From Roseateles hydrophilus (GTDB lineage Bacteria > Pseudomonadota > Gammaproteobacteria > Burkholderiales > Burkholderiaceae_C), in assembly GCF_026712245.1 (NCBI RefSeq), contig NZ_JAPPUY010000002.1, positions 620,001 to 684,000 of the forward strand: a stretch of DNA of 64,000 nucleotides, in the 5' to 3' direction. The notes below the pieces were generated by a model. It worked only from the letters and a program-made list of their open reading frames with translations. It did no database searches and was not told where the DNA came from. How positions within the stretch are numbered: the stretch's first letter is position 1; every line of letters starts with the position of its first letter. A program made the translations under genes and the position numbers. Shown piece after piece: positions 1 to 64,000 of this stretch.

Positions 1-660
1 CTGTACGCCGTGGGCCTGATGCTGCTGGCCGCGTCGCCGGGCGGCATCACGGCCAACCTGTTCAGCCACCTGTTCGGCGGGCATGTCGCGATGAACCTGT
101 CGCTGACGGCGTTGAACACCGTGCTGTCGCTCGCAACGCTGCCGCTGATCGCCAACTGGGCCATCGCGCACTACGCCGGCGGCGGGCAGGTGGTGCCGCT
201 GCCGTGGCAGAAGCTGGCGGAGGTCATCGGTGTCATCGCCGTGCCCGTGCTGCTGGGCATGGCGGTGCGGCGTTCGCGGCCCGACCTCGCCGCACGGCTG
301 GACAAGCCGGTGAAGGCGCTGTCCGCCGTGCTGCTGGTGGTGCTGACCGTGGCGGCCATCGCCAAGGAGCGCGAGGCCTTGATGAGCGCAGCCGGCGAGC
401 TGGGTGGCGCCGTGCTGGCCTTTAATGTGCTGAGCCTGGCCGCCGGCTACGGCCTGGGCCGCGTCGCGCGGCTGCCGCGGTCGCTGTGCATCGCCATCGG
501 CTTCGAGGTGGGCGTGCACAACTCGACGCTGGCGCTGTACCTCGCGCTGGGCGTGCTGCAGCAGTTCCCGGTCGCGCTGCCGGCGGCTTTGTACTCGGTC
601 AGCATGTACGTCACGGCGCTGCTGTTCGGCCTGTGGCTGAGGCGACACTCGGCGGCATGA
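1..660 (+). CDS. Bile acid:sodium symporter family protein, 5' end cut by the window
   Basis: The reading frame is open from base 1, so only the C-terminal 219 or so residues are present. They contain repeated hydrophobic membrane segments and end at TGA 658-660. The segment beginning LLAASPGGITANLF and the later block GFEVGVHNSTLALYLAL resemble the conserved cores of the BASS (bile acid:Na+ symporter, SBF) family, whose members import bile acids, pantoate, pyruvate or other organic acids by sodium coupling. The substrate cannot be told from this fragment. The stop overlaps the start of the downstream glutathione transferase gene (ATGA), so the two are probably co-translated. Family assignment is good and substrate is unknown. 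Confidence 0.8.
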   Translation: MYAVGLMLLAASPGGITANLFSHLFGGHVAMNLSLTALNTVLSLATLPLIANWAIAHYAGGGQVVPLPWQKLAEVIGVIAVPVLLGMAVRRSRPDLAARLDKPVKALSAVLLVVLTVAAIAKEREALMSAAGELGGAVLAFNVLSLAAGYGLGRVARLPRSLCIAIGFEVGVHNSTLALYLALGVLQQFPVALPAALYSVSMYVTALLFGLWLRRHSAA

Positions 661-1271
661 AACTGCTCGGCCGCCTCACCTCCATCAACGTGCGCAAGGT
701 CGCCTGGACGGCCACCCTGCTGGGCCTGGACCTGCCCCGCGAGGACTGGGGCGCGGGCTTCCGCTCGCCGCAGGACCCCGAGTACCTGGCGCTCAACCCC
801 AACGGGCTGATCCCGGTGCTCGTCGATGGCGACTTCGTGCTGTGGGAGAGCAACAGCATCTGCCGCTACCTGGCCGCCAAGCACGGCGTCACGGCACTGC
901 TGCCCGCCGAGCCGCAGGCCCGCGCGCGGGTGGAGCAGTGGATGGACTGGCAGGCCGGGGAGCTGAACAACTCGTGGCGCACGGCCTTCATGGCGCTGGT
1001 GCGCGGCCAGCCGGCGGCGCCGGAGGCGGTTCAAGCCAGCGTGGCGGGCTGGAACCGGCACATGGCGATGCTGGACGCGCAGCTGGCGCGTACCGGGGCG
1101 TTCGTGACGGGGGATGCATTCACGCTGGCCGACGTGGTGCTGGGGCTGTCGGCGCAGCGCTGGCTGAACGCGCCCATCGAGCGGGCGTCACTGCCGGCGG
1201 TGAGCGCCTGGCTGCAGCGACTCGGCGCCCAGCCGGGTTTTTCGACCTACGTCGACAACGGCATGCCCTGA
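657..1271 (+). CDS. Glutathione S-transferase family protein
   Basis: This is a cytoplasmic 204-residue protein of normal GST length. The N-terminal thioredoxin-like half starts MKLLGRLTSINVRKVAW and carries the glutathione-binding turn NPNGLIPVLVDGD followed by WESNSICRYLA. The all-helical C-terminal half holds the usual TLADVVLG motif before the last helices. The ATG at 657 overlaps the stop of the upstream symporter by four bases, which decides this start over an upstream in-frame one at 486 that would lie inside the symporter. GSTs of this kind conjugate glutathione to electrophiles or act as lyases, and the exact substrate is unknown. Confidence 0.88.
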   Translation: MKLLGRLTSINVRKVAWTATLLGLDLPREDWGAGFRSPQDPEYLALNPNGLIPVLVDGDFVLWESNSICRYLAAKHGVTALLPAEPQARARVEQWMDWQAGELNNSWRTAFMALVRGQPAAPEAVQASVAGWNRHMAMLDAQLARTGAFVTGDAFTLADVVLGLSAQRWLNAPIERASLPAVSAWLQRLGAQPGFSTYVDNGMP

Positions 1272-1284
1272 GGCAAGGCGGCGC

Positions 1285-1689
1285 TCAGCCGGGCAGCTTG
1301 AGTGTGCCGCGGCCCACCTGGCGGCCGCCCTCGTAGACGCCGAATTCCAGCTGGTCCTCGCGCAGCCGCAGCGTGTCCAGGCAGGTGGCCGTCAGGTCGG
1401 CTGTCTCGCCGGGCTCCAGCTTGTCGGCTGGCGGCGGCAGCTTGAGCGCGCAGGTGACGCCGTCCTTCATGCCGGCGAAGCGCAGCTGCGGGCGGTAGCC
1501 GTTGTAGAACGGCGTGTCCCGGCCGATCGGGCCTTGTCGAGTCAGCAGCGTCACGCGGGCGGGCAGGGGGCTGTCCTTGACGAACTCCAGCGTCCTGGGT
1601 GCAGGCTCGCCGGCCGTGGCCGACGCGATGACACCGAGCAGCGCGGCCGCGGCGCAGGCAGCGCGCAGGTTAGGAAAACAAAGCGGCAT
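1285..1689 (-). CDS. Small exported protein resembling EF-Tu domain III
   Basis: This is a 134-residue protein with a convincing signal peptide (hydrophobic residues 10-24, likely cleavage after the ATA at 24-26). The mature part is only about 108 residues. Residues 45-134 read like the C-terminal beta-barrel (domain III) of elongation factor Tu: GRDTPFYNGYRPQ at 56-68, a PGE turn, a -LPPPADKLEPGE- stretch, and EGGRQVGRG at 120-128 correspond in order to TPFFxGYRPQ, the LPEG/MPGD region and EGGRTVGAG of EF-Tu. No GTPase domain is present and the frame is intact. The function of such a secreted single domain is not known to me. Its neighbours (GST, DegQ-like protease) give no pathway. A distant beta-barrel homologue rather than a true EF-Tu descendant is possible. 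Confidence 0.72.
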   Translation of the reverse strand: MPLCFPNLRAACAAAALLGVIASATAGEPAPRTLEFVKDSPLPARVTLLTRQGPIGRDTPFYNGYRPQLRFAGMKDGVTCALKLPPPADKLEPGETADLTATCLDTLRLREDQLEFGVYEGGRQVGRGTLKLPG

Positions 1690-1740
1690 GGGGCGGGGGC
1701 CGTGTGAAGCGAAAGAGGCGCGGATTGCAGCAGTACGGGC

Positions 1741-1770
1741 GCCGCATGGCCATCCCTATGGCCATGCGGC
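1741..1770. repeat. Perfect 13-bp inverted repeat with 4-base loop
   Basis: GCCGCATGGCCAT (1741-1753) and its exact complement (1758-1770) flank the loop CCCT. It lies in the 118-base gap between the protease gene and the EF-Tu-like gene, both minus-strand. No run of T follows on either strand, so it is not a canonical intrinsic terminator. It may be a transcript-stabilising or Rho-linked hairpin, or a dispersed palindrome. Confidence 0.7.
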
Positions 1771-1807
1771 GGTGTATCGCAAGCGCGCGCCCTTGCGGCC
1801 TCGGGCC

Positions 1808-3343
1808 TCAGCCCATGCGCACCGGCACGAAGATCTGCTGCCCGTTGCGCGAGACCAGCAGGGCCACCGAGGCGGGCTTGTCCTTCATCGCTGCGCGCAC
1901 CTCGTCCACGCTCTGCACAGGCTTGCCGTTCAGCGCCAGCAGCACGTCACCGGGCTGCACGCCGGCCAGTTGCGCCGGGCCGGTCACGCGCTCGATCAGC
2001 AGGCCGCCGTCCAGGCCCGAGCCGCGCAGCTCCTGCGGCTGCAGCGGGCGCAGCGCCAGGCCCAGCTGGCCGCCCTGCGGCGCCGCGCTGGCTTCCTGGG
2101 TCTCCTTGTCGGCGCGGCCCAGCGCGACGGTCTCGGTCAGGCCCTTCTTGTCGCGCCACAGGCTGAGCTTGAGCTTGTCCCCCGGCTGGGCCAGGCCCAC
2201 GCGGCTGGACACATCGCCGGCGATGCGCACCGGCTCGCCATCGATGGCGGTGATGACATCGCCCGGCTTCAGGCCCGCCTTGGCGGCCGCACTGCCCGGC
2301 ATGACGCTGGAGACCAGCGCGCCGTCCGGCGCCTCCAGGCCGAAGGAGGTGGCCAGCGGCGCGGACAGGTCCTGCAGCGTGACGCCCAGGCGCGCGTGCT
2401 CCACCTTGCCGGTGGCGACGATCTGGTCCTTGATCTTCAGCGCCACGTCGATGGGGATGGAGAAGGCCAGGCCCTGGAAGCCGCCGCTCTGCGAATAGAT
2501 CTGTGCGTTGACACCCACGACGCGGCCCGAGGCGTCGAACAGCGGGCCGCCGGAGTTGCCGGGGTTCACGGCCGCGTCGGTCTGGATGAAGGGCACGACA
2601 CTGTCGCCCGGCAGGCTGCGGCCCTTGGCACTGACGATGCCCTGCGTGGCCGTCTGCTCGAAGCCATACGGCGCGCCGATGGCCAGCACGTAGTCGCCCA
2701 CCTGCACCTGCTTGGCATTGCCCAGCTGCACGGTGGGCAGGTTCTTGGCGTCCAGCTTCAGCACGGCGATGTCGGTGGCCGGGTCGCTGCCCACCACCTG
2801 GGCCGCGAACTCGCGGCGGTCGCTGAGCTTGACGGTGACCTGCTTGGCGTCGCGCACGACATGGGCATTCGTCAGCACCAGGCCGTCGGGGCTGATGATG
2901 AAGCCCGAGCCCTGGCCGCGAAAGGGCTGGGCGCCCTGCTGCGGCATGCGCAGGCCCGGCACGCCGCGGAAGAAGCGGAAGAAGGGATCGTTCTCCATGC
3001 CTTGCGGCAGCTCCGCACGCTCCTCGCTGCCGGCCTTGTGCAGGCCGGCCACGGTGATGCCGACGACGGCCGGGCCCTGGCTCTGCACGATGGCGCGGTA
3101 GTTGGGCACGAGCGCGGGCGGCAGTGCGGCGGCGGGGGCCGGCGTGGCGGCGGCGGCCAGCGCGACGGTGGCAGCCGGGGCGGCGCTGCCGGCGGTGTTG
3201 TCAGCCGCGGGCGCCGTCACGGGCGCCTGCGGTTTGGTCAGGCCGGGCAGCGCCCAGCCATTGGCCGCGGTGGTCAGCGTCACACCGGCGCCCAGCAGGG
3301 CGGCGGCGGCTGCGGTCAGGGTGAGCTTGGTGGTCTGGGTCAT
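1808..3343 (-). CDS. Periplasmic Deg/HtrA serine protease (DegQ/DegP-like)
   Basis: This is a 511-residue Do-type protease of the cell envelope quality-control system, which degrades misfolded periplasmic and outer-membrane proteins. An N-terminal signal or anchor (residues 6-30) is followed by an Ala/Pro-rich linker. The trypsin-like domain has the triad His about 161 (TNAHVV), Asp about 191 (DPATDIAVLKLD) and Ser about 264 (NPGNSGGPLFD). Two PDZ domains fill the C-terminal half, each with a GLKPGDVI- or GVQPGDVL-type loop. The start MTQTTK at 3343 is chosen because AAGGAG sits six bases upstream; an in-frame ATG six codons earlier lacks this spacing. The gene diverges from the H-NS-like gene across 270 bases. 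Confidence 0.94.
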   Translation of the reverse strand: MTQTTKLTLTAAAAALLGAGVTLTTAANGWALPGLTKPQAPVTAPAADNTAGSAAPAATVALAAAATPAPAAALPPALVPNYRAIVQSQGPAVVGITVAGLHKAGSEERAELPQGMENDPFFRFFRGVPGLRMPQQGAQPFRGQGSGFIISPDGLVLTNAHVVRDAKQVTVKLSDRREFAAQVVGSDPATDIAVLKLDAKNLPTVQLGNAKQVQVGDYVLAIGAPYGFEQTATQGIVSAKGRSLPGDSVVPFIQTDAAVNPGNSGGPLFDASGRVVGVNAQIYSQSGGFQGLAFSIPIDVALKIKDQIVATGKVEHARLGVTLQDLSAPLATSFGLEAPDGALVSSVMPGSAAAKAGLKPGDVITAIDGEPVRIAGDVSSRVGLAQPGDKLKLSLWRDKKGLTETVALGRADKETQEASAAPQGGQLGLALRPLQPQELRGSGLDGGLLIERVTGPAQLAGVQPGDVLLALNGKPVQSVDEVRAAMKDKPASVALLVSRNGQQIFVPVRMG

Positions 3344-3544
3344 GGCGGGCTCCTTGAGCAACAGGCTGCGGCGCAGCCGACGCCATGGACTCTAGAAAGC
3401 CGAGGTGAGCGCTCGATGAGGCGAAAGTGAGGCGAACGTTAGGACGCCGTCCGCACTGCGGCGTGCATTCATGTTGAGCGATGTCTGCCTTTGCGGCATT
3501 CATTGGGCCGCATTGCTGCGTCTATGGGTTTTCATTGAGTCCGA

Positions 3545-3561
3545 TTCATTCAGCGAATGAA
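3545..3561. promoter_or_regulatory. Palindrome upstream of the H-NS-like gene
   Basis: TTCATTC-AGC-GAATGAA is a perfect 7-bp inverted repeat with a 3-base centre. It lies 53 bases before the chosen start of the H-NS-like gene in the divergent gap 3344-3613, which is visibly richer in A+T than the surroundings. It could be an operator for autoregulation or for another factor. No clear -35/-10 pair could be assigned in the gap. Confidence 0.4.
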
Positions 3562-3613
3562 ACTTCCGTGATTGAATTCGACGCGCCAGACAACGATTTC
3601 AATGGAGCACCGA

Positions 3614-3964
3614 ATGGCCAAGAGTTTGCAAACCCTGTTGAAGCAGATTGCTCAATTGCAGAAACAGGCCGACGCATTGCGCTCGCGCGAGAAGTCGGAT
3701 GTGATTGACCGCATCAAGGAAGCCATTGCCCATTACGACATCACGGCCGACGAGCTGTTCGGCGGCAAGCCGGCCCGCGTGGCACGCAAGCGTGCCGCTG
3801 CCAGCCAGCCGCGCAAGGCGGCTGCGGCCAAGAAGGCGGGCGGCGTGGCCAAGTACACCGATGGCGCCGGCCGCACCTGGTCCGGCGTGGGCAAGCGGCC
3901 CAACTGGTTCAAGGACGCGCTGGCCGCCGGCAAGACGGCGGAAGATCTGCTGATCAGCCGCTGA
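3614..3964 (+). CDS. H-NS-family nucleoid-associated protein
   Basis: This is a 116-residue DNA-binding protein. Residues 1-45 form a helical oligomerisation region (MAKSLQTLLKQIAQLQKQAD and so on). A Lys/Ala-rich linker follows, and the C-terminal domain KYTDGAGRTWSGVGKRPNWF is the AT-hook-like core typical of betaproteobacterial H-NS homologues. Such proteins silence AT-rich, often horizontally acquired DNA and condense the chromosome. GGAG six bases before ATG 3614 fixes this start; ATG 3602 and TTG 3572 are in frame but poorly placed. The gene converges on the GH5 cluster, with 22 bases between stops. Its upstream gap holds a palindrome that could serve autoregulation. Confidence 0.9.
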   Translation: MAKSLQTLLKQIAQLQKQADALRSREKSDVIDRIKEAIAHYDITADELFGGKPARVARKRAAASQPRKAAAAKKAGGVAKYTDGAGRTWSGVGKRPNWFKDALAAGKTAEDLLISR

Positions 3965-3986
3965 CCCGGCCCGCGCCGCGTGCGGC

Positions 3987-5090
3987 TCAGTCGCTGCGCA
4001 TGGCGCCCATGATGGCGGCCAGCAGGGCGCCATCCAGTACGCGGCCGGTTGCCCGGTCGAACAGCGCGAAGCCCTCGCGCTTGTCGAACACGCCGTTGTC
4101 CCAGTACACCGGCACCAGCCCGCGCCGGTGGGCGGCGCGCGTCACGTACGCATTCCAGTCGGCGCGGTAGCGCGCCGCACCGGGCTGCGACGGGCGTGCC
4201 ACGGCGCCGTATTCGCCCAGGATGACGGGCACGCCCCGGTCCACGAATCGGACCTTCATCTTGTCGAACTGCCGGTCCACATGGGCCTCATCACCCCAGC
4301 CGGCGGTGGCCTTGGCAGTCGTCGCGCCGCGCCCCCATTGCCAGACCTGGCCCTCGTTGTTCAGCGTGAACTCGTAGGGGTCGTAGTAGTGCACTTCCAT
4401 CATCAGCCGGCCCGGTGTGGGGTCGGCGGGCAGCACGGCGAAGTCCACCGTGTGGTCGATGTTGGTGTTGAAACCCTGCACGATGAGGTGGCGGCGCGGG
4501 TTGTGGCCGCCGGTGGCGCGCACCGTGCTCACGAAGGTCTGGTTGAAGCTGTTCTGCACCTTCACGTACTCGGCACTGGGCTTGCCGTAGTCGCCTTCCA
4601 CCATGACCTCGTTCGTGCCGGCGAACAGCAGGCCTTCGTCGTGGTCCTTGAAGTGCTCGGCGATCTGCGTCCAGTACAGCGCGAGGCGGCGGTTCACCTC
4701 GGCCTGGTGCCGGGCCGTGGGCTGCATCCAGCCGCCGTCCCAGTGGATGTTGATCATGACGATGAGGCCAGCCTCGCGCGCCCAGCCCACCACCTCGGTC
4801 ACGCGGGCCATCCACTCGGGCTTGATGCGGCCTTGCGCATCGGTGTACTGCTGCCAGGCCAGCGGAATGCGGATGGACTTGAAACCGGCGGCCTTGACGG
4901 CCTGGATGAGCGGGCGCGTCGTGCGCGCATTGCCCCAGGCCGTCTCGCCGCCAATGGCCTCCATCGAGTTGCCGAGGTTCCAGCCCGGCGACATCTCGCG
5001 GGCGAGTTCGGTGCTGCTGACCTCGCGCCAGGCGCTGGCCTGCGCCGCCAACGAGGCGAGCGTGAACAGTAGGGTGACAATGAATTTCAT
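3987..5090 (-). CDS. GH5 endo-beta-1,4-glucanase/xyloglucanase (GH5_4-like)
   Basis: This is a 367-residue secreted enzyme that hydrolyses internal beta-1,4-glucosidic bonds of cellulose-type backbones. A signal peptide (residues 1-20, ASA cleavage) precedes a single catalytic TIM barrel. GWNLGNSMEAIGGETAWGN at 36-54 and INIHWDGGW are subfamily-4-type blocks. Glu161 in GTNEVM is the predicted acid/base and Glu293 in LGEYGA the nucleophile. It is closely related to the next upstream gene (shared HLIVQGFNTNIDHTV), so the pair arose by tandem duplication, but this copy lacks the extra N-terminal module. It is the last gene of the minus-strand array. Xyloglucanase specificity is inferred from the alpha-xylosidase, fucosidase and galactosidase in the same locus. 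Confidence 0.9.
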   Translation of the reverse strand: MKFIVTLLFTLASLAAQASAWREVSSTELAREMSPGWNLGNSMEAIGGETAWGNARTTRPLIQAVKAAGFKSIRIPLAWQQYTDAQGRIKPEWMARVTEVVGWAREAGLIVMINIHWDGGWMQPTARHQAEVNRRLALYWTQIAEHFKDHDEGLLFAGTNEVMVEGDYGKPSAEYVKVQNSFNQTFVSTVRATGGHNPRRHLIVQGFNTNIDHTVDFAVLPADPTPGRLMMEVHYYDPYEFTLNNEGQVWQWGRGATTAKATAGWGDEAHVDRQFDKMKVRFVDRGVPVILGEYGAVARPSQPGAARYRADWNAYVTRAAHRRGLVPVYWDNGVFDKREGFALFDRATGRVLDGALLAAIMGAMRSD

Positions 5091-5117
5091 GGGGCTCTTC
5101 TCTTGGGGGGCGAGGAA

Positions 5118-5139
5118 GGCCGGGCGTCTTGGCCCGGCC
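5118..5139 (-). other. Intercistronic stem-loop between two GH5 genes
   Basis: GGCCGGGC and GCCCGGCC form an 8-bp stem around a 6-base loop in the 57-base gap between the two GH5 genes. Only short pyrimidine runs follow on the minus strand, so this may be a weak terminator or attenuator, or an mRNA-protecting hairpin. Confidence 0.45.
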
Positions 5140-5147
5140 CCGCACGA

Positions 5148-6530
5148 TCACTTGGCCGCGTTCACGACGGCGCTGACCAGGCCGGGGTGAACCTGTGCGC
5201 CGCTGCTGCGGTCGAACAGGCCCATGCTGTGGTTGGCGTTGGGCGAGCCGGCGTCCCACCAGACGGGCACGGCGCCGCGTGTCCAGGCCGCGCGGGCGAC
5301 GTAGCGCGTCCAGTTCGTGCGGTAGGTTTCGGCGCCTGCGTACTGCGTGCGGCGGATGGCGCCGAACTCACCCAGGATCACCGGCACGCCGGCATCGACG
5401 AAGCGGGTCTTCATCTTCTGGAACTGGGCATCCACGAACGCCTCGTTGGCCCAGCTTTCGGTGTTGGCGGCGCTGGTGGCGGCGGCGCCCCATTGCCAGA
5501 TCGTGCTGTTCTCGTTGAGGGTGAAGTTGTAGGGGTCGTAGAAGTGGACTTCCATCATCAGCCGCTTGGTGGCGGTGTCATTCGGCAGCGTGGCGAAATT
5601 GACCGTGTGATCGATGTTGGTGTTGAAGCCCTGCACGATCAGGTGGCGGGCCAGGTTGCCGCCGCCGGTGGCACGCACCGCGTTGACGAAGGCCTGGTTG
5701 AAGCCGTTCTGCACCGTGTAGTACTCGACGGTGGGCGTGCCGTAGTCGCCGTCCTTCATGACCTCGTTGGTGCCGGCGAACAGCAGCGTGTCGTCGTAGC
5801 CCTTGAAGTTGTTGGCGATCTGCGTCCAGAACTTCGTGATGCGCGCATTGGCCAGCGCCTGGTTGGCATAGGTGGGCTGCATCCAGCCGCCGTCCCAGTG
5901 GATGTTGATCATCGTGTAGAGGCCGGCGTTCTTCGCGTAGTTGACGACCTGGGTCACGCGGCTCATCCAGGTGGCGCTGATGTTGTCGTTGCCGTCGGCG
6001 TACTGCTTCCAGGACACCGGGATGCGCACGGTCTTGAAGCCGGCGGCCTTGACGGCGTTGAACAGTGCCTGCGTGGCCGGCGGATTGCCCCAGGCGGTCT
6101 CGCCACCGATGGCCTCCAGCGAGTTGCCCAGGTTCCAGCCCGCACCCATCAGCTTGGACAGCTGCAGGCTGGTCAGGTCGCGCATGCCGGGTACGGTGAT
6201 CGTGAAGGCCTGGGTGGACTTGGCGCCGCAGCTGTTGGTGTAGGTGGCCGTCGCCGTGCAGCTGTGCTTGGCGGTGAGGGCCTGCTCGCGCGCCGTACCG
6301 CTGGCACCGCAGCCGCTCCAGGCCCAGCTGCCGCCGGCCGTGGGCTGCGGGCCCAGGCTGACCGTGCTGCCGGCCGCCGCGGTGGCCGTGGCGCTGTTGC
6401 TCCAGGCGGCCGTGCCGACCTTGAGGTAGGGCTTGATGGCGGTGGCCGTGCAGGTCTGTGCAACGGCCTGCGTTTGCGCGGCCAGCGCGAGTGCCAGCAG
6501 GCACAGGGAGGTTCTGAGGGGCGATGTCAT
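5148..6530 (-). CDS. Modular GH5 endo-beta-1,4-glucanase with N-terminal beta-sandwich module
   Basis: This is a 460-residue secreted enzyme. The signal peptide ends near residue 24 (AVAQ). Residues 25-113 form a Cys-containing, Ser/Thr/Gly-rich module (PYLKVGTAAWSNSAT, then VSLGPQPTAGGSWAWSG) that looks like a small beta-sandwich, perhaps a carbohydrate-binding domain; I cannot name its family. Residues 118-460 are a GH5 barrel with Glu256 (GTNEVM) as acid/base and Glu388 (LGEFGA) as nucleophile. The ATG at 6530 is preferred over 6542 because GGAG sits six bases before it. It has one close paralogue downstream. It probably attacks the beta-glucan backbone of xyloglucan outside the cell. Confidence 0.88.
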   Translation of the reverse strand: MTSPLRTSLCLLALALAAQTQAVAQTCTATAIKPYLKVGTAAWSNSATATAAAGSTVSLGPQPTAGGSWAWSGCGASGTAREQALTAKHSCTATATYTNSCGAKSTQAFTITVPGMRDLTSLQLSKLMGAGWNLGNSLEAIGGETAWGNPPATQALFNAVKAAGFKTVRIPVSWKQYADGNDNISATWMSRVTQVVNYAKNAGLYTMINIHWDGGWMQPTYANQALANARITKFWTQIANNFKGYDDTLLFAGTNEVMKDGDYGTPTVEYYTVQNGFNQAFVNAVRATGGGNLARHLIVQGFNTNIDHTVNFATLPNDTATKRLMMEVHFYDPYNFTLNENSTIWQWGAAATSAANTESWANEAFVDAQFQKMKTRFVDAGVPVILGEFGAIRRTQYAGAETYRTNWTRYVARAAWTRGAVPVWWDAGSPNANHSMGLFDRSSGAQVHPGLVSAVVNAAK

Positions 6531-6596
6531 GCTTGTCTCCATGGGGATGGTGGTGACGCGGCGCCTCGTGTCGGGCGCCTGCGCCGGGGGCTCGGG

Positions 6597-6611
6597 GCTG
6601 CCTGAGGCAGC
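6597..6611 (-). other. Short stem-loop between PEP-CTERM and GH5 genes
   Basis: GCTGCC-TGA-GGCAGC is a perfect 6-bp stem in the roughly 100-base gap. No T-run follows, so it is at most a weak terminator or processing site. Confidence 0.3.
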
Positions 6612-6633
6612 ACCTCGATGCTCGGGGGCGCGC

Positions 6634-7422
6634 TCAGCGCCGGCGGCGCCAGGCCAGCGCGGCCAGGCCCAGTGCCAGCAGGACGGCGGAGGCCGGTTCA
6701 GGCACCGGCGCGGCGGACAGCACCTGCGCCGATGTCAGCAGCGTGATGCGGGCCACGGCCGTGTCGGTCGATGGGTTGTCCCAGCTGACCGACAGCGTGC
6801 TCGGGCCCGTGTAGGCGAACGAGAAGCCCGGGGCGTCGATGGCCTGGGCCTCGGCGTTGACGAAGCCGGCACCATTGCTGTTCTGCCAGAGGCCCAGCGT
6901 TGCGAGGGCCATGGCTGTGCCGCCCTGGCCGGCTGCAGAGAGACTGTCCAGCGTCATCGTGACCACCACGCGGGTGCGCCCGCCGACCATGAAGGCGGCG
7001 TCCCACAGCCGTGCGGTGGCGGTGGCCACTTCACCGTTGCTGGCGCTGGCGAACGAGCTGGCGGCGCCGGCGCTGCTCAGGTCGCCGCCGGTGAAGCTGA
7101 CGCTGGCGCTGGCCGAGGAGAGACCGTGGGCAAGGGCGGCCTGGCGGTTGGTGCCCAGCCAGCCTTGCTCACCGTCCAGCAAGTCGGCATCGGTGAGCTG
7201 CGCCGTGACGCCGGTGGACTCGCCGGTGGCTGGCCAGCCGGGGCCGGTGTTCTGCACCAGCCAGGGCCAGGCGCCGGTGATCCACGGCTCGGCATCCAGC
7301 GCCACGGTGGACACCACGACGTTGGAGATGCTCACCTGGGCGGTGGCGGCTTCGGCGGCATGTGCCGCTGGGCTGGTCATGCCCAGGACGAGGGTCAGGG
7401 CGGCGAAGAGGGCTTGTCTCAT
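6634..7422 (-). CDS. PEP-CTERM sorting-domain protein of unknown function
   Basis: This is a 262-residue exported protein with a signal peptide (residues 1-22) and a classic C-terminal sorting tail: VPEPASAVLLALGLAALAW followed by a run of Arg. That tripartite tail (PEP motif, membrane helix, basic end) directs processing by exosortase in PEP-CTERM systems, usually linked to exopolysaccharide or surface structures. The central part is Ala/Ser/Thr-rich beta-type sequence with no catalytic motif I recognise. It lies between two GH5 genes on the same strand, 32 bases from the upstream one, so co-transcription is likely. No exosortase gene is in the window. A surface adhesin or matrix protein used while growing on polysaccharide is a guess. 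Confidence 0.82.
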   Translation of the reverse strand: MRQALFAALTLVLGMTSPAAHAAEAATAQVSISNVVVSTVALDAEPWITGAWPWLVQNTGPGWPATGESTGVTAQLTDADLLDGEQGWLGTNRQAALAHGLSSASASVSFTGGDLSSAGAASSFASASNGEVATATARLWDAAFMVGGRTRVVVTMTLDSLSAAGQGGTAMALATLGLWQNSNGAGFVNAEAQAIDAPGFSFAYTGPSTLSVSWDNPSTDTAVARITLLTSAQVLSAAPVPEPASAVLLALGLAALAWRRRR

Positions 7423-7454
7423 GGCTGTTTTCGTAGTGGATCAATCCTTGGGCC

Positions 7455-8687
7455 TCAGCGGGCGCCGTCCATCAGCGCCGTCAGCACGGGGGCGTCCAGC
7501 ACCTGGTTGCGGCTGCGGTCCAGCAGGCCGCCGGTGTCCCAATAGAAGGGCACCAGGCCTGCTGCCCGCGCGCGTTGCGTGACGGCCTTGCAATAGGCAG
7601 CGCGGCTCTTCCGATGCAGGGCCAGCGCGTCGCCGGTGAGCGTGTTGCTGCGGTCCAGCGCGCCGTACTCGCCGACGATGACCGGGATGCCCCGGTCGAT
7701 GAAGCGGGCCTTCATCAAGCCCATCATGGTGTCCAGCGTGGCTTCCTCGCCCCAGGTGGGGTTGTGGGCGGTGTCGGTGGCGGAGTGGTTGCCCTGGCCC
7801 CAGTAATAGAACTGGTTGCCCCAGCTCTCGTCCTTGGTCATGCCGGTGAAGTTCCACGGCGTGTAGTAGTGGATCTCGGCCATCAGCCGACCGGCCACGG
7901 TGTCGGTGGGCCAGCCGGTCATCAGCTGGCTCGTCAACTCCACATCGGTGGACGGGCCCTGCACGACCAGCGTGCGCCAGGCATTGCGCCCGCCGGTGGC
8001 GCGCACGGCGTCAATGAAGGTCTGGTGGTAGCTCATCAGCACCGCCATCTGCGCGGCGGTCTTGACGTTGGGCTCGTTGGCGCTGGCGAAGAGCAGCCGG
8101 CCGTCGAAGTCGCGCAGCGTCGTGGCGATCTGCTGCCAGAAGGCCCGCTGCCGGTGGTTGACCGCCACCTGCTGCTCGGGCGTGACGTTCTCCTCCAGCC
8201 AGCCGCCGTCCCAGTGGATGTTGAGCACCACATGCAGGTCGGCGTCCAGACAGTACTGCACCACCTCCCGCACGCGGGCCAGCCAGGCGGCCTCGATGCG
8301 GGCGCTGCCGGCGTCGGCGTACTGGTTCCACGAGACGGGCAGGCGCACGGCGTTGAAGCCCGAGGCTTTGGCGAACTGCACGAACTCGCGCGTGATGCGC
8401 GGGTTGCCCCAGTAGGTCTCGGTCTTGCCGCCAACGGCCTCCAGCGTGTTGCCGATGTTCAGCCCGATGCGCAGCTTCTGCGCGATCTGCTGGGCGTTGT
8501 CGGCCATGCCGGTGGCATCGGCGGCCTTGGGGCTGGTGTTGTAGTCGGGGTAGGGCGAGGCGGCGGTCGGTGGCGGTGCCGGCGCGACGGCGGCCGGGGT
8601 GCTGGCCGAGGCCCCGCCACCGCCGCCACCGCCGCCGCAGCCGGCCAGCCCCGCCAGCAGGCTCAGGGCGGCGTCGCGGCGCCTCAT
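7455..8687 (-). CDS. GH5 endo-beta-1,4-glucanase lipoprotein
   Basis: This is a 410-residue lipoprotein glucanase. RRRD near the start and a lipobox LAGC with Cys17 indicate export (possibly by Tat) and lipidation. A Gly run and a Pro/Ala linker reach residue 46. With Gly after Cys it should reach the outer membrane. The barrel carries GLNIGNTLEAVGG, LNIHWDGGW, Glu205 in ASANEPN (acid/base) and Glu340 in IVGEYGA (nucleophile). It is more divergent than the two other GH5 proteins in this array. Its ATG overlaps the stop of the GH39 gene (ATGA). Surface-bound endo-xyloglucanase cutting polymer into importable oligosaccharides is the likely role. Confidence 0.89.
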   Translation of the reverse strand: MRRRDAALSLLAGLAGCGGGGGGGGASASTPAAVAPAPPPTAASPYPDYNTSPKAADATGMADNAQQIAQKLRIGLNIGNTLEAVGGKTETYWGNPRITREFVQFAKASGFNAVRLPVSWNQYADAGSARIEAAWLARVREVVQYCLDADLHVVLNIHWDGGWLEENVTPEQQVAVNHRQRAFWQQIATTLRDFDGRLLFASANEPNVKTAAQMAVLMSYHQTFIDAVRATGGRNAWRTLVVQGPSTDVELTSQLMTGWPTDTVAGRLMAEIHYYTPWNFTGMTKDESWGNQFYYWGQGNHSATDTAHNPTWGEEATLDTMMGLMKARFIDRGIPVIVGEYGALDRSNTLTGDALALHRKSRAAYCKAVTQRARAAGLVPFYWDTGGLLDRSRNQVLDAPVLTALMDGAR

Positions 8688-10258
8688 GCGCCCAGCCTCT
8701 GCAGGCCCAGCAGCACGACGTCGTGGCTGCGCAGCTTCAGCGTGACGGTGGCCGTGCCCCGGGTGCCCACGCGCAGTTCGCGCCGGGCCTCCGGCTGGTC
8801 CGTGGTCAGGCCCTGCAGCGTGGCGAGCTGGCGGGCATCCAGGTTCTTGGGCGAGCCCATCTTCAGGTAGGCCGTGTGCGCATCGTTGACCTCGTAGCCC
8901 ACGCGGTGCTGCGTGAGCCGGTAGCGGCCGGGCGCCAGGCCCCGCAGGTCGACCGTGGCGGTGCCCACGGGGCGCGAGGGCTGGGGCTTGCCGAAGAAGC
9001 TGCGGTTGCTGACCGTCTGGCCGGGGTCGCGCCAGTCCCAGACGATGGCCTGCAGCTGCTGCCCGTCGGTGGCGGCCCAGGTGTGCGCGTCACGCGTGGG
9101 CACCTCGCGGCCGTTCAGCGCAGCCAGCTGGGCGAGGTATTTGTAGGTGAACCACACCGGCTTGCGGATGCCTTCGCGGGTCATCATGCCGAAGCCGCCG
9201 TGGAAGGGCGCGTCCGGCGGGCCGGGTTCCTCGAACAGGTCGCTGTAGACCCAGTAGCTCATGTGCTGGGCCAGGCCTTGCGTCTGCTTGAGCTTGGTCA
9301 GCACATAGGGCGCGCTCATGTAGCTGTCGTGCACCAGGTCGCGCGGGTTGTAGCTGGTGCTCCATTCGGTGAAGAACAGCGGCAGCCCCGGCAGGTGCGA
9401 GGCCTCGATCTGCTGGCGCACGCGCCGCACGTCGCCCACGATGGCATCGGGGTTCTTGGACAGCACACGGTCTTCCTTGCCGTACTCGTCCAGGAAGCCT
9501 TCATCCACGCCGTAGGTGTGCGTGGTGATGAAGTCCACCGGCGTGCCGGTCGCCTTGGCGTGCGCCAGGAACTCCGGCACCCAGGCCGCGCCAGCGGTGG
9601 ACGGGCCGCCCACGCGCAGCTGGGCATCGATGGCCTTGATGGCCTTGGCGGTGCGGGTGTAGAGGTCGAAGTAGGCCTGTTGATCGGCCTTCTCCCAGAA
9701 GCCGTCGAGGTTGGGCTCGTTCCAGACCTCGAAGTACCAGCTGCGCACCTCCTGCTCGCCGTAGCGCTTGAGCAGGTGGCGCGTGAAGGCGTCGATCAGC
9801 GCGACCCAGCCCTTGGGCTCGGGGTGGGAGGTGTTGCCGGCCCAGTAGAAGATCTTCAGGTCCGAGGTCTTCAGCGCCAGCGGCGTGAAGCCCAGCTCGA
9901 TGAAGGGCTTGATGCGCCGCGCGAGCATCGCGTCGTAGAGCTTGTCGATGTTCGTGAAGTCGAACACCAGCTGGCCCGCGGCGTCGCGCGTCACCGTCTT
10001 GAAGACGTCGTGGAAGATGGCGTGGAAGCGCAGGTAGCGAAAGCCCAGCTCGTCCACCGCCGTCTTCAGCTGCGCCAGCGAGTCCTCGCGGAACAGCGTG
10101 CCGGGGTAGTCGGCACCGACGCAGTGGTCGAAGAAGCGGTCCAGCGGCTGGCTGGCGGTCGCCAGGTCCAGCACGATGTGGCGCCGCGGGGGCGCAGCCT
10201 GGGCCGCCAGCGGCAGGGCGGCGGCGGCGGCGATCACTTGGCGGCGGGAAGGCGTCAT
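8684..10258 (-). CDS. GH39-family glycosidase (beta-xylosidase-like)
   Basis: This is a 524-residue exported enzyme. MTPSRRQVIAAAAALP is a Tat-like leader ending near AQA at 19-21. The (beta/alpha)8 barrel has the GH39 acid/base in EVWNEPNLDGFW (Glu181) and the nucleophile in FFTEWS (Glu298). A C-terminal beta-sandwich from about residue 430 completes the GH39 layout. Family members are mostly beta-xylosidases; some act on other plant glycans. ATG 10258 overlaps the GH43 stop by four bases, so it is preferred to the long in-frame extension upstream, which lies within the GH43 gene. Together with GH43 it probably removes pentosyl decorations. Substrate is inferred from context. Confidence 0.87.
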   Translation of the reverse strand: MTPSRRQVIAAAAALPLAAQAAPPRRHIVLDLATASQPLDRFFDHCVGADYPGTLFREDSLAQLKTAVDELGFRYLRFHAIFHDVFKTVTRDAAGQLVFDFTNIDKLYDAMLARRIKPFIELGFTPLALKTSDLKIFYWAGNTSHPEPKGWVALIDAFTRHLLKRYGEQEVRSWYFEVWNEPNLDGFWEKADQQAYFDLYTRTAKAIKAIDAQLRVGGPSTAGAAWVPEFLAHAKATGTPVDFITTHTYGVDEGFLDEYGKEDRVLSKNPDAIVGDVRRVRQQIEASHLPGLPLFFTEWSTSYNPRDLVHDSYMSAPYVLTKLKQTQGLAQHMSYWVYSDLFEEPGPPDAPFHGGFGMMTREGIRKPVWFTYKYLAQLAALNGREVPTRDAHTWAATDGQQLQAIVWDWRDPGQTVSNRSFFGKPQPSRPVGTATVDLRGLAPGRYRLTQHRVGYEVNDAHTAYLKMGSPKNLDARQLATLQGLTTDQPEARRELRVGTRGTATVTLKLRSHDVVLLGLQRLGA

Positions 10259-11853
10259 GCGGCGAGTCCTCGGTAGCTGAAGTTGCGGGCGCGCACCTCG
10301 CCAGCCCCGGCGCTGAACAGCGCAGGCCGCAGGCTGACGAAGCCGCCGAACACGTTGTGATGCAGGCCGGAGACCTCCATCTGCCAGGGGTGCTGAGTCC
10401 AGGTGCCGCCGCCGTCGTGGCTGACGTGCCAGGTGACGATGTGCTCGCGGTTGACGAGGCGGATGCGCACGCGGCGCGTGCCCGTCGTGGCGGGGAGCGG
10501 CTCGCGCATCCATGCGTGTTCCTGGCCGTAGCCATAGGTCAGCATTTGCGTGGCGCTGAAGCCCAGGCCGACATGGCCGCGTTCCTCGTAGAACAGTGCC
10601 AGGCCGCCGTGGCCGTCGCCGGTGATCTCCAGGTCCACCGTGACCTCGTAGCTGCGGTCGCCGCAGGCGCAGGTCAGCGGCGAGCTGTCCGGCAGCGCGC
10701 GGCCCTTGCCGCGGATGACCAGGGACTTGTTCTCGAAGCGCAGGCGCCGGGCTTCGTCTGGCCCCGGTGCATGGAAGGCCCATTGCAGGCCGAGCCTGCC
10801 CGAGGAGAAGTCATCAGACAGTGCAAAACCTGCCGGGCTCGGCTGGCCGCCGCGCGGCTTGGGCAGTGGCCGGTCCAGCGTGCCGCCCTTGGCGCGCAGC
10901 CAGCCGTCGGCGGTCCATTCGACCGGCTCCAGCAGCGCCTGGCGGCCCAGCGTGCGAAAGCCGTTTTCGTAGCCGTGATAGACCATCCACCAGTCCCCCG
11001 CCGGTCCTTCGACGACGGTGGCGTGGCCGCGCGACCACCAGGGCTCGTCGATGCTCGTCGTGCGCACGATGGGGTTGTTGGGTGCGTCCTCCCACGGCCC
11101 ATGCACGGAGCGTGAGCGCGCGACCGTGACCATGTGGCTGGTGGGCGGCCCGGCGGTGCCGCCGACGGCGCTGATCAGGTAGAACCACGCGCCGCGCCGG
11201 AACAGCTTGGGGCCCTCGGGCGCGAACATCTCGACCACCCAGTCCTTGGGGTACTGCCAGGGCGTCCAGGCGTTGTCCTGCAGCGGGCCGTCGGTGGCGA
11301 GGCCGTCGTCGCTCAGCCGCACGCGGCGGCCGCCGTTGACGAAGAGGTAGCGCCGGCCGTCCTCGCCCACCACGTGGCCGGGGTCGATGCAGCCGGGGAT
11401 CTTCAGGTCGATGGGCGCGCTCCACGGGCCACGGATGTTGTCCGCATGGATGACGTAGATGCCGGTGCCGGCGTCCTGCAGCACCGGGATGTAGAGGTAG
11501 TAGCGGCCGGCGTGCTTGATGAGGTCCATCGCCCAGACCGTACCGATGGGCTGGTGCAAGGCGGCGGTGATGGGCGTCCAGTTCACCAGGTCCTGCGAGT
11601 GCCAGATGACGGCACCCGGGTAGGACTGGAAGGACGAGAAGGTCATGTAGTAGTCGGCCCCGTCCTTCAGGATGGTGGGGTCGGCATGGTCACCGGCGAC
11701 GATGGGGTTGAGGTAGGTCCCGTTGCCGAGGTCGGCCGTGCGCTGGCCCTCGATGCCCGCCCCTGAGCGTGGCGCGGCGAGCGCCGGTGCGGCCGCGGGC
11801 AGCGCCGCGCCGGCCAGCGCCGCCTGCATGGCCCTGCGTCGGGAGAGTGTCAT
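10255..11853 (-). CDS. GH43-family beta-xylosidase/alpha-L-arabinofuranosidase
   Basis: This is a 532-residue exported enzyme with a Tat-like leader (TLSRRRAMQAALAG) cleaved near residue 27. The five-bladed propeller has the three acidic residues expected for GH43: Asp in AGDHADPTIL, Asp in GCIDPGHVV and Glu in APEGPKL. A second domain from about residue 340 (DDFSSGRLGLQW onward) matches the concanavalin-like beta-sandwich found behind many GH43 catalytic domains. The enzyme would remove terminal xylose or arabinose in the periplasm. It is translationally coupled on both sides (ATGA overlaps with the GPH permease upstream and GH39 downstream). Arabinofuranosidase and xylosidase activities cannot be separated by sequence inspection. 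Confidence 0.88.
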   Translation of the reverse strand: MTLSRRRAMQAALAGAALPAAAPALAAPRSGAGIEGQRTADLGNGTYLNPIVAGDHADPTILKDGADYYMTFSSFQSYPGAVIWHSQDLVNWTPITAALHQPIGTVWAMDLIKHAGRYYLYIPVLQDAGTGIYVIHADNIRGPWSAPIDLKIPGCIDPGHVVGEDGRRYLFVNGGRRVRLSDDGLATDGPLQDNAWTPWQYPKDWVVEMFAPEGPKLFRRGAWFYLISAVGGTAGPPTSHMVTVARSRSVHGPWEDAPNNPIVRTTSIDEPWWSRGHATVVEGPAGDWWMVYHGYENGFRTLGRQALLEPVEWTADGWLRAKGGTLDRPLPKPRGGQPSPAGFALSDDFSSGRLGLQWAFHAPGPDEARRLRFENKSLVIRGKGRALPDSSPLTCACGDRSYEVTVDLEITGDGHGGLALFYEERGHVGLGFSATQMLTYGYGQEHAWMREPLPATTGTRRVRIRLVNREHIVTWHVSHDGGGTWTQHPWQMEVSGLHHNVFGGFVSLRPALFSAGAGEVRARNFSYRGLAA

Positions 11854-13292
11854 ACCGTGCCCCGCTTGGCTTCGAGCTGCGTGCGGATGTCCTGCATGCG
11901 GGCCTCGGTCAACGGGAAGCGCAGGATGGCGGCCAATGCGATGAGCAGCCCGACCACCGGGATGGCCGACAGCAGGAAGCGGATCCAGAAGATGGCCTCG
12001 GGCGATTGCGCGCCTTCCTTGGTCGCGTCGAAGCCGGTGAACTGCAGGATCCAGCCCGACGCACCCACGCCGAGCGCGATGCCGACCTTGGAGATCCACG
12101 ACTGGCAGGCCGAGAAAGAGCCTTCGCGGCGCTGGCCGGTCTGCAACTCGTCGTAGTCCACCACGTCGCCGATGGTGGCGCCGTACAGCGTCCAGAAGCC
12201 GGCGCCGGTGAAGGCGACGAAGCCGCAGGCGAAGAGCTGCAGGTAAGGGCGCTCCGGGTCGTACAGCCACCAGTCGCCGATGAAGGCGCCGATGGCCATC
12301 AGCAGCACCGTCACCAGCCCCGTGCGCTTGCCCCACTGGCGCGCGATCCATGTGAAGAACGGAATGCCCGCGAAGCCGAAGGCCATGCCGGCCAGACCCA
12401 TGGCGGTGTTCCATTGCGTGGCCAGCTTCACATCGCCCTTGCAGACGTAGTAGACGGTGGCGTAGTAGCCGAGCGCGCCGACCATGGCCGTGCCCAGGCC
12501 ATAGGCCAGCGACAGCGCCAGCACGTTGCGGAAGGGCTTGCAGCGCAGCGTGCGCCACAGCGTGTCCTTGAACGGGATGTGGGTCTGCGTGTGCGACACC
12601 AGCTTTTCGTAGTAGCGCTCGCGCACCAGCAGGAAGATGGCGATGGACGCCGCCACCATGATGGCGCCGAGGATGGCGCAGTAGGTCTGTGCGCCGCGCA
12701 GGATGTCGGGCTTGCCGGTCTCGGCGTCGTTGAAGAAGGCCAGCGTCGTGAACTGCGCGGCGAAGAACATCGCCAGCTCCGGCCCCTTCTGGATGGCGTT
12801 GCGGATGGCCATCACGGTGGTGCGCTCGTGATAGTCCGGCGTCATCTCCGAGCCCAGGCTCACCCAGGGCATGTTGAAGCAGGCCATCACCGGCACGTAG
12901 ATCAGCATGCTGACCAGCATGAAGATGAAGTACTGCGTCTGGGTCCAGTCCTTGCCCACGGCGAACATCAGCGGCAGGCCGATGCCGGCGAGCACGCCGC
13001 CGACGAGGATGAAGGGTCGGCGGCGGCCGTAGCGCGTGCGGGTGTTGTCGGACAGCCAGCCGAAGATGGCGTCGCTGGCGGCGTCGATGAACACCTTGAT
13101 CATCTGCACCGTGGAGATGAGGCCCGGCGCCACGCCGAGGAAGATGTTGAAGACGTGGAAGGCCAGCGCCGGGTAGAGCCAGTGCCCCCACATGTCGAGG
13201 ATGGACCCGAGGCCGAAGCCGATCTTCTGCTTCATCGGCAGGCGGCCGGCGCTCGGCACGGCCTGGGACATGTGGAGGGTGCTGGCGTTCAC
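11850..13292 (-). CDS. GPH-family sugar:cation symporter (MFS)
   Basis: This is a 480-residue inner-membrane permease of the glycoside-pentoside-hexuronide group, with about twelve hydrophobic segments. The signature region FIDAASDAIFGWLSDNTRTRYGRRRPFIL and the later block TLYGATIGDVVDYDE are typical of MelB/XynB-like transporters. The GTG at 13292 is chosen because it overlaps the GH1 stop (GTGA) and keeps the N-terminus short; an ATG at 13271 has no better ribosome site. It sits between glycosidase genes in one unbroken operon and so probably imports short xyloglucan- or cello-oligosaccharides for the cytoplasmic GH1 and GH31 enzymes. The exact substrate is inferred. Confidence 0.88.
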   Translation of the reverse strand: MNASTLHMSQAVPSAGRLPMKQKIGFGLGSILDMWGHWLYPALAFHVFNIFLGVAPGLISTVQMIKVFIDAASDAIFGWLSDNTRTRYGRRRPFILVGGVLAGIGLPLMFAVGKDWTQTQYFIFMLVSMLIYVPVMACFNMPWVSLGSEMTPDYHERTTVMAIRNAIQKGPELAMFFAAQFTTLAFFNDAETGKPDILRGAQTYCAILGAIMVAASIAIFLLVRERYYEKLVSHTQTHIPFKDTLWRTLRCKPFRNVLALSLAYGLGTAMVGALGYYATVYYVCKGDVKLATQWNTAMGLAGMAFGFAGIPFFTWIARQWGKRTGLVTVLLMAIGAFIGDWWLYDPERPYLQLFACGFVAFTGAGFWTLYGATIGDVVDYDELQTGQRREGSFSACQSWISKVGIALGVGASGWILQFTGFDATKEGAQSPEAIFWIRFLLSAIPVVGLLIALAAILRFPLTEARMQDIRTQLEAKRGTV

Positions 13293-14746
13293 AGGATTCT
13301 TCGCTCTTTGATGATGTCGGCGTAATAGCGGGCAGACAGCTTGGGCGTGCGCACCTGCGTCTTGAAGTCGCAGTGCACGATGCCGAAGCGGCGCTGGTAG
13401 CCGTCTTCCCACTCGTAGTTGTCGATGAAGGACCACAGGAAGTAGCCCTTCAGCGGCACACCGGCGGCAATGGCCCGGTGTGCCTCGCGCAGGTGGCTGC
13501 GCACGTAGTCGCGGCGGTGCAGGTCGGTCACCTCGCCGTTCACCACCGGTTCGTCGTCGTAGCCGCAGCCGTTCTCGGTGATGTAGAGGGCCTGGTGGCC
13601 GTACACCTCGTGGCAGAAGCGGGTGCTCCAGTAGATGGACTGGGGCACCAGGCGCAGCCAGGTGCTGTCGGCGCGCGGGTAGTTGACCGGGTGGGTGAGG
13701 GCCTCGGGGCCGGCCTTGCCGGCGCGCACGAAGGTGCCGCTGTAGATGTTCAGGCCCAGGAAGTCGGTGGGCAGGCTGATGAGGTCGAAGTCACCGGGCT
13801 TCACGTCCGGCGCGTCGGCGCCCACGCGCTTCAGGAAGCTCTCGGGGTACTTGCCCGCCTGCATGGCGCCGAGGATCTGCGCGTTGCGGTCGGTGAACCA
13901 GGCCTTGGCGGCGGCGATGTCGGCCGGCTTCTCCGTGACGGGCACGGCAACGCTGCAGTTGTCGGTCAGGCCCACGATGGCACCCGGGCCGCCGTGCTGG
14001 CGCACCGCGCGCACGCCATGCCCGTGGCACAGCAGTGCGTGGTGGTAGGTCTGGTTGACCGTCTTGGCGCTCTCGACGCGGCCCGGCGCCTTGGAGCCGG
14101 TGCCGTAGCCGAGCAGCGTGAAGCAGAGGATTTCGTTCAGCGTGATCCAGTGCTTCACGTCCTGGGCGAAGGCCTTGACCACGGTGTCGGCGTACTGCGC
14201 GAAGGCGTCCACCGTGACGCGCGAGGTCCAGCCGCCGCGATCCTCCAGCGCCTGCGGCAGGTCCCAGTGGAACAGCGTCACCCACGGCGTGATGCCGTGC
14301 TTCTTCATGCTGGCGAAGAGGCGGCGGTAGAAGTCCAGCCCCTTGGGGTTCAGCGCGCCGTCGCCGTTGGGGTAGATGCGCGGCCAGGCGATGGACAGGC
14401 GGTAGGTCTTGATGCCGAGGGACGCCATCAGCGCGAAGTCCTCGTCGAAGCGGTGGTAGTGGTCGCAGGCCACGTCCAGCGTGTCGCCGTTGTGCACCTT
14501 GCCGGGGATGCGCGCGAAGCGGTCCCAGACCGACTCGCCCTTGCCGTCCACGAAGGCCGCGCCCTCGATCTGCGCCGACGCCGCCGCAACGCCGAAAACG
14601 AAATCGGCGGGGAAGGGGCTGTCATATGTCAGCGTTGTCGTGCCGGGCGCGACAGGGCGCTGCGGGGGGGCGGCCAGCGTGGCCGCGGGGGCCAGGGCTG
14701 CGGCGGCAAACAACTGGCGACGGCGCGGGGAGCGGAGCGAAGTCAT
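13289..14746 (-). CDS. Exported GH1 beta-glucosidase
   Basis: This is a 485-residue family 1 glycosidase that releases glucose (or galactose) from the non-reducing end of beta-linked oligosaccharides. The first 30 residues include PRRRQLFAAAALAP, a Tat-like leader, so the folded enzyme should go to the periplasm. The barrel carries Glu205 in ITLNEI (acid/base; the family usually has NEP, here NEI) and Glu391 in YITENG (nucleophile), with FLWSFIDNYEWEDGY near the C-terminus. GAGGAAA precedes ATG 14746. It is a near twin of the next upstream gene, which lacks the leader. A 6-bp hairpin (14772-14788) lies in the 92-base gap between the two. Confidence 0.92.
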   Translation of the reverse strand: MTSLRSPRRRQLFAAAALAPAATLAAPPQRPVAPGTTTLTYDSPFPADFVFGVAAASAQIEGAAFVDGKGESVWDRFARIPGKVHNGDTLDVACDHYHRFDEDFALMASLGIKTYRLSIAWPRIYPNGDGALNPKGLDFYRRLFASMKKHGITPWVTLFHWDLPQALEDRGGWTSRVTVDAFAQYADTVVKAFAQDVKHWITLNEILCFTLLGYGTGSKAPGRVESAKTVNQTYHHALLCHGHGVRAVRQHGGPGAIVGLTDNCSVAVPVTEKPADIAAAKAWFTDRNAQILGAMQAGKYPESFLKRVGADAPDVKPGDFDLISLPTDFLGLNIYSGTFVRAGKAGPEALTHPVNYPRADSTWLRLVPQSIYWSTRFCHEVYGHQALYITENGCGYDDEPVVNGEVTDLHRRDYVRSHLREAHRAIAAGVPLKGYFLWSFIDNYEWEDGYQRRFGIVHCDFKTQVRTPKLSARYYADIIKERRIL

Positions 14747-14838
14747 CGGGGTTTCCTCGTTAGGCCATAGAGCGGGCAACAGGCCCGCGGCGGCGCGAGG
14801 AATATAGGTGGCAGGGTTTCGCCCGGTTTCACGGCAGG

Positions 14839-16197
14839 TCAGACGATGCGGCGGGTCTCGATGACTTGCGCGTAGTAGCGGGCCGACAGCTTGGGCGTGC
14901 GCACCAGCGTCCCGTAGTCGCAGTGCACGATGCCGAAGCGGCGCTGGTAGCCGTCCTCCCACTCGTAGTTGTCGATGAAGCTCCACAGGAAGTAGCCCTT
15001 CAGCGGCACGCCGTCGGCGATGGCGCGGTGCGCCTCGCGCAGGTGGTTGCGCAGGAAGTCGCGGCGGTGCAGGTCCAGCACCTCGCCGTTCACGACCGGC
15101 TCGTCGTTGTAGCCGCAGCCGTTCTCGGTGATGTAGAGCGTCTGGTGGCCGTAGCACTCGGCCGCGAAGCGCGTGGCCCAGTAGATGCACTGCGGCGCAA
15201 TGTGCAGCCAGGGGCTGTCGGCACGCGGGTAGTTCGCCGGCAGGGGTACGGCTTCCCAGGCGGCGCCGCTGTTGCTGGCGCGCACGTAGGTGCCGGTGTA
15301 GATGTTCAGGCCCAGGTGGTCGGTGGGCAGGCTGATGAGCTCGAAGTCGCCGGGCAGCACGGTGGGCGCGTCGGCACCGACGCGGGCCAGGTAGTCCGCC
15401 GGGTAGCGGCCGGCATGCATGGCGCCCAGCACGTGGGCGTTCTTCTCCAGGAACCAGGCCTTGGCGGCGGCGATGTCGGCCGGCGTCTCGGTGACGGGGA
15501 TGCAGACGTCGCAGTTGTCGGTCAGGCCCACGACGGCGCCCGCGCCGCCGAACTCACGTACGGCCCTCACCCCATGGCCGTGGCACAGCAGCGCGTGGTG
15601 GAAGGTCTGGTTGACGACTTGGGCGCTCTCTTTGCGGCCCGGTGCCTTGGTGCCGTAGCCGTAGGCCAGCAGCGTGAAGCAGCGGATCTCGTTCATCGTG
15701 ATCCAGTGCGTCACCTCGCCGGCAAAGGCCTTGACGATGGTGTCGGCGTAGCGGGCGAAGGCGTCCACCGTGACGCGCGAGGTCCAGCCGCCGCGCTCTT
15801 CCAGCGCTTGCGGCAGGTCCCAGTGGAACATCGTGACCCAGGGTGTGATGCCGTGCTTCTTCATGCTGGCGAACAGCCGGTGATAGAAGTCCAGGCCGGC
15901 GGGGTTCAGTTCGCCGTCGCCGTTCGGGTAGATGCGCGGCCACGCGATGGACAGGCGGTAGTTCTTGACGCCCAGCGAGGCCATCAGCGCGAAGTCCTCG
16001 TCGAAGCGGTGGTAGTGGTCGCAGGCGACATCCAGCGTGTCGCCGCCGAGCACCTTGCCGGGCTCACGGCTGAAACGGTCCCAGATGGATTCGCCTTTGC
16101 CGTCGGTGAAGGCGGCGCCCTCGATCTGGGCGGACGCGGCGGCGACGCCGAACACGAAGTCGGCGGGGAAGGGGCTGGAGTAGGTCAGTGCGGTCAT
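14839..16197 (-). CDS. Cytoplasmic GH1 beta-glucosidase
   Basis: This is a 452-residue GH1 enzyme starting directly at the barrel (MTALTYSSPFPADFVFG), so it has no signal peptide and should act in the cytoplasm. Glu170 in ITMNEI and about Glu358 in YITENG are the catalytic pair. It shares most of its sequence with the exported copy downstream, clear evidence of tandem duplication followed by a change of compartment. In the cytoplasm it would alternate with the GH31 alpha-xylosidase: each time a xylose is removed from the non-reducing end, this enzyme can remove the bared glucose. No strong ribosome site is visible before ATG 16197. Confidence 0.92.
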   Translation of the reverse strand: MTALTYSSPFPADFVFGVAAASAQIEGAAFTDGKGESIWDRFSREPGKVLGGDTLDVACDHYHRFDEDFALMASLGVKNYRLSIAWPRIYPNGDGELNPAGLDFYHRLFASMKKHGITPWVTMFHWDLPQALEERGGWTSRVTVDAFARYADTIVKAFAGEVTHWITMNEIRCFTLLAYGYGTKAPGRKESAQVVNQTFHHALLCHGHGVRAVREFGGAGAVVGLTDNCDVCIPVTETPADIAAAKAWFLEKNAHVLGAMHAGRYPADYLARVGADAPTVLPGDFELISLPTDHLGLNIYTGTYVRASNSGAAWEAVPLPANYPRADSPWLHIAPQCIYWATRFAAECYGHQTLYITENGCGYNDEPVVNGEVLDLHRRDFLRNHLREAHRAIADGVPLKGYFLWSFIDNYEWEDGYQRRFGIVHCDYGTLVRTPKLSARYYAQVIETRRIV

Positions 16198-16218
16198 GGG
16201 GTCAGGGAGGAGGCGCCG

Positions 16219-17496
16219 TCAGGGCGCCAGCAGAGGGGTCAGGGTGGCGTCCAGGCGGCGGGCCCAGATGTCGTAGCCGGCCGGGCTGAGGTGCAGGAAG
16301 TCCGGCAGCAGGTCGCGGGACAGCGTGCCGTCCGGCTGGGTCAGCGCGGGGCCGATGTCGAGCAGGCGCACGCGCTGGCCGTCGGCCAGCGATGGCAGCA
16401 GCGCATTGATGCGGGCGTTGTGGCGGCGGGTCAGGTCGTCGGGCGTCTCGCCGCGCGGCAGCAGCGCCATCAGCAGCACGGTGGCCTGGGGCTGGCGGCG
16501 GCGGATCTCGTCGAGGTTGGCGCGGATGCCGGCAACGGTCAGCGCCGGGTCTTCCAGCCGCTCGCCGGTGTTGTTGGTGCCGATCAGCATCACGACGACC
16601 TTGGGCGCCATGCCGTCCAGCGCGCCATGGCGCAGGCGCCACAGCAGGTTCTCCGTGCGGTCACCGCCGAAGCCCAGCGCCACGGCGTTGTGGGGGGCGA
16701 AGTAGCGGGCAAATGCCGCCTTGCCTTCCTTCTCCCAGCCTTGCGTGATGGAGTCGCCCAGGAACACCAGGTCCACGCGCCGGCCGGCGACCTGGTGTGC
16801 ACGCACCTCGGCGAGCTTGGACTCGTGGCGCGGCAGCCACCAGTCCACCGCCCACGACTCTTGCAGTGGCTCGGGTGTGACGGACTGCGTGCGGTAGTCG
16901 GGGCAGGCCGTGGTGGGCTTGCCGGCCTTGTGCAGGCGCAGCCGGCTGACGCGCACCTCACCGCTGCCGGTGCCTTCCAGCGTGAACGGCACGTCCACGG
17001 CGCTGAAGTCGTCCCCTTCGCGCCAGAAGCATTTCAGTGCGAACGACAAGTGCTTCCGGCCCTGGCCCGCCAGCGCGCGGCCGGCGAACAGGAAGGGGAT
17101 CTTGCGTTCGCAATCCTTGCCGCAGCCGAGCTTGAACTTGAGGCCGCCTTGGGCGAGGTCGATGACGTCGAGGTCGAACTCGACGGTGCCTTGCGGCAGG
17201 TAGGCGTTCAGGTCCAGCGGCGGGCCGCCCTGCCAGCGCAGCTGCGCGATCCAGCTGTGGCTGAACTGCAGCGTGACGGCGCCGTCGTCGCCGCGCCGGG
17301 CGGCCACGCGGCTGCTGGGCACGCGCGGCTGGGCGGGCTTGGGCACGGTGACGCGCTCGCCAGCCAGGCGGGCCTGGCCCTCGAAATCGGTGACGGCGAT
17401 GTGCCAGCCTGGCGCGGGGCGGCCGGTGTCCAGGTCCAGCGACTGCGCTGTCAGCGGCAGCATGGCCAGGCAGAGGGTGTGAAGCACGCGTTTCAT
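16219..17496 (-). CDS. Exported two-domain SGNH/GDSL esterase with ExoP-C-like module
   Basis: This is a 425-residue protein with a signal peptide (residues 1-19). Residues about 20-200 form a beta-sandwich with the block DLNAYLPQGTVEFDLDV, a CGKDCE motif, then ALKCFWREGDDFSAVDVPF. It closely resembles the C-terminal carbohydrate-binding-like domain of GH3 exo-glucosidases such as ExoP. The second half is an SGNH hydrolase: FLGDSITQGW (block I Ser), GFGGDRTENLLWR (block II), LIGTNNTG (block III) and PDFLHLSPAGY (block V Asp/His). Xyloglucan galactose is often O-acetylated, so a carbohydrate acetylesterase is likely. It follows GH95 by an overlapping ATGA. I do not know a named family for this domain order. 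Confidence 0.8.
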   Translation of the reverse strand: MKRVLHTLCLAMLPLTAQSLDLDTGRPAPGWHIAVTDFEGQARLAGERVTVPKPAQPRVPSSRVAARRGDDGAVTLQFSHSWIAQLRWQGGPPLDLNAYLPQGTVEFDLDVIDLAQGGLKFKLGCGKDCERKIPFLFAGRALAGQGRKHLSFALKCFWREGDDFSAVDVPFTLEGTGSGEVRVSRLRLHKAGKPTTACPDYRTQSVTPEPLQESWAVDWWLPRHESKLAEVRAHQVAGRRVDLVFLGDSITQGWEKEGKAAFARYFAPHNAVALGFGGDRTENLLWRLRHGALDGMAPKVVVMLIGTNNTGERLEDPALTVAGIRANLDEIRRRQPQATVLLMALLPRGETPDDLTRRHNARINALLPSLADGQRVRLLDIGPALTQPDGTLSRDLLPDFLHLSPAGYDIWARRLDATLTPLLAP

Positions 17497-19865
17497 GGCA
17501 GAGGGAACTCCAGCGTGCGGGTCTGGCCGGGGCGCAGTTGCAGCTCGATGACGCGCTCGCCCACGCGCAGCCGGCCGCCGCCCGCGCCGGCCACGGCACG
17601 CACGGTGGTGCGCGTCACGCGGCCCTGGGCCCAGGCGATGTCGACGACGAAGCCGCCGCGCGCGCGCAGGCCGCGCACCGAGCCTTGCCCCCAGGCCGCA
17701 GGCAGGGCGGGCAGCAGGGCGATGACGCCCTCATGCGACTGCAGCAGCATCTCGGCGATGGCGGCCGTGGCGCCGAAGTTGCCGTCGATCTGGAAGGGCG
17801 GGTGGGTGTCCAGCAGGTTGGGGTAGGTGCCGCCCTGGTGCACCTCGGCGCCTTCGCGGGCCTTGCGCGCGCCGGGCTGGGCCAGCAGGCCGCGCAGCAG
17901 TTCGTGGGCGTGGTTGCCGTCGTGCAGCCGGGCCCAGAAGGCGATCTTCCAGGCCATGGACCAGCCGGTGCTCACATCGCCGCGTGCGGTGAGCGTGGTG
18001 CGGGCAGCCGCTGCCAGCGCAGGCGTGCGCGTGGGCGAGATCTGCCGGCCGGGGTAGAGCGCGTAGAGGTGGGACACATGGCGGTGCGTGTCGCGCGGCG
18101 TGTCCAGCACCGGGTCCTTCAGCTCCTCCATCCACTCCAGCAACTGGCCCCAGCTGCCGACGCGCGGGCCGGCCAGTCGGTCGCGGATGGCGACGGCGCG
18201 GTCGCGGGCGGCGTGCTCGCCCAGCAGCTCGGCGGCCTGGGCGAGGTTGTCGAAGTGGTCCCACAGGATCTGCTGGTCATAGGCCACGCCGTCCTGGATG
18301 GGGCCGTGCTCGGGTGACCAGCCGTTGGGCGCGACGAGGCGACCGTCGGGCAAGGTCTTGAGCCGGTCTTCCCAGAACTCGCCCACCTCGCGCAGCACGG
18401 GCCAGGCCACGGCACGCAGGAAGGTGCGGTCCTGCGTGAAGGCGTAGTGCTCCCAGAAGTGGCGGGCATACCAGGCGTTGCCGGTCATGTTCCACAGGTA
18501 GCCTTGGTGGCCGAAGGGGTTGGTCTCGGTGCGCAGCGCCCAGCCGCGCACGGGGGTGCCGGCTGCGGTCAGGAAGGTTTCCTGCGGCGGCTGCACGGAG
18601 TTGTCCCAGGGCGGTGTCTCGGGCGGCAGGGCTGCGGGGTCCTTCAGCGCCAGCGCGGCGCGCTCGGACACGGCCTGCCGCCACGCGGGGATCAGGCGCT
18701 GCACGAAGCGGTGGAAGGGCCGCGCGGTCTCGGCGAGGTGGGTCACCTCGGCCGGCCAGTAGTTCATCTGCAGGTTGATGTTGGAGTGGTAGTCGCTGTT
18801 CCACGGCGGCTGCAGGTGGTCGTTCCACAGCCCCTGCAGGTTGGCCGGCAGCGAGTCCCGCGAGCTGCTGACGAGCAGGTAGCGGCCGAACTGGAAGTAC
18901 AGCGCCTCCAGCTCGGGGTCGTTGCCGTGCTGCGTGTAGGCGGCCAGGCGGGCGTCGGTGCTCAGGGCGCGGCGCTCGGGCGGGCTGGTGCCCAGGTCCA
19001 GTGTCACGCGGCCGAGCAGGGCGCCCACGTCGCGCTCGTGCGCGGCGCGCAGCGGCGCCCAGCGCGGCGCGGCGGCCACCTGGCGCTGCACGCGCGGCAG
19101 CGGCGGCTGGCCGTCGGCAAAGCTGGTGCCGGCGCCGAGGATGAGGGTCAGCGCGTTGACGCCGTTGAAGCGCAGCGTGTTGCCGTCGACGCTCACCGAG
19201 CCACCTTCATGCACGACGCGCAGCTGGCTCGCATAGGCCATGCCGTTGGGCAGCGCGCCGACAGCGGTCAGCGTGTTGTTGGCCGCGCTGAGTGCCGCGC
19301 CATGGCGGTCGGTCAGCGCGATGCGGCCGTGGTAGCGGCCGGGCCGGTCGGCCGTCAGCCGCCAGGCGATGACCTGGGCCGGGTGGCTGGCCAGCGCCTC
19401 GCGCGTGAAGCGCACGCCGTGCTGCGTATAGTTCAGCCGGTTCACGGCGCGGGCGATGTCCAGCTCACGGCGGTAGGCGCTGACGGGCGCGTCGGCGCCG
19501 TCCAGCGTCAGCACCACGTCGCCGAAGGGCTGGAAGGCGCCCATGGTGTGGCGGTCGCCGGTCCACAGCGTGATGTCGTTGAACTGCAGGCGGTCGCGCG
19601 CCACCTGGCCGAACAACATGGCACCCAGGCGCCCGTTGCCGATGGGCAGGGCCTGTTGCTCCCAGCCCTGCGGTGTGTCCGGCGCCGGGCTGGCGTAATG
19701 CAGGACCTGCTCGGCTGCGCTCGCGTTGAGCATGACCGCACCGCACAGCAGGACGGCGACGCGAAGCAGCCGCCGGATCGAGCAGCCGCCGTGGCACCGG
19801 CTTTGCCGGGCCACCAGCGGCGCCCCCTTGATGGTGCTGGCGCAGCCGGTAGGGGGGGAGCTCAT
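17493..19865 (-). CDS. GH95 alpha-L-fucosidase
   Basis: This is a 790-residue exported enzyme expected to remove alpha-1,2-fucose from xyloglucan side chains. After an unusually long basic N-terminus, a hydrophobic segment (RLLRVAVLLCGAVMLNASA) serves as signal peptide. The mature protein opens with the GH95 N-domain (LPIGNGRLGAMLFGQV, NDITLWTGDR). It continues with the catalytic (alpha/alpha)6 barrel, which has NLQGLWNDHLQPPWNSDYH, NLQMNYWPAEVTHLAET, HRHVSHLYALYPG and PFQIDGNFG. ATG 19865 overlaps the GH35 stop (ATGA), which favours it despite the long n-region. A later GTG start is possible. A fucosidase next to a DUF5597-type GH35 and a TonB receptor parallels the Cellvibrio japonicus xyloglucan locus. 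Confidence 0.9.
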   Translation of the reverse strand: MSSPPTGCASTIKGAPLVARQSRCHGGCSIRRLLRVAVLLCGAVMLNASAAEQVLHYASPAPDTPQGWEQQALPIGNGRLGAMLFGQVARDRLQFNDITLWTGDRHTMGAFQPFGDVVLTLDGADAPVSAYRRELDIARAVNRLNYTQHGVRFTREALASHPAQVIAWRLTADRPGRYHGRIALTDRHGAALSAANNTLTAVGALPNGMAYASQLRVVHEGGSVSVDGNTLRFNGVNALTLILGAGTSFADGQPPLPRVQRQVAAAPRWAPLRAAHERDVGALLGRVTLDLGTSPPERRALSTDARLAAYTQHGNDPELEALYFQFGRYLLVSSSRDSLPANLQGLWNDHLQPPWNSDYHSNINLQMNYWPAEVTHLAETARPFHRFVQRLIPAWRQAVSERAALALKDPAALPPETPPWDNSVQPPQETFLTAAGTPVRGWALRTETNPFGHQGYLWNMTGNAWYARHFWEHYAFTQDRTFLRAVAWPVLREVGEFWEDRLKTLPDGRLVAPNGWSPEHGPIQDGVAYDQQILWDHFDNLAQAAELLGEHAARDRAVAIRDRLAGPRVGSWGQLLEWMEELKDPVLDTPRDTHRHVSHLYALYPGRQISPTRTPALAAAARTTLTARGDVSTGWSMAWKIAFWARLHDGNHAHELLRGLLAQPGARKAREGAEVHQGGTYPNLLDTHPPFQIDGNFGATAAIAEMLLQSHEGVIALLPALPAAWGQGSVRGLRARGGFVVDIAWAQGRVTRTTVRAVAGAGGGRLRVGERVIELQLRPGQTRTLEFPLP

Positions 19866-21499
19866 TTCGGGCGTGCCATGGTGATCTTGAGCATCACGGG
19901 CTCGGCCGGCAGGTTCAGGCCCCAGTCCACCTGGTCGCCGTTCCACACGCGCTCCATGACCCAGCGGCCCTGGGCATCGAAGCGGCCCTGCTCGGCGCGC
20001 AGCATCATGCCGCTGCTGCCCTCGGCGGGCTCCATGCGCACGCGCACGCGCTGGCCGATCAGCAGGAACTCGTCGGGCCCCAGCTGCGCCATCGCGGCGC
20101 CGCCGTTGGGCTCCTCGGTGCCCGGTGCGGGCTTGGCGAACTCCGGGCCCCAGCTGGCCTCGCCGAAGCGGCCCAGGCGGTAGGTCAGCTTGGCGGTCCA
20201 GCCGGGGAAGTCCAGCTGCTGGGGCTTGCGGTCGTCGGCCTCGCCGATGCCGCGCACCTTGCCGTCGAAGGCCCATTGCGCCCACTGGCGCTGGATGGGC
20301 GCGAACATGCGGTAGACGCGCTCGAAGGGCTCGACGATGGTCTTGTCGGTCGCCGTGGCGCCCAGCGGGTGGTTGCTGTAGTCGAAGTAGTCCATGCCGA
20401 AGGGCGACACGCCGATGGCGCCCCGGCCCAGCATGGAGTACAGGTAGCGCCCGTAGGCCGACTTGGAGCCGATCTCGGGCACCCACAGCGCGTTGTCGGC
20501 ACGCTGGAACAGCCGCAGGTTGGCCTCCACCTGGGCGGACTCGGCGTTGTAGAGGTCGGGGCCGACGATGTCCACGGCCGGCGCGGCGGCTTTGTAGATG
20601 TCGATGACGTCCCAGCTCGGGCCGCCGCTGGAGAAGTTGTTGGCCCAGGGCTTGGGCGGCTGCTCCAGCGGGTTGCGCAGCGCGTTGTTGACGAACATGG
20701 GCAGGTCGTACACCGCGCGGCCGGCGGCGGCGATCTCGCCGATGTAGCGGGCGATGGCCCAGGCGTGGAAGTACTCGTCGGCGTAGTCGCCATAGACCTC
20801 GCGCCAGTTGCCGGTGGCCGCGAGTTTGGGCTTCTGGCGCGCCAGCACGGCGGCGGGCACGGGCTGCTCGAACGCGGCCTGCGCGGCCGGCGCGAAGTCG
20901 CGCACCAGGCCGTAGGTGCCGACCTCGTTCTGCACCTGCACCATCAGCACGGTGCGCTGCTGGGCGTCGATCTTCTTGAGGTGGGTCATCAGCGCGACGA
21001 AGGCGCGCTTGTCGTGCTTCAGCGTCTCGGTGCCGAAGGGGCTGAGGCAGTAGCTCGCCTTGCCGTCCTTGTCGCGCATGGCCGGGAAGCGCTGCGGCGC
21101 GAGCTTGACCCAGGCCGGCGTGTACTGCGCGCTGGTGTTCTTCCAGGTGGCGAACCACAGCAGCACGAGGCGCTTGTTCTGCTGGCGCGCCTGCTGGACG
21201 AGTGTGTCCACGAAGCTGAAGTCGAAGCGGCCTTCCTCGGGCTCCACCTGCTCCCAGGCCACGGGCATCAGCACGGTGTTGGCCTTGAGGTCGTTGGCAG
21301 CGGCCCAGACGGGGCCCAGCCCGGCGGGGTAGTTGCTGGAGTTGTGCGCCTGCGCACCCAGGATGAGGAAGGGCTTGCCGTCCACGAGCAGTGCGTGACG
21401 GCCGTCCTTGGCGACGAGGCGCGGGGCTTCGGCGGCCCAGGCGGGTGCGATGGACAGCAGGCCGGCCAGCACCGCGGCGGCGAGGTGGTTTGATTTCAT
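19862..21499 (-). CDS. GH35 beta-galactosidase of the Bgl35A/DUF5597 type
   Basis: This is a 545-residue exported beta-galactosidase with a signal peptide (residues 1-22, AWA). The barrel holds QVQNEVGTYG (predicted acid/base Glu) and WVPEIGSKSAYGRYLY (predicted nucleophile Glu). The C-terminal beta-domain ends with LLIGQRVRVRMEP and NLPAEPVMLKI. This compact layout is that of Cellvibrio japonicus Bgl35A, a xyloglucan-specific beta-galactosidase, and differs from the larger GH35 enzyme encoded at 49944-52340. It would strip galactose from xyloglucan oligosaccharides after fucose removal. It is 56 bases downstream of the TonB receptor gene, with a strong hairpin between them. Confidence 0.9.
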   Translation of the reverse strand: MKSNHLAAAVLAGLLSIAPAWAAEAPRLVAKDGRHALLVDGKPFLILGAQAHNSSNYPAGLGPVWAAANDLKANTVLMPVAWEQVEPEEGRFDFSFVDTLVQQARQQNKRLVLLWFATWKNTSAQYTPAWVKLAPQRFPAMRDKDGKASYCLSPFGTETLKHDKRAFVALMTHLKKIDAQQRTVLMVQVQNEVGTYGLVRDFAPAAQAAFEQPVPAAVLARQKPKLAATGNWREVYGDYADEYFHAWAIARYIGEIAAAGRAVYDLPMFVNNALRNPLEQPPKPWANNFSSGGPSWDVIDIYKAAAPAVDIVGPDLYNAESAQVEANLRLFQRADNALWVPEIGSKSAYGRYLYSMLGRGAIGVSPFGMDYFDYSNHPLGATATDKTIVEPFERVYRMFAPIQRQWAQWAFDGKVRGIGEADDRKPQQLDFPGWTAKLTYRLGRFGEASWGPEFAKPAPGTEEPNGGAAMAQLGPDEFLLIGQRVRVRMEPAEGSSGMMLRAEQGRFDAQGRWVMERVWNGDQVDWGLNLPAEPVMLKITMARPK

Positions 21500-21513
21500 A
21501 GCGGATCCTGAAA

Positions 21514-21539
21514 GTCCGGCGGCGCGGCGGCCGCCGGAC
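21514..21539 (-). other. 10-bp stem-loop between TonB receptor and GH35 genes
   Basis: GTCCGGCGGC and GCCGCCGGAC pair perfectly around GCGGCG. On the minus strand only TTTC follows, so it is a partial terminator at best. Such a hairpin would protect the receptor mRNA or reduce read-through into the glycosidase genes. Confidence 0.55.
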
Positions 21540-21555
21540 GGTCGTGGTCAGCGCA

Positions 21556-24540
21556 TCAGAACGAGTAGCTCGCCTGCACCGAGTAGCGGCGGCCGGTGTA
21601 GTTCACTGCGCGCGTCATCATGCCGATGTTCTGCTGCATCAGCTGCCGTGCCAGCGCGTTGTTCAGGTTCGATCCTTCGAGGCTGAAGCTGAACTTGTCG
21701 TTGAAGCGGTAGGTGATGCCGGCGTCGATCTGGCCGTAGTCGTCGCTCCACGTGGGCAGCGCGTAGGCCACGCCGGTGCCGTCGGCCAGGCGGCCGTCGC
21801 CACCGCGCGTGCCGTTGGCGTTGACAGCCTGCAGGTACTTGGAACGCCAGCTGTAGGCCACGCGCGCCGAGATCGGGCCGTAGTCGTACAGCAGCGCCAG
21901 GTTGTAGGCGTTGCGGGACAGGTTGGTCAGCGGCAGGTTGCCGAAGGTGCGGCCGTCGGTGTCGCAACCGTTGATGTTCAGGTTGAGGTTGGCCGCGTCG
22001 GTGCTGGTGCCGGCGCAGAAGGCCGACAGCACCGGGTTGTAGGGCTTGGTCTTGCTGTCCACGTAGGTGTAGTTGGCCTGCACGCCCAGGCCCGACATCC
22101 AGCCAGGCAGCATGTCGAAGTAGCGCTGGAACGCCAGCTCGAAGCCGCGCGCATGGCCCTTGGCGCCGTTCACCGGCGAGGTGACCGTGAAGTTCAGCGG
22201 CGTGCCGTTGGTGGCCGGCAGTTGCACCGTGGCCGACTGGCTGACGATGATGTCCTTCAGGTCCTTGTTGAACAGCGCCAGCGTCACCGAGCCGTTCTTG
22301 GAGAAGTACCACTCACCCGACAGGTCCAGCTGCGTGGACTTGATGGGCTTGAGCAGCGGGTTGCCGCTGGCCGTGCCGCTCAGGTTGACGGACTCGACGA
22401 CGATGGTGTTGCCGTCGGTGCGCTGCTTGGTGGTCAGCTCCATCGTCGTGTAGGCCTGCAGCTGCGAGAAGTCGGGCCGCGAGACGCCCTTGCCCAGCGC
22501 GGCGCGGAACTGCAGCTCGTTGCTGAGCTTGTAGCGCAGGTTCAGGCTGGGCAGCACGTCGGTGTAGTTCTGCTCGGCCTGGATGGGGCTGCTGAAGCTG
22601 CTGATGACCGGCACGGCCACGCCGCCCAGGCTCTGGCCGGGGTTCAGCGTGGGGGCGCTGTTCTTGAACGCGACGTAGCCATTGGCCTTCATGTCGGTGC
22701 GCACGACGCGCACGCCGACGTTGCCGTCCACCGGCGCGCCCACGTCGTTGAAGTCAAAGCGCAGCTGGCCGTAGACGGCCTGCGAGCGCTCATGCTGCTC
22801 GTTGGTGCCGGCCGGGTCGGTGCCGAAGCTGGCCGGGGCCCAGGGCGTGCAGCCGGAGCGCCAGGACTGCGGCATGCACAGCACCTCGTCGTGGTACTTG
22901 TGCAGCAGCTGGTAGGAGCTCGGGTAGTCCTTGGCCAGCGACACCGCCGGCACATAGATGGCCGGCACGCTCTGGCCGCCGAAGAAGTTGTCGAAGGTGT
23001 GCAGCCGCGTGGGCGCGTTGAAGCGCGGGTCGTTCAGGTAGGCCAGGCCGGTGATGTCCCAGCCGCGCTGCCAGGTCTGCGTGATGGCGGACCAGTTGTA
23101 GTCGGGCACCGTCTTGGTGGTGGTGGCATCGCGGTCGGTCAGGCGGATGCCGAAGGACAGGTCCTGCAGCACCGCATGGTCGAAGTTGAACTTGGCGTCC
23201 GCGCGCCAGGCCTTCTGCTCGGCCTTGCTGCGGTCCAGGTGCTCCATCGTGAAGGCCCAGTAGTAGTTGGCCTTGTTCTGCAGCGCGGCCAGGTCGCTGG
23301 CGTCGAACACCACGCGCGGCGTGCTGCCGCTCAGGTCCAGCGTCTCCTTGGGCATCAGCAGGCCGGTGGCGACGGTGGAGTCGAAGGCGTTGGTGTCGGA
23401 CTTGACCAGCTGCAGGTCGGTGCTGAACGACCACTTGTCGCTGGCCTTCCAGGCGAGGTTCCAGCCCAGGTCCTTGGTCTTGGAGTTGCGCGTCATGTAG
23501 CGCGTGTCGGCGCCGAAGTTGACGCCGCCGTCGGCCGGCGAGGTCAGCGTGCCGCTGACGAAGACGTTGTTCTTGTCGTACTTGGCATCGCTGCCGACGA
23601 CGATGTTCCAGGGCGTGGTCTGCGCGAACAGCGCGTTCTCGTCCCACTGCATGCGGTACTTGGACTGGAAGTAGGTCAGCGAGCTGCTGAGGTCGTCCTT
23701 CTTCCACTGCAGCGCGCCGTACAGGCCGTTGCGGTTGCGCTCGAAGTTGGAGTCGCGCCACTGCGCGCCCTTGGGTACCCAGTGCGTGCCGTCGATCTTG
23801 TAGTACGGCTCGACCTGCCACAGGTCGGTGCGCGTGGAGCTCTTGCTGTGCGCCAGGCTCATCAGCATGCCGACCTCGCCGATGTCGGTCTTCCAGCGGT
23901 TGGACAGCAGGCCCGAGGCCGCCGGGCTGAACTTGCCCTGCAGCTCGTTGTAGTTGCCGCTGGCCGTGACGTGGCCCTTGAAGCCGGCGTAGTCGAAGGG
24001 CATGGCGGTGCGCAGGTTCACCAGGCCGCCGATGGAGCCCTCGATCTGCGCGGACGCCGGGTTCTTGTAGACGTCCACCGCGGCCATCAGCTCGGGCGGC
24101 ACGTCCTCGAAGTTCAGCGCGCGGCCGCCGTTGGCCGAGAAGGTGTCGCGACCGTTGACCTCCGAGCGCACGTAGGACAGGCCGCGGATGTTCACGCTGG
24201 AGCCTTCCACCGAGTAGTGCTCGGGGTCGTTCTTGGCCATCGTGCGGTCGATGGTCACGCCGACGATGCGCTGCAGCACCTCGGTGACGGACTTGTCCGG
24301 CAGCTTGCCGATGTCGTCAGCGACGATGGAGTCGACGATCTCGTCGGCGTTCTGCTTGATCTTCTGCGCCGACTCCAGCGCCGCGCGGCGGCCGCTGACG
24401 ACGACGGTCTCGACCTTCTGCACCGGCGCCGACGCGGCGGCGGCCGGCGCGGGCGCGCTCTGCGCCACGGCCAGGCCGCTGCACAGCAGCGCTGCCTGGG
24501 CGGCGGCGATGGAAATCAAGGTTCTCTGGGGCTTGTTCAC
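21556..24540 (-). CDS. TonB-dependent outer-membrane receptor of the xyloglucan locus
   Basis: This is a 994-residue receptor expected to import oligosaccharides across the outer membrane with TonB-ExbBD energy. A signal peptide (to about residue 27) is followed by VETVVVSGRR, a TonB-box-like stretch. The plug has QNADEIVDSIVADDIGKLP, VNIRGLSYVRSEVNGRD and a long 22-strand barrel closing with the terminal aromatic YSF. The type is the large Xanthomonas/Caulobacter receptor class common in proteobacterial glycan loci. GTG 24540 is chosen because GGAGACA lies just upstream; earlier in-frame starts run into the xylA terminator region. It heads the enzyme operon and has an operator-like site at 24655-24668. 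The substrate (xyloglucan oligosaccharides) is inferred. Confidence 0.92.
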   Translation of the reverse strand: MNKPQRTLISIAAAQAALLCSGLAVAQSAPAPAAAASAPVQKVETVVVSGRRAALESAQKIKQNADEIVDSIVADDIGKLPDKSVTEVLQRIVGVTIDRTMAKNDPEHYSVEGSSVNIRGLSYVRSEVNGRDTFSANGGRALNFEDVPPELMAAVDVYKNPASAQIEGSIGGLVNLRTAMPFDYAGFKGHVTASGNYNELQGKFSPAASGLLSNRWKTDIGEVGMLMSLAHSKSSTRTDLWQVEPYYKIDGTHWVPKGAQWRDSNFERNRNGLYGALQWKKDDLSSSLTYFQSKYRMQWDENALFAQTTPWNIVVGSDAKYDKNNVFVSGTLTSPADGGVNFGADTRYMTRNSKTKDLGWNLAWKASDKWSFSTDLQLVKSDTNAFDSTVATGLLMPKETLDLSGSTPRVVFDASDLAALQNKANYYWAFTMEHLDRSKAEQKAWRADAKFNFDHAVLQDLSFGIRLTDRDATTTKTVPDYNWSAITQTWQRGWDITGLAYLNDPRFNAPTRLHTFDNFFGGQSVPAIYVPAVSLAKDYPSSYQLLHKYHDEVLCMPQSWRSGCTPWAPASFGTDPAGTNEQHERSQAVYGQLRFDFNDVGAPVDGNVGVRVVRTDMKANGYVAFKNSAPTLNPGQSLGGVAVPVISSFSSPIQAEQNYTDVLPSLNLRYKLSNELQFRAALGKGVSRPDFSQLQAYTTMELTTKQRTDGNTIVVESVNLSGTASGNPLLKPIKSTQLDLSGEWYFSKNGSVTLALFNKDLKDIIVSQSATVQLPATNGTPLNFTVTSPVNGAKGHARGFELAFQRYFDMLPGWMSGLGVQANYTYVDSKTKPYNPVLSAFCAGTSTDAANLNLNINGCDTDGRTFGNLPLTNLSRNAYNLALLYDYGPISARVAYSWRSKYLQAVNANGTRGGDGRLADGTGVAYALPTWSDDYGQIDAGITYRFNDKFSFSLEGSNLNNALARQLMQQNIGMMTRAVNYTGRRYSVQASYSF

Positions 24541-24654
24541 GGATGTCTCCTCTCGATGTGCTGGGTGGCACGGGGGATGGTGTTTGCCGAGGGGTACTGC
24601 TGCTGGTTCGGCGGGGTCAGGGCGTGGGCGCGGCGGCGGCAAGGCTGACGGTGA

Positions 24655-24668
24655 TGTCAGCGTTGTCA
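24655..24668 (-). promoter_or_regulatory. Candidate LacI-type operator upstream of the TonB receptor
   Basis: On the minus strand this reads TGACAACGCTGACA, matching 12 of 14 bases of the perfect palindrome TGACAACGTTGTCA found before the GH9 gene. It lies between the xylA terminator and the receptor start, where a promoter for the receptor operon must be. No LacI-family gene is present in the window. Confidence 0.45.
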
Positions 24669-24679
24669 GCCGACGCTTG

Positions 24680-24722
24680 AAAACCCGCCGCCGGACGCGC
24701 GTCAGGCGCGTCGCGCGGCGGG
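24680..24722 (-). terminator. Terminator after xylA
   Basis: Immediately after the xylA stop the minus-strand transcript can fold CCGCCG...CGGCGG (24716-24721 with 24685-24690) plus an inner GACGCG/CGCGTC stem, followed by GTTTTC. It separates the xylR-xylB-xylA transcript from the receptor-glycosidase operon downstream. Confidence 0.65.
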
Positions 24723-24733
24723 GCGGCGGACTC

Positions 24734-26047
24734 TCAGGCGCAGAGGCGGTTGACGAGGTTCTCCAGCACTTCCTGGCGGCCGGAGACGGGCGCGATGTCG
24801 ACGTTCTTGGCCAGCACCTCGTCGGCCAGCTCGCCCAGCGTGCGGCGGCCGCCCAGGATGTCCTGGCCAGCGGGCGTGTCCCAGCCGGCATAACGCGCAT
24901 CCTTGGCGGCTTGCAGCCGGCCGTCGTTGATCATCTTTTCGGCGATCAGCAGCGCCTGGGCGCAAACGTCCATGCCGCCGATGTGGCCGTGGAACAGGTC
25001 GGCCGCGTCGATGGACTGGCGGCGCACCTTGGCGTCGAAGTTCAGGCCGCCCGAGCCCAGGCCGCCGGCCTTCAGCACCTCGTACAGCGCGATGGCCGTC
25101 TCGGGCACGTTGTTGGGGAACTGGTCGGTGTCCCAGCCCAGCTGCGGGTCGCCGCGGTTCATGTCCAGGCTGCCGAGGATGCCCAGGGCGCCGGCGGTGG
25201 CGATCTCGTGCTCGAAGCTGTGGCCCGACAGCGTGGCGTGGTTGGCCTCGATGTTGACCTTCACTTCCTTTTCCAGGCCGTAGCGCACGAGGAAGCCGTA
25301 GACGGTGGCGGTGTCGAAGTCGTACTGGTGCTTGGACGGCTCGCGCGGCTTGGGCTCGATGAGGATGGCGCCCTTGAAGCCGATCTTGTGCTTGTACTCG
25401 ACCACCATGTTCAGGAAGCGGCCCAGCTGGTCCAGCTCCTGGCCCAGTCGTGTGTTCAGCAGGGTTTCGTAGCCCTCGCGGCCGCCCCACAGCACGTAGT
25501 TCTCGCCGCCCAGCGCGAGCGTGGCGTCCATCGCATCGCGCACCTGCAGCGCGGCCATCTTGAAGATCTCGGGGTCGGGGTTGCTGGCCGCGCCCGACAT
25601 GAAGCGGCGGTGGCTGAACAGGTTGGCCGTGCCCCACAGCAGCTTCACGCCGGTGGCCTGCTGCTTGGCCGCCAGCACGTCGACGATGCGCTTGAAGTTG
25701 TCCTGGCTCTCGCGCGGCGTGGCGCCTTCGGGGGCCACGTCGCGGTCGTGGAAGCAGTAGTAGGGCGCGCCCAGTTTGGCGAAGAACTCGAAGGCCGCGT
25801 CGGCCTTCAGCTTGGCCAGTTCCATCGGGCTGCCGCCCTGGAACCAGGGGCGCTCGAAGGTGGCGCCGCCGAACGGGTCCAGCCCGGTCCAGACGAAGTT
25901 GTGCCAGTAGCAGACGGCGAAGCGCAGGTGGTCTTCCATGCGCTTGCCCAGGACGATGCGGTCCTTGTCGTAGTGCTTGAAGGCCAGGTCGTTGGGGCTG
26001 TCGGCGCCCTCGAAGCGGATGGCGGGGATGTGGTCGAAGTAGCTCAT
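24734..26047 (-). CDS. xylA: Xylose isomerase
   Basis: This is a 437-residue cytoplasmic enzyme converting D-xylose to D-xylulose, of the class II length. Diagnostic blocks are [12 protein letters not shown] (catalytic His100, Asp103), [17 protein letters not shown] (metal-binding Glu), [15 protein letters not shown] (metal site) and [19 protein letters not shown]. Divalent metal (Mg or Mn) is needed in this family. It follows xylB by 12 bases and is the last gene of the xylRBA unit. It handles xylose released by the GH31 alpha-xylosidase and possibly by GH39/GH43, which ties the locus to a xylose-rich polymer such as xyloglucan. Confidence 0.97.
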
Positions 26048-26059
26048 GTCAGGGTCAGG

Positions 26060-27514
26060 TCATGCGCCGCGCAGGCGGGCGTACAGGTCACGGAAGCGCG
26101 CCAGGCGTGGGGCCAGGCGGGCATGGCGTTCGGGGTCGGGCGTGTGGCGGGCCGACAGCGCGGGGCGGGTGCAGACAGCCTCGACGCTGCCACCGGCCGC
26201 CAGCCAGCCCAGGCGGGCGGCGCCCAGCGCGCCACCCGCCTCGCTGCCGGCGTGCACGACGATGTCCACGTTCAGCGCATCGGCGATCAGCTGCGCCCAG
26301 TAGGGGCTGCGTGAGCCGCCGCCCACCAGCGAGAGCTGGCTCACCTCGGTGCCGGCCGCGCGCAGCGCGTCCAGCCCGTCGGCCAGGCCGAAGGCCACGC
26401 CTTCCAGCGCGGCATAGGTGCAGTCGGCGCGCGTGGTGGCGGCTTTCAGGCCGTGGAACACGCCGGGCGCGAAGGGGTCGTTGTGCGGCGTGCGCTCACC
26501 GGCCAGGTAGGGCAGGAAGAGGGGCGCGCGGTCGTTGACTGCGTTGTCATCGCGCGCCAGCTCGGCCAGCAGCGTGCTCTCGTGCTGGCCCACGAGCTGG
26601 CAGAACCAGCGCAGGCAGCTGGCGGCCGACAGCATGACGCTCATCTGGTGCCAGCGCTGGGGCAGCGCATGGCAGAAGGCATGCACGGCCGAGGCCGGGT
26701 TGGGCCGGTAGCGGTCGTTGACGACGAACAGCACGCCCGAGGTGCCCAGCGAGATGAAACCATCGCCCGGCGCCGTGGCGCCGATGCCGATGGCGCTGGC
26801 CGCGTTGTCACCGGCGCCGCCGGCCACGATGACGTCCGCGCCCAGGCCCCAGGCTTGTGCCAGCTCGGGGCACAGCACGCCGCTGGGTTCGCTGGCCTCC
26901 ACGAGACGCGGCATGTGGGCGCGCGTGAGGCCGGTGGCGGCCAGCAGCTCGTCGGACCAGTCGCGCCGGGCGACGTCCAGCCACAGCGTGCCGGCCGCGT
27001 CGGACGGGTCGGACACCTTGTCGCCGGTCAGCTGCAGGCGCAGCCAGTCCTTGGGCAGCAGCACGCTGGCCACGCGCGCGAAGACGTCGGGCTCGTGCTT
27101 CTTCACCCACAGCAGCTTGGGCGCGGTGAAGCCGGGCATGGCGAGGTTGCCGGCGATGGCGTGCAGGGTCGGTGCGGCGGCTTCCAGCTCGGCGCATTCG
27201 GCATGGCAGCGGCCATCGTTCCACAGGATGGCCGGGCGCAGCACGGTGTCGGCCCCATCCAGCAGCACGGCGCCGTGCATCTGGCCCGACAGGCCGATGG
27301 CGCGCACCTGCGCGAACGCGTCCGGGTGCGCCGCGCGCAGCGTGGCCACGGCGGCCTGCGTGGCGGCCCACCAGTCGGCGGGCGCCTGCTCGGACCACAG
27401 CGGCTGCGGGTTGGCCAGCGTCAGCGTGCTGCCGGCGCTGCCGACAGTGCGGCCGCGGCCGTCCAGCAGCAGCAGCTTGACTTCCGAGGTGCCGAGATCA
27501 ATGCCGAGATACAT
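26060..27514 (-). CDS. xylB: Xylulokinase
   Basis: This is a 484-residue FGGY-family sugar kinase that phosphorylates D-xylulose with ATP to xylulose 5-phosphate. MYLGIDLGTSEVKLLLLD is the N-terminal ATPase phosphate motif. GLSGQMHGAVLLD, LWNDGR and the C-terminal domain with GGGSRSPYWAQLIAD and EAGGALGAARLG are xylulokinase hallmarks. The start ATG at 27514 shares a base with the xylR stop (TGATG), so translation is coupled to the regulator. Product enters the pentose phosphate pathway. Confidence 0.96.
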   Translation of the reverse strand: MYLGIDLGTSEVKLLLLDGRGRTVGSAGSTLTLANPQPLWSEQAPADWWAATQAAVATLRAAHPDAFAQVRAIGLSGQMHGAVLLDGADTVLRPAILWNDGRCHAECAELEAAAPTLHAIAGNLAMPGFTAPKLLWVKKHEPDVFARVASVLLPKDWLRLQLTGDKVSDPSDAAGTLWLDVARRDWSDELLAATGLTRAHMPRLVEASEPSGVLCPELAQAWGLGADVIVAGGAGDNAASAIGIGATAPGDGFISLGTSGVLFVVNDRYRPNPASAVHAFCHALPQRWHQMSVMLSAASCLRWFCQLVGQHESTLLAELARDDNAVNDRAPLFLPYLAGERTPHNDPFAPGVFHGLKAATTRADCTYAALEGVAFGLADGLDALRAAGTEVSQLSLVGGGSRSPYWAQLIADALNVDIVVHAGSEAGGALGAARLGWLAAGGSVEAVCTRPALSARHTPDPERHARLAPRLARFRDLYARLRGA

Positions 27515-28740
27515 CAGAGGGCTTCCTCAGCCAGGGGCAGTCCCGTGTCTGCCAGCGGCAGGGCGGGGCGGGTGAGTCGGTAGCGGGCCAGCGCGGCCGC
27601 GCCCACCGCGACGGCGTTGGCGCCGAAGCGCGAGGTGCGCACGGTGGGCGGCGGCAGGCCGGCCGCGGCGGCGTAGTCGTTCAGCGCGTCCAGCGCGGGC
27701 CGCAGGAAGGGCTGGCCCAGCTCCACCACCGAGCCGCCCAGCACGATGCAGCCGGGGTCGTAGGCGGTGGCCAGGTTCTGCAGCAGTACGCCCAGGTAGC
27801 GGCCGGCGGAGGCCACGGCCTTCAGCGTCTCGGGGTCTTCGTCCACCAGGTGGGCGCGCACCTCGGCCAGCGAGCGCAGCACGGGCTCGCCGTCGCTGCC
27901 GCCGAGCATGGCGCGGGTGGCGATCAGCGCCTCGGCGCAGCCGCGCCGGCCGCAGGAGCAGCGCGGCCCGCCCAGCTGCAGCACCATGTGGCCCACCTCG
28001 CCGGCAAAGCCCCGGCTGCCGGTCAGCAGCCGGTCGCCGACGATGACGCCCGCGCCCAGGCCCTGATTGATGGAGACGTAGAGCAGCGGGTCGGAGCCGG
28101 GCGCGGGGTTGAACTCCATCTCGCCCAGGGCCGCGACGTCGGCCTCGTTCTGGATGAACAGCGGCACGCCGGCGAGCAGGCTGTCCTGCAGTTTGTCGGC
28201 CAGCAGCTCGCCGACGGCGACGTCGCGCCAACCCAGGTTGGGGGCGAAGTGCAGCACGCCGCGCGCCTCGTTCACACCGCCGGGCAGGCCTACGCCGATG
28301 CCGAGGATCTGCTGGCTGGCGTCCAGCTGCTTGCGCACCTTCAGCAGTGCGGTGGCCAGCGTGGCCATGCAGGCCTTGGCCGTGCGGCTGGCGCCGTAGT
28401 TGGCCGCCGCGCAGGCCAGCACCTCGCCGGTCAGCGAGGTGGCGACCACGCGCACGGACTCGATGCCCACCTCGGCGCCCAGCAGCAGCAGCCGGGCCGG
28501 GTCGACGAACAGCGGCGTGGGGCGGCGGCCCAGGTCGCCGGTGGCGACGACCTCGCGCTCCGCCAGCCAGCCCTCTGCCACCAGCTCGCGCACCAGCAGG
28601 CTGACGGTGGACTTGGTCAGACCCACGGCCCCGGCCAGGTCGGCCCGGGACAGGCCCGGGTTGGCACAGAGGTGCCGCACCAGCGCCATGCGATTGATGA
28701 CCTTCAGCAGCTGCTGGCTGCCTGCGGTTTCGGGCTGCAC
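27514..28740 (-). CDS. xylR: ROK-family xylose repressor
   Basis: This is a 408-residue regulator with an N-terminal winged helix (NPGLSRADLAGAVGLTKSTVSLLVRELVAEGWL) and a ROK sugar-kinase-like domain. The ROK zinc motif is visible as CSCGRRGCAEAL, preceded by GFAGEVGHM. Such proteins (XylR of Bacillus and others) repress xylose genes until xylose binds. GTG 28740 is chosen because AGGAG stands seven bases upstream; the longer in-frame frame runs into the GH31 upstream region. The gene leads xylB and xylA and diverges from the alpha-xylosidase gene. A 25-bp dyad lying exactly on its own predicted promoter suggests autoregulation. Confidence 0.92.
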   Translation of the reverse strand: MQPETAGSQQLLKVINRMALVRHLCANPGLSRADLAGAVGLTKSTVSLLVRELVAEGWLAEREVVATGDLGRRPTPLFVDPARLLLLGAEVGIESVRVVATSLTGEVLACAAANYGASRTAKACMATLATALLKVRKQLDASQQILGIGVGLPGGVNEARGVLHFAPNLGWRDVAVGELLADKLQDSLLAGVPLFIQNEADVAALGEMEFNPAPGSDPLLYVSINQGLGAGVIVGDRLLTGSRGFAGEVGHMVLQLGGPRCSCGRRGCAEALIATRAMLGGSDGEPVLRSLAEVRAHLVDEDPETLKAVASAGRYLGVLLQNLATAYDPGCIVLGGSVVELGQPFLRPALDALNDYAAAAGLPPPTVRTSRFGANAVAVGAAALARYRLTRPALPLADTGLPLAEEAL

Positions 28741-28792
28741 GTGTTGTCTCCTGTGGTGCCTCGGGAGGCGAGGTGCTCCGAGGTTTTTGGCC

Positions 28793-28821
28793 ATATTAGT
28801 TCGGCCGTCGCACGAAGTAAA
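28793..28821 (-). promoter_or_regulatory. Predicted xylR promoter with overlapping XylR-type operator
   Basis: On the minus strand TTTACT (28816-28821) and TAATAT (28793-28798) are 17 bases apart, a plausible sigma-70 promoter. The dyad TTAGTTCG (28796-28803), nine bases, CGAAGTAA (28813-28820) spans both hexamers with one mismatched pair. Its 25-bp length and TTAGTT...TAA ends resemble XylR operators described in Bacillus. It is also the only AT-rich element before the divergent GH31 gene, so it may control both directions. Confidence 0.6.
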
Positions 28822-28975
28822 TTGGGTGAAAGCCCCTAGCGCGTCGGGCGGCGGTCGGCCGAAGATGCCGCCGGTGCCCGACGCGGTCGGGCCGGCCATC
28901 GCCCGTTGCGGGCGACGCGGCACACAACAGAGAGGCAGCGCCCCGCTGCCGATCGGAGACAACCAGGAACCCCTC

Positions 28976-31258
28976 ATGAAGTTCACTGACGGACAGTGGA
29001 TGCTTCAGCCGGGCGTCGCCGCGCACTACGCGGCCGAGGCCTATGCGGTGCAAGCCCACGCAGACCGACTTGTCGTGCTCGCCACGACCCGCCCCATCAA
29101 GCACCGTGGCGACACGCTGCAAGGCCCCACGCTGACCGTGACGCTGAGCTCGCCGCTGCCCGGCGTCATCCGCGTCAGCGTGGAGCACTACACCGCCTCC
29201 ACGCCGCCGCGCCTGCACATTCCCATGGTCGGCGCGCAGGCCGCGCCGGTGCAGATCACCGAGACCGACACGCATGCGCGGCTGAGCTCGGGCGCGATCT
29301 CGGTGGAGGTCAAGAAGGGCGAGGGCTGGAACCTCGTCTTCCGCGAGGGCGATCGCATCCTCACCAAGAGCGACTGGCGCAGCCTGGGCTACATCCAGTG
29401 GGGCGACAAGGGCAACCACGTGCATGAGCAGCTCACGCTGGGCGTGGGCGAGAACGTCTACGGCCTGGGCGAGCGCTTCACGCCCTTCGTCAAGAACGGC
29501 CAGGTGGTGGAGAACACCAACAAGGACGGCGGCACCGCCTGCGAGCAGGTCTACAAGAGCGTGCCCTTCTACCTGACCAACCGTGGCTACGGCGTGTTGG
29601 TCAACGAGGCCGGCCCGGTGTCCTTCGAGGTCGGCTCGGAGAAGGTGGCCCGCGTGCAGTTCAGCCGCGAGGGCGAGAGCCTGGACTACTGCGTCATCGC
29701 CGGCCCCACGCCCAAGGATGTCGTGTCCCGGTTGACAGCGCTGACGGGCCGCGCCCCGCTGCCGCCGGCCTGGAGCTTCGGCCTGTGGCTGACGACCTCG
29801 TTCACGACGCAGTACGACGAGGCCACGGCCACGCACTTCATCGACGAGATGAAGCGCCGCGAGCTGCCGCTGTCGGTCTTCCACTTCGACTGCTTCTGGA
29901 TGCGCGAGTTCCAGTGGTGCGACTTCGAGTGGGACCGCCGCGGCTTCCCCGAGCCCGAGGCCATGCTGCAGCGCCTGCATGCCAAGGGCCTGAAGATCAG
30001 CTTGTGGATCAACCCCTACGTGGCGCAGAAGTCACCGCTGTTCGCCGAAGGCGTGAAGCACGGCTACTTCATCAAGCGCACGAACGGTTTGACCTTCCAG
30101 ACCGATCAGTGGCAGCCCGGCATGGCCATCGTGGACTTCACGAACCCCGCCGCCAAGGCCTGGTACCAGGGGCATCTGCGCCGCCTGCTGGCCACTGGCG
30201 CCGACTGCTTCAAGACCGACTTCGGCGAACGCATCCCGAGCGAGGGCGTGCAGTACTTTGACGGCTCCGACCCCGTCGAGATGCACAACCTCTACGCGCT
30301 CCAGTACAACGAGGCGGTGTTCGAGCTGCTGCAGGAAGTGCAGGGCAGCGATGCCATCGTGTTCGCGCGCTCCACCTACGCGTCGGGTCAGCGCTTCCCG
30401 GTGCACTGGGGCGGCGACTGCTGGAGCACGTTTGAATCGATGGCCGAGAGCCTGCGCGGCGGCCTGTCGCTCACCAGCTGCGGCTTCGCGTTCTGGAGCC
30501 ACGACATCGGCGGCTTCGAGGGCAACCCGCCGCCGGCCGTCTACAAGCGCTGGATCCAGTTCGGCCTGATGTCCTCGCACAGCCGCCTGCACGGCAGCAG
30601 CTTCTACCGTGTGCCCTGGCTGGTGGACGAGGAGAGCTGCGACGTGCTGCGCGTGTTCACGCGCCTGAAGCACCAGCTCATGCCCTACCTCTACGCCAAG
30701 GCATTCGAGGCCACGCAGACCGGCGTGCCGCTGATGCGCGCCATGCTGTTGGAGCATCCGGACGACCCGGCCTGCGCGACGCTGGACCGCCAGTACCAGC
30801 TGGGCGAGAGCCTGCTGGTGGCGCCGGTGTTCACCGAGAGCGGCGAGGTGGAGGTCTACCTGCCCGCGGCCCAGGGCTCGGGCGTCTGGACCCACCTGCT
30901 CAGCGGTGAGAAGAAGGCCGGCGGCCGCTGGGTACGCGAGACGCATGGCTTCCTGAGCATGCCGCTGTACGCCGCGCCGGGCAGCGTCATCCCCTGGGGC
31001 GCCGAGACCGAGAAGCCCGACTACGACTACGCCCGTGGCACCGTGCTGCGCGTGTTCGAGTTGGCCGACGGCGCCAGTGCCGACTTCACGGTGGTGAGCC
31101 TGGATGGCCAGGTCGCGGCGCGTGGCCGCGTCAGCCGCGCCGGTGGCGAGTACCTCGCGCAGGTCAGCGAGGGTGCGCTGCACGACTGGGCGCTGGACGT
31201 CGACGGCCGCCGCAGCCCGGTGCTGGCCGAAGGCCGGGAGCTGCGCTGGGGCGCCTGA
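28976..31258 (+). CDS. yicI: GH31 alpha-xylosidase (YicI/Xyl31A type)
   Basis: This is a 760-residue cytoplasmic enzyme (no signal peptide) that removes alpha-1,6-xylose from the non-reducing-end glucose of xyloglucan oligosaccharides. Sequence and spacing follow E. coli YicI closely. FHFDCFWMREFQWCDFEWD, the nucleophile Asp415 in CFKTDFGERIP, acid/base Asp481 in HWGGDCWSTFESM and WSHDIGGFEG are all present, one residue off the YicI numbering. Its promoter region is shared with xylR, so expression probably responds to xylose. A strong terminator follows. With the cytoplasmic GH1 enzyme it would dismantle imported oligosaccharides to xylose and glucose. Confidence 0.95.
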   Translation: MKFTDGQWMLQPGVAAHYAAEAYAVQAHADRLVVLATTRPIKHRGDTLQGPTLTVTLSSPLPGVIRVSVEHYTASTPPRLHIPMVGAQAAPVQITETDTHARLSSGAISVEVKKGEGWNLVFREGDRILTKSDWRSLGYIQWGDKGNHVHEQLTLGVGENVYGLGERFTPFVKNGQVVENTNKDGGTACEQVYKSVPFYLTNRGYGVLVNEAGPVSFEVGSEKVARVQFSREGESLDYCVIAGPTPKDVVSRLTALTGRAPLPPAWSFGLWLTTSFTTQYDEATATHFIDEMKRRELPLSVFHFDCFWMREFQWCDFEWDRRGFPEPEAMLQRLHAKGLKISLWINPYVAQKSPLFAEGVKHGYFIKRTNGLTFQTDQWQPGMAIVDFTNPAAKAWYQGHLRRLLATGADCFKTDFGERIPSEGVQYFDGSDPVEMHNLYALQYNEAVFELLQEVQGSDAIVFARSTYASGQRFPVHWGGDCWSTFESMAESLRGGLSLTSCGFAFWSHDIGGFEGNPPPAVYKRWIQFGLMSSHSRLHGSSFYRVPWLVDEESCDVLRVFTRLKHQLMPYLYAKAFEATQTGVPLMRAMLLEHPDDPACATLDRQYQLGESLLVAPVFTESGEVEVYLPAAQGSGVWTHLLSGEKKAGGRWVRETHGFLSMPLYAAPGSVIPWGAETEKPDYDYARGTVLRVFELADGASADFTVVSLDGQVAARGRVSRAGGEYLAQVSEGALHDWALDVDGRRSPVLAEGRELRWGA

Positions 31259-31277
31259 CCCCGCGCATCGCGATGCC

Positions 31278-31315
31278 GGCCGGCCAGCGCAGACTGCGAG
31301 GGCCGGCCTTTTTTT
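31278..31315 (+). terminator. Intrinsic terminator after the alpha-xylosidase gene
   Basis: GGCCGGCC (31278-31285) pairs with GGCCGGCC (31301-31308), a self-complementary sequence, around a loop with an inner CGCA/TGCG stem. Seven T bases follow at 31309-31315. This is the clearest rho-independent terminator in the window. Confidence 0.9.
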
Positions 31316-31459
31316 CGTGCCGCTGGGCGCGGGGACGCCGAGCCTCGCCGCCAGGTCGCCCCGTCCTCCCGTGCTCAACCCGTCGCCATGGATGGATCAC
31401 CCGTCAACACGCCGCGCACCTTTCTCGCGCCCTGGGCAATCACCCCAATGTCCAGCCGC

Positions 31460-31473
31460 TGACAACGTTGTCA
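31460..31473. promoter_or_regulatory. Perfect LacI-type palindrome before the GH9 gene
   Basis: TGACAACGTTGTCA is a perfect 14-bp palindrome with a central CG, the form typical of LacI-family operators in proteobacterial sugar loci. It ends 14 bases before the GH9 ATG. A 12/14 match stands upstream of the TonB receptor gene at 24655. No LacI gene is in the window, so the regulator would act from elsewhere. Confidence 0.6.
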
Positions 31474-31487
31474 AAATTTCGCTCGCC

Positions 31488-33245
31488 ATGAAGAAATCCT
31501 CCCTCCGAGCTGCCCCGCTGCGGGCGTCCCTGATCGCCTGCGCGCTGGCCGCTGCCGCGGCCGGCACGGCCTCGCGGGCTGCCGCCGCCCAGCCGGGCGA
31601 TGCCGCCGTCAACCAGCTGGGCTACCTGCCCGGCGCTGCCAAATGGGCCGTGCTGCCGGCGGCGGCCGGAGGCGAGTTCCGCGTCGTGCGGGCGGGCAGC
31701 GACAGCGTCGTGCTGCGCGGCGCCACCGGCCCGGCCCGGCGGTGGGCCATGTCCGGCACCGAGGTGCGCCTGGTTGACCTGTCCGCGCTGACCGCGCCGG
31801 GCGACTACGAGCTGCGCGCCGACGGCCAGGCCCCGGTGCGCCTGCGCGTGGCGCCCGACGCCTATGCCGCGCTGACGGCCGGGGTGCTCAAGGCCTTCTA
31901 CTTCAACCGCGCCAGCATTTCGCTGGACGCTCGCCACGCCGGCCCCTGGGCCCGCCCGGCCGGCCACCCGGACACCGAGGTGCTGGTGCATGCGTCCGCC
32001 GCGAGCGCCCAGCGCCCCGAGGGCACGCGGCTGTCCGCGCCCAAGGGCTGGTACGACGCGGGCGACTACAACAAGTACATCGTCAACTCCAGCATCACCG
32101 TCTACACGCTGCTGGCGGCCTACGAGCAGTTCCCGGCGCTGTTCAAGGCGCAGCACCTCAACATCCCCGAGAGCGGCAATGCGCTGCCCGACGTGCTGGA
32201 CGAGGTGCTGTGGAACCTGGACTGGATGCTGGCCATGCAGGACCCGGCGGACGGCGGTGTCTACAACAAGCTCACCAACCTGGGCTTCGACGGCAACGTG
32301 ATGCCGCACCAGGCGGTGGGCCCGCGCTATGTGGTGGCCAAGGGCACGGCGGCGGCGCTGGACTTCGCCGCCGTGATGGCCCATGCGAGCCGGGTGTTCA
32401 AGCCGTTCGACGCACAACGGCCTGGGCTGTCGGCGCGCCTGCGTGATGCGGCCGTCGCCGCCTGGCAATGGGCGCGTGCGAATCCGCGCGTGGTGTTCAA
32501 GAACCCGCCCGATGTGCGCACCGGCGAGTACGGCGACGACAAGCTCGACGACGAGTTCGCCTGGGCCGCGGCCGAGCTCTTCCTCACCACCGGCGACGCT
32601 GCCTACCGCGACGCGCTGAAGCTGGAGGCGCAGCCCATCCGCGTGCCCAATTGGGGCGATGTGCTGGGCCTGGCCTGGATGAGCCTGGCCCAGCACCGTG
32701 ACCAGCTCGCCAAGGCCGATGCCGAGCTCGTCACGCGCCGCGTCGGCGACTTCGGCCGCCAGCTCGCGGCCACCTGGCAGGGCTCGGCCTACCGGCTGAC
32801 GATGGAGTCTGCCAACGACTTCGTCTGGGGCAGCAACTCGCAGGCGCTGAACCAGGCGCTGATGCTGATCCAGGCCTACCGCCTCGGCGGCGAGCGCGCG
32901 CAACTGGACGCAGCGCAGTCGGTACTGGACTACGTGCTGGGCCGCAACCCGCTGGGCATGAGCTATGTGACCGGCTTCGGCCAGCGTTCGCCGCTGCACC
33001 CGCACCACCGCCCGTCCGAGGCCGACGGCGTGGATGCGCCCGTGCCCGGCTTCCTGGTCGGCGGCCCCAACCCCGGCCAGCAGGATCAGCCGCACTGCCC
33101 CGTGCGTTATGCGTCCAAGCTGCCTGCGCTGTCCTACATCGACCACGGCTGCAGCTACGCCGCCAACGAGGTCGCGATCAACTGGAACGCACCGCTGGTG
33201 TACGTGTCGGCGGCGATCCAGGCGCTGACGCCGCCCTCACGCTGA
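31488..33245 (+). CDS. GH9 endoglucanase/cellodextrinase
   Basis: This is a 585-residue exported glucanase. The basic, Ala-rich leader ends near residue 34. An N-terminal immunoglobulin-like domain (VNQLGYLPGAAKWAVL to about residue 120) is the CelD-N module common before GH9 barrels. The (alpha/alpha)6 catalytic domain has GWYDAGDYNKYI near residues 187-198, supplying the Asp general base pair. It ends with SYIDHGCSYAANEVAINWNAPLVY, whose Glu is the predicted proton donor. Enzymes of this layout hydrolyse cellulose or cello-oligosaccharides. A LacI-type palindrome lies just upstream; no obvious Shine-Dalgarno precedes the ATG. The permease gene starts 34 bases downstream. Confidence 0.92.
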   Translation: MKKSSLRAAPLRASLIACALAAAAAGTASRAAAAQPGDAAVNQLGYLPGAAKWAVLPAAAGGEFRVVRAGSDSVVLRGATGPARRWAMSGTEVRLVDLSALTAPGDYELRADGQAPVRLRVAPDAYAALTAGVLKAFYFNRASISLDARHAGPWARPAGHPDTEVLVHASAASAQRPEGTRLSAPKGWYDAGDYNKYIVNSSITVYTLLAAYEQFPALFKAQHLNIPESGNALPDVLDEVLWNLDWMLAMQDPADGGVYNKLTNLGFDGNVMPHQAVGPRYVVAKGTAAALDFAAVMAHASRVFKPFDAQRPGLSARLRDAAVAAWQWARANPRVVFKNPPDVRTGEYGDDKLDDEFAWAAAELFLTTGDAAYRDALKLEAQPIRVPNWGDVLGLAWMSLAQHRDQLAKADAELVTRRVGDFGRQLAATWQGSAYRLTMESANDFVWGSNSQALNQALMLIQAYRLGGERAQLDAAQSVLDYVLGRNPLGMSYVTGFGQRSPLHPHHRPSEADGVDAPVPGFLVGGPNPGQQDQPHCPVRYASKLPALSYIDHGCSYAANEVAINWNAPLVYVSAAIQALTPPSR

Positions 33246-33279
33246 CCCGCCGGCGCAAAGAAAAAATACGGAGACCTTC

Positions 33280-34596
33280 ATGACCACCCCCCAACGCCAC
33301 CTGCTCACCTGGGTGCCCTCGCTCTACCTGGCCATGGGCTTGCCCAATGTGATGGTGGGCGTGGTCGCGGCCATCCTCTACAAGAACCTGGGCGTGTCCA
33401 ACGAGGACATCGCGCTCTACACCTCGCAGCTCTACCTGCCGTGGGTGTTGAAGCCCTTGTGGGCGCCGCTGCTGGAGGTCTACCGCAGCAAGCGCTTCTG
33501 GGTCATCAGCATGGAGTTCACGATGGCCGCGGCACTGGGCCTCATCGCGCTGGTGCTGCCGGTGGCAGACTTCTTCAAGCTGTCGCTGGCCTTCTTCTGG
33601 ATCGTCGGCTTCGCGTCCGCCACGCAGGACACGTGCGCCGATGGCGTGTTCATGACCACGGCCTCCAAGACCGACCAGGCCCGCTACGCCGGCCTGCAGG
33701 GCATGTGCTGGAACCTGGGCGCCGTGCTGGCCTCGGGCCTGCTGGTGTCGCTGACCGGCTACCTGCACAACCAGCTGGGCCTGTCCTGGGTGCAGTGCTG
33801 GATGGTGGTGGTGTCGCTGGCGGCGGCGCTGATGGCGGGCTTCGGCGTCTACCACTGGCGCGTGCTGCCGGCGGGCGCGCCCTCGCAGCTGCACGGCCAG
33901 GGACTGGCCGGCGGGCTGAAGGCCACGGCCGAGGCCTGGGTCACGTTCTTCCAGAAGCCGCAGATCTGGATGATGCTGGCCGTCATCTTCTTCTACCGCT
34001 TCGGCGAGGGCTTCATCGAGAAGTTCGGCCCGCTGTTCCTGCTGGACAGCACCGCGGCCGGCGGCCTGGCCCTGGACAACGAGGCGCTGGGCCACATCAA
34101 CGGCACGGTGGGCACGCTGGCCTTCATCGCCGGGGCCTTCCTGGGCGGCTTCTTCGTCGCCCGCAAGACGCTGCCGCGCAGCTTCTTCACGCTGGCGCTC
34201 GTGCTCAACATCCCGCACGTCACCTACTTCTACCTGGCGCAGACGATGCCGACCGACACGGTCACCATCGCCGCCATCGTGGCCATCGAGAAGTTCGGCT
34301 TCGGCATGGGCTCGGTGGGCCACATGCTGTACATGATGCAGCAGATCGCGCCGGGCCCCTTCCGCATGGCCCACTACGCGATGGCCACAGGCGTCATGGC
34401 GCTCACCAAGTGGGGCACAGGCAGCGTCAGCGGCCTGCTGTGGAACTACGTGGGCCACAACTACCTGAGCTTCTTCGGCTGGGTGCTGGTGTTCTCCATC
34501 CCGCCGGTCATCCTGGCCTGGTTGGCACCGTTCCCGCATGACGGCGAGGCCACCGCGGCGGCCGACGGCCACGCGGCGCCAGCCGGAGCGCACTGA
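33280..34596 (+). CDS. AmpG-like MFS permease
   Basis: This is a 438-residue inner-membrane protein with about twelve hydrophobic segments. The opening WVPSLYLAMGLPNVMVG followed by VAAILYKNLGVSNEDIALYTS, then PWVLKPLWAPLLE and DGVFMTTA, resemble AmpG muropeptide permeases and their relatives in glycan loci. GGAGACC precedes the ATG. Between a GH9 glucanase and a deacetylase, import of cellodextrins or other short glycans is more likely than cell-wall recycling, but this rests only on context. Its stop overlaps the next start (TGATG). Confidence 0.82.
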   Translation: MTTPQRHLLTWVPSLYLAMGLPNVMVGVVAAILYKNLGVSNEDIALYTSQLYLPWVLKPLWAPLLEVYRSKRFWVISMEFTMAAALGLIALVLPVADFFKLSLAFFWIVGFASATQDTCADGVFMTTASKTDQARYAGLQGMCWNLGAVLASGLLVSLTGYLHNQLGLSWVQCWMVVVSLAAALMAGFGVYHWRVLPAGAPSQLHGQGLAGGLKATAEAWVTFFQKPQIWMMLAVIFFYRFGEGFIEKFGPLFLLDSTAAGGLALDNEALGHINGTVGTLAFIAGAFLGGFFVARKTLPRSFFTLALVLNIPHVTYFYLAQTMPTDTVTIAAIVAIEKFGFGMGSVGHMLYMMQQIAPGPFRMAHYAMATGVMALTKWGTGSVSGLLWNYVGHNYLSFFGWVLVFSIPPVILAWLAPFPHDGEATAAADGHAAPAGAH

Positions 34597-35303
34597 TGAG
34601 CCTGCTGCTGGCCCTGGCGATGGCCGCCGCCGCACCCGCCTGTGCGCCCGACGCGCTGGGCACCGCCCGCACGCTGACGCTGCCTCGCACGGCCAGCGCC
34701 TGGGGCACGGCCCAGCATGCGGCGCTGCCCGGGCTGGCGCGCGGCGAGATCGTGCTGACCTTCGACGACGGCCCGCGCCCCGGCTCCACGCCGCGCGTGC
34801 TGCAGGCGCTGGCCGATCAGTGCGTGAAGGCCACCTTCTTCGTCAACGGCGAGCCGCTGCGCCAGCATGCCGAGCTTGCCCGCCAGGTGCGCGACGCCGG
34901 CCACACGCTGGGCATGCATGGCCACCGGCACGACAACTTTGCGCAGCTGCCCGCCGAGGCGCAGGGCAGCGACCTCAAGGCCATGCTGGCCGCTTACGTC
35001 GACGTGCTGGGCGAGCGCCCGGCGGCCTGGCGGTTCCCGTTCCTGGCCGAGTCGCCGCTGATGATGACGGCGCTCGCCCGGCTGGGCATCACGGTGATGT
35101 CGGTGGATGCCGGCGCCGAGGACTGGCTGCCCGCGCAGACGCCGCAGATGCTGGCCGCCAAGCTGCTGGGCCAGCTCGCCAAGACCGGCGGCGGCATCGT
35201 GCTGCTGCACGACGCGCAGGACCAGACCGCCGACGCGCTGCCCTTCCTGCTGCAGACGCTGAAGGCCGAGGGTTACCGGGTGGTGCATCTGCGCTGGGAG
35301 TGA
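34596..35303 (+). CDS. Polysaccharide deacetylase (CE4, NodB-like)
   Basis: This is a 235-residue protein with a short leader (to about residue 16). It shows the NodB motifs in order: TFDDGPRPGSTP (metal-binding second Asp), the HxxxH site within GMHGHRHDNF, RFPFLAE in place of the usual RxPYG, VDAGAEDW, and IVLLHDAQ (final His). It should therefore be a metal-dependent de-N- or de-O-acetylase acting outside the cytoplasm. Known family substrates are chitin oligomers, peptidoglycan and acetyl-xylan. In this operon an acetylated plant glycan is one option and peptidoglycan another. The relaxed third motif adds doubt about activity. Confidence 0.8.
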   Translation: MSLLLALAMAAAAPACAPDALGTARTLTLPRTASAWGTAQHAALPGLARGEIVLTFDDGPRPGSTPRVLQALADQCVKATFFVNGEPLRQHAELARQVRDAGHTLGMHGHRHDNFAQLPAEAQGSDLKAMLAAYVDVLGERPAAWRFPFLAESPLMMTALARLGITVMSVDAGAEDWLPAQTPQMLAAKLLGQLAKTGGGIVLLHDAQDQTADALPFLLQTLKAEGYRVVHLRWE

Positions 35304-35330
35304 GCCCGGTGGCGGCCACAATCGGTCGCC

Positions 35331-36254
35331 ATGCGTCGATCCCCGGTGCTCCTGCTTGCCCTGCCTGCCGCGGTGCTGATCACCGCGGGCTGGCTGCTGT
35401 GGCAAGACCCGGCCCCGGCGCCAGCCGCCGCGCCAGCGGCAGCAGCTCCGCCGCCCAGCACGCCGCGTCTGCCGCTTGGCGCCGGGGCGCCTACGGGGGC
35501 GTCGGCGGCCGCGGCCTTGCCCGCGCCCGAGGGCTGCGCACCCAGCACGCTGCCGGCGCATGAGCAGGCCCTGGGCTGGCAGCGCGCGCTGGCCGTGCTG
35601 GCCAGCGGGTCGGGTGCGGACGTGGTGCTGGGCCTGCTGCTGCAGCCGCCGCCGGCTGAGGATGCACCGGCGCAGGCGCAGTGGTCGGCCCAGGTGCGCG
35701 ACGCGGCGCTGCGCTCACAGGATGCGCTCGCCCTGCGCTGGGCCACTGCGGCCTGCCTGGGCGCGGCCTGCCGGCGCGAGCTGCTGCAGGCTCGGCTGCG
35801 GCTGGAGCCGGGCAACGCCGTGCACTGGGCCGCCTGGCTGGAGGAGGCCCCCGATGATGCCGACGCCGCCTGGCAGGGCCTGGCGGCGGCCGGCCACTGG
35901 CGCGAGCAGCCGCGGGCCTGGCTGACGCGGCTGGGCGCGGCACTGCCGGCGGCCTGGACGCCCGCGCAGCGCGAGGCCGTGCTGCGCAGCCTGCCGGCGC
36001 CAGCCTGGGCGGAGTCGCCCGCGCCGTCGGTGATGCTGGCCAATGCCTGCGGCCACTACGGCGCCGGCCATCCGGTGGGCGTGGCCTGCGCCCATGTTGT
36101 CACGCTGATGCTCACGCGCAGCGACGCGCCGCAGGCCTGGCAGCAGGGCGCCGCCCTGGCGCGCCAACTGGGCCGCGCCGACATCCCGCCGCCGCCCGCA
36201 GCGCCGGCCGCCGCAGCGATGCCGGCCTGCACGGCCTCGCAATCAAGTCGCTGA
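35331..36254 (+). CDS. Exported protein of unknown function
   Basis: This is a 307-residue protein I do not recognise. An N-terminal membrane anchor or signal (LLLALPAAVLITAGWLLW) is followed by an Ala/Pro-rich linker to about residue 65. A helical, Ala/Leu/Trp-rich domain follows with scattered Cys residues and repeated W-A-x-x-L patterns that might be degenerate helical repeats. The tail is again Pro/Ala-rich. It begins 27 bases after the deacetylase gene and may be its last co-transcribed partner, but no functional link is visible. It could be a periplasmic scaffold protein. Confidence 0.65.
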   Translation: MRRSPVLLLALPAAVLITAGWLLWQDPAPAPAAAPAAAAPPPSTPRLPLGAGAPTGASAAAALPAPEGCAPSTLPAHEQALGWQRALAVLASGSGADVVLGLLLQPPPAEDAPAQAQWSAQVRDAALRSQDALALRWATAACLGAACRRELLQARLRLEPGNAVHWAAWLEEAPDDADAAWQGLAAAGHWREQPRAWLTRLGAALPAAWTPAQREAVLRSLPAPAWAESPAPSVMLANACGHYGAGHPVGVACAHVVTLMLTRSDAPQAWQQGAALARQLGRADIPPPPAAPAAAAMPACTASQSSR

Positions 36255-36400
36255 GTGATTGCGCCGACTCGGTAGCGCGCCCGAGGCGCCCCCGTGGACC
36301 GCTTCCTATGCTGCGCGCCGACCGCACCGGCTGCACAGGGGCGGCAACGCGCCGCGGCGATGACGCTGCCGGCGTGACCACAACGACTGGAGACACATCG

Positions 36401-38002
36401 ATGAAGCACTTTTCGCGCGGGCGCCTGGCGGCGCTCGGCCTGGCGGCGGCCACCTGTACCTTCGCCTCCACCTCGGCGCTGGCCGCCTGGGGCATCACCG
36501 ACGCCAGCGGCGTGCTGACCGTGGACACCGGCGCCGGCCTCGTGTTCAAGGTCAACAAGAGCAGCGGCGACATCACCTCCATCAAGCTCAACGGCGGCGC
36601 GGAGCTGCAAGGGCAGACCAAGTTCTCCCACATCAGCTCGGGCCTGGGCGCGCCGGCCACCTATGCGTTCTCGCCATCGGGTACCACGGCCGTCATCACC
36701 ATCACGGCGTCCACGCTGAAGCACTACATCGTCGTGCGCCGCAACGAGAACACGCTGTACATGGCCACCCACATCACGGCCGAGCCGGCGGTGGGCGAGC
36801 TGCGCTGGATCACGCGGCTCAACGGCAGCGTGTTCACGGGCGTGCCGGTCGAGTCCAGCCTGCGCGGTACCACCGGCGCCATCGAGAGCAGCGACGTGTT
36901 CGGCAACAGCGACGGCACGACGCGCTCCAAGTACTACGGCAACCAGCGCGCCAAGGACATGACGATCCGCGGCGTGACCGGCTCGGGCGTGGGCGCCTTC
37001 ATGGTCTACGGCAGCCGGGAGTCGGCCTCGGGCGGCCCGTTCTTCCGCGACATCCAGAACCAGAGCGGCACTGACACCGAGCTCTACAACTACATGAACT
37101 CGGGCCACAACCAGACCGAGGCGTTCCGCATGGGCCTGCACGGCCCCTATGCGCTGATGTTCACGACGGGGGCCACGCCGTCGGCGCCGGACATGAGCTG
37201 GATGTCCGGCCTGGGCCTGGACGGCTGGGTCGCTGGCCGCGGCAAGGTGGTGCTGAACGGCTTGAGCGGCATGGACACGGCCTATGCGTACACGGTGGGC
37301 TTTGCCAACGGCACGGCGCAGTACTGGGGCACCACGTCCGGCAGCGGCGCGGTGACGGTGGCCAACATGAAGCCCGGCACCTACACCATGACCGTCTACA
37401 AGGGCGAGCTGGGTGTCTACACCGAGCAGGTGTCGGTCAGCAGCGGCGGCACGACGACGCTGAACACGCGGGCCATCACGGCCGACCCGTCGGCGCAGGC
37501 CGTGCTCTGGCGCGTGGGCAACTGGGACGGCACGCCGCTGGAGTTCCTGAACGGCCAGACGCTCAACGTGCGCCATCCGTCCGACACCCGCAACCCGTCC
37601 TGGGGCCCGGTGACCTACGCGGTGGGCAGCGCCACCAACAAGTTCCCGGGTGCGATCTGGAAGGGCGTCAACAGCGGCACGCAGATCACCTTCAACCTGA
37701 CCAGTGCCCAGCTGGCCGCGCGCACGGTGCGCATCGGCATCACGGCGGCCTATGCGAATGCGCGGCCGCAGATCAGCGTGAACGGCTGGACCTCGACGGT
37801 GCCCAGTGCGTCCACCCAGCCCGACTCGCGTTCGCTGACCATCGGCACCTACCGTGGCAACAACGCGACCTTCACGTTCAGCGTGCCGGCCAGCGCCTTC
37901 GTGGCCGGCAGCAACACGCTGACCATCAACGCCGCCTCGGGCAGCGGCAGCACCGCCTATCTCAGCGCCGGTTTCGCGGTGGACGCGGTGGACCTGCGCT
38001 GA
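36401..38002 (+). CDS. Family 4 rhamnogalacturonan lyase
   Basis: This is a 533-residue secreted enzyme predicted to cleave rhamnogalacturonan I by beta-elimination. A signal peptide ends at SALA (about residue 28). The order of three domains fits PL4. A large N-terminal beta-sandwich includes GLVFKVNKSSGDITSIKLNG and SDVFGNSDGTTRSKYYGN. A fibronectin-III-like segment holds NMKPGTYTMTVYKGELGVY. A C-terminal carbohydrate-binding-like sandwich (VLWRVGNWDGTPLEFLNG to the end) has DLR as its last residues. GGAGACA precedes the ATG. It stands alone between the hypothetical gene and the convergent ABC operon, but its product, RG-I with galactan side chains, would feed the galactan operon further on. 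Confidence 0.87.
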   Translation: MKHFSRGRLAALGLAAATCTFASTSALAAWGITDASGVLTVDTGAGLVFKVNKSSGDITSIKLNGGAELQGQTKFSHISSGLGAPATYAFSPSGTTAVITITASTLKHYIVVRRNENTLYMATHITAEPAVGELRWITRLNGSVFTGVPVESSLRGTTGAIESSDVFGNSDGTTRSKYYGNQRAKDMTIRGVTGSGVGAFMVYGSRESASGGPFFRDIQNQSGTDTELYNYMNSGHNQTEAFRMGLHGPYALMFTTGATPSAPDMSWMSGLGLDGWVAGRGKVVLNGLSGMDTAYAYTVGFANGTAQYWGTTSGSGAVTVANMKPGTYTMTVYKGELGVYTEQVSVSSGGTTTLNTRAITADPSAQAVLWRVGNWDGTPLEFLNGQTLNVRHPSDTRNPSWGPVTYAVGSATNKFPGAIWKGVNSGTQITFNLTSAQLAARTVRIGITAAYANARPQISVNGWTSTVPSASTQPDSRSLTIGTYRGNNATFTFSVPASAFVAGSNTLTINAASGSGSTAYLSAGFAVDAVDLR

Positions 38003-38018
38003 AGGCCGGTCGGGCCTG

Positions 38019-39032
38019 TCAGTCGGGCAGCCAGCACAGCGCCTCGGCGGGCAGGGCCAGCGCCAGCGCGCTGCCCGCCGCCGGCCGGCTGGCGCCGGGC
38101 GGCAGGCACAGCGTCAACGGGGCCTGCCCATGTGCCTGCACCAGCACGCTGGTGTACAGCAGGCCGGGGTGCACGGCCAGCACCTGCGTGGCCAGCGTCC
38201 AGGCGGTGGCTGGCGTATCTGCCTGCGCGGGCTGCAGCGCTGCGAGCGGCGCAATCCAGCAGCCGCTGTCGCGCCGCCACGGCCCGGGCGCCGTGCGGGC
38301 GTCCAGCGTGTGGAAGGCGCCGAGGAACTCGGCCACGCGGCGGCTGCGCGGGCGCTGCCACAGCTGCTCCGGCGGGCTGCATTGCTCGATGCGGCCGTCC
38401 ATCATCACGGCCACCTGGTCGGCCAGCTCGTAGGCCTCGTCGCGGTCATGCGTGACGAGCACGCAGCTCTGGCCCAGCGCCTGCTGCAGCTGGCGGAAGG
38501 AGCGCCGCAAGGGCACGCGGAAGTTCTCGTCCAGCGCCGAGAAGGGCTCGTCCAGCAGCAGCAGCGAGGGCCGCGGCGCGAGGGCCCGCGCCAGGGCCAC
38601 GCGCTGGCGCTGGCCGCCGGAGAGCTGCGCCGGCCGCTTGGCCGCATGCTCGGCCAGGCCGACGAGCTGCAGCAGCTCGGCCACGCGCGCCTGCTGCTGT
38701 GCGGCCGGCTCGCGCCGGGCTTGCAGGCCGAAGCCGATGTTGTCGGCCACGCTGAGGTTGGGGAACAGTGCGTAGCTCTGGAACACGACGCCCACGCCGC
38801 GCTCGGGCGTGGGCGTGTGGCTGACATCGCGGCCGGACAGCAGCACCGTGCCGCCGTCCAGCGGCTGCAGCCCGGCGATGGCGCGCAGCAGCGTGGTCTT
38901 GCCGCAGCCCGAGCCGCCCAGCAGCGCCAGCACCTGGCCGGGGGGCAGGTCCAGCGTGATGCCTTGCAGGATGGGGCGGCCGCCCAGGGCCAGATGGGCC
39001 TGGTGGACTACGAGCGCGCTGGGGTTCGCCAT
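38019..39032 (-). CDS. ABC transporter ATP-binding protein (organophosphate operon)
   Basis: This is a 337-residue cytoplasmic ATPase with Walker A (GGSGCGKTTLL), Q-loop FQSYALFP, signature LSGGQRQRVALARAL, Walker B LLLLDEPFSALD and switch VTHD. Residues after about 230 form the TOBE-like regulatory domain of the iron/thiamine/spermidine importer group. Its start at 39032 overlaps the end of the second permease gene by 25 bases. It is the last gene of a seven-gene minus-strand operon containing a receptor, two phosphoesterases and a binding protein. The annotation as Fe3+ or spermidine importer that this family often gets is not supported by the neighbours. Confidence 0.9.
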   Translation of the reverse strand: MANPSALVVHQAHLALGGRPILQGITLDLPPGQVLALLGGSGCGKTTLLRAIAGLQPLDGGTVLLSGRDVSHTPTPERGVGVVFQSYALFPNLSVADNIGFGLQARREPAAQQQARVAELLQLVGLAEHAAKRPAQLSGGQRQRVALARALAPRPSLLLLDEPFSALDENFRVPLRRSFRQLQQALGQSCVLVTHDRDEAYELADQVAVMMDGRIEQCSPPEQLWQRPRSRRVAEFLGAFHTLDARTAPGPWRRDSGCWIAPLAALQPAQADTPATAWTLATQVLAVHPGLLYTSVLVQAHGQAPLTLCLPPGASRPAAGSALALALPAEALCWLPD

Positions 39033-39808
39033 GAGCTGAGCAGTTGGATGAGCAGGGCCAGCACGGTGAGCACCACCAGGCTGACGACGATGAGGGCGGC
39101 GGCCACATGGCCGTTGGCGCCGCGCAGGCCGTTGATCAGCGGCTGCAGCAGTTCCAGCGACCCGGCCAGCAGCAGGTTGGCGATGGCGAACTCCATCGCC
39201 GCCGTGGTCCAGGCCAGCAGGCCGGCAGCCGCGAAGGCCGGCGCCAGCAGCGGCAGCAGCACGCGCCGCAGCAACAGCGTGTCCGGTGCGCCCAGCGTGC
39301 GGCTGGCGTCGATCAGCGGCTGGGCGTCCAGCTGTTGCAGCGCGGCCGACAGCGTCTGGTGCACCAGCGGAAACAGCAGCCCGGCCAGCAGGCCCACGTA
39401 GACGAGGCGCAGGTCCAGCACCTCGCCCCAGCGGCCGACGAAGAGATCCAGCGCGCCGATGGCCACGACGACCGGCGGGATCGCGAACGGCAGCAGCGCC
39501 AGTGCATCCAGCAGCCGCCGCAGGCGCGGCGACGCGAGGTGGGCGGCCAGGCTGGCGGCGCCGCCCAGCAGCAGGGCCAGCGCGGCGGCGGCGCCGGAGA
39601 TCCACACCGTGTTCCAGGCCGCGGTGCGCACGCGCGCATCGGCCAGCAGCGCGTTCAGCCATTGCAGCGTGGCGCCCTCGGGCAGCAGGCCGCGGTCCCA
39701 GCGCTCGCTGAAGGCATAGGCCAGCACGGCCAGCGGCGGCAGCAGCACCAGCAGCGCGGTGGCCCAGAAGGCCAGCGCGGGCAGGCGCCAGGTGGGGCGG
39801 GCGCTCAT
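39008..39808 (-). CDS. ABC transporter permease 2
   Basis: This is a 266-residue inner-membrane protein with about six hydrophobic segments. The cytoplasmic EAA-type loop reads IDASRTLGAPDTLLLRRVLLPLL, the contact site for the ATPase. It pairs with the permease encoded directly upstream, with ATGA overlap, to form a heterodimeric channel of the thiamine/iron/2-aminoethylphosphonate importer superfamily. Substrate is undetermined. Confidence 0.88.
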   Translation of the reverse strand: MSARPTWRLPALAFWATALLVLLPPLAVLAYAFSERWDRGLLPEGATLQWLNALLADARVRTAAWNTVWISGAAAALALLLGGAASLAAHLASPRLRRLLDALALLPFAIPPVVVAIGALDLFVGRWGEVLDLRLVYVGLLAGLLFPLVHQTLSAALQQLDAQPLIDASRTLGAPDTLLLRRVLLPLLAPAFAAAGLLAWTTAAMEFAIANLLLAGSLELLQPLINGLRGANGHVAAALIVVSLVVLTVLALLIQLLSSWRTPARS

Positions 39809-40632
39809 GCCGCGTGCCGCCAGCGGGCTGCCAGCAGGCGAGCGCCGACGATGACGAGCAGCAGCAGCGCCGCCATCACGAGCGACAGCGCGGTGGCCAG
39901 CTCGGGCTGGGCAAAGATGTCGCCGCTGACGGCCGACGCGATGCGCACGGCCAGCACCGGGCTGGCCGTTCCGGCCAGGGCAAAGGGTGTGGCGTAGGCC
40001 GCGGCCGCGTTGGCGAACAGCAGCGCAGCGGTCTCCACGAGGCTGGGGGCCAGCAGTGGCAGGCCCACGCGGCGCCAGAAGTGCGCGGGCCGCGCGCCCA
40101 GCGTGGCGGCGGCTTCGGCCAGTGCCGGGTCCAGCAGCCGCACCGGCGCCATCAGCAGCACCAGCGCCAGCGGCAGCTGGAACAGCGTGAACGCCAGCAG
40201 CAGGCCGGCATCGCTGTTCAGGTCCCAGCCTTGCAGCAGCCCGGCTTGGCGGCCCAGCAGCGTCAACACGCCCTGGCTGCCCAGCAGCAGCGTCAGTGCC
40301 AGCGCCAGCGGCACGCCGGCAAAGTTGGCGCCCAGGCCGGCCAGCACGGCCACCGGCCGCTCCCAGCGCGGGTGGGCGGCCAGGTGCAGTGCCGCGCCCA
40401 GGCCCAGCGCCAGGCCCAGCAAGGTGGACGCGGCCGACAGCGCCACGGTGCGCAGCAACGCGTCCAGGTAGAAGCGGTCGGCCCACAGCTCGCGCAGCAC
40501 GCAGTCACTGCCGCTGACGCAGGCCTGCAGCAGCGCAACACTGCGCCAGCCCAGCGGCAGCAGCAGGGCCGCGAGCAGCAGGGCCAGCAGCGGCGTGGCC
40601 GTGGCCCAGGCGCGGGCGGGCGTCAGCTGCAT
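39805..40632 (-). CDS. ABC transporter permease 1
   Basis: This is a 275-residue inner-membrane protein with an EAA-type loop (LAEAAATLGARPAHFWRRVGLPLL) and six predicted helices. The unusual periplasmic segment after the first helix contains two Cys residues (ACVSGSDCVL). It overlaps the upstream phosphodiesterase-like gene by ten bases and the downstream permease by four, so all are tightly coupled. Confidence 0.88.
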   Translation of the reverse strand: MQLTPARAWATATPLLALLLAALLLPLGWRSVALLQACVSGSDCVLRELWADRFYLDALLRTVALSAASTLLGLALGLGAALHLAAHPRWERPVAVLAGLGANFAGVPLALALTLLLGSQGVLTLLGRQAGLLQGWDLNSDAGLLLAFTLFQLPLALVLLMAPVRLLDPALAEAAATLGARPAHFWRRVGLPLLAPSLVETAALLFANAAAAYATPFALAGTASPVLAVRIASAVSGDIFAQPELATALSLVMAALLLLVIVGARLLAARWRHAA

Positions 40633-41399
40633 CCGAGGCGTTGGGTGACGAAGCGGCGCAGGCCGGTCTGCGTGTCCGGCCAGCCCTCAGGGGCCGTGCC
40701 GCCGCCCTGGTGTGGCAGCCATACCAGCGGCACCTCGCGCTCCACGGCCAGCGGGCCGCCGTGCCAGTGGTCGGCGTGCATGCCGTGGTCGCTGGTCAGC
40801 AGCAGGTCGTAGCCGGCGGCGTGCCAGCGCGGCAGGGTCTGGGCCAGGATCATGTCCAGCTTGCGCGCGGCCATGCTGTAGCCGGTGGACTCGCCGCCGT
40901 GGCGGTGGCCGGCGAGGTCCAGCCCCATGGGGTGCACCAGCAGAAAGTCCGGCGCGTGCGCCTGGCGCAGGGCCTCGGCGTCGGCCAACAGGTGGGAGTC
41001 GGGGTAGTCGTCTTCCCAGTACCAGCGGGCGGCGACGATGTTCAGCGCCGGCAGCGCGGCCTCGCGATGGGCCAGCGGGTCGAACACGGTGCCTGCCAGC
41101 AGCTCGTAGAACCAGTGGTAGGCCACCACGGCGGAGCGGCGGCCGGCGGCGGCGAGCTCGTCGAACAGCGTGTCGCCACAGCGCTGGCCGGCCTGGCCGT
41201 TGCCGAGGATGCCGTGCTGCAGCGGCGTGCGGCCGTTGATGACGGTGGCGTACAGCGGGCGCGACAGGCTGGGCAGCTCGCAGCGCAGCGTGCTCCAGTG
41301 CGCGCGGCCGGCCTCGTTCAGCGCCTGCACGTAGCCCATGTAGTCTCGCGCGGTGTCGGCCCGCAGGCCGTCGACGAGCAGAAGAACGAGCTTGGTCAT
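40623..41399 (-). CDS. Cytoplasmic alkaline-phosphatase-superfamily phosphodiesterase-like enzyme
   Basis: This is a 258-residue protein without a signal peptide. LLLVDGLRADTARDY at the start supplies the first metal-binding Asp. LSRPLYATVINGRTP is the nucleophile region of nucleotide pyrophosphatase/phosphodiesterase relatives. Later DLAGHRHGG and LLTSDHGMHADHWHG carry the remaining metal ligands. The protein is shorter than most NPP enzymes. Being cytoplasmic and encoded between the binding protein and the permeases of an importer, it probably acts on the imported compound, releasing phosphate or splitting a phosphodiester. The natural substrate is unknown, and phosphonate hydrolase chemistry cannot be excluded. 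Confidence 0.78.
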   Translation of the reverse strand: MTKLVLLLVDGLRADTARDYMGYVQALNEAGRAHWSTLRCELPSLSRPLYATVINGRTPLQHGILGNGQAGQRCGDTLFDELAAAGRRSAVVAYHWFYELLAGTVFDPLAHREAALPALNIVAARWYWEDDYPDSHLLADAEALRQAHAPDFLLVHPMGLDLAGHRHGGESTGYSMAARKLDMILAQTLPRWHAAGYDLLLTSDHGMHADHWHGGPLAVEREVPLVWLPHQGGGTAPEGWPDTQTGLRRFVTQRLGCS

Positions 41400-42445
41400 G
41401 CGCCCAGGACTTCCTTTTGCCAGGCGCGCGGCAGCTTCTTCACTTCCTCGGTCCACAGCTGCGGCTTCAGCGCGCGGGCGGCGGCGTACTGGGCCGCGGG
41501 CAGCAGCTTCTTCTTCACGTCGTCCGGCAGCGCGAGATGGTCCACGCGGATGGGGCGCGCGTTGCCGCGGGCGAGGTTGAGCTGGCCGGCGTCGCTGAAG
41601 ATGTACTCGCGCGCCAGGTTGCCGGCGTTGGGCCGCTTGGAATGCACGTTCAGCAGCGTCGTGTAGCCGCTGGTGATGCTGCCGTCGCTGGGGATGAACA
41701 CCTCGTAGTCGGCCGCGTTGGGCAGCTTGTCGCGGTAGCTCAGCGCGTTGAAGTCCCACAGCAGGAAGACCTCGGCCTCACCGCGCTCCATCAGCGCGGG
41801 CGAGGGGTCGGTGGCCAGCAGCTTGCGCGCCTTGGCGAGGGCGCCAAAGGCTTGCAGCGCGGGTTGCAGTTGGGTCTCGCTGCCGCCCAGTGCATGGGCG
41901 GCGGCCAGCACGGCGGCGTTGGCCTGTGCAGCGCGGCCCACGGCGCCGATCATCACGCGCGGCGCAGCGGCGAACAGCGCCTTCCAGCTGCGCGGTACCT
42001 CTTTGAGCAGTCGCTTGTTCACGGCGAAGGCGATGGTGCCGGTGTAGGCCAGCGCCCAGTGGCCGTCGGCGTCCTTGGCCCAATCGGGCACCTGCGCCCA
42101 GGTGCTGGGCTTGTAGGCGCGCGTGAGGCCGCGGGCCTTGGCGATGGGGCCGAACTCGAAGCCCACGTCGCCGAGGTCGATGCTGGCGTTGGCGCGCTCG
42201 GCGGCCATCTTGGCGATCTGCTCGGCGCTGCTCATGTCGGTGTCGGTGTGGGCCAGGCCGTGCAGGCGCTGCAGGTCGGCCCAGGTGGCGCGCCAGTTGG
42301 CCCAGTCGTCGGGCATGCCGACGCTGGTGATGCGGCCCTCGGCGCGGGCCGCGGCCGCCAGCGAGGCGGGCTGCGCGATGGCCCAAGGGGTGAGGGTGGC
42401 GCTGGCCAGGCCGGCCAGCAGGTGTCGGCGGTGCAGGGCGGTCAT
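41396..42445 (-). CDS. Periplasmic binding protein of the organophosphate-type ABC importer
   Basis: This is a 349-residue substrate-binding protein with a Tat-like leader (HRRHLLAGLASATLTPWAIAQ). The body follows the cluster of thiamine/iron/2-aminoethylphosphonate binding proteins: early ITSVGMPDDWANWRATW, TGTIAFAVNKRLLKEVPRSWKALF near the hinge, and EYIFSDAGQLNLARGNARPIR late. It captures a small solute, perhaps an organophosphate released by the neighbouring PhoD-like enzyme, and hands it to the two permeases. Both ends overlap neighbours by ATGA. Confidence 0.87.
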   Translation of the reverse strand: MTALHRRHLLAGLASATLTPWAIAQPASLAAAARAEGRITSVGMPDDWANWRATWADLQRLHGLAHTDTDMSSAEQIAKMAAERANASIDLGDVGFEFGPIAKARGLTRAYKPSTWAQVPDWAKDADGHWALAYTGTIAFAVNKRLLKEVPRSWKALFAAAPRVMIGAVGRAAQANAAVLAAAHALGGSETQLQPALQAFGALAKARKLLATDPSPALMERGEAEVFLLWDFNALSYRDKLPNAADYEVFIPSDGSITSGYTTLLNVHSKRPNAGNLAREYIFSDAGQLNLARGNARPIRVDHLALPDDVKKKLLPAAQYAAARALKPQLWTEEVKKLPRAWQKEVLGA

Positions 42446-43596
42446 GCGTGGGGCGGCAGGCGCAGTTGGTCCAGGCTCAGGCGGCGCTGCAGGCGGGTGT
42501 CGCCTTGCAGGTCGCGCACGCTGAAGTGCAGCGTGGGCACGGGGGTGGAGAAGTCGATGTCCAGCAGGCCGAAGTTGAGGCCGGCGAACACCTCGCCCAC
42601 GCGGCGGCTGTTGGGCGTGGGGATGTCCCACACCTCGGTCAGGCCGCTGGCGGTCAGATCCCACAGCGGGTAGCAGCCCGGAGCTTCCCAGCGCGACAGG
42701 TCGGCGTAGTGCATGTCACCGCTGACGACCACCAGCCCCTCCGCGCGCTTGGCGCGGATCAGCGCGGCCAGGCGCTGGCGCTCGTGCGGGAAGTTGGCCC
42801 AGCACTCCCAGCCCGTGCCTTCGGCTGCGAGCTGCACGCTGGAGACCAGCACGCGCACATCGGCCGGCTCGGCCAGGCGCTCGCCCAACCAGGCCCACTG
42901 CGTCTCGCCCAGCAGCGTGGCGGCGGGGTCGGGGTTGGGCACGTACCAGCCCTTCATCGCGCCCAGGCCCATTTTGGCCTTGGCATACATGGCGGTGTAG
43001 CCCTGCTTGAGCGTGGGGTCGATGACCGGCGCGGAGCGGTTGAAGCGCAGGTCCAGCACCAGCACCTGCACGCTGCGGCCCGCGCGTTCGATGCGGTAGG
43101 CCTCGTAGATGCCGGGGCGGCTGCGGCGCGGGGAGTCCGCGGGCTCGTTCCAGGCGTCGCAGAACAGTTGCTGCGAGAGCTGCTTGTGCGGGTACTCGGC
43201 GCCGACGTCGTCGTCGCCGTAGTCGTGGTCGTCCCAGGTGGCCAGGTGCGGCACGTCGCGGCGGAAGGCCTGCAGCGCCTCCACGCGTGCGAACTCGGCG
43301 TAGCGCTGGCGCAGCGTGGCGGCGTCGCGGGCGTCGGCGTAGAGGTTGTCGCCCAGGAACAGGAACAGGTCTGGCCGCGCAGCCCGCACCGTGGCCCAGA
43401 TGGGTTGGGGCTTGGACTGCTTGGCGCAGGAGCCGAAGGCTATGCGCAGATGTTGCAGGGCTTGCTGGTCGGCGGGCGTGGCCAGCGCCAACGGGCGTGA
43501 ACCTGGGTTCACGCCCGCCTGCGCGCCCACGCCCGCCGCCGCCAGCCCGGCGCCCAGCAGCAGCTGGCGCCGGTCGAGCAGGGCGGCGTCGGACAT
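42442..43596 (-). CDS. PhoD-like exported phosphodiesterase/alkaline phosphatase
   Basis: This is a 384-residue metallophosphoesterase. LLDRRQLLLGAGLAAAG is a Tat-type leader, as is usual for PhoD, which folds with its metals before export. The core has RIAFGSCAKQSKPQPIW, LFLFLGDNLYAD, WDDHDYGDDDVG, VVSGDMHYADLSRW and QVLVLDLRFNRS, the PhoD set of Asp, Asn and His ligands (usually calcium and iron). PhoD enzymes hydrolyse phosphomonoesters and diesters outside the cytoplasm. The start overlaps the stop of the TonB receptor gene (TGATG). It probably processes the ligand after its import by that receptor. Confidence 0.92.
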   Translation of the reverse strand: MSDAALLDRRQLLLGAGLAAAGVGAQAGVNPGSRPLALATPADQQALQHLRIAFGSCAKQSKPQPIWATVRAARPDLFLFLGDNLYADARDAATLRQRYAEFARVEALQAFRRDVPHLATWDDHDYGDDDVGAEYPHKQLSQQLFCDAWNEPADSPRRSRPGIYEAYRIERAGRSVQVLVLDLRFNRSAPVIDPTLKQGYTAMYAKAKMGLGAMKGWYVPNPDPAATLLGETQWAWLGERLAEPADVRVLVSSVQLAAEGTGWECWANFPHERQRLAALIRAKRAEGLVVVSGDMHYADLSRWEAPGCYPLWDLTASGLTEVWDIPTPNSRRVGEVFAGLNFGLLDIDFSTPVPTLHFSVRDLQGDTRLQRRLSLDQLRLPPHA

Positions 43597-45836
43597 CAGA
43601 GCTTGCCGGTGAAGGTGATGTAGACCTGGCGCGGTGCGCCCGGCAGCAGGGTCTGGCTGTCGCCGCTGTTGACGAAGCCGTTGCTGCCGATGGTGGAGAT
43701 GTACTGCTTGTCGGTCAGGTTGGTGACGCCCAGTTGCACGCTGGCTTCAGACAGCAGGCCGAGCGACTTGGCACGCACGCCGGCGCTCAGGTTGAGCAGG
43801 GTGCGACCGTCGACGGCAGCGTCGTTGAGGTAGCTGTAGTAGCGCTTGGACATGTAGTCCGCGCCCAGGCTGCCGAACCAAGTGCCGTTGTCGTAGCTGA
43901 GGATGCTCTTGACCATGCGGTCCGGGGCATCCACCACGTGCTTGCCGGCCGTGGCGACGGTGGTGGTCTGGTTGCTGGCGTTCTTGCTGACGACGTCGTC
44001 CTGGTAGGTGGACTTGCTCAGGCTCAGGCTGTTGTACCAGCTCAGGCCGGGCATCAGGCGCAGCGACAGGGCGCCCTCCAGGCCCTTGGTGCGCACGCCG
44101 CCGACGTTGCTCAGCACGGTGGGGTTGCCCTGGATGCCGGAGCCTTGCGTCACGCCCAGCAGGCGGTCCTTGAAGTCGACGACGTAGGCCGTGACGGCGG
44201 CCTCGTACAGCTTGGAGGTGGTGCGCCAGCCGCCTTCGAGGTTGGTGGACGTCTCGGGGCGCAGCGAGCCCTTGATGGCGTCGAAGCCGGCCTGCGTGGT
44301 GGCGAACGGCGTCGTGCCGGTGGCCGCACCCTGGTAGGCACGCATGTTCTTGGACACGCTGGCAAACAGCTCATCCGTGCGGCTGAGCTGGTAGTTCAAG
44401 CCCAGCTGCGGCAGGAAGGACTTCTTGGCGGTGATGCTGCCCGCCGGGCCGCTGCCGACCTGGCGCTCCGCATCGATGCTGGCGCGCAGCGACTTGAAGC
44501 CGGCGCCCAGCGTCAGGCCCTGGGCGATCTCGATGGTGTCAGACAGCGAGAACTGGTCAGTCTTGGTGTTGAAGGCGTACTGCCACTGCGTGAAGAACGG
44601 GTTGCTCGGGAACACGTAGGGGCTGGGCACGGCGTTCTGCGTCGTGGCGTAGAAGCGGCGGGCCTGGTCGAAGTCGTTGTTCTCGTGCCAGAACGAGGCG
44701 CGCAGCTGGTGGCCGGCGATGTCGTACTCCAGCGTGGCGCTCAGGCCGGCGCGCTGGATGGCGTACTCGGTGGTGCGCAGCGCCACGGGTGTGCCGTCGG
44801 GCGAGGTGGTGTAGGGCGTGAACCACAGGCCGCGGCCGTCGTTCTTGTGGTGGTAGACGGTGGTCTTGAGGGCCAGGTTGTCGGCCAGCTTGGCGTCCAG
44901 CGTGGCGCCGGCCAGCGTGTCCTTGCGCAGGCCCGAGCCGGCGTAGTAAGCGTCATCGCACTGGGCGACGTAGGTGCTGCCGTTGTTGCCGCACAGCGTG
45001 TTGGAGGCCTTCACGGCAGCCGCGAAGTTGGGGAAGAAGTTGTCCCACTGGTAGCCCAGGCGCTGGAGCATTTCCTTGGACATGTCCTGGTAGTCCACCT
45101 CGCGGCGGTTGGACGTGTTGATGAAGGCGGCCAGACGGTGGGCGCCGAAGTTCTTCACGTACTTCAGGTTGAACTGGTCCTGGCGCTGTTCGCCTTCGCC
45201 ACGCCACTTGTCCGCTTCCTGGCGGGTCAGGCTGGCGTAGATGGCGCCGAACTCCGACTGCCCGCTGTCCAGGCGCACGAAGGTGCGGCTGTTCTTCTCG
45301 CTGCCCAGGGTCTGCGAGACCTGCAGGCCTTGCTTCTTGGCCGGGTCGGCCGAGAAGAACTGCAGCGTGCCGCCGAGGTTGCTGGAGGAGGGCGTGTCCA
45401 GCGAGCCGGTGCCCTGCGACAGGTCGGCGCGGGCCACGTTCTCGCTGCTGATGGCGCGGCTGATGTGCAGGCCGTTGAGGTTGCCGTAGCTCATGTCGCC
45501 CAGCGGCACGCCGTCCAGCGTGAAGCCGAGCTGGTTCTGCGAGAAGGCGCGCACCGTGAAGCGGGCGGACCACTCGTAGTTGCCCAGCGGGTCGGCCGAC
45601 TGGAAGTTCACGCCGGGCAGGCGCGACACGGTGGCCAGCGGGCTCTGGCCAGCGGCAGCGGCGGCCTCGAAGTCGGCCTTGGTCAGGCCTTGCACCGAGC
45701 GAATCTGGCCGCGGCCCAGCGTCACGGTGACGCGTTCGAGCTCGGTGGTTTCCGTGGTCTGGGCCTGGGCGGGCAGCACGAAGGCCAGGCTGAGCAGGGC
45801 GGCCAGGGGAGTGAGAGCGTGGACAGCAGATCGCAT
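43596..45836 (-). CDS. TonB-dependent receptor of the organophosphate operon
   Basis: This is a 746-residue outer-membrane receptor with a signal peptide ending at AQAQ (about residue 26), a TonB-box-like LERVTVTLGRG, a plug with SRLPGVNFQSADPLGNYEWSA and the LDGVPLGDM motif, and a 22-strand barrel. It differs clearly in length and plug sequence from the two glycan-locus receptors in this window. It leads an operon of two phosphoesterases and an ABC importer, so the ligand is likely a phosphorus-containing compound such as a glycerophosphodiester, inositol phosphate or nucleotide; this is inference. No good ribosome site is seen before ATG 45836. Confidence 0.9.
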   Translation of the reverse strand: MRSAVHALTPLAALLSLAFVLPAQAQTTETTELERVTVTLGRGQIRSVQGLTKADFEAAAAAGQSPLATVSRLPGVNFQSADPLGNYEWSARFTVRAFSQNQLGFTLDGVPLGDMSYGNLNGLHISRAISSENVARADLSQGTGSLDTPSSSNLGGTLQFFSADPAKKQGLQVSQTLGSEKNSRTFVRLDSGQSEFGAIYASLTRQEADKWRGEGEQRQDQFNLKYVKNFGAHRLAAFINTSNRREVDYQDMSKEMLQRLGYQWDNFFPNFAAAVKASNTLCGNNGSTYVAQCDDAYYAGSGLRKDTLAGATLDAKLADNLALKTTVYHHKNDGRGLWFTPYTTSPDGTPVALRTTEYAIQRAGLSATLEYDIAGHQLRASFWHENNDFDQARRFYATTQNAVPSPYVFPSNPFFTQWQYAFNTKTDQFSLSDTIEIAQGLTLGAGFKSLRASIDAERQVGSGPAGSITAKKSFLPQLGLNYQLSRTDELFASVSKNMRAYQGAATGTTPFATTQAGFDAIKGSLRPETSTNLEGGWRTTSKLYEAAVTAYVVDFKDRLLGVTQGSGIQGNPTVLSNVGGVRTKGLEGALSLRLMPGLSWYNSLSLSKSTYQDDVVSKNASNQTTTVATAGKHVVDAPDRMVKSILSYDNGTWFGSLGADYMSKRYYSYLNDAAVDGRTLLNLSAGVRAKSLGLLSEASVQLGVTNLTDKQYISTIGSNGFVNSGDSQTLLPGAPRQVYITFTGKL

Positions 45837-45903
45837 GGAGGGGTGAGCGCGGGGCGCGTGTGGAGTCGGGAGAAATCGGCCGCGGCGCGTGCCGGGGCCG
45901 GTG

Positions 45904-45958
45904 TTGTGACGGGCCGCAATGTCACAAAAATCCACGACAGTTCTGCGACAAATCCACG
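45904..45958. promoter_or_regulatory. Operator-like dyad and direct repeats between receptor and DeoR-type genes
   Basis: TTGTGAC (45904-45910), ten bases, GTCACAA (45921-45927) is a perfect 7-bp dyad. AAATCCACG then occurs twice at 45928-45936 and 45950-45958, exactly 22 bases apart, about two DNA turns. Direct repeats on one helix face are common for DeoR/GlpR-family binding. They occupy the 229-base divergent gap, so they could control both the operon and the regulator. Confidence 0.5.
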
Positions 45959-46065
45959 TCTGCGGCTTGCCGTCCACAGAACTCCAAAAAGAACCTCGCA
46001 TTCACACAGGCGCCACACAGGGGCGTTCCACTCAGGCGCATTCCCGCTATTTCCTAACGCCCTGC

Positions 46066-46851
46066 ATGTGGGTTGCCGAACGCCACCGCCGCATCCTTGA
46101 TCTGCTGCAGACGCACCAGGGCCTCACCACGGATCGGCTGGCGCAGGCGCTGGGCGTGTCCAAGGAAACCGTGCGGCGCGACCTGATCGAGCTGGCGCGC
46201 CTGGGGCAGTTGGCGCGCGTGCATGGCGGCGCCGTGCCGTCCGGGGTGCCCCCGGAGCCCGCCTATCGCGACCGCACCGGCCTGCAGCAGGTGCAAAAGC
46301 GCGAGATCGCCCGGCTGGCGGCGGCCTTGGTGGAACCGGGGCAGGCCTGCTTCCTGGATGCGGGCTCCACGACCTTGGCGCTGGCGGAGGCGCTCGCTGC
46401 GCGCGACGGCGTCATCGTGATCACCAACTCGCTGGACGCGGCGCGCGTGCTGTCGCGCAACGCGGGCCTGGAGGTGAGGCTGCTCGGCGGGCGGCTGGAG
46501 ACCGACGTGCCCGCGACCTGCGGCGAGCAGACGGTGGCCGAGATCGGCCGCCTGGCGGTGGACTGGGCCATGGTATCGCCCGTCGGTGTCGATGCCGCCA
46601 GTGGCGCGATGGACTATCTGTGGAGCGAGGCCACGGTGGCGCGGGCCATGCTGAGCCGGGCGCGTCAGCGCGTGGTGCTCGCGGATTCCAGCAAGCTGGG
46701 CCAGGCCAGCCGCATCCAGATCTGTGCGGTGGCCGACGTGGATGTGCTGGTGACCGACGGCCAGGCAGATGCTGGCTTGCTGGCGGTGTTGAAGGCGGCA
46801 GGCGTCAAGCGGGTGCTGACGCCGTCATCGGCCGCCGGGGTGCTCGCGTGA
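46066..46851 (+). CDS. DeoR/GlpR-family transcriptional regulator
   Basis: This is a 261-residue regulator. AERHRRILDLLQTHQGLTTDRLAQALGVSKETVRRDLIELARLG is the N-terminal DeoR helix-turn-helix. The C-terminal DeoRC sensor domain includes LDAGSTTLALAEAL and VLADSSKLGQ, and family members bind phosphorylated sugars or glycerol 3-phosphate there. It diverges from the receptor-phosphoesterase operon, which it probably represses until a phosphorylated metabolite accumulates. ATG 46066 matches the usual start of the family; no upstream Met alternative is credible and no clear ribosome site is visible. Confidence 0.9.
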   Translation: MWVAERHRRILDLLQTHQGLTTDRLAQALGVSKETVRRDLIELARLGQLARVHGGAVPSGVPPEPAYRDRTGLQQVQKREIARLAAALVEPGQACFLDAGSTTLALAEALAARDGVIVITNSLDAARVLSRNAGLEVRLLGGRLETDVPATCGEQTVAEIGRLAVDWAMVSPVGVDAASGAMDYLWSEATVARAMLSRARQRVVLADSSKLGQASRIQICAVADVDVLVTDGQADAGLLAVLKAAGVKRVLTPSSAAGVLA

Positions 46852-46862
46852 TCGCAAGGCTC

Positions 46863-46907
46863 GGCCGGCGCTGAAGGCCGGCCCGGTGCGCCCCGCCGCA
46901 GGCGGGG
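46863..46907. terminator. Twin hairpins between convergent regulator and small gene
   Basis: GGCCGGC/GCCGGCC (46863-46869 with 46877-46883) and CCCCGCC/GGCGGGG (46891-46897 with 46901-46907) form two neighbouring GC stems. They lie between the convergent DeoR-type gene and the 34-residue peptide gene. No T-run is present, so a bidirectional, probably weak terminator is suggested. Confidence 0.45.
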
Positions 46908-46917
46908 GCGGCTGGCG

Positions 46918-47022
46918 TCAGACGCCGATGGCGTTGGCGGCCGCGCGGCGGCTCATGAAATCGCCGAATTGGGCCACCAGGGCCACGGCGGAGAAGGCCA
47001 GCGTGATGAAGAGCAGTTCCAT
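46918..47022 (-). CDS. 34-residue predicted membrane peptide
   Basis: A short frame encodes MELLFITLAFSAVALVAQFG followed by a basic Arg pair and a small-residue tail, that is, one transmembrane helix with a positively charged end that should stay in the cytoplasm. A purine-rich AAGGGAAAAG site precedes the ATG at a fitting distance, and a -35/-10 pair lies 35-62 bases upstream. These features support a real gene of the small membrane protein type. I do not recognise a family. Its partner and role are unknown, and loss of the frame in relatives would argue against it. Confidence 0.55.
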   Translation of the reverse strand: MELLFITLAFSAVALVAQFGDFMSRRAAANAIGV

Positions 47023-47056
47023 TTCTTTTCCCTTTGCATGTCGTTGATGTGCGATC

Positions 47057-47084
47057 AGTGTAAGGGTTTTCACCATGATTGCAA
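47057..47084 (-). promoter_or_regulatory. Predicted promoter of the small membrane peptide gene
   Basis: On the minus strand TTGCAA (47079-47084), a 16-base spacer and TACACT (47057-47062) form a moderate sigma-70 promoter (4/6 matches each). The whole gap 47023-47243 is rich in A+T for this genome. No equally good plus-strand promoter for dgoD was found, though TGCCAACT occurs twice (47149 and 47187). Confidence 0.45.
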
Positions 47085-47243
47085 GGGTTAACCCCAGTGT
47101 TTGTGCTTGCAATACGGGTGTCACACGCCGTCCGACCGCTTGCCGACATGCCAACTGCATATAGGTCCAGCGAATAAAACGATATTTGCCAACTAGCTGC
47201 CCCTCCTAAGCTCACGGCCGTTCTGAAAACATGCCTTGAGCCC

Positions 47244-48392
47244 ATGCGAATCACGAAGCTGACGACCTATCGCGTCCCGCCGCGGTGGATGTTCCTGAAG
47301 ATCGAGACCGACGAAGGCGTCGTCGGCTGGGGCGAGCCGGTCCTGGAGGGGCGCGCGCGCACCGTCGAGGCCGCCGTGCACGAACTGTCGGAGTACCTGG
47401 TGGGCCAGGACCCGTCCCGCATCAACGACCTGTGGCAGGTCATGTACCGCGCCGGCTTCTACCGCGGCGGCCCCATCCTGATGAGCGCCATCGCCGGCAT
47501 CGACCAGGCGCTGTGGGACATCAAGGGCAAGGTGCTGGGCGCGCCGGTCTATGAGCTGCTGGGCGGCCTCGTGCGCGACAAGATGAAGGTGTACTCCTGG
47601 GTTGGCGGAGACCGCCCGGCGGACATCATTCGTGACATCAAGCGCCTGCGCGAAGGTGGCTTCGACACGTTCAAGATGAACGGCACCGAGGAGCTCGGCA
47701 TCGTCGACAGCGCCCGCAAGGTGGACGAGGCCGTGGCCCGCATTGCCGAGATCCGCGAGGCTTTCGGCCATGACATCGAGTTCGGCATCGACTTCCACGG
47801 CCGCGTGGCCGCGCCGATGGCCAAGCCACTGCTGAAGGCGCTGGAGCCCTACCGCCCGCTGTTCGTCGAGGAGCCCGTGCTGGCCGAGCAGGCCGAGTAC
47901 TACCCGCGTCTGGCCGAGCAGACCGCCATTCCGCTGGCGGCCGGCGAACGCATGTTCTCGCGCTTCGATTTCAAGCGCGTGTTCCAGGCCGGCGGCATCG
48001 CCATCGTGCAGCCCGACCTGTCGCACGCCGGCGGCATTACCGAGTGCTTCAAGATCGCCGGCATGGCCGAGGCGCACGACGTGGCCTTCGCGCCGCATTG
48101 CCCGCTGGGCCCGGTGGCGCTGGCGTCCTGCCTGGCGGTGGACTTCGTGTCTCACAACGCCGTGCTGCAGGAGCAGAGCATGGGCATCCACTACAACCAG
48201 GGCGCCGAGCTGCTGGACTTCGTCAAGAACAAGGACGACTTCCGCATCGAGGACGGCTTCATCAACCCGCTGCGCAAGCCGGGTCTGGGCGTCGAGATCG
48301 ACGAGGAGCGCGTCATCGAGGCGAGCAAGAACCCGCCCGACTGGCGCAACCCCGTGTGGCGCCACGCCGACGGCTCCGTGGCCGAGTGGTGA
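47244..48392 (+). CDS. dgoD: D-galactonate dehydratase
   Basis: This is a 382-residue enolase-superfamily enzyme converting D-galactonate to 2-keto-3-deoxygalactonate. [25 protein letters not shown] begins the capping domain. The barrel holds GIDFHGRV (Asp ligand and His), FVEEPVL (Glu ligand), GERMFSR (third Glu) and [13 protein letters not shown] (catalytic His). This is the DgoD set, with length equal to the E. coli enzyme. It is the first gene of a long plus-strand galactan operon and is followed immediately by dgoK through a TGATG overlap. Confidence 0.96.
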
Positions 48393-49294
48393 TGAGCGCA
48401 GCTCGTCTGATCGCACTCGACTGGGGCAGCACGCGGCTGCGTGCCTTCCTGCTGGCCGATGGCGGCGAGGTGCTGGCGACGCGCCAGTCCAACGACGGTG
48501 CGGCCACGCTGAGCGGTGATGACGCCTACGCCGCGGCGCTGGCCGCGCTGGTGGGCGACTGGCGCGCCGATCATCCCGGCATCCCGCTGCTGGCCTGCGG
48601 CATGGTGGGCAGCCAGTACGGCTGGTGCGAGGCGCCCTATGTGCGTTGCCCGGCCGACGCGGCGGGGCTGGCGGCGCAACTGCTGAAGCTGGACAGCCAG
48701 CTCAGCATCGTGCCCGGCCTCGTCGACGACGCGGCCCAGCCCGACGTCATGCGCGGCGAGGAGACGCAGATCGTCGGCGCGCTGGCGCTGCATCCGGAGC
48801 TGGCGGAAGACGCCTGGCTGGTGCTGCCCGGCACGCATTCCAAGTGGGCGCGCGTGAAGGCCGGCTGCGTGACGGGCTTTGCCACGCACATGACCGGCGA
48901 GCTGTTCGCGCTGCTGCGCCAACACTCGGTGCTGAACCGCCTGATGCCTGCCGATGGCAGTTCGCCAGCCTCGCCTGAGGCCTTCCTGAAGGGCGTGGAC
49001 GCCGCCCAGCAGCCGGGCGGTCTTGGCCACCAGCTGTTCGCCGTGCGCACGCTGGGCCTGTTCAAGCAGCTGTCTGCCGAACAGCTGCCCGACTACCTCT
49101 CCGGCCTGCTGATCGGCCACGAACTGGCCAGTGAGCTGAACGGCGCGCAGACGCGCGTGGCGCTCATCGGCGACCCCGCGCTGTGCGCCCGCTACGCGCA
49201 GGCGCTCACGCACCTGGGCCAGCCCGCGCCTCTGCTGCTGGACAACACCGCGCCGGCCGGCCTGTGGGCGCTGGCGCAAACGATGAATTTCTGA
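48392..49294 (+). CDS. dgoK: 2-Dehydro-3-deoxygalactonokinase
   Basis: This is a 300-residue sugar-acid kinase phosphorylating 2-keto-3-deoxygalactonate at O6 with ATP. The actin-like fold shows LIALDWGSTRLRAFLL (phosphate 1), ACGMVGSQYGW, MRGEETQIVGAL and VLPGTHSKWARV, all typical of DgoK. Start and stop are tightly packed between dgoD (TGATG) and dgoA (six bases). The order dgoD-dgoK-dgoA gives the lower half of the De Ley-Doudoroff pathway. Confidence 0.95.
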   Translation: MSAARLIALDWGSTRLRAFLLADGGEVLATRQSNDGAATLSGDDAYAAALAALVGDWRADHPGIPLLACGMVGSQYGWCEAPYVRCPADAAGLAAQLLKLDSQLSIVPGLVDDAAQPDVMRGEETQIVGALALHPELAEDAWLVLPGTHSKWARVKAGCVTGFATHMTGELFALLRQHSVLNRLMPADGSSPASPEAFLKGVDAAQQPGGLGHQLFAVRTLGLFKQLSAEQLPDYLSGLLIGHELASELNGAQTRVALIGDPALCARYAQALTHLGQPAPLLLDNTAPAGLWALAQTMNF

Positions 49295-49300
49295 ACCGAC

Positions 49301-49918
49301 ATGCTCGAAGCCGCCCTGCAACACCTGCCCCTCGTCGCCATCCTGCGCGGCGTCAAGCCCGAGGAGGTGGAGGCCATCGCTGACGCCGTCTATGCCGAGG
49401 GCTTTCGCGTCATCGAGGTGCCGCTGAACTCGCCCGACGCGCTGGACTCCATCGCGCGCCTGGCGCGCCGCATGCCGGCGGATGCCGTCGTCGGCGCCGG
49501 CACCGTGCTGAGCGTGCAGGCTGTGGCCGACGTGCAGGCCGCGGGCGGCCGCGTCATCGTCATGCCGCATGCGGACGTGGAGGTCATCCGCGCCGCCAAG
49601 GCGCGTAGCCTGTTCTGCGTGCCCGGCGCGGCGACGCCGACGGAGGCCTTCGCCGCCGTCAACGCCGGGGCCGATGCCGTCAAGCTGTTCCCGGCCGAGC
49701 TCATCACGCCCACCATCGTGAAGGCCATGCGCGCCGTGCTGCCCAAGGCCTTGAAGCTGCTGCCCGTGGGCGGCATCACGCCGGACAACATGAGCCCTTA
49801 CGTCAAGGCTGGCGCGGCCGGCTTCGGGCTGGGCTCGGCGCTGTACAGCCCGGGCCTCACGGCGGCCGAAGTCGGCCAGCGCGCACGTGCCTTCGTGGCC
49901 GGCTGGCGCGCGCTCTAA
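49301..49918 (+). CDS. dgoA: 2-Dehydro-3-deoxy-6-phosphogalactonate aldolase
   Basis: This is a 205-residue class I aldolase splitting KDPGal into pyruvate and glyceraldehyde 3-phosphate. LVAILRGVKPEE, Glu39 in RVIEVPLNSP, GAGTVLS, CVPGAATPTEA and the Schiff-base Lys128 in DAVKLFPAE follow the KDPG/KDPGal aldolase family. The EVPLNSP form rather than the KDPG-type motif, plus the linked dgoD and dgoK, favours the galactonate enzyme. The domain is single; some enterobacterial DgoA annotations are fused with DgoD, which is not the case here. Confidence 0.95.
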   Translation: MLEAALQHLPLVAILRGVKPEEVEAIADAVYAEGFRVIEVPLNSPDALDSIARLARRMPADAVVGAGTVLSVQAVADVQAAGGRVIVMPHADVEVIRAAKARSLFCVPGAATPTEAFAAVNAGADAVKLFPAELITPTIVKAMRAVLPKALKLLPVGGITPDNMSPYVKAGAAGFGLGSALYSPGLTAAEVGQRARAFVAGWRAL

Positions 49919-49943
49919 GAACAGAACACCCCCCGGAGACATC

Positions 49944-52340
49944 ATGAACTGCATCCGCCCGCTGACCGCGGCGCTGCTGGTGGGGGCGCTCGCCCCTGCG
50001 GCCGGCGCCGACACCCTGCTCAAGCTCGACGCCCGCGCCGCCGTGCCGGCACCGACCACCGGCTACCTGAAGCTGGGCACGGCCGTCTCGCCCACCGGCG
50101 GGACGCTGGCCGCCAACAGCCAGTACCTGTTGAAGGACGGCAAGCCCTGGCTGCCGGTCATGGGCGAGTACCACTTCACACGCGCGCCGGCCTCGCAGTG
50201 GGCCGACCAGCTGCGCCTGATGAAGGCCGCGGGCCTGGACATCGTCGCCACCTATGTGTTCTGGAATCACCACCAGGAGCAGCCGGGTGCTTTCAACTGG
50301 CGCGGCAATCACGACCTGCGCCGCTTCGTGCAGCTGGCGCAGGCCGCCGGTCTGAAGGTCGTTGTGCGCCTGGGGCCGTGGTGCCACGGCGAGGCGCGCT
50401 ATGGCGGCATCCCCGACTGGGTGGTGGACGCCATGCCCACGCGCGGCAATGACCCCGAGTACCTTGGCCATGTCGACAAGCTCTATGCCGAGATCGGCGC
50501 GCAGATCAAGGGTCTGCTGTGGAAGGACGGTGGCCCGGTCGTCGGCGTGCAGCTGGAGAACGAATACAACCTGCGCGGCCCCGGCGAGGGCGAGGCCCAC
50601 ATCAGCGAGTTGAAGCGCCTGGCGCTGAAGGCCGGCATGGATGTGCCCTTCTACACCGTGACCGGCTGGGACGGCGCCGTCTACCCGTCCGGCGAGGTGA
50701 CGCCGGTGTTTGGCGGCTACCCGGACGAACCGTGGTCGCGGCAGGTCAAGGAACTGCCCCCCAAGGAGACGCATGCCTTCCGCTTCAACACCCGCGTGAG
50801 TGGCGATCTGGGCGCGCAGACCAAGGCCCACGGCGTCGGCACCGCCGAGTCGGACAAGGACAAGGTGCCCTTCTTCGGCGCCGAGTACGGCCCCGGCCTG
50901 CCGGCCATGTACCGCCGCCGCACGCTGGTGTCGCCCGACGACATCGCGTCCATGCTGCCGGTGCAGATCGGTTCGGGTGTGAACCTGCTGGGCTATTACA
51001 TGTTCCACGGCGGCCGCAACCGCGTCGGCGCGGGCGGCACCGGCCTGGAGGAAAGCACGCACAGCGGCGGCTACAACGACACGCCGCGCATCAACTACGA
51101 CTTCCAGGCGCCGCTGGGCCCGGACGGCCAGCAGCGCGAGGTGCTGACGCGGCTGCGCCCCTATCACTACTTCCTGCGCGACCATGGCGCCCAGCTCGCG
51201 ACGATGACGGTGCGCCAGCCCGAGCGCTCGCCGGCCGACCCGGCCGACCTGCAGACGCCGCGCTGGTCGGTGCGCAGCCACGGCGACAGCGGCTTCCTGT
51301 TCTTCAACAACCACGTGCGCCAGTACGCCATGCCCAAGCAGGTGGGCGTGCGCTTCGAGATCGCGCTGCCGGGTGGCACCGTGACGCTGCCGAGCAAGCC
51401 GGTGGACCTGCCGAATGGCGCCTACTTCGTGTGGCCCTTCAACCTCGACCTGGACGGCGTGACGCTGCGCCATGCCACGGCCCAGCCGGTGGCGCGCCTG
51501 GATGCCGGCGCGCAAGGGCTGGTGCACGTGTTCGCGGCCACGGCCGGCGTGGACGCCGAGTTCGCGTTGCCCGATGGGCTGAAGACCTTGCAGCCCGATG
51601 CCGGCCGGCTTCACCGCATCGGCACGCGCGCAGGCCGCCCGGTCAGCGTGCTGCTGCTGCCGCCCGCGCAGCTGGCCCAGCTGCAGATCCTGGACATCGC
51701 TGGCCAGCGCCGCCTCGTGCTCAGCGAGCAGCAGGCCTGGGTGGCCGACGGCAAGCTGCAACTGCGCGGCTTGGCCACGCAGCCGATGCGCGCGGCCGTG
51801 TTCCCGGCGTTGCCCAAGCCTGCTGCCGCCGGCCTGCAGGTGCGCCAGGACGGCCTGCTGCAGCGGCTGGAACTGGCCGCCACGCTGGCCGAGCCGGCGC
51901 TGCAGGTGCGCCAGACGCGCCAGGCCCGTTCGGCGCCGCCCATCCGCATCGGCGGCCATGCCAATGCGGCTGTCCAGCCCATCCCCGAGGCCTTCGCGGC
52001 GGCGGCCAGCTGGTCGCTGACGCTGCCCGACAAGCTGCCCGCCCAGACGGAAGACGTGCTGCTGGCGCTGGACTTCGTCGGTGACATCGGCCGCGTGTTC
52101 GCGGGCACCACGATGCTGGACGACTGGTACTACAACGGCCAGCGCTGGGAGATGGGCCTGCGGCAGTTCGCGCTCAAGCCGGGCGCGGCGCTCAAGCTCA
52201 CCGTGCTGCCGCTGCGGGCCGACGCGCCCATCTACATCGACGCCGCCCACCGCCCGGCCTTCGCGGCCGGCCAGACCCAGGTGGCCGAGCTGCGCAGCGC
52301 GCGTCTGCTGCCCGTGCGCCGGGTCAGCATCGCGCCCTGA
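49944..52340 (+). CDS. Large GH35 beta-galactosidase
   Basis: This is a 798-residue exported enzyme (signal peptide to about residue 22). The N-terminal GH35 barrel contains GEYHFTRAPASQWADQLRLM, TYVFWNHHQEQPG, the acid/base Glu in GVQLENEYNL and the nucleophile Glu in FFGAEYGPGL. The C-terminal half is a series of beta-domains, including a jelly-roll with DFVGDIGRVFAGTTMLDDWYY near residue 730. It is of a different type from the compact GH35 enzyme at 19862. With GH53 it would reduce beta-1,4-galacto-oligosaccharides to galactose. GGAGACA precedes the ATG, and a 139-base gap with a hairpin separates it from the receptor gene. Confidence 0.92.
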   Translation: MNCIRPLTAALLVGALAPAAGADTLLKLDARAAVPAPTTGYLKLGTAVSPTGGTLAANSQYLLKDGKPWLPVMGEYHFTRAPASQWADQLRLMKAAGLDIVATYVFWNHHQEQPGAFNWRGNHDLRRFVQLAQAAGLKVVVRLGPWCHGEARYGGIPDWVVDAMPTRGNDPEYLGHVDKLYAEIGAQIKGLLWKDGGPVVGVQLENEYNLRGPGEGEAHISELKRLALKAGMDVPFYTVTGWDGAVYPSGEVTPVFGGYPDEPWSRQVKELPPKETHAFRFNTRVSGDLGAQTKAHGVGTAESDKDKVPFFGAEYGPGLPAMYRRRTLVSPDDIASMLPVQIGSGVNLLGYYMFHGGRNRVGAGGTGLEESTHSGGYNDTPRINYDFQAPLGPDGQQREVLTRLRPYHYFLRDHGAQLATMTVRQPERSPADPADLQTPRWSVRSHGDSGFLFFNNHVRQYAMPKQVGVRFEIALPGGTVTLPSKPVDLPNGAYFVWPFNLDLDGVTLRHATAQPVARLDAGAQGLVHVFAATAGVDAEFALPDGLKTLQPDAGRLHRIGTRAGRPVSVLLLPPAQLAQLQILDIAGQRRLVLSEQQAWVADGKLQLRGLATQPMRAAVFPALPKPAAAGLQVRQDGLLQRLELAATLAEPALQVRQTRQARSAPPIRIGGHANAAVQPIPEAFAAAASWSLTLPDKLPAQTEDVLLALDFVGDIGRVFAGTTMLDDWYYNGQRWEMGLRQFALKPGAALKLTVLPLRADAPIYIDAAHRPAFAAGQTQVAELRSARLLPVRRVSIAP

Positions 52341-52354
52341 ATCTATACGGATTC

Positions 52355-52383
52355 TTGATAGTTAAGGGCTGTAATTCGATTAG
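52355..52383 (+). promoter_or_regulatory. Possible internal promoter before the galactan TonB receptor
   Basis: TTGATA (52355-52360) and GATTAG (52378-52383) are 17 bases apart in an AT-rich patch after the GH35 stop. The -10 is poor (3/6), so this is a weak suggestion that the receptor has its own promoter. Confidence 0.3.
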
Positions 52384-52393
52384 TGCGGAATGA

Positions 52394-52419
52394 GGCGGGC
52401 CCGTAACTTACGGCCCGCC
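52394..52419 (+). other. Strong leader hairpin before the galactan TonB receptor
   Basis: GGCGGGCC-C-GTAA pairs with TTACGGCCCGCC over twelve base pairs with one bulged C and a one-base nominal loop. It ends 60 bases before the receptor ATG. There is no T-run. It could be a leader structure that stabilises the receptor mRNA, or an attenuator between GH35 and receptor. Confidence 0.6.
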
Positions 52420-52479
52420 GGCCGTTGAGGGACCGGCAGGGCCGCAGCGCCCACACAACGATAAAGACCCGGAGATCCC

Positions 52480-55116
52480 ATGTTCCTTCGCCCGCCCGCC
52501 CCGTCCCGCCATCGCCTGGCGCTCGCGGCCAGCCTGCTGTTCACCGCGCCCGCCTGGGCGCAGCCAGCCCCCGCCACCGAGTCGCTGGAGACCGTCGTCG
52601 TCACCGGCATCAAGGCCAGTCTCTCCAAGGCGCAGGACCTCAAGCGCAACGCCGACCAGATCGTCGACTCCATCGTCGCCGACGACATCGGCAAGCTGCC
52701 GGACGCCAACGTCGCCGAGGCGCTGCAGCGCATCGCCGGCGTGCAGATCTCGCGCAACCGCGGCGAAGGTGACCGCGTGCAGGTGCGTGGCCTGTCGCAG
52801 ACGCAGACGCTGCTGAACGGCCGCGCCATCTTCACCGCCGGCAAGGAGCGCGGCCTGTCCTTCCAGGATGTGCCCGCAGAGCTGCTGGCAGGCGCCGATG
52901 TCTACAAGACGCCCACGGCCGACCAGGTCGAGGGCGGCATCGCCGGCCTCATCGACTTGCGCACCCGCAAGCCCTTCGACTTCACCGGCGCCAAGCTGGC
53001 TGCCACCGTCAAGAGCACCCAGGCCGACCTGGCCGACAAGCGCAAGTTCGAAGGCTCCGTGCTGGCCAGCAACCGCTGGGACCTGGGCGGCGGCCAGCAG
53101 GTCGGCGCGCTGGTCAGCGTGGCCAAGCAGCAGCGCGCCTACCGCGCCGACACGCAGGAGCTGGGTGCACCGGCCCAGATCGCCGACGGCTCCGGCCCGT
53201 TCGCGCCCACCGGCGTGTGGAACGCCTATGAGCTGGGCACGCGCGACCGCACCGGCGTGACCGCCGCGCTGCAGGTCCGCCCCGACCGCGACACCGAGTA
53301 CGCGCTGGACCTGCACCACACGCGTCTGAAGACGCAGACCGACACCTACGGCTTCTTCGGCTCGCCCTTCTGGGCCAACTGGACCGCCGCCACCAACCTC
53401 GGTGCGCTGTGGCCCAACGGCGCCGTCACCAAGGACGCCAGCGGCAACCTGGCCAGCGGCAAGTTCTGGGGCGCCAGCATGAGCACGTCGGCCTTCGTCG
53501 CCGACAACGACACCAAGACCACGCAGGCTGCCGTCAGTGGCAAGTGGAAGGTGCAGGACTGGACCGTCAAGTCCGAGCTGGGTCACACGAAGAGCGACTT
53601 CAGCCGCCTCTACCAGGAAGCCCGCCTGGGCGTGTGGACCAACAACCCCGCCTTCGGCTTCGACCTGACGACCGAACTGCCCTCGGCTTACCCGGTGCTG
53701 GCCGGCGCGGCTGACCTGACGACGCCGTCGCAGTACTGGGCCGACAAGGCGCTGTACTTCAAGCAGCAGAACACCGGCAAGGAAACCACGGCCCGCCTGG
53801 ACGGCGAGCGCCGCTTCGACGGCGTGCTGTCGCGCGTGCGCACCGGCGTGCGCCTGTCGGAACGCCAGGCCACGAGTGCCGAGATCAACACCATCGACAA
53901 CCTGTGGAGCGCTGCCGCCACGGGCCCGGTCGCCGGGGCCGCGCCGGCACTGGCCGCCAAGATCGGCGTCATCGGCGAGGGCGACCTGCTGAAGTACGCC
54001 GGCGCCGGCAACACGCCGCGCCAGTGGCTGTCCGTCACCGACCTGGCCTGGCTGCGCGAGCCCGCCACGGCCCGCGCCGCGATGGGCCTGACGGTGCCGG
54101 CCTTTGACGCCGCCCAGACCTTCGACTACCGCGAGAAGACCCAGGCGCTGTACGGCGTGGCCGACTTCGACAGCGAACTGGCCGGCCTGCCGCTGTCCGG
54201 CAACGTGGGCCTGCGCCATGTGCGCACCGAGGGCGAGCGCCGTTACACCACCGCGGCCGGCGCGCCCACGACGCTGAAGACCCGCGACAACGAGTGGCTG
54301 CCCAGCCTGAACGCGCGGCTGGACCTGACGGACAAGCTGGTGGCCCGCTTCGGCGCGTCCAAGGTCGTCACGCAGCCCCACTTCGACCAGCTGACGCCGT
54401 CGCTGAGCCTGAACGCCAACGACCGCACCGGCTACCTCGGCAACCCGACGCTGGGCGCACTGCATGCCCGCCAGCTGGACCTGTCGCTCGAGTACTACCT
54501 GAACAAGAGCGACCACGTCTACGGCGCCGCCTTCCACAAGCGCGTGGACGGCTTCCTGCAGACCCGCACGCAGAGCCTGGCCTACCAGGGCACGACCTAC
54601 ACCGTCTCCACGCCCAGCAATGGCGAGGACGGCAGCATCAAGGGCGTGGAAATCGGCTACCAGGCCTTCTTCACCAGCCTGCCGGGCGCGCTGCGTGGCC
54701 TGGGCCTGCAGGCCAATGCCACCTACGTGGACAGCTCCGCGCCGGGCGCGATCGCGGGCCAGAAGACGCAGCTGGAAGGTCTGTCGCGCAGCAGCTTCAA
54801 TGTGGTGGGCATGTACGACTACGAGCAGGTCGCGCTGCGCCTGGCCTACAACTACCGCAGCAAGTACCTGGCTGGTGTCAGCAACTACTACCCGAGCAAT
54901 GGCACCGTCATTGCGCAGACGCCCGTGTTCCTGAAGGGCTACGGCATGCTGGACGCTTACGCCAGCTGGGCCATCACGCCGCAGCTCAAGCTCGCTGTCG
55001 AAGCCAACAACCTGACGCGCACGGTGCGCCAGAGCACCTACGGCGTGGGCAACCTGGCCCGCGGCACCTATGCGGACGACCGCCGCTACGCCGTGTCGCT
55101 GCATCTGGATCTGTGA
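52480..55116 (+). CDS. TonB-dependent receptor of the galactan operon
   Basis: This is an 878-residue receptor with a signal peptide (to about residue 26, AWAQ), TonB-box-like ETVVVTGIK, and plug blocks NADQIVDSIVADDIGKLPD and GEGDRVQVRGLSQTQTLLNG. A long beta-barrel ends in SLHLDL. Its plug is the same type as that of the xyloglucan-locus receptor, unlike the phosphoesterase-linked one. GGAGA precedes the ATG. Between beta-galactosidase and sugar-acid genes it most likely imports galacto-oligosaccharides produced by the GH53 enzyme. Its stop overlaps the lactonase start. Confidence 0.92.
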   Translation: MFLRPPAPSRHRLALAASLLFTAPAWAQPAPATESLETVVVTGIKASLSKAQDLKRNADQIVDSIVADDIGKLPDANVAEALQRIAGVQISRNRGEGDRVQVRGLSQTQTLLNGRAIFTAGKERGLSFQDVPAELLAGADVYKTPTADQVEGGIAGLIDLRTRKPFDFTGAKLAATVKSTQADLADKRKFEGSVLASNRWDLGGGQQVGALVSVAKQQRAYRADTQELGAPAQIADGSGPFAPTGVWNAYELGTRDRTGVTAALQVRPDRDTEYALDLHHTRLKTQTDTYGFFGSPFWANWTAATNLGALWPNGAVTKDASGNLASGKFWGASMSTSAFVADNDTKTTQAAVSGKWKVQDWTVKSELGHTKSDFSRLYQEARLGVWTNNPAFGFDLTTELPSAYPVLAGAADLTTPSQYWADKALYFKQQNTGKETTARLDGERRFDGVLSRVRTGVRLSERQATSAEINTIDNLWSAAATGPVAGAAPALAAKIGVIGEGDLLKYAGAGNTPRQWLSVTDLAWLREPATARAAMGLTVPAFDAAQTFDYREKTQALYGVADFDSELAGLPLSGNVGLRHVRTEGERRYTTAAGAPTTLKTRDNEWLPSLNARLDLTDKLVARFGASKVVTQPHFDQLTPSLSLNANDRTGYLGNPTLGALHARQLDLSLEYYLNKSDHVYGAAFHKRVDGFLQTRTQSLAYQGTTYTVSTPSNGEDGSIKGVEIGYQAFFTSLPGALRGLGLQANATYVDSSAPGAIAGQKTQLEGLSRSSFNVVGMYDYEQVALRLAYNYRSKYLAGVSNYYPSNGTVIAQTPVFLKGYGMLDAYASWAITPQLKLAVEANNLTRTVRQSTYGVGNLARGTYADDRRYAVSLHLDL

Positions 55117-56012
55117 TGCAGCTGAGTGGCGAACTCGAGCTGGCGCTGCCCTTCGGCGCCACCCTTGGCGAAGGCCTGCTGTGGCAGGGCGGGCGCTGGT
55201 GGTGGACCGACATCGAGGGCGCCACGCTGCATGCGTGGCGGCCCGGTGCGGCGGCAGCCGAGTCCTGCCGCCTGCCGGACCGGCTGGGCAGCTTTGCCCA
55301 CACCGCGTCCGGCCGCGTGCTGCTGGGCCTGGCCAAGCGGCTGTGCATCGCCACGCTGGGCGACGATCTGTCGCTGACGCAGCTGCAGACGCTGGCGCCC
55401 GTGGACGCGGCCGAGTCGCGCACCCGCATCAACGACGGCCGCACCGACCGGCGCGGCTACTTCGTGTTCGGCACGCTGAACGAGGCCAAGGAAAAGCGGC
55501 CCATCGCCAGCTTCTACCAGTTCTCGCTGCAGCACGGCCTGCGCCGGCTGGCGCTGCCGGCGGTGGCCATCGCCAACAGCATCTGCTTCAGCCTGGACGG
55601 CCGCACGATGTACTTCTGCGACTCGCTGAGCCAGCGCATCCAGCAGTGCGACTACGACGCCGAGACCGCCCAGGTCGACCACGTGCGCCTGTTCACGCAG
55701 ATGGACCGCCCCGATGCCTGGCCCGACGGCTCGGTCATCGACGCCGAGGGCTGCCTGTGGAACGCGCAGTGGGGCGCGGGCCGTGTGGCACGCTACGACC
55801 CCGCGGGCCGGCTGATGGGCGCCTTTGACGCCCCGGCCGCCCACACCAGCTGCCCCGCCCTTGGCGGCGAGGCGCTGGACCATTTGATGATCACCACTGC
55901 CCGCGCCGAGCTGGGCCGAGAGGCCCTGGCCGCGCAGCCGCTGTCCGGCAGCCTGTTCGGACGGCGCCTGCCCCGGGCGCTGGGCGTACCCGATACCTTG
56001 TTCCAAGACTGA
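55116..56012 (+). CDS. SMP-30/gluconolactonase-family sugar lactonase
   Basis: This is a 298-residue cytoplasmic lactonase (no signal peptide). The six-bladed propeller has the metal-binding Glu in LGEGLLWQ, Asn/Asp in RINDGRTDRRGYFVFGT and ANSICFSLDGRTMYFCDS, and the C-terminal WPDGSVIDAEGCLWNAQWG typical of the family. In this operon it should hydrolyse D-galactonolactone, made by the SDR dehydrogenase, to galactonate for DgoD. L-arabinonolactone is another possible substrate given the AraF-like transporter. Confidence 0.9.
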   Translation: MQLSGELELALPFGATLGEGLLWQGGRWWWTDIEGATLHAWRPGAAAAESCRLPDRLGSFAHTASGRVLLGLAKRLCIATLGDDLSLTQLQTLAPVDAAESRTRINDGRTDRRGYFVFGTLNEAKEKRPIASFYQFSLQHGLRRLALPAVAIANSICFSLDGRTMYFCDSLSQRIQQCDYDAETAQVDHVRLFTQMDRPDAWPDGSVIDAEGCLWNAQWGAGRVARYDPAGRLMGAFDAPAAHTSCPALGGEALDHLMITTARAELGREALAAQPLSGSLFGRRLPRALGVPDTLFQD

Positions 56013-56024
56013 GGAGACCTGACC

Positions 56025-57002
56025 ATGAAGATGCAACGACGCGCATTCACCCTGGCCGCACTGGCCACGCCCTTCGCGCTGCAAGCCGCCGAGCCGGTCA
56101 AGGTCGGCTTCCTCGTCAAGCAGGCCGAGGAACCCTGGTTCCAGGACGAATGGAAGTTTGCTGAACAGGCTGCCAAGGACAAGGGCTTCACGCTCGTGAA
56201 GATCGGCATCCCCAACGGCGAGAAGACGCTGGCCGCCATCGACAACCTGGCCGCGCAGAAGGCCGTCGGCCTCGTCATCTGCGCGCCCGACGTGAAGCTG
56301 GGCGTGGCCATCAACCGCGCGGCCAAGCGCCACAAGCTCAAGGTCATGTCCGTGGACGACCAGCTCGTCGACGGCGCCGGCAAGCCGATCGCCGACATTC
56401 CGCACATGGGCATCTCGGGCTATGAGATCGGCAAGCAGGTCGGCGCCGGGCTGCTGGCCGAGATCAAGGCCCGCGGCTGGAAGCTTGAAGAAGTTGGCGT
56501 GCTGCGCGTTGCCTACGACCAGCTGCCCACCGGCCGCGAGCGCACCATGGGCGCCGCCGACGCGCTGAAGGCCGCCGGCATGCCCGCCGCCAACATCATC
56601 GACGCGCCGCAGGCCAAGACCGACACCGAGAGCGCCTTCAATGCGGCCAACATCGCGTTCACGAAGAACGCCAAGTTCAAGAAGTGGGTCGCCTTCGGCC
56701 TGAACGACGAAGCCGCGCTGGGCGCCGTGCGTGCCGGCGAGGGCCGCGGCATCAAGGCCGACGCGATGCTGGCCATCGGCATCGGCGGCAGCCAGACGGC
56801 GCTGAACGAGTTCACCAAGCCCACGCCCACCGGCTTCTTCGGCACCGTGCTGATCAGCCCCAAGCGCCACGGCTACGAGACCGCGACCATGGTGTTCGAG
56901 TGGGCCACGCAGGGCAAGCAGCCGCCGGCCGTCACGCTGACCAGCGGCGTGCTGATGACCCGTCAGAACCAAGCGGACATCCGCAAGCAAATGGGTTTGT
57001 GA
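56025..57002 (+). CDS. araF: AraF-like periplasmic arabinose/galactose-binding protein
   Basis: This is a 325-residue binding protein with a leader [20 protein letters not shown] (twin-Arg, possibly Tat). Its mature sequence tracks E. coli AraF block by block: [59 protein letters not shown] and [14 protein letters not shown]. AraF binds L-arabinose and also D-galactose. Since all metabolic genes around it are for galactose, galactose or both sugars of arabinogalactan may be its ligand. GGAGACC precedes the ATG. The stop overlaps araG. Confidence 0.93.
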
Positions 57003-58507
57003 TGGCGGCTCTGCAGTTCGACAACATCAGCAAGGTCTTCCCCGGCGTCAAGGCGCTGAACGGGGTGAGCTTTGAGGCCCGGCCGGGCCAGGTCATGGGC
57101 CTGCTCGGCGAGAACGGCGCGGGCAAGAGCACGCTGCTGAAGATCCTGGGCGGCCAGTACAAGCCCGACGGCGGGCGCCTGGTCGTGGACGGCCAGGAGC
57201 GCCACTTCGGTTCAGCTGGCGACGCCATTGCCGCCGGCGTGGCCATCATTCACCAGGAGCTGCAGTACGTGGCCGAGCTGACCGTGGCCGAGAACGTGCT
57301 GCTGGGCCGCCTGCCTACGCGCTTCGGCCTCGTCGACCACAAGGCCGCGCGCCAGATGGTGGCCGCGCAGCTGGCCAATATCGGCGTGGACCTGGACCCG
57401 GCCGCGCGCCTGTCGGACCTGTCCATCGCGCAGCGCCAGATGGTGGAGATCTGCAAGGCCGTCATGCAGGACGCCAAGGTCATCGCCTTCGACGAGCCCA
57501 CCAGCAGCCTGTCGCATCGCGAGACCGAGATCCTGTTCCGCCTCGTCAAGCGGCTGCGTTCTGAGGGCCGCACGCTGATCTACATCTCGCACCGCCTGGA
57601 AGAGCTGTACGAGCTGTGCGATGCCTGCACCATCTTCCGCGACGGCCGCAAGATCGTCACGCATGACGTGATGGCCGACGTGCCGCGCGACCGCCTCATC
57701 AGCGACATGGTGGGCCGCGAGGTGAAGGACATCTACGACTACCGCAGCCGCCAGCAGGGGCCGGTGCGCCTGGAGGCGCGCGGCCTGCGCAGCGACCGCC
57801 TGCCCGAGCCGCTGAGCTTCGCGATGCGCGGCGGCGAGGTGCTGGGCTTCTTCGGCCTGGTGGGCGCGGGACGCAGCGAGCTGATGCGCCTGCTGTACGG
57901 CGCCGACCCGCGCCGCGGCGGCGAGGTGCTGCTGGACGGCCAGCCCGTGCGCGCCAGCGCGCCGGCCGACGCGATTGCCGCCGGCATCGTCCTGTGCCCC
58001 GAGGACCGGAAGGAGCAGGGCATCCTGGCCCACTCGTCGGTGGCCGAGAACATCAACATCAGCTGCCGCCGCCACGGCCTGGCCGGCGGCGTGTTCCTGC
58101 GGCATGCGCAGGAGGCGCAGCGCGCCGACGACTTCATCAAGAAGCTGCGCATCAAGACGCCCAACCGCGAGCAGGAGATCCGCCTGCTGTCGGGCGGCAA
58201 CCAGCAGAAGGTCATCCTGGCGCGCTGGCTGGCCGAGCCGGGCCTGAAGGTGCTCATCCTCGACGAGCCGACCCGCGGCATCGACGTGGGCGCCAAGAAC
58301 GAGATCTACAAGATCATTCACGACGTGGCCGCTTCGGGCTGCTGCGTCATCGTCATCTCCAGCGAGCTGCCCGAGGTGCTGGGCATCTCCGACCGCCTCA
58401 TCGTGATGCGCGACGGCCGCATCAGCGGCGAACTGGACCGCGCCTCGGCCAGCGAAACCGCTGCGCTGGCGCTCGCACTGCCTGACGGCGCCACCGCGGC
58501 GCACTGA
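57002..58507 (+). CDS. araG: AraG-like sugar ABC transporter ATPase
   Basis: This is a 501-residue fused double ATPase of the CUT2 family. The first half has Walker [17 protein letters not shown], signature [12 protein letters not shown] and Walker [13 protein letters not shown]. The second half has [16 protein letters not shown] in the Walker A position, [15 protein letters not shown] and [16 protein letters not shown]. Degenerate second Walker A is normal in this family. It powers import by AraF and AraH. It is coupled by TGATG with araF and lies two bases before araH. Confidence 0.94.
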
Positions 58508-58509
58508 CC

Positions 58510-59502
58510 ATGAACACGACCACCTCCACGACCGCCGCGTCGCCCAGCCCCGCCATGACCCACACCTCCCGCGCCCTGCTCAAGGAGCACAGCATGACGC
58601 TGGGCTACCTGGTGCTCTTCGTCGTGCTGTCCTTCAGCGTCGAGAACTTCTTCTCGTCGGCCAACATCGTCGGCCTGCTGCTGTCGGTGGCGCAGATCGG
58701 CATGGTGGCTTGCACCATGATGCTGTGCCTGGCCTCGCGGGATTTCGACCTCAGCGTCGGCTCCACGATTGCCTTCGCCGGCGTGCTGGGCGCCATGGTG
58801 CTGGAGAGCACCGGCAGCGTGCCCATCGCCATCGGCGCCGGTCTGCTGGCCGGTGCGCTGATCGGCGCGGGCAATGGCGTGCTGATCGCCTACCTGCGCG
58901 TCAATGCGCTGATCGCCACGCTGGCGACCATGCTGATGGTGCGCGGCCTCGCGTTCATCGCGTCCCAGGGCCAGGCCGTGGGCATTGCCGATGAGAGCTT
59001 CTTCGCCTTCGGCGACACCGTGGTGCTGGGTCTGCCGCTGCCGATCTGGATGACGGTGGTGTGCTTCATCATCTTCGGCGTGCTGCTCAACCACACGGTG
59101 TTCGGCCGCAACACGCTGGCCATCGGCGGCAACCCCGAGGCCGCGCGCCTGGCCGGCGTGCGCGTGGAGCGGCTGCGCGTGTGGATCTTCCTGCTGCAGG
59201 GCGTCGTCGCGGCGCTGGCAGGCCTGATCCTGTCGGCCCGCATCACCAGCGGCCAGCCCAATGCGGCCACCGGCTTCGAGCTGGACGTCATCTCCGCCTG
59301 CGTGCTGGGCGGCGTGTCGCTGGCCGGCGGCAAGGCGCGCATCTTCGGCGTCGTCATCGGCGTGCTCATCATGGGCACGGTCGAGAACGTCATGAACCTG
59401 CTGAACGTCGATGCGTTCTACCAGTACCTGGTGCGCGGCCTGATCCTGCTGGCTGCCGTGCTTCTGGACCAACTGAAGACTCGCGGTGAACGTCGTTCAT
59501 AA
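58510..59502 (+). CDS. araH: AraH-like sugar ABC transporter permease
   Basis: This is a 330-residue inner-membrane permease of the CUT2 family, with about eight to ten hydrophobic segments. CLASRDFDLSVGSTIAFAGV, NGVLIAYLRVNALIATLATML and IGGNPEAARLAGVRVERLRVWIF are its hallmarks. The start at 58510 gives an N-terminal Ser/Thr-rich tail; an ATG at 58555 or 58594 could be the true start. A 140-base gap with three hairpins separates it from the galactanase gene. Confidence 0.94.
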   Translation: MNTTTSTTAASPSPAMTHTSRALLKEHSMTLGYLVLFVVLSFSVENFFSSANIVGLLLSVAQIGMVACTMMLCLASRDFDLSVGSTIAFAGVLGAMVLESTGSVPIAIGAGLLAGALIGAGNGVLIAYLRVNALIATLATMLMVRGLAFIASQGQAVGIADESFFAFGDTVVLGLPLPIWMTVVCFIIFGVLLNHTVFGRNTLAIGGNPEAARLAGVRVERLRVWIFLLQGVVAALAGLILSARITSGQPNAATGFELDVISACVLGGVSLAGGKARIFGVVIGVLIMGTVENVMNLLNVDAFYQYLVRGLILLAAVLLDQLKTRGERRS

Positions 59503-59536
59503 CGTGAAGCCCCTCGCCCAAGGCAAGCCTCGGTCG

Positions 59537-59615
59537 GTCCCCCGAGGGGACGGCGATGCTCGCGGGGCGTGCCCCGCTCGCACATCGCCAGACGGGCCGG
59601 CTTGGGAGCGGCCCG
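59537..59615 (+). repeat. Three consecutive hairpins, REP-like block in the operon
   Basis: GTCCCC-cga-GGGGAC (59537-59551) comes first. A composite stem GGCGATG...CATCGCC (59552-59558 with 59583-59589) encloses CGGGGC-gt-GCCCCG (59563-59576). CGGGCCG-nine bases-CGGCCCG (59593-59615) completes the block. Three stems within 80 bases and no T-run resemble repetitive extragenic palindromes rather than a terminator. They separate importer and galactanase cistrons. Confidence 0.65.
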
Positions 59616-59642
59616 GCGCTCGGCCCGCGAGAAAGCACTGAG

Positions 59643-60809
59643 ATGTCTATGCAACGTCGTACCCTGCTCGCCGCCGCGCTGGCCAACGCGCTGCCCGCAC
59701 AAGCTGCCAAGGCGCCGCTGCTCGCGGGTGGCGACATCTCCGCGCTGACGTGGATGGAGCGCGCTGGCGCGGTCTACCGTGACCGCGACGGCCAGCCTGG
59801 CGACTGCCTGGCCCTGCTGAAGCGCTACGGCCACAACATTGTGCGCATCCGCCTGTACGACAAGACGGGCCCGGGCACGGGCAACGATGGCTGGTACTGG
59901 CCCGAGGGCTCGATGGACCTGCCTGACGTGCTGGCCCTGGCGCGCCGCGCCAAGGCGCAGGGCATGCAGATCCAGTTCACGTTTCACTACAGCGACTTCT
60001 GGACCAACTCCAAGACGCAGGACCCGCCCACCGCCTGGCGGCGTGAGCTGGCGGCCTTGCCCGACAACATGGCCCGCTTCAAGCGTTTGCTGGTGCTGGT
60101 GGAGCAGCGCACGCGCGAGGTGATGCAGGCCCTGGTGGACCAGGGCACGGCGCCTGAGTTCGTGTCGCTGGGCAACGAGATCGAGCACGGGATGATGTAT
60201 CCCTACGGCAGCACCAAGGTCTGGCCGCTGCTGGGCGCGCTGTTGAAGGCGGGCTACGCCGCGGTGAAGGCCGTCAGCCCGACGTCGCGCGTCGTGCTGC
60301 ATCTGGACGATGGCGGCAACGATGCGAAGTACATCGACTGGTTCGACAACGCGCGTGCGCAGGGTGTGCGCTGGGACGTCATCGGCCCGTCCTACTACCC
60401 GTTCTGGACCCAGAAGAGCGTCAGCCAGCTGGCCAGCTTCTGCGAGCGCATCAGCCGGCGCTACGACAGCGACATCCTCATCATGGAAGCCGGCTTCAAC
60501 TTCGCGCCCAAGCGCCACGACGGCTGGCCCGGCCAGCTGGAGAACAACGGGCCTTACGCCGCCAGCATGAGCAGCCCGGAGGGCCAGCGCGACTTCATGG
60601 CCGAGCTGCTGGCCGCCTGCCAGGCCACGCCGCGCGTGCTCGGCGTGCTGTACTGGGACCCGATCATGATCGCCAACCCCAAGGTCGGCTGGGCGCTGAG
60701 GGAGGGCACCGGCCAGCCCGGGCCCAACGTGGTGTCCAACACCACGCTGTTCGACTTCCAGGGCCGGGCACTGCCGGTGCTGGACATCTGGAAGCAATAC
60801 ACGCAATGA
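59643..60809 (+). CDS. GH53 endo-beta-1,4-galactanase
   Basis: This is a 388-residue exported enzyme hydrolysing the beta-1,4-galactan side chains of pectin (arabinogalactan type I). MQRRTLLAAALANALPAQA is a short twin-Arg leader. The barrel has GGDISALTWMERAGAVY, VRIRLYD, QFTFHYSDFWTNSKTQDPP, Glu179 in SLGNEIEHG (acid/base) and Glu282 in ILIMEAGFNFAP (nucleophile), all GH53 hallmarks. The SDR gene start overlaps its stop. It probably makes the oligosaccharides that the GH35 enzyme and the receptor of this operon handle. Confidence 0.94.
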   Translation: MSMQRRTLLAAALANALPAQAAKAPLLAGGDISALTWMERAGAVYRDRDGQPGDCLALLKRYGHNIVRIRLYDKTGPGTGNDGWYWPEGSMDLPDVLALARRAKAQGMQIQFTFHYSDFWTNSKTQDPPTAWRRELAALPDNMARFKRLLVLVEQRTREVMQALVDQGTAPEFVSLGNEIEHGMMYPYGSTKVWPLLGALLKAGYAAVKAVSPTSRVVLHLDDGGNDAKYIDWFDNARAQGVRWDVIGPSYYPFWTQKSVSQLASFCERISRRYDSDILIMEAGFNFAPKRHDGWPGQLENNGPYAASMSSPEGQRDFMAELLAACQATPRVLGVLYWDPIMIANPKVGWALREGTGQPGPNVVSNTTLFDFQGRALPVLDIWKQYTQ

Positions 60810-61576
60810 GTGCCCGTTTGCAAGGCAAGGTGGCGCTGGTGACCGGCGCCACGCAGGGCATCGGCAAGGCGATCGCGCGGCTGTTTGTCGCCGAGGGCGC
60901 CCAGGTGATCCTGAACGGCTTGGCCGCCGACGAGCGCCTGGGGGCGGAACTCGTGCGCGAGCTCGGCGAGGACCGCGCGCTGTTCATCGCCGCCGACATT
61001 GCCGACGAGGCCGCCGTGCGCACCATGGCGGCACGCGGCGCCGAGCGCTTCGGGCCCATCAATGTGCTCATCAACAATGCCGGCATGAACGTGTTCGCCG
61101 AGCCGCTGGCGATGACGACGGCGCAATGGCAGCGCTGCTTCGCGGTGGACCTGGAAGGCGCACTGCACTGCAGCCGCGCCGTGCTGCCCGGCATGCTGGC
61201 CTCTGGTGGCGGCAGCATCGTCAACGTCGCGTCTGTGCACGGCCACCGCATCATCCCGGACGCCTTCCCGTACCCGGTCGCCAAGCATGCGCTGATCGGC
61301 ATGACCAAGGCGTTGGGCATCCAGTACGCGGCGCAGAACGTGCGCGTGAACTCCATCTCCCCGGGGCTGATCCTGTCGGAGCGCGTCGTTGAGTGGCTGG
61401 ACAGCGTCACGCCAGAGGAGCGCCAGCGTCAGATCGACTTGCTGCCGCCGAAGCGCATCGGCGAGCCCATCGAGGTGGCCTACACGGCGCTGTTCCTGGC
61501 CAGCGACGAGGCGCGTTTCATCAACGCCACCGACATCCTCATCGATGGCGGCCGCTCGCAGCTGTATCACGAGTAG
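60806..61576 (+). CDS. SDR-family dehydrogenase, probable D-galactose 1-dehydrogenase
   Basis: This is a 256-residue classical short-chain dehydrogenase: TGATQGIG (cofactor), NNAG, catalytic Ser in NVASVHGH and YPVAK (Tyr and Lys). The operon already has lactonase, dehydratase, kinase and aldolase genes, and lacks only the first oxidation of galactose to galactonolactone, so that is the likely reaction. L-arabinose or another sugar, or a keto-acid reductase role (KduD-like), cannot be excluded by motif alone. It overlaps the GH53 stop (ATGA). Confidence 0.85.
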   Translation: MSARLQGKVALVTGATQGIGKAIARLFVAEGAQVILNGLAADERLGAELVRELGEDRALFIAADIADEAAVRTMAARGAERFGPINVLINNAGMNVFAEPLAMTTAQWQRCFAVDLEGALHCSRAVLPGMLASGGGSIVNVASVHGHRIIPDAFPYPVAKHALIGMTKALGIQYAAQNVRVNSISPGLILSERVVEWLDSVTPEERQRQIDLLPPKRIGEPIEVAYTALFLASDEARFINATDILIDGGRSQLYHE

Positions 61577-61594
61577 GCGGGGCATCATTCAGGC

Positions 61595-62539
61595 ATGCCC
61601 GATCCGCGCTCCGACCGCTTCGTCCGCTCTCACCTCAAGACCCGCCAGCTCGTGCTGCTGGTGGAGCTGGGGCGGCACGGCTCCATCCTGCACGCGGCGC
61701 AGGCCGCCAACCTGACGCAGCCGGCGGCCTCCAAGCTGCTGGCCGATCTGGAGCACGCGCTGGGCGTGAAGCTGTTCGAGCGCCTGCCGCGCGGCGTGGC
61801 GCCGACCTGGTACGGCGAGGTCATGATCCGCCGCGCCGGCGCGGCGCTGGCCGAGCTGGACGCCGGGCATCAGGAGGTCATGGAGCTGCTGTCGGGCCTG
61901 TCCGGCCGCGTGGCCGTGGGCTCGGTGCTGACGCCGTCCACCACGCTGTTGCCGGCGGCGGTGGTCGCGCTGAAGGCGCGCCAGCCCCGCGTGCATGTGG
62001 CCATCACGGTGGACACCAGCAAGCTCATGACCCAGCAGCTGCAGAACGGCGAGCTGGACATGGTGGTGGGCCGCGTGCTGGACAGCGAGTCCGCCGCGCA
62101 GCTGAGCTTCGAGCCGCTGATCGACGAGCCGCATTCACTGATCGTGCGCGCCGGCCACCCGCTGGCCGGCCGCGACGATCTCAGCCTGCAGCAGCTGGCC
62201 CGCCAGAGCTGGATCCTGCCGCCGTCGGGCAGCATCCTGCGCGATCGCCTCACGTCGCTGTTCCTGACCGCTGGCCTGGACCAGCCGCAGCAGGCCGTGG
62301 AGACGCTGTCGCTGCCCGTCATCACCAGCCTGCTGGCGCAGTCCGACATGGTGGTCGCGCTGCCCGAGGAACTGGTGAAGCCCTACCTCGACGTGGGCCT
62401 GCTGACCGTGCTGCGCATGGATCTGGGCCTGCGCATGGATGCCTACGGCATCATCACGCGCCGCGGCCATCAGCTGTCGCCGGGGGCGGAGCTGATGCTG
62501 ACCTGCCTGCGCGACGAGGCGCAAAAGCGGCTGGCTTGA
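61595..62539 (+). CDS. LysR-family regulator, probable galactose/arabinose responsive
   Basis: This is a 314-residue LTTR. The N-terminal helix-turn-helix is RQLVLLVELGRHGSILHAAQAANLTQPAASKLLADLEHALGVKLFER. The effector domain includes VGSVLTPSTTLLPAAVVALK and LPVITSLLAQSDMVVALPEELV. It resembles the GbpR-type regulators found beside galactose/arabinose uptake genes in Agrobacterium and Azospirillum. It starts 18 bases after the SDR gene and therefore may be co-transcribed with the operon it controls, which is uncommon for LTTRs, usually divergent. Confidence 0.88.
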   Translation: MPDPRSDRFVRSHLKTRQLVLLVELGRHGSILHAAQAANLTQPAASKLLADLEHALGVKLFERLPRGVAPTWYGEVMIRRAGAALAELDAGHQEVMELLSGLSGRVAVGSVLTPSTTLLPAAVVALKARQPRVHVAITVDTSKLMTQQLQNGELDMVVGRVLDSESAAQLSFEPLIDEPHSLIVRAGHPLAGRDDLSLQQLARQSWILPPSGSILRDRLTSLFLTAGLDQPQQAVETLSLPVITSLLAQSDMVVALPEELVKPYLDVGLLTVLRMDLGLRMDAYGIITRRGHQLSPGAELMLTCLRDEAQKRLA

Positions 62540-62589
62540 GTTTGCCGCGAAGCCAGCCTTCGTGGCCCGCGGCGCTGGCGGCCGGCGAT

Positions 62590-62607
62590 GTCGGGTAATA
62601 CCCCGAC
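62590..62607. other. Small hairpin after the LysR gene
   Basis: GTCGGG-TAATAC-CCCGAC is a 6-bp stem in the 122-base gap before livH, without a T-run. It may end the galactan operon weakly. No clear promoter for livH was found in the rest of the gap. Confidence 0.35.
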
Positions 62608-62661
62608 CGCTCGGTCGAATATCCGCCGATACCATGGCCGCTCACTCGCAGTTGAGCCGCC

Positions 62662-63699
62662 ATGGATCTCACGATTGCCGCCATCTTGGGCCTGGACGGC
62701 CTGACCAACGGGGCCATCTACGCACTGGTCGCGCTGGCGCTGGTGCTGGTGTTCTCGGTCACCCGCATCGTCTTCATCCCGCAAGGGGAGTTCGTCGCCT
62801 TCGGCGCGCTGACGCTGGCCGCGCTGCAGACGGGCAAGGTGCCCGGCACCGTGTGGCTGCTGGTGATGCTGGCAGTGGCAGTGGCGGTGCTGGACGGTGT
62901 GCAGGCCTGGCGTGAGCGCTGGCCGGCCGGGCGGCTGGTGCGGCGGCTGCTGGGGGCGGTGCTCGTGCCGCTGCTGATCGCCGCCGGCACGCATGCAGTG
63001 GCCGCCGCGCAGGCGCCGCTGCTGGTGCAGGTGCTGGCGACGCTGGCGCTGGTCACGGCCATGGGGCCGCTGCTGTACCGCGTGGCCTATCGCGCGCTGT
63101 CGGCGGCCAGCGTGCTGACGCTGCTCATCGTCTCGGTCGGCGTGCACTTCGCACTCACCGGCCTGGGCCTGGTGTTCTTCGGTGCCGAGGGCTGGCGCAC
63201 GCCGGCCTTCTGGGAGGCCCGCTTCGATGTCGGCCCGCTGAGCCTGACGGGCCAGACGCTGATCATCTTCGGCGCGTCCGTCGCGCTGATCGGCGCGCTG
63301 TTCCTGTTCTTCGAGCGCACGCTGACGGGCAAGGCCCTGCGTGCCACGTCCGTCAACCGCACCGGCGCGCAGCTGATGGGCATCTCGGGTGACGCGGCCG
63401 GGGCGCTGAGCTTCACGATGGCCGCCTTCATCGGCGCGCTGTCGGGGCTGCTGATCTCGCCGTCCACCACCATCTATTACGACACCGGTTTCCTGATCGG
63501 CCTGAAAGGCTTCGTGGCGGCGGTGTTCGGCGGCCTGGCCAGCTTCCCGATGGCGCTGGCCGGCGCCATCGGCGTGGGCCTGGTGGAGAGCTTCGGCTCC
63601 TTCTGGGCCAGCGCGTTCAAGGAGGTCATCGTGTTCACGGTGATCCTGCCCATCCTGCTGTGGCGGTCCTTCGTCGACCCGCATCACGAAGAACATTGA
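62662..63699 (+). CDS. livH: Branched-chain amino acid type ABC permease (LivH)
   Basis: This is a 345-residue inner-membrane permease. [42 protein letters not shown] is the usual LivH N-terminus. Later [19 protein letters not shown] and [26 protein letters not shown] are conserved. It is some 50 residues longer than the common 290-residue LivH because of an extra region around residues 65-115 ([17 protein letters not shown]). Substrates of the family include leucine, urea and aromatic or short-chain acids, so the ligand is open. It overlaps livM by TGATG. Confidence 0.9.
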
Positions 63700-64000
63700 T
63701 GACGACGATGACGCGCCTTCCCTTCCCGCTTCCGGCGGCTGCGGCCACCGTCCTGCTGCTGGGCCTGCCGCTGCTGCCGGTGCCGGACTTCTGGATCACG
63801 CAGCTCAACTACATCGGCCTGTTCTCGCTGGTCGTGCTGGGCCTGGTGCTGCTGACCGGCGTGGGCGGGCTCACGTCCTTCGGCCAGGCGGCCTTTGCCG
63901 GCGTGGGCGCCTACGCCACGGGCTACCTGACGACGGTGCTGGGCCTGTCGCCGTGGCTGGGCCTGGCGGCCGGGCTCGCCGTCACGGCGGCGCTGGCGCT
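63699..64000 (+). CDS. livM: Branched-chain amino acid type ABC permease (LivM), 3' end cut by the window
   Basis: The frame is open from ATG 63699 to the window end, about 100 residues. The segment LNYIGLFSLVVLGLVLLTG and LTSFGQAAFAGVGAYATGYL is the diagnostic start of LivM, the partner permease of LivH. ATG 63708, three codons later, is an alternative start. The ATPases and binding protein are expected beyond the window. Confidence 0.88.
   Translation, partial: MTTMTRLPFPLPAAAATVLLLGLPLLPVPDFWITQLNYIGLFSLVVLGLVLLTGVGGLTSFGQAAFAGVGAYATGYLTTVLGLSPWLGLAAGLAVTAALA

Follow-up and report, generated by a model that had tools for sequence, protein, structure and literature searches.

A predicted xyloglucan utilisation locus of Roseateles hydrophilus with a leaderless YicI-type GH31

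Gene content and limits of the locus

The window is a 64,000-nucleotide stretch of the Roseateles hydrophilus genome (assembly GCF_026712245.1, contig NZ_JAPPUY010000002.1, positions 620,001-684,000), and all coordinates are positions in it. An earlier note had listed a set of enzymes at 3987-33245 in a "betaproteobacterium-like" genome. Searches against Pfam, NCBIfam and PDB relatives recovered every enzyme it named, and the taxon, Roseateles/Pelomonas-like, was also right, since the best GH35 relative, 86% identical, comes from a Roseateles sp. MAG. The AmpG-like permease that it counted within these limits is present, but lies just past them. Because this permease and a polysaccharide deacetylase stay with the locus in all six genus-mates read, the conserved block extends past 33245, to about 35303, and 3987-35303 is the better delimitation. 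It comprises the following features.

3987..5090, minus strand: GH5 (a), Sec-like leader, predicted endo-xyloglucanase (Pfam GH5, 172.9 bits)
5148..6530, minus strand: GH5 (b), Sec-like leader, N-terminal extension of ~110 aa (Pfam)
6634..7422, minus strand: PEP-CTERM protein (Pfam PEP-CTERM, 28.5 bits; cut-off 20.7)
7455..8687, minus strand: GH5 (c), probable lipoprotein, predicted endo-xyloglucanase (leader end lipobox-like, LAGC, by eye)
8684..10258, minus strand: GH39, Tat-like leader (SRRQVIAAAAA), predicted beta-xylosidase (Pfam; PDB 4M29/4EKJ beta-xylosidase, 711 bits)
10255..11853, minus strand: GH43 with GH43_C2, Tat-like leader, predicted alpha-L-arabinofuranosidase (Pfam)
11850..13271, minus strand: MFS_2/GPH-like permease, predicted importer of trimmed oligosaccharides (Pfam MFS_2, 232 bits; cut-off 27)
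13289..14746, minus strand: GH1 with Tat-like leader (RRRQLFAAAALAPAATLA), predicted periplasmic beta-glucosidase (Pfam; leader)
14839..16197, minus strand: GH1 without leader, start MTALTYSSPFPADF, predicted cytoplasmic beta-glucosidase (NCBIfam BGL, 516 > 478.5)
16219..17496, minus strand: Exop_C and PAF-AH-like SGNH esterase, predicted xyloglucan acetylesterase (Pfam)
17493..19865, minus strand: GH95, predicted alpha-1,2-L-fucosidase (Pfam; PDB FucOB, 516 bits; 7KMQ, 402 bits)
19862..21499, minus strand: compact GH35 (DUF5597 type), Sec-like leader, predicted beta-galactosidase (PDB 3U7V, 8FA4, Bgl35A (5JAW, 4D1I), 7KMN)
21556..24540, minus strand: TonB-dependent receptor, predicted oligosaccharide importer (Pfam; NCBIfam TonB-Xanth-Caul, 642.6 > 310)
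24734..26047, minus strand: xylA, xylose isomerase (NCBIfam TIGR02630, 670.8 > 533; sub-threshold in Pfam)
26060..27514, minus strand: xylB, xylulokinase (NCBIfam TIGR01312, 578 > 380)
27514..28794, minus strand: ROK-family regulator, XylR-like by position only (Pfam ROK and winged helix; passes no NCBIfam cut-off)
28976..31258, plus strand: YicI-type GH31, leaderless, predicted cytoplasmic alpha-xylosidase (PDB YicI, 906 bits)
31460..31473, no strand: palindrome TGACAACGTTGTCA, preceding GH9 (a related copy, 24655-24668, precedes the receptor)
31488..33245, plus strand: GH9 with CelD_N, Sec-like leader, predicted endo-xyloglucanase (PDB BoGH9A, 456.7 bits)
33280..34596, plus strand: AmpG-like MFS permease (NCBIfam 2A0125, 123.7, below cut-off 350; in 6/6 genus-mates)
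34596..35303, plus strand: polysaccharide deacetylase family protein (Pfam; in 6/6 genus-mates)

The three GH5s, PEP-CTERM, GH39, GH43 with GH43_C2, the MFS_2 permease, both GH1s, SGNH with its N-terminal Exop_C, GH95, the TonB receptor, the FGGY kinase, the ROK regulator, GH31 and GH9 all scored above the Pfam gathering thresholds. Five neighbouring pairs (GH35/GH95, GH95/SGNH, GPH/GH43, GH43/GH39 and GH39/GH5 (c)) overlap by four bases, as in an operon. GH31, GH35, GH95 and the TonB receptor are linked as in Cellvibrio, with GH31 divergent on the far side of xylRBA. Pfam scans of the locus genes found neither the SusD-type family of the Bacteroidota SusC/SusD systems nor a GH74-like gene of the Xanthomonas type. 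In one genus-mate (G151), a GH74-like gene lies between GH35 and GH95; it was named by motif and passes no curated family cut-off.

Predicted enzymes, uptake genes and regulation

Similarity search against the PDB revealed that the nearest solved relatives of the GH5, GH9, GH35 and GH95 proteins are mostly xyloglucan-type enzymes, which supports the earlier assignment as a xyloglucan utilisation locus. The best rows are 5OYC, 6HA9, 3ZMR and 2JEP for GH5 (a), 5OYC, 3ZMR, 6HA9 and 2JEP for GH5 (b), and 5OYC (cel5D, 496 bits) for GH5 (c). With 5OYC, 3ZMR, 2JEP (xyloglucanase) and 4W8A (exo-xyloglucanase) within the best six PDB rows of all three, the GH5s probably do not fall outside the xyloglucan-active subfamilies, an outcome that the earlier note had named as telling against its reading. 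Going by the best rows (5OYC/6HA9, 3ZMR, 2JEP and 4W8A), all three may belong to GH5_4; besides CjGH5D, we take the matched enzymes to be GH5_4 xyloglucanases. CjGH5D itself is placed in GH5_4 in the available text of PMC11892949. For GH9, BoGH9A is ahead of the next PDB match by 175 bits (456.7 vs 281). The compact GH35 matches DUF5597 in Pfam (126.5 bits, cut-off 23) and lies slightly below the GH35 cut-off (23.7 vs 27); judged by its PDB relatives, which settle the assignment, it is a Bgl35A-type GH35.

The PEP-CTERM protein passes its Pfam cut-off (28.5 vs 20.7), and the genome carries two exosortase genes. A homologue occupies the same place in just one of the six genus-mates (G162, 65-67% identity), which rules it out as a core part of the locus. 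Homologues occur anywhere in 9 of 20 genus genomes, this one included, at 30-37% identity outside this genome and G162, and the protein looks accessory.

Leaders were called by eye in addition to a hydrophobicity rule. GH31 is 54% identical to YicI and passes the NCBIfam PRK10658 equivalog cut-off (1144.7 vs 606), and the genome (98.7% complete) has no second GH31; by inspection the protein has no leader, so an exported alpha-xylosidase of the Cellvibrio type is not what the locus encodes. The GPH-like permease lies below the NCBIfam gph cut-off (178.9 vs 231.35) and is 25% identical to E. coli YicJ, which rules out orthology and leaves its predicted substrate a guess. The second permease falls short of the AmpG muropeptide family (123.7 vs 350). 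Both permeases, GH31 and the leaderless GH1 are kept in all six genus-mates. The Tat-leader GH1, together with four GH3 genes elsewhere in the genome and unlinked to the locus, may release some glucose in the periplasm. Of the earlier view that xylose and glucose are both removed in the cytoplasm, the xylose part gains weight from the leaderless sole GH31 and its alternation with an exported type (see below), but for glucose a partly periplasmic release is possible. The GH31 matches in genus-mates G030, G155, G156, G157 and G164 came in fragments, which suggests that the assemblies broke where copies are repeated.

A XylR-ROK operator was looked for at the locus and not found. With up to three mismatches, the palindrome TGACAACGTTGTCA has eight matches in the window against 0.83 expected, several of them inside genes. 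Across the 80 loci compared below, with up to one mismatch, there are 25 matches versus none in reversed sequence; six lie upstream of a core gene, at most 350 bases away, and several of the others seem, from their positions, to encode conserved GH31 and XylB peptides. Many of the receptor promoters scored carry no good copy, and the exact degenerate pattern has a single genomic occurrence. As a regulatory element, the palindrome is a weak lead.

GH31 types, known systems and alternative readings

Comparison of 80 loci around GH35 relatives revealed an alternation of two GH31 types, which never occur together (0/80). A distant GH31 (24-29% identity) is found in 44 loci, none with xyl genes, GPH or GH1 in view, whereas the YicI type is found in 13, with xyl genes in all 13, GH1 in 12 and GPH in 10. 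Eleven further loci have xyl genes, GPH and GH1, with GH31 outside the stretch, and the remaining 12 have no GH31 in view and at most part of this set. A leader-like N-terminus is present in 41 of the 44 distant GH31s, compared to none of the 11 YicI-type proteins whose start could be resolved; the other two of the 13 are cut. The sole distant GH31 scanned with Pfam (L028) has a PA14 match slightly below cut-off. Because all YicI-type loci belong to one Burkholderiales group, a single evolutionary switch may account for the alternation.

The bacterium is of the Roseateles/Pelomonas type, and its locus quite probably serves xyloglucan utilisation, as a variant that differs from those of Cellvibrio and Xanthomonas in the last compartment. 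We propose, with good confidence in the pathway as a whole, that xyloglucan is taken up stepwise, then de-xylosylated and finished in the cytoplasm. Going by their nearest relatives, the exported GH5 and GH9 enzymes would cut the backbone, and the TonB receptor, by analogy with Cellvibrio and Xanthomonas, would take the oligosaccharides into the periplasm. There the SGNH esterase would strip acetyl groups, GH95 fucose and GH35 galactose, while GH43 and GH39 would remove decorations of the arabinose and xylose type. The conserved linkage suggests that the core XXXG-type oligosaccharide passes the inner membrane via the GPH-like and/or AmpG-like permease, after which the YicI-type GH31 and leaderless GH1 would alternate, starting at the non-reducing end; the xylose would pass to XylA and XylB and the glucose into central metabolism. 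Thus, a leaderless YicI-type GH31 with a GPH-like permease, leaderless GH1 and xylAB appears to replace the exported alpha-xylosidase of the models, in which, as far as the Cellvibrio study (PMC4285296) and the available text of the Xanthomonas study (PMC8245568) go, oligosaccharide dismantling is described or proposed in the periplasm. If the genome's only alpha-xylosidase is cytoplasmic, large oligosaccharides would be imported across the inner membrane by a single-polypeptide permease, and less free sugar lost to neighbours is predicted. The locus supplies two named candidate transporters and one predicted esterase as assay targets.

The earlier note took Cellvibrio japonicus as its model, and the linkage of GH31, GH35, GH95 and receptor, with the same compact GH35 type, is indeed shared with that XyGUL (xyl31A, bgl35A, tbdr, afc95A; PMC4285296). 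It is not the sole model, however: the Xanthomonas XyGUL (X. citri XAC1768-1777), in the available text of PMC8245568, shares the TonB receptor, GH35, GH95 and GH31 and already has an acetylesterase, xylA/xylB and an MFS permease nearby; adjacent xylA, xylB and an MFS permease are also found here. PMC4285296 assigns the exo enzymes of C. japonicus to the periplasm, with CjXyl31A bound to the membrane, whereas the Roseateles GH31 is leaderless; the endo-xyloglucanases and esterases, stated in a passage of PMC8245568 to be unlinked there, are linked here. Compared to the endo GH74, two receptors, CE20 esterase, four-domain GH31 with PA14 and lack of a linked beta-glucosidase given for Xanthomonas in that text, the Roseateles locus has three GH5s and GH9, one receptor, an Exop_C-SGNH esterase, a leaderless YicI-type GH31, two linked GH1s, two permeases, and linked GH43 and GH39. 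Deletion of the linked Xanthomonas MFS gene is reported there to have no effect on oligosaccharide growth, which counts against the pathway proposed here.

E. coli yicJ-yicI shares the YicI orthologue (54%) adjoining a GPH-family permease, but has no receptor or other xyloglucan enzymes alongside. Ruminiclostridium cellulolyticum has a Gram-positive-type cell. Its cluster (PMC4780118) likewise finishes the oligosaccharide with a cytoplasmic alpha-xylosidase and beta-glucosidase, but uses an ABC importer, removes galactose in the cytoplasm too, by GH42, and has GH3 instead of GH1. The available text of PMC11892949 names single Massilia and Pelomonas strains as exceptions with XyGUL-like clusters and co-localised endo-xyloglucanases, gives no analysis of them there and calls their function hard to predict; these clusters are probably of the same type as the Roseateles locus. 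The same text reports a Flavobacterium XyGUL-like cluster that is not induced by xyloglucan, and therefore gene content alone can mislead.

In a different division of labour, only the outer part would be a xyloglucan system, with the disaccharide isoprimeverose (or cellobiose-type pieces) crossing the inner membrane and GH31 acting on the disaccharide alone. Action on the disaccharide alone is also the mode of Lactobacillus XylPQ and is assumed for YicJI; GH31 here is the orthologue of YicI, whose gene adjoins a GPH-family permease. The exo-acting enzyme that would release the disaccharide in the periplasm could be one of the GH5s, a GH3 or the Tat-type GH1, consistent with the Tat-like leader of that GH1 and the match of the GH5s to 4W8A. 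However, no gene was identified as the releasing enzyme, the permease is only distantly similar to YicJ (25%), and the leaderless GH1 that accompanies GH31 in six of six genus-mates would be needless for isoprimeverose alone. We consider this reading unlikely.

Slightly less probable still is a fusion of two units, one for fucosylated, galactosylated xyloglucan (TonB receptor to SGNH, plus the GH5s and GH9) and one for xylan or arabinoxylan (GH43, GH39, GPH and xylAB). GH39 is nearest to beta-xylosidases, and GH43, absent from two of the six genus-mates, has beta-xylosidases among its relatives; yet these rank behind 6MS3/6MS2 and then BoGH43A in the PDB order. Moreover, GH39 (at least 40% identity) also occurs in 17 of the 44 loci with the distant GH31, it is reported in Flavobacterium xyloglucan loci in the available text of PMC11892949, and no xylanase (GH10/GH11) is among the locus genes scanned with Pfam. 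The PDB matches of the GH5s and GH9 include broad endoglucanases, which would fit a broad mixed-linkage glucan or cellulose degrader cluster, a reading that we regard as highly improbable: GH95, the Bgl35A-type GH35 and an alpha-xylosidase have no evident use on such glucans, and BoGH9A leads the GH9 matches by a wide score difference.

The SGNH esterase and its GH74 joint in relatives

The predicted esterase (425 aa) consists of an N-terminal ExoP-like domain followed by one uninterrupted SGNH domain. Its structure model (pLDDT 89.3) matches 1WAB and 3F95 in Foldseek, and S249, D399 and H402 are invariant in all 42 aligned sequences. The architecture rules out CE20, described in the available text of PMC8245568 as a family of ~640-aa proteins with terminal beta-sandwiches on either side and a further domain interrupting the SGNH core; the CE20 name appears in none of 15 phmmer matches and none among the 50 Foldseek matches listed.

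Of 28 Oxalobacteraceae genomes examined, 18 have a homologue of the esterase next to a GH74 xyloglucanase, and this adjacency supports the putative xyloglucan role of the esterase. In 11 of the 18, outside the window, an invariant A9 tract is found at the joint together with a break in frame, the GH74 frame still being open: a candidate programmed slippage site. Neither NCBIfam nor the plasmid annotation names the joined gene GH74; its identity was settled by fold, in a model of moderate confidence (pLDDT 68).

We see an even chance that three propositions hold jointly: de-xylosylation would have moved from periplasm to cytoplasm by swapping the exported GH31 for a YicI-type GH31, permease and GH1; the esterase (ExoP-like plus PAF-AH-like SGNH) would represent an undescribed carbohydrate-esterase family; and in the Duganella clade it would be joined to GH74 via the A9 slippage site, one gene giving both the esterase alone and the fusion. 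As a natural system, the related genes of Duganella lend themselves to the question of why one esterase-xyloglucanase gene would give two products. A hairpin sequence, GGTGTCC..GGACACC, follows the A9 tract at a distance of 23 bases in all 11 cases and is a candidate cause of the Duganella frame change; it also occurs in one of the six in-frame fusions folded (L124).

Gene content and conservation of the xyloglucan block

The xyloglucan block (3987-35303) is arranged as follows, with gene starts fixed by reading the N-termini.

Minus strand, in order: xylR (ROK), xylB, xylA, TonB receptor, compact GH35, GH95 and SGNH esterase (16219-17496)
Minus strand, continuing: leaderless GH1 and GH1 with a Tat-like leader (pair at 13289-16197), MFS_2 permease, GH43 and GH39
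Minus strand, after GH39: GH5c, PEP-CTERM protein, GH5b and GH5a
Plus strand: GH31 (28976-31258), GH9, AmpG-like permease and polysaccharide deacetylase

Pfam scans of the candidate genes confirmed the families named in the earlier note, with xylA identified via NCBIfam and GH35 via its PDB relatives. Five pairs of adjacent genes overlap by 4 bases. The host genome (4.77 Mb, 13 contigs, 98.7% complete) is Roseateles/Pelomonas-like, the best GH35 relatives belonging to those genera.

Within stretches of 40-54 kb from six genus-mates, the TonB receptor, GH35, xylA, xylR, GH31, leaderless GH1, GPH-like (MFS_2) permease, GH39, AmpG-like permease and deacetylase are present in all six, followed by xylB, GH95 and GH9 in five, SGNH esterase and GH43 in four, any GH5 in three, and the PEP-CTERM protein in one. 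In the genus-mate G151, a presumably GH74-like gene, named by motif, sits between GH35 and GH95. Three genus-mates checked (G162, G153 and G150; loci L143-L146 and L152) have a flavoprotein between xylR and GH31 that is absent from this position in the window; judging by motif, we take it to resemble tryptophan halogenases. A match to GH31 of the YicI type was found in 16 of the 20 genus genomes, own included and some as fragments only. Among 150 family genomes, it was found only in the window's own and three others, with any GH31 match in 24. In G030, G155, G156, G157 and G164, GH31 is broken up into numerous nearly identical pieces, frequently located where contigs end; either the assembly breaks where copies are repeated, or there are several copies of recent origin.

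Comparison against PDB entries, named as by their depositors, placed 5OYC/6HA9, 3ZMR, 2JEP and the exo-xyloglucanase 4W8A within the best six rows for all three GH5s, with 496 bits for GH5c against 5OYC. The closest entry to GH9 is BoGH9A, named xyloglucan-specific (456.7 bits, the next at 281). GH35 is closest to 3U7V, 8FA4, Bgl35A and 7KMN, and GH95 to FucOB and another alpha-1,2-fucosidase. The top rows for GH43 are 6MS3/6MS2 and BoGH43A, with beta-xylosidases next, and the relatives of GH39 are the beta-xylosidases 4M29/4EKJ. GH31 is closest to YicI (906 bits, 54% identity) and exceeds the NCBIfam alpha-xylosidase equivalog cut-off (1144.7 versus 606), with xyloglucan-type xylosidases far below YicI (7KMP, 148 bits; Xyl31A, 144.5 bits). 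We take 5OYC, 3ZMR and 2JEP to be CjGH5D, BoGH5A and XG5, respectively, 7KMN, 7KMQ and 7KMP to be XacGalD, XacAfc95 and XacXyl31, and 3U7V and 4EKJ to be Caulobacter proteins.

Close to the block lies a PL4 rhamnogalacturonan lyase (36401-38002). The region 39805-46851, perhaps a phosphoester scavenging set judging from its genes, encodes a binding-protein-type permease match slightly below the cut-off, a type I phosphodiesterase, a PhoD-like phosphatase, a TonB receptor and a DeoR regulator. A second carbohydrate block (47244-63699) comprises a galactonate dehydratase (above the NCBIfam cut-off), a large GH35, a TonB receptor, sugar ABC transporter genes, a GH53 endo-galactanase, an SDR and a LysR regulator, and looks like a galactan/galactose locus.

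Compartments and the two types of GH31

Leaders in the window proteins were judged by eye. Neither GH31 nor one GH1 starts with a leader; Sec-like leaders are seen in GH35, GH95, SGNH esterase, GH9, GH5a and GH5b, a lipobox-like leader in GH5c, and Tat-like leaders in GH39, GH43 and the second GH1. The tandem GH1 pair, also present in L009, L010 and L062, might represent a duplicated beta-glucosidase directed to two compartments. The genome has a single GH31 and four GH3s, all of the latter away from the locus.

We propose that de-xylosylation would occur in the cytoplasm, in contrast to the periplasm described or proposed for Cellvibrio and Xanthomonas. In Cellvibrio, GH31, which is membrane-bound there, dismantles the oligosaccharides together with GH35 and GH95, all within the periplasm (PMC4285296), whereas the window GH31 is leaderless by eye. 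Also described are a Xanthomonas cluster that groups GH74, a PA14-bearing GH31, GH35, GH95, CE20 and two receptors, adjoined by xylA/B and an MFS gene, with breakdown proposed to be periplasmic (PMC8245568), and a Ruminiclostridium system that finishes in the cytoplasm after an ABC importer (PMC4780118). The existence of the present cluster was partly noted before (PMC11892949); a cytoplasmic design of such a cluster was not met in the open-access literature searched, where the one paper linking xyloglucan and Roseateles deals with chitin degradation.

Among the best 80 of 209 loci around GH35 relatives, with at most 10 kb on each side, a distant GH31 is seen in 44, all of which lack xyl genes, GPH and GH1 within the flanks covered. 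By contrast, the 13 loci with a YicI-type GH31 have xyl genes in all cases, GH1 in 12 and GPH in 10. A further 11 have xyl genes, GPH and GH1 in view with GH31 beyond the stretch, whereas in the remaining 12 GH31 is not in view and the xyl/GPH/GH1 set is incomplete or absent. The two types never occur together in the 80 loci. A leader-like N-terminus is present in 41 of the 44 distant GH31s (two without, one cut), compared to none of the 11 YicI-type GH31s with a resolvable start (two of the 13 being cut). The distant GH31 of locus L028, examined in full, has the leader MRFKSIVPAASCLAVMVSGHALA and DUF5110, with a PA14 match slightly below the cut-off (23.5 versus 24). As labelled, the distant type occurs in Duganella, Massilia, other Oxalobacteraceae, Brevundimonas, other Caulobacterales and Sphingomonas, in addition to one Pseudanabaena contig, and the YicI type in Roseateles, Pelomonas, Mitsuaria, Burkholderiales MAGs and one Methylotenera MAG. 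This contrast between locus types suggests that permease, GH1 and xyl genes were gained along with the exchange of GH31 type, an exchange that may have happened just once. As for the permeases, we infer their putative substrates from linkage alone.

The SGNH esterase and its joining to GH74

In the predicted structure, a confident model (pLDDT 89.3), the N-terminal domain of the SGNH esterase resembles domain X of ExoP (3F95), and the C-terminal domain resembles PAF acetylhydrolase 1WAB (34% identity). CE2 esterases are lower among the structural matches and superimpose poorly (rmsd about 18). S249, D399 and H402, presumably the triad according to SGNH motifs, are invariant in all 42 sequences. 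Assignment to CE20 was ruled out, as its architecture, described as a core interrupted by an inserted domain with a beta-sandwich on either side, two in all (PMC8245568), is absent.

Within the limits of flank length, the esterase gene is found in 42 of the 80 loci, including 22 of the 27 that have xyl genes and 13 of the 44 with a distant GH31. At E 1e-20, homologues occur in 14 of 299 family genomes, three of which match the SGNH part only. Among 28 Oxalobacteraceae genomes (27 searched plus L056, taken from its locus), the esterase runs into a GH74 domain in 18; six Massilia genomes have GH74 and lack the esterase motif within the stretch covered, and four have no GH74 match. The domain is named GH74 on the basis of its probable fold: its 24 best PDB rows are all GH74 or xyloglucan-specific enzymes, with NkGH74 47% identical. 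Of the evidence that the esterase has its predicted role in xyloglucan use, this fusion-like arrangement with a xyloglucanase is the strongest.

A candidate slippage site at the esterase-GH74 joint

Seven of the 18 genomes encode esterase and GH74 in a single reading frame (1118-1160 aa) through a joint of four codons without an A run. The other 11, of the Duganella clade, have G[T/C]AAAAAAAAACG at the joint, and the A run is nine long in every case (L034 at 1451, L036 at 1396, L041 at 2289, L049 at 1396, L050 at 1410, L056 at 1317 and L059 at 1363; see also L111-L120). With the G[T/C]A codon as the starting point, TGA comes after 8 codons in the esterase frame and the GH74 frame stays open for 630-645 codons in all 11. 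Across 630 codon columns, the GH74 frame varies at position 1 in 187, position 2 in 146 and position 3 in 473, as expected of a translated gene. Outside the tract, lysine in these genes is encoded by AAG 544 times and AAA 145 times, and none of the seven 21.6-kb loci examined contains any A or T run of at least eight besides A9.

Judged from these sequences, the A9 joint is a candidate programmed slippage site. One added A in the RNA would bring back precisely the spacing that the in-frame relatives have (four residues), as would, alternatively, a -1 ribosomal shift at A AAA AAC. Among the literature matches listed, no case of slippage or frameshifting in a bacterial GH74 was found; there is a precedent in an archaeal alpha-L-fucosidase, expressed via -1 frameshifting on A-AAA-AAT (PMC8037382). 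Translation of the GH74 frame through re-initiation instead is possible, because the frame-0 stop overlaps an ATG of that frame. The kinship of the 11 genomes also counts against slippage, although they have diverged: the GH74 frames of the nine others searched share 81-92% identity with the D. rivi frame.
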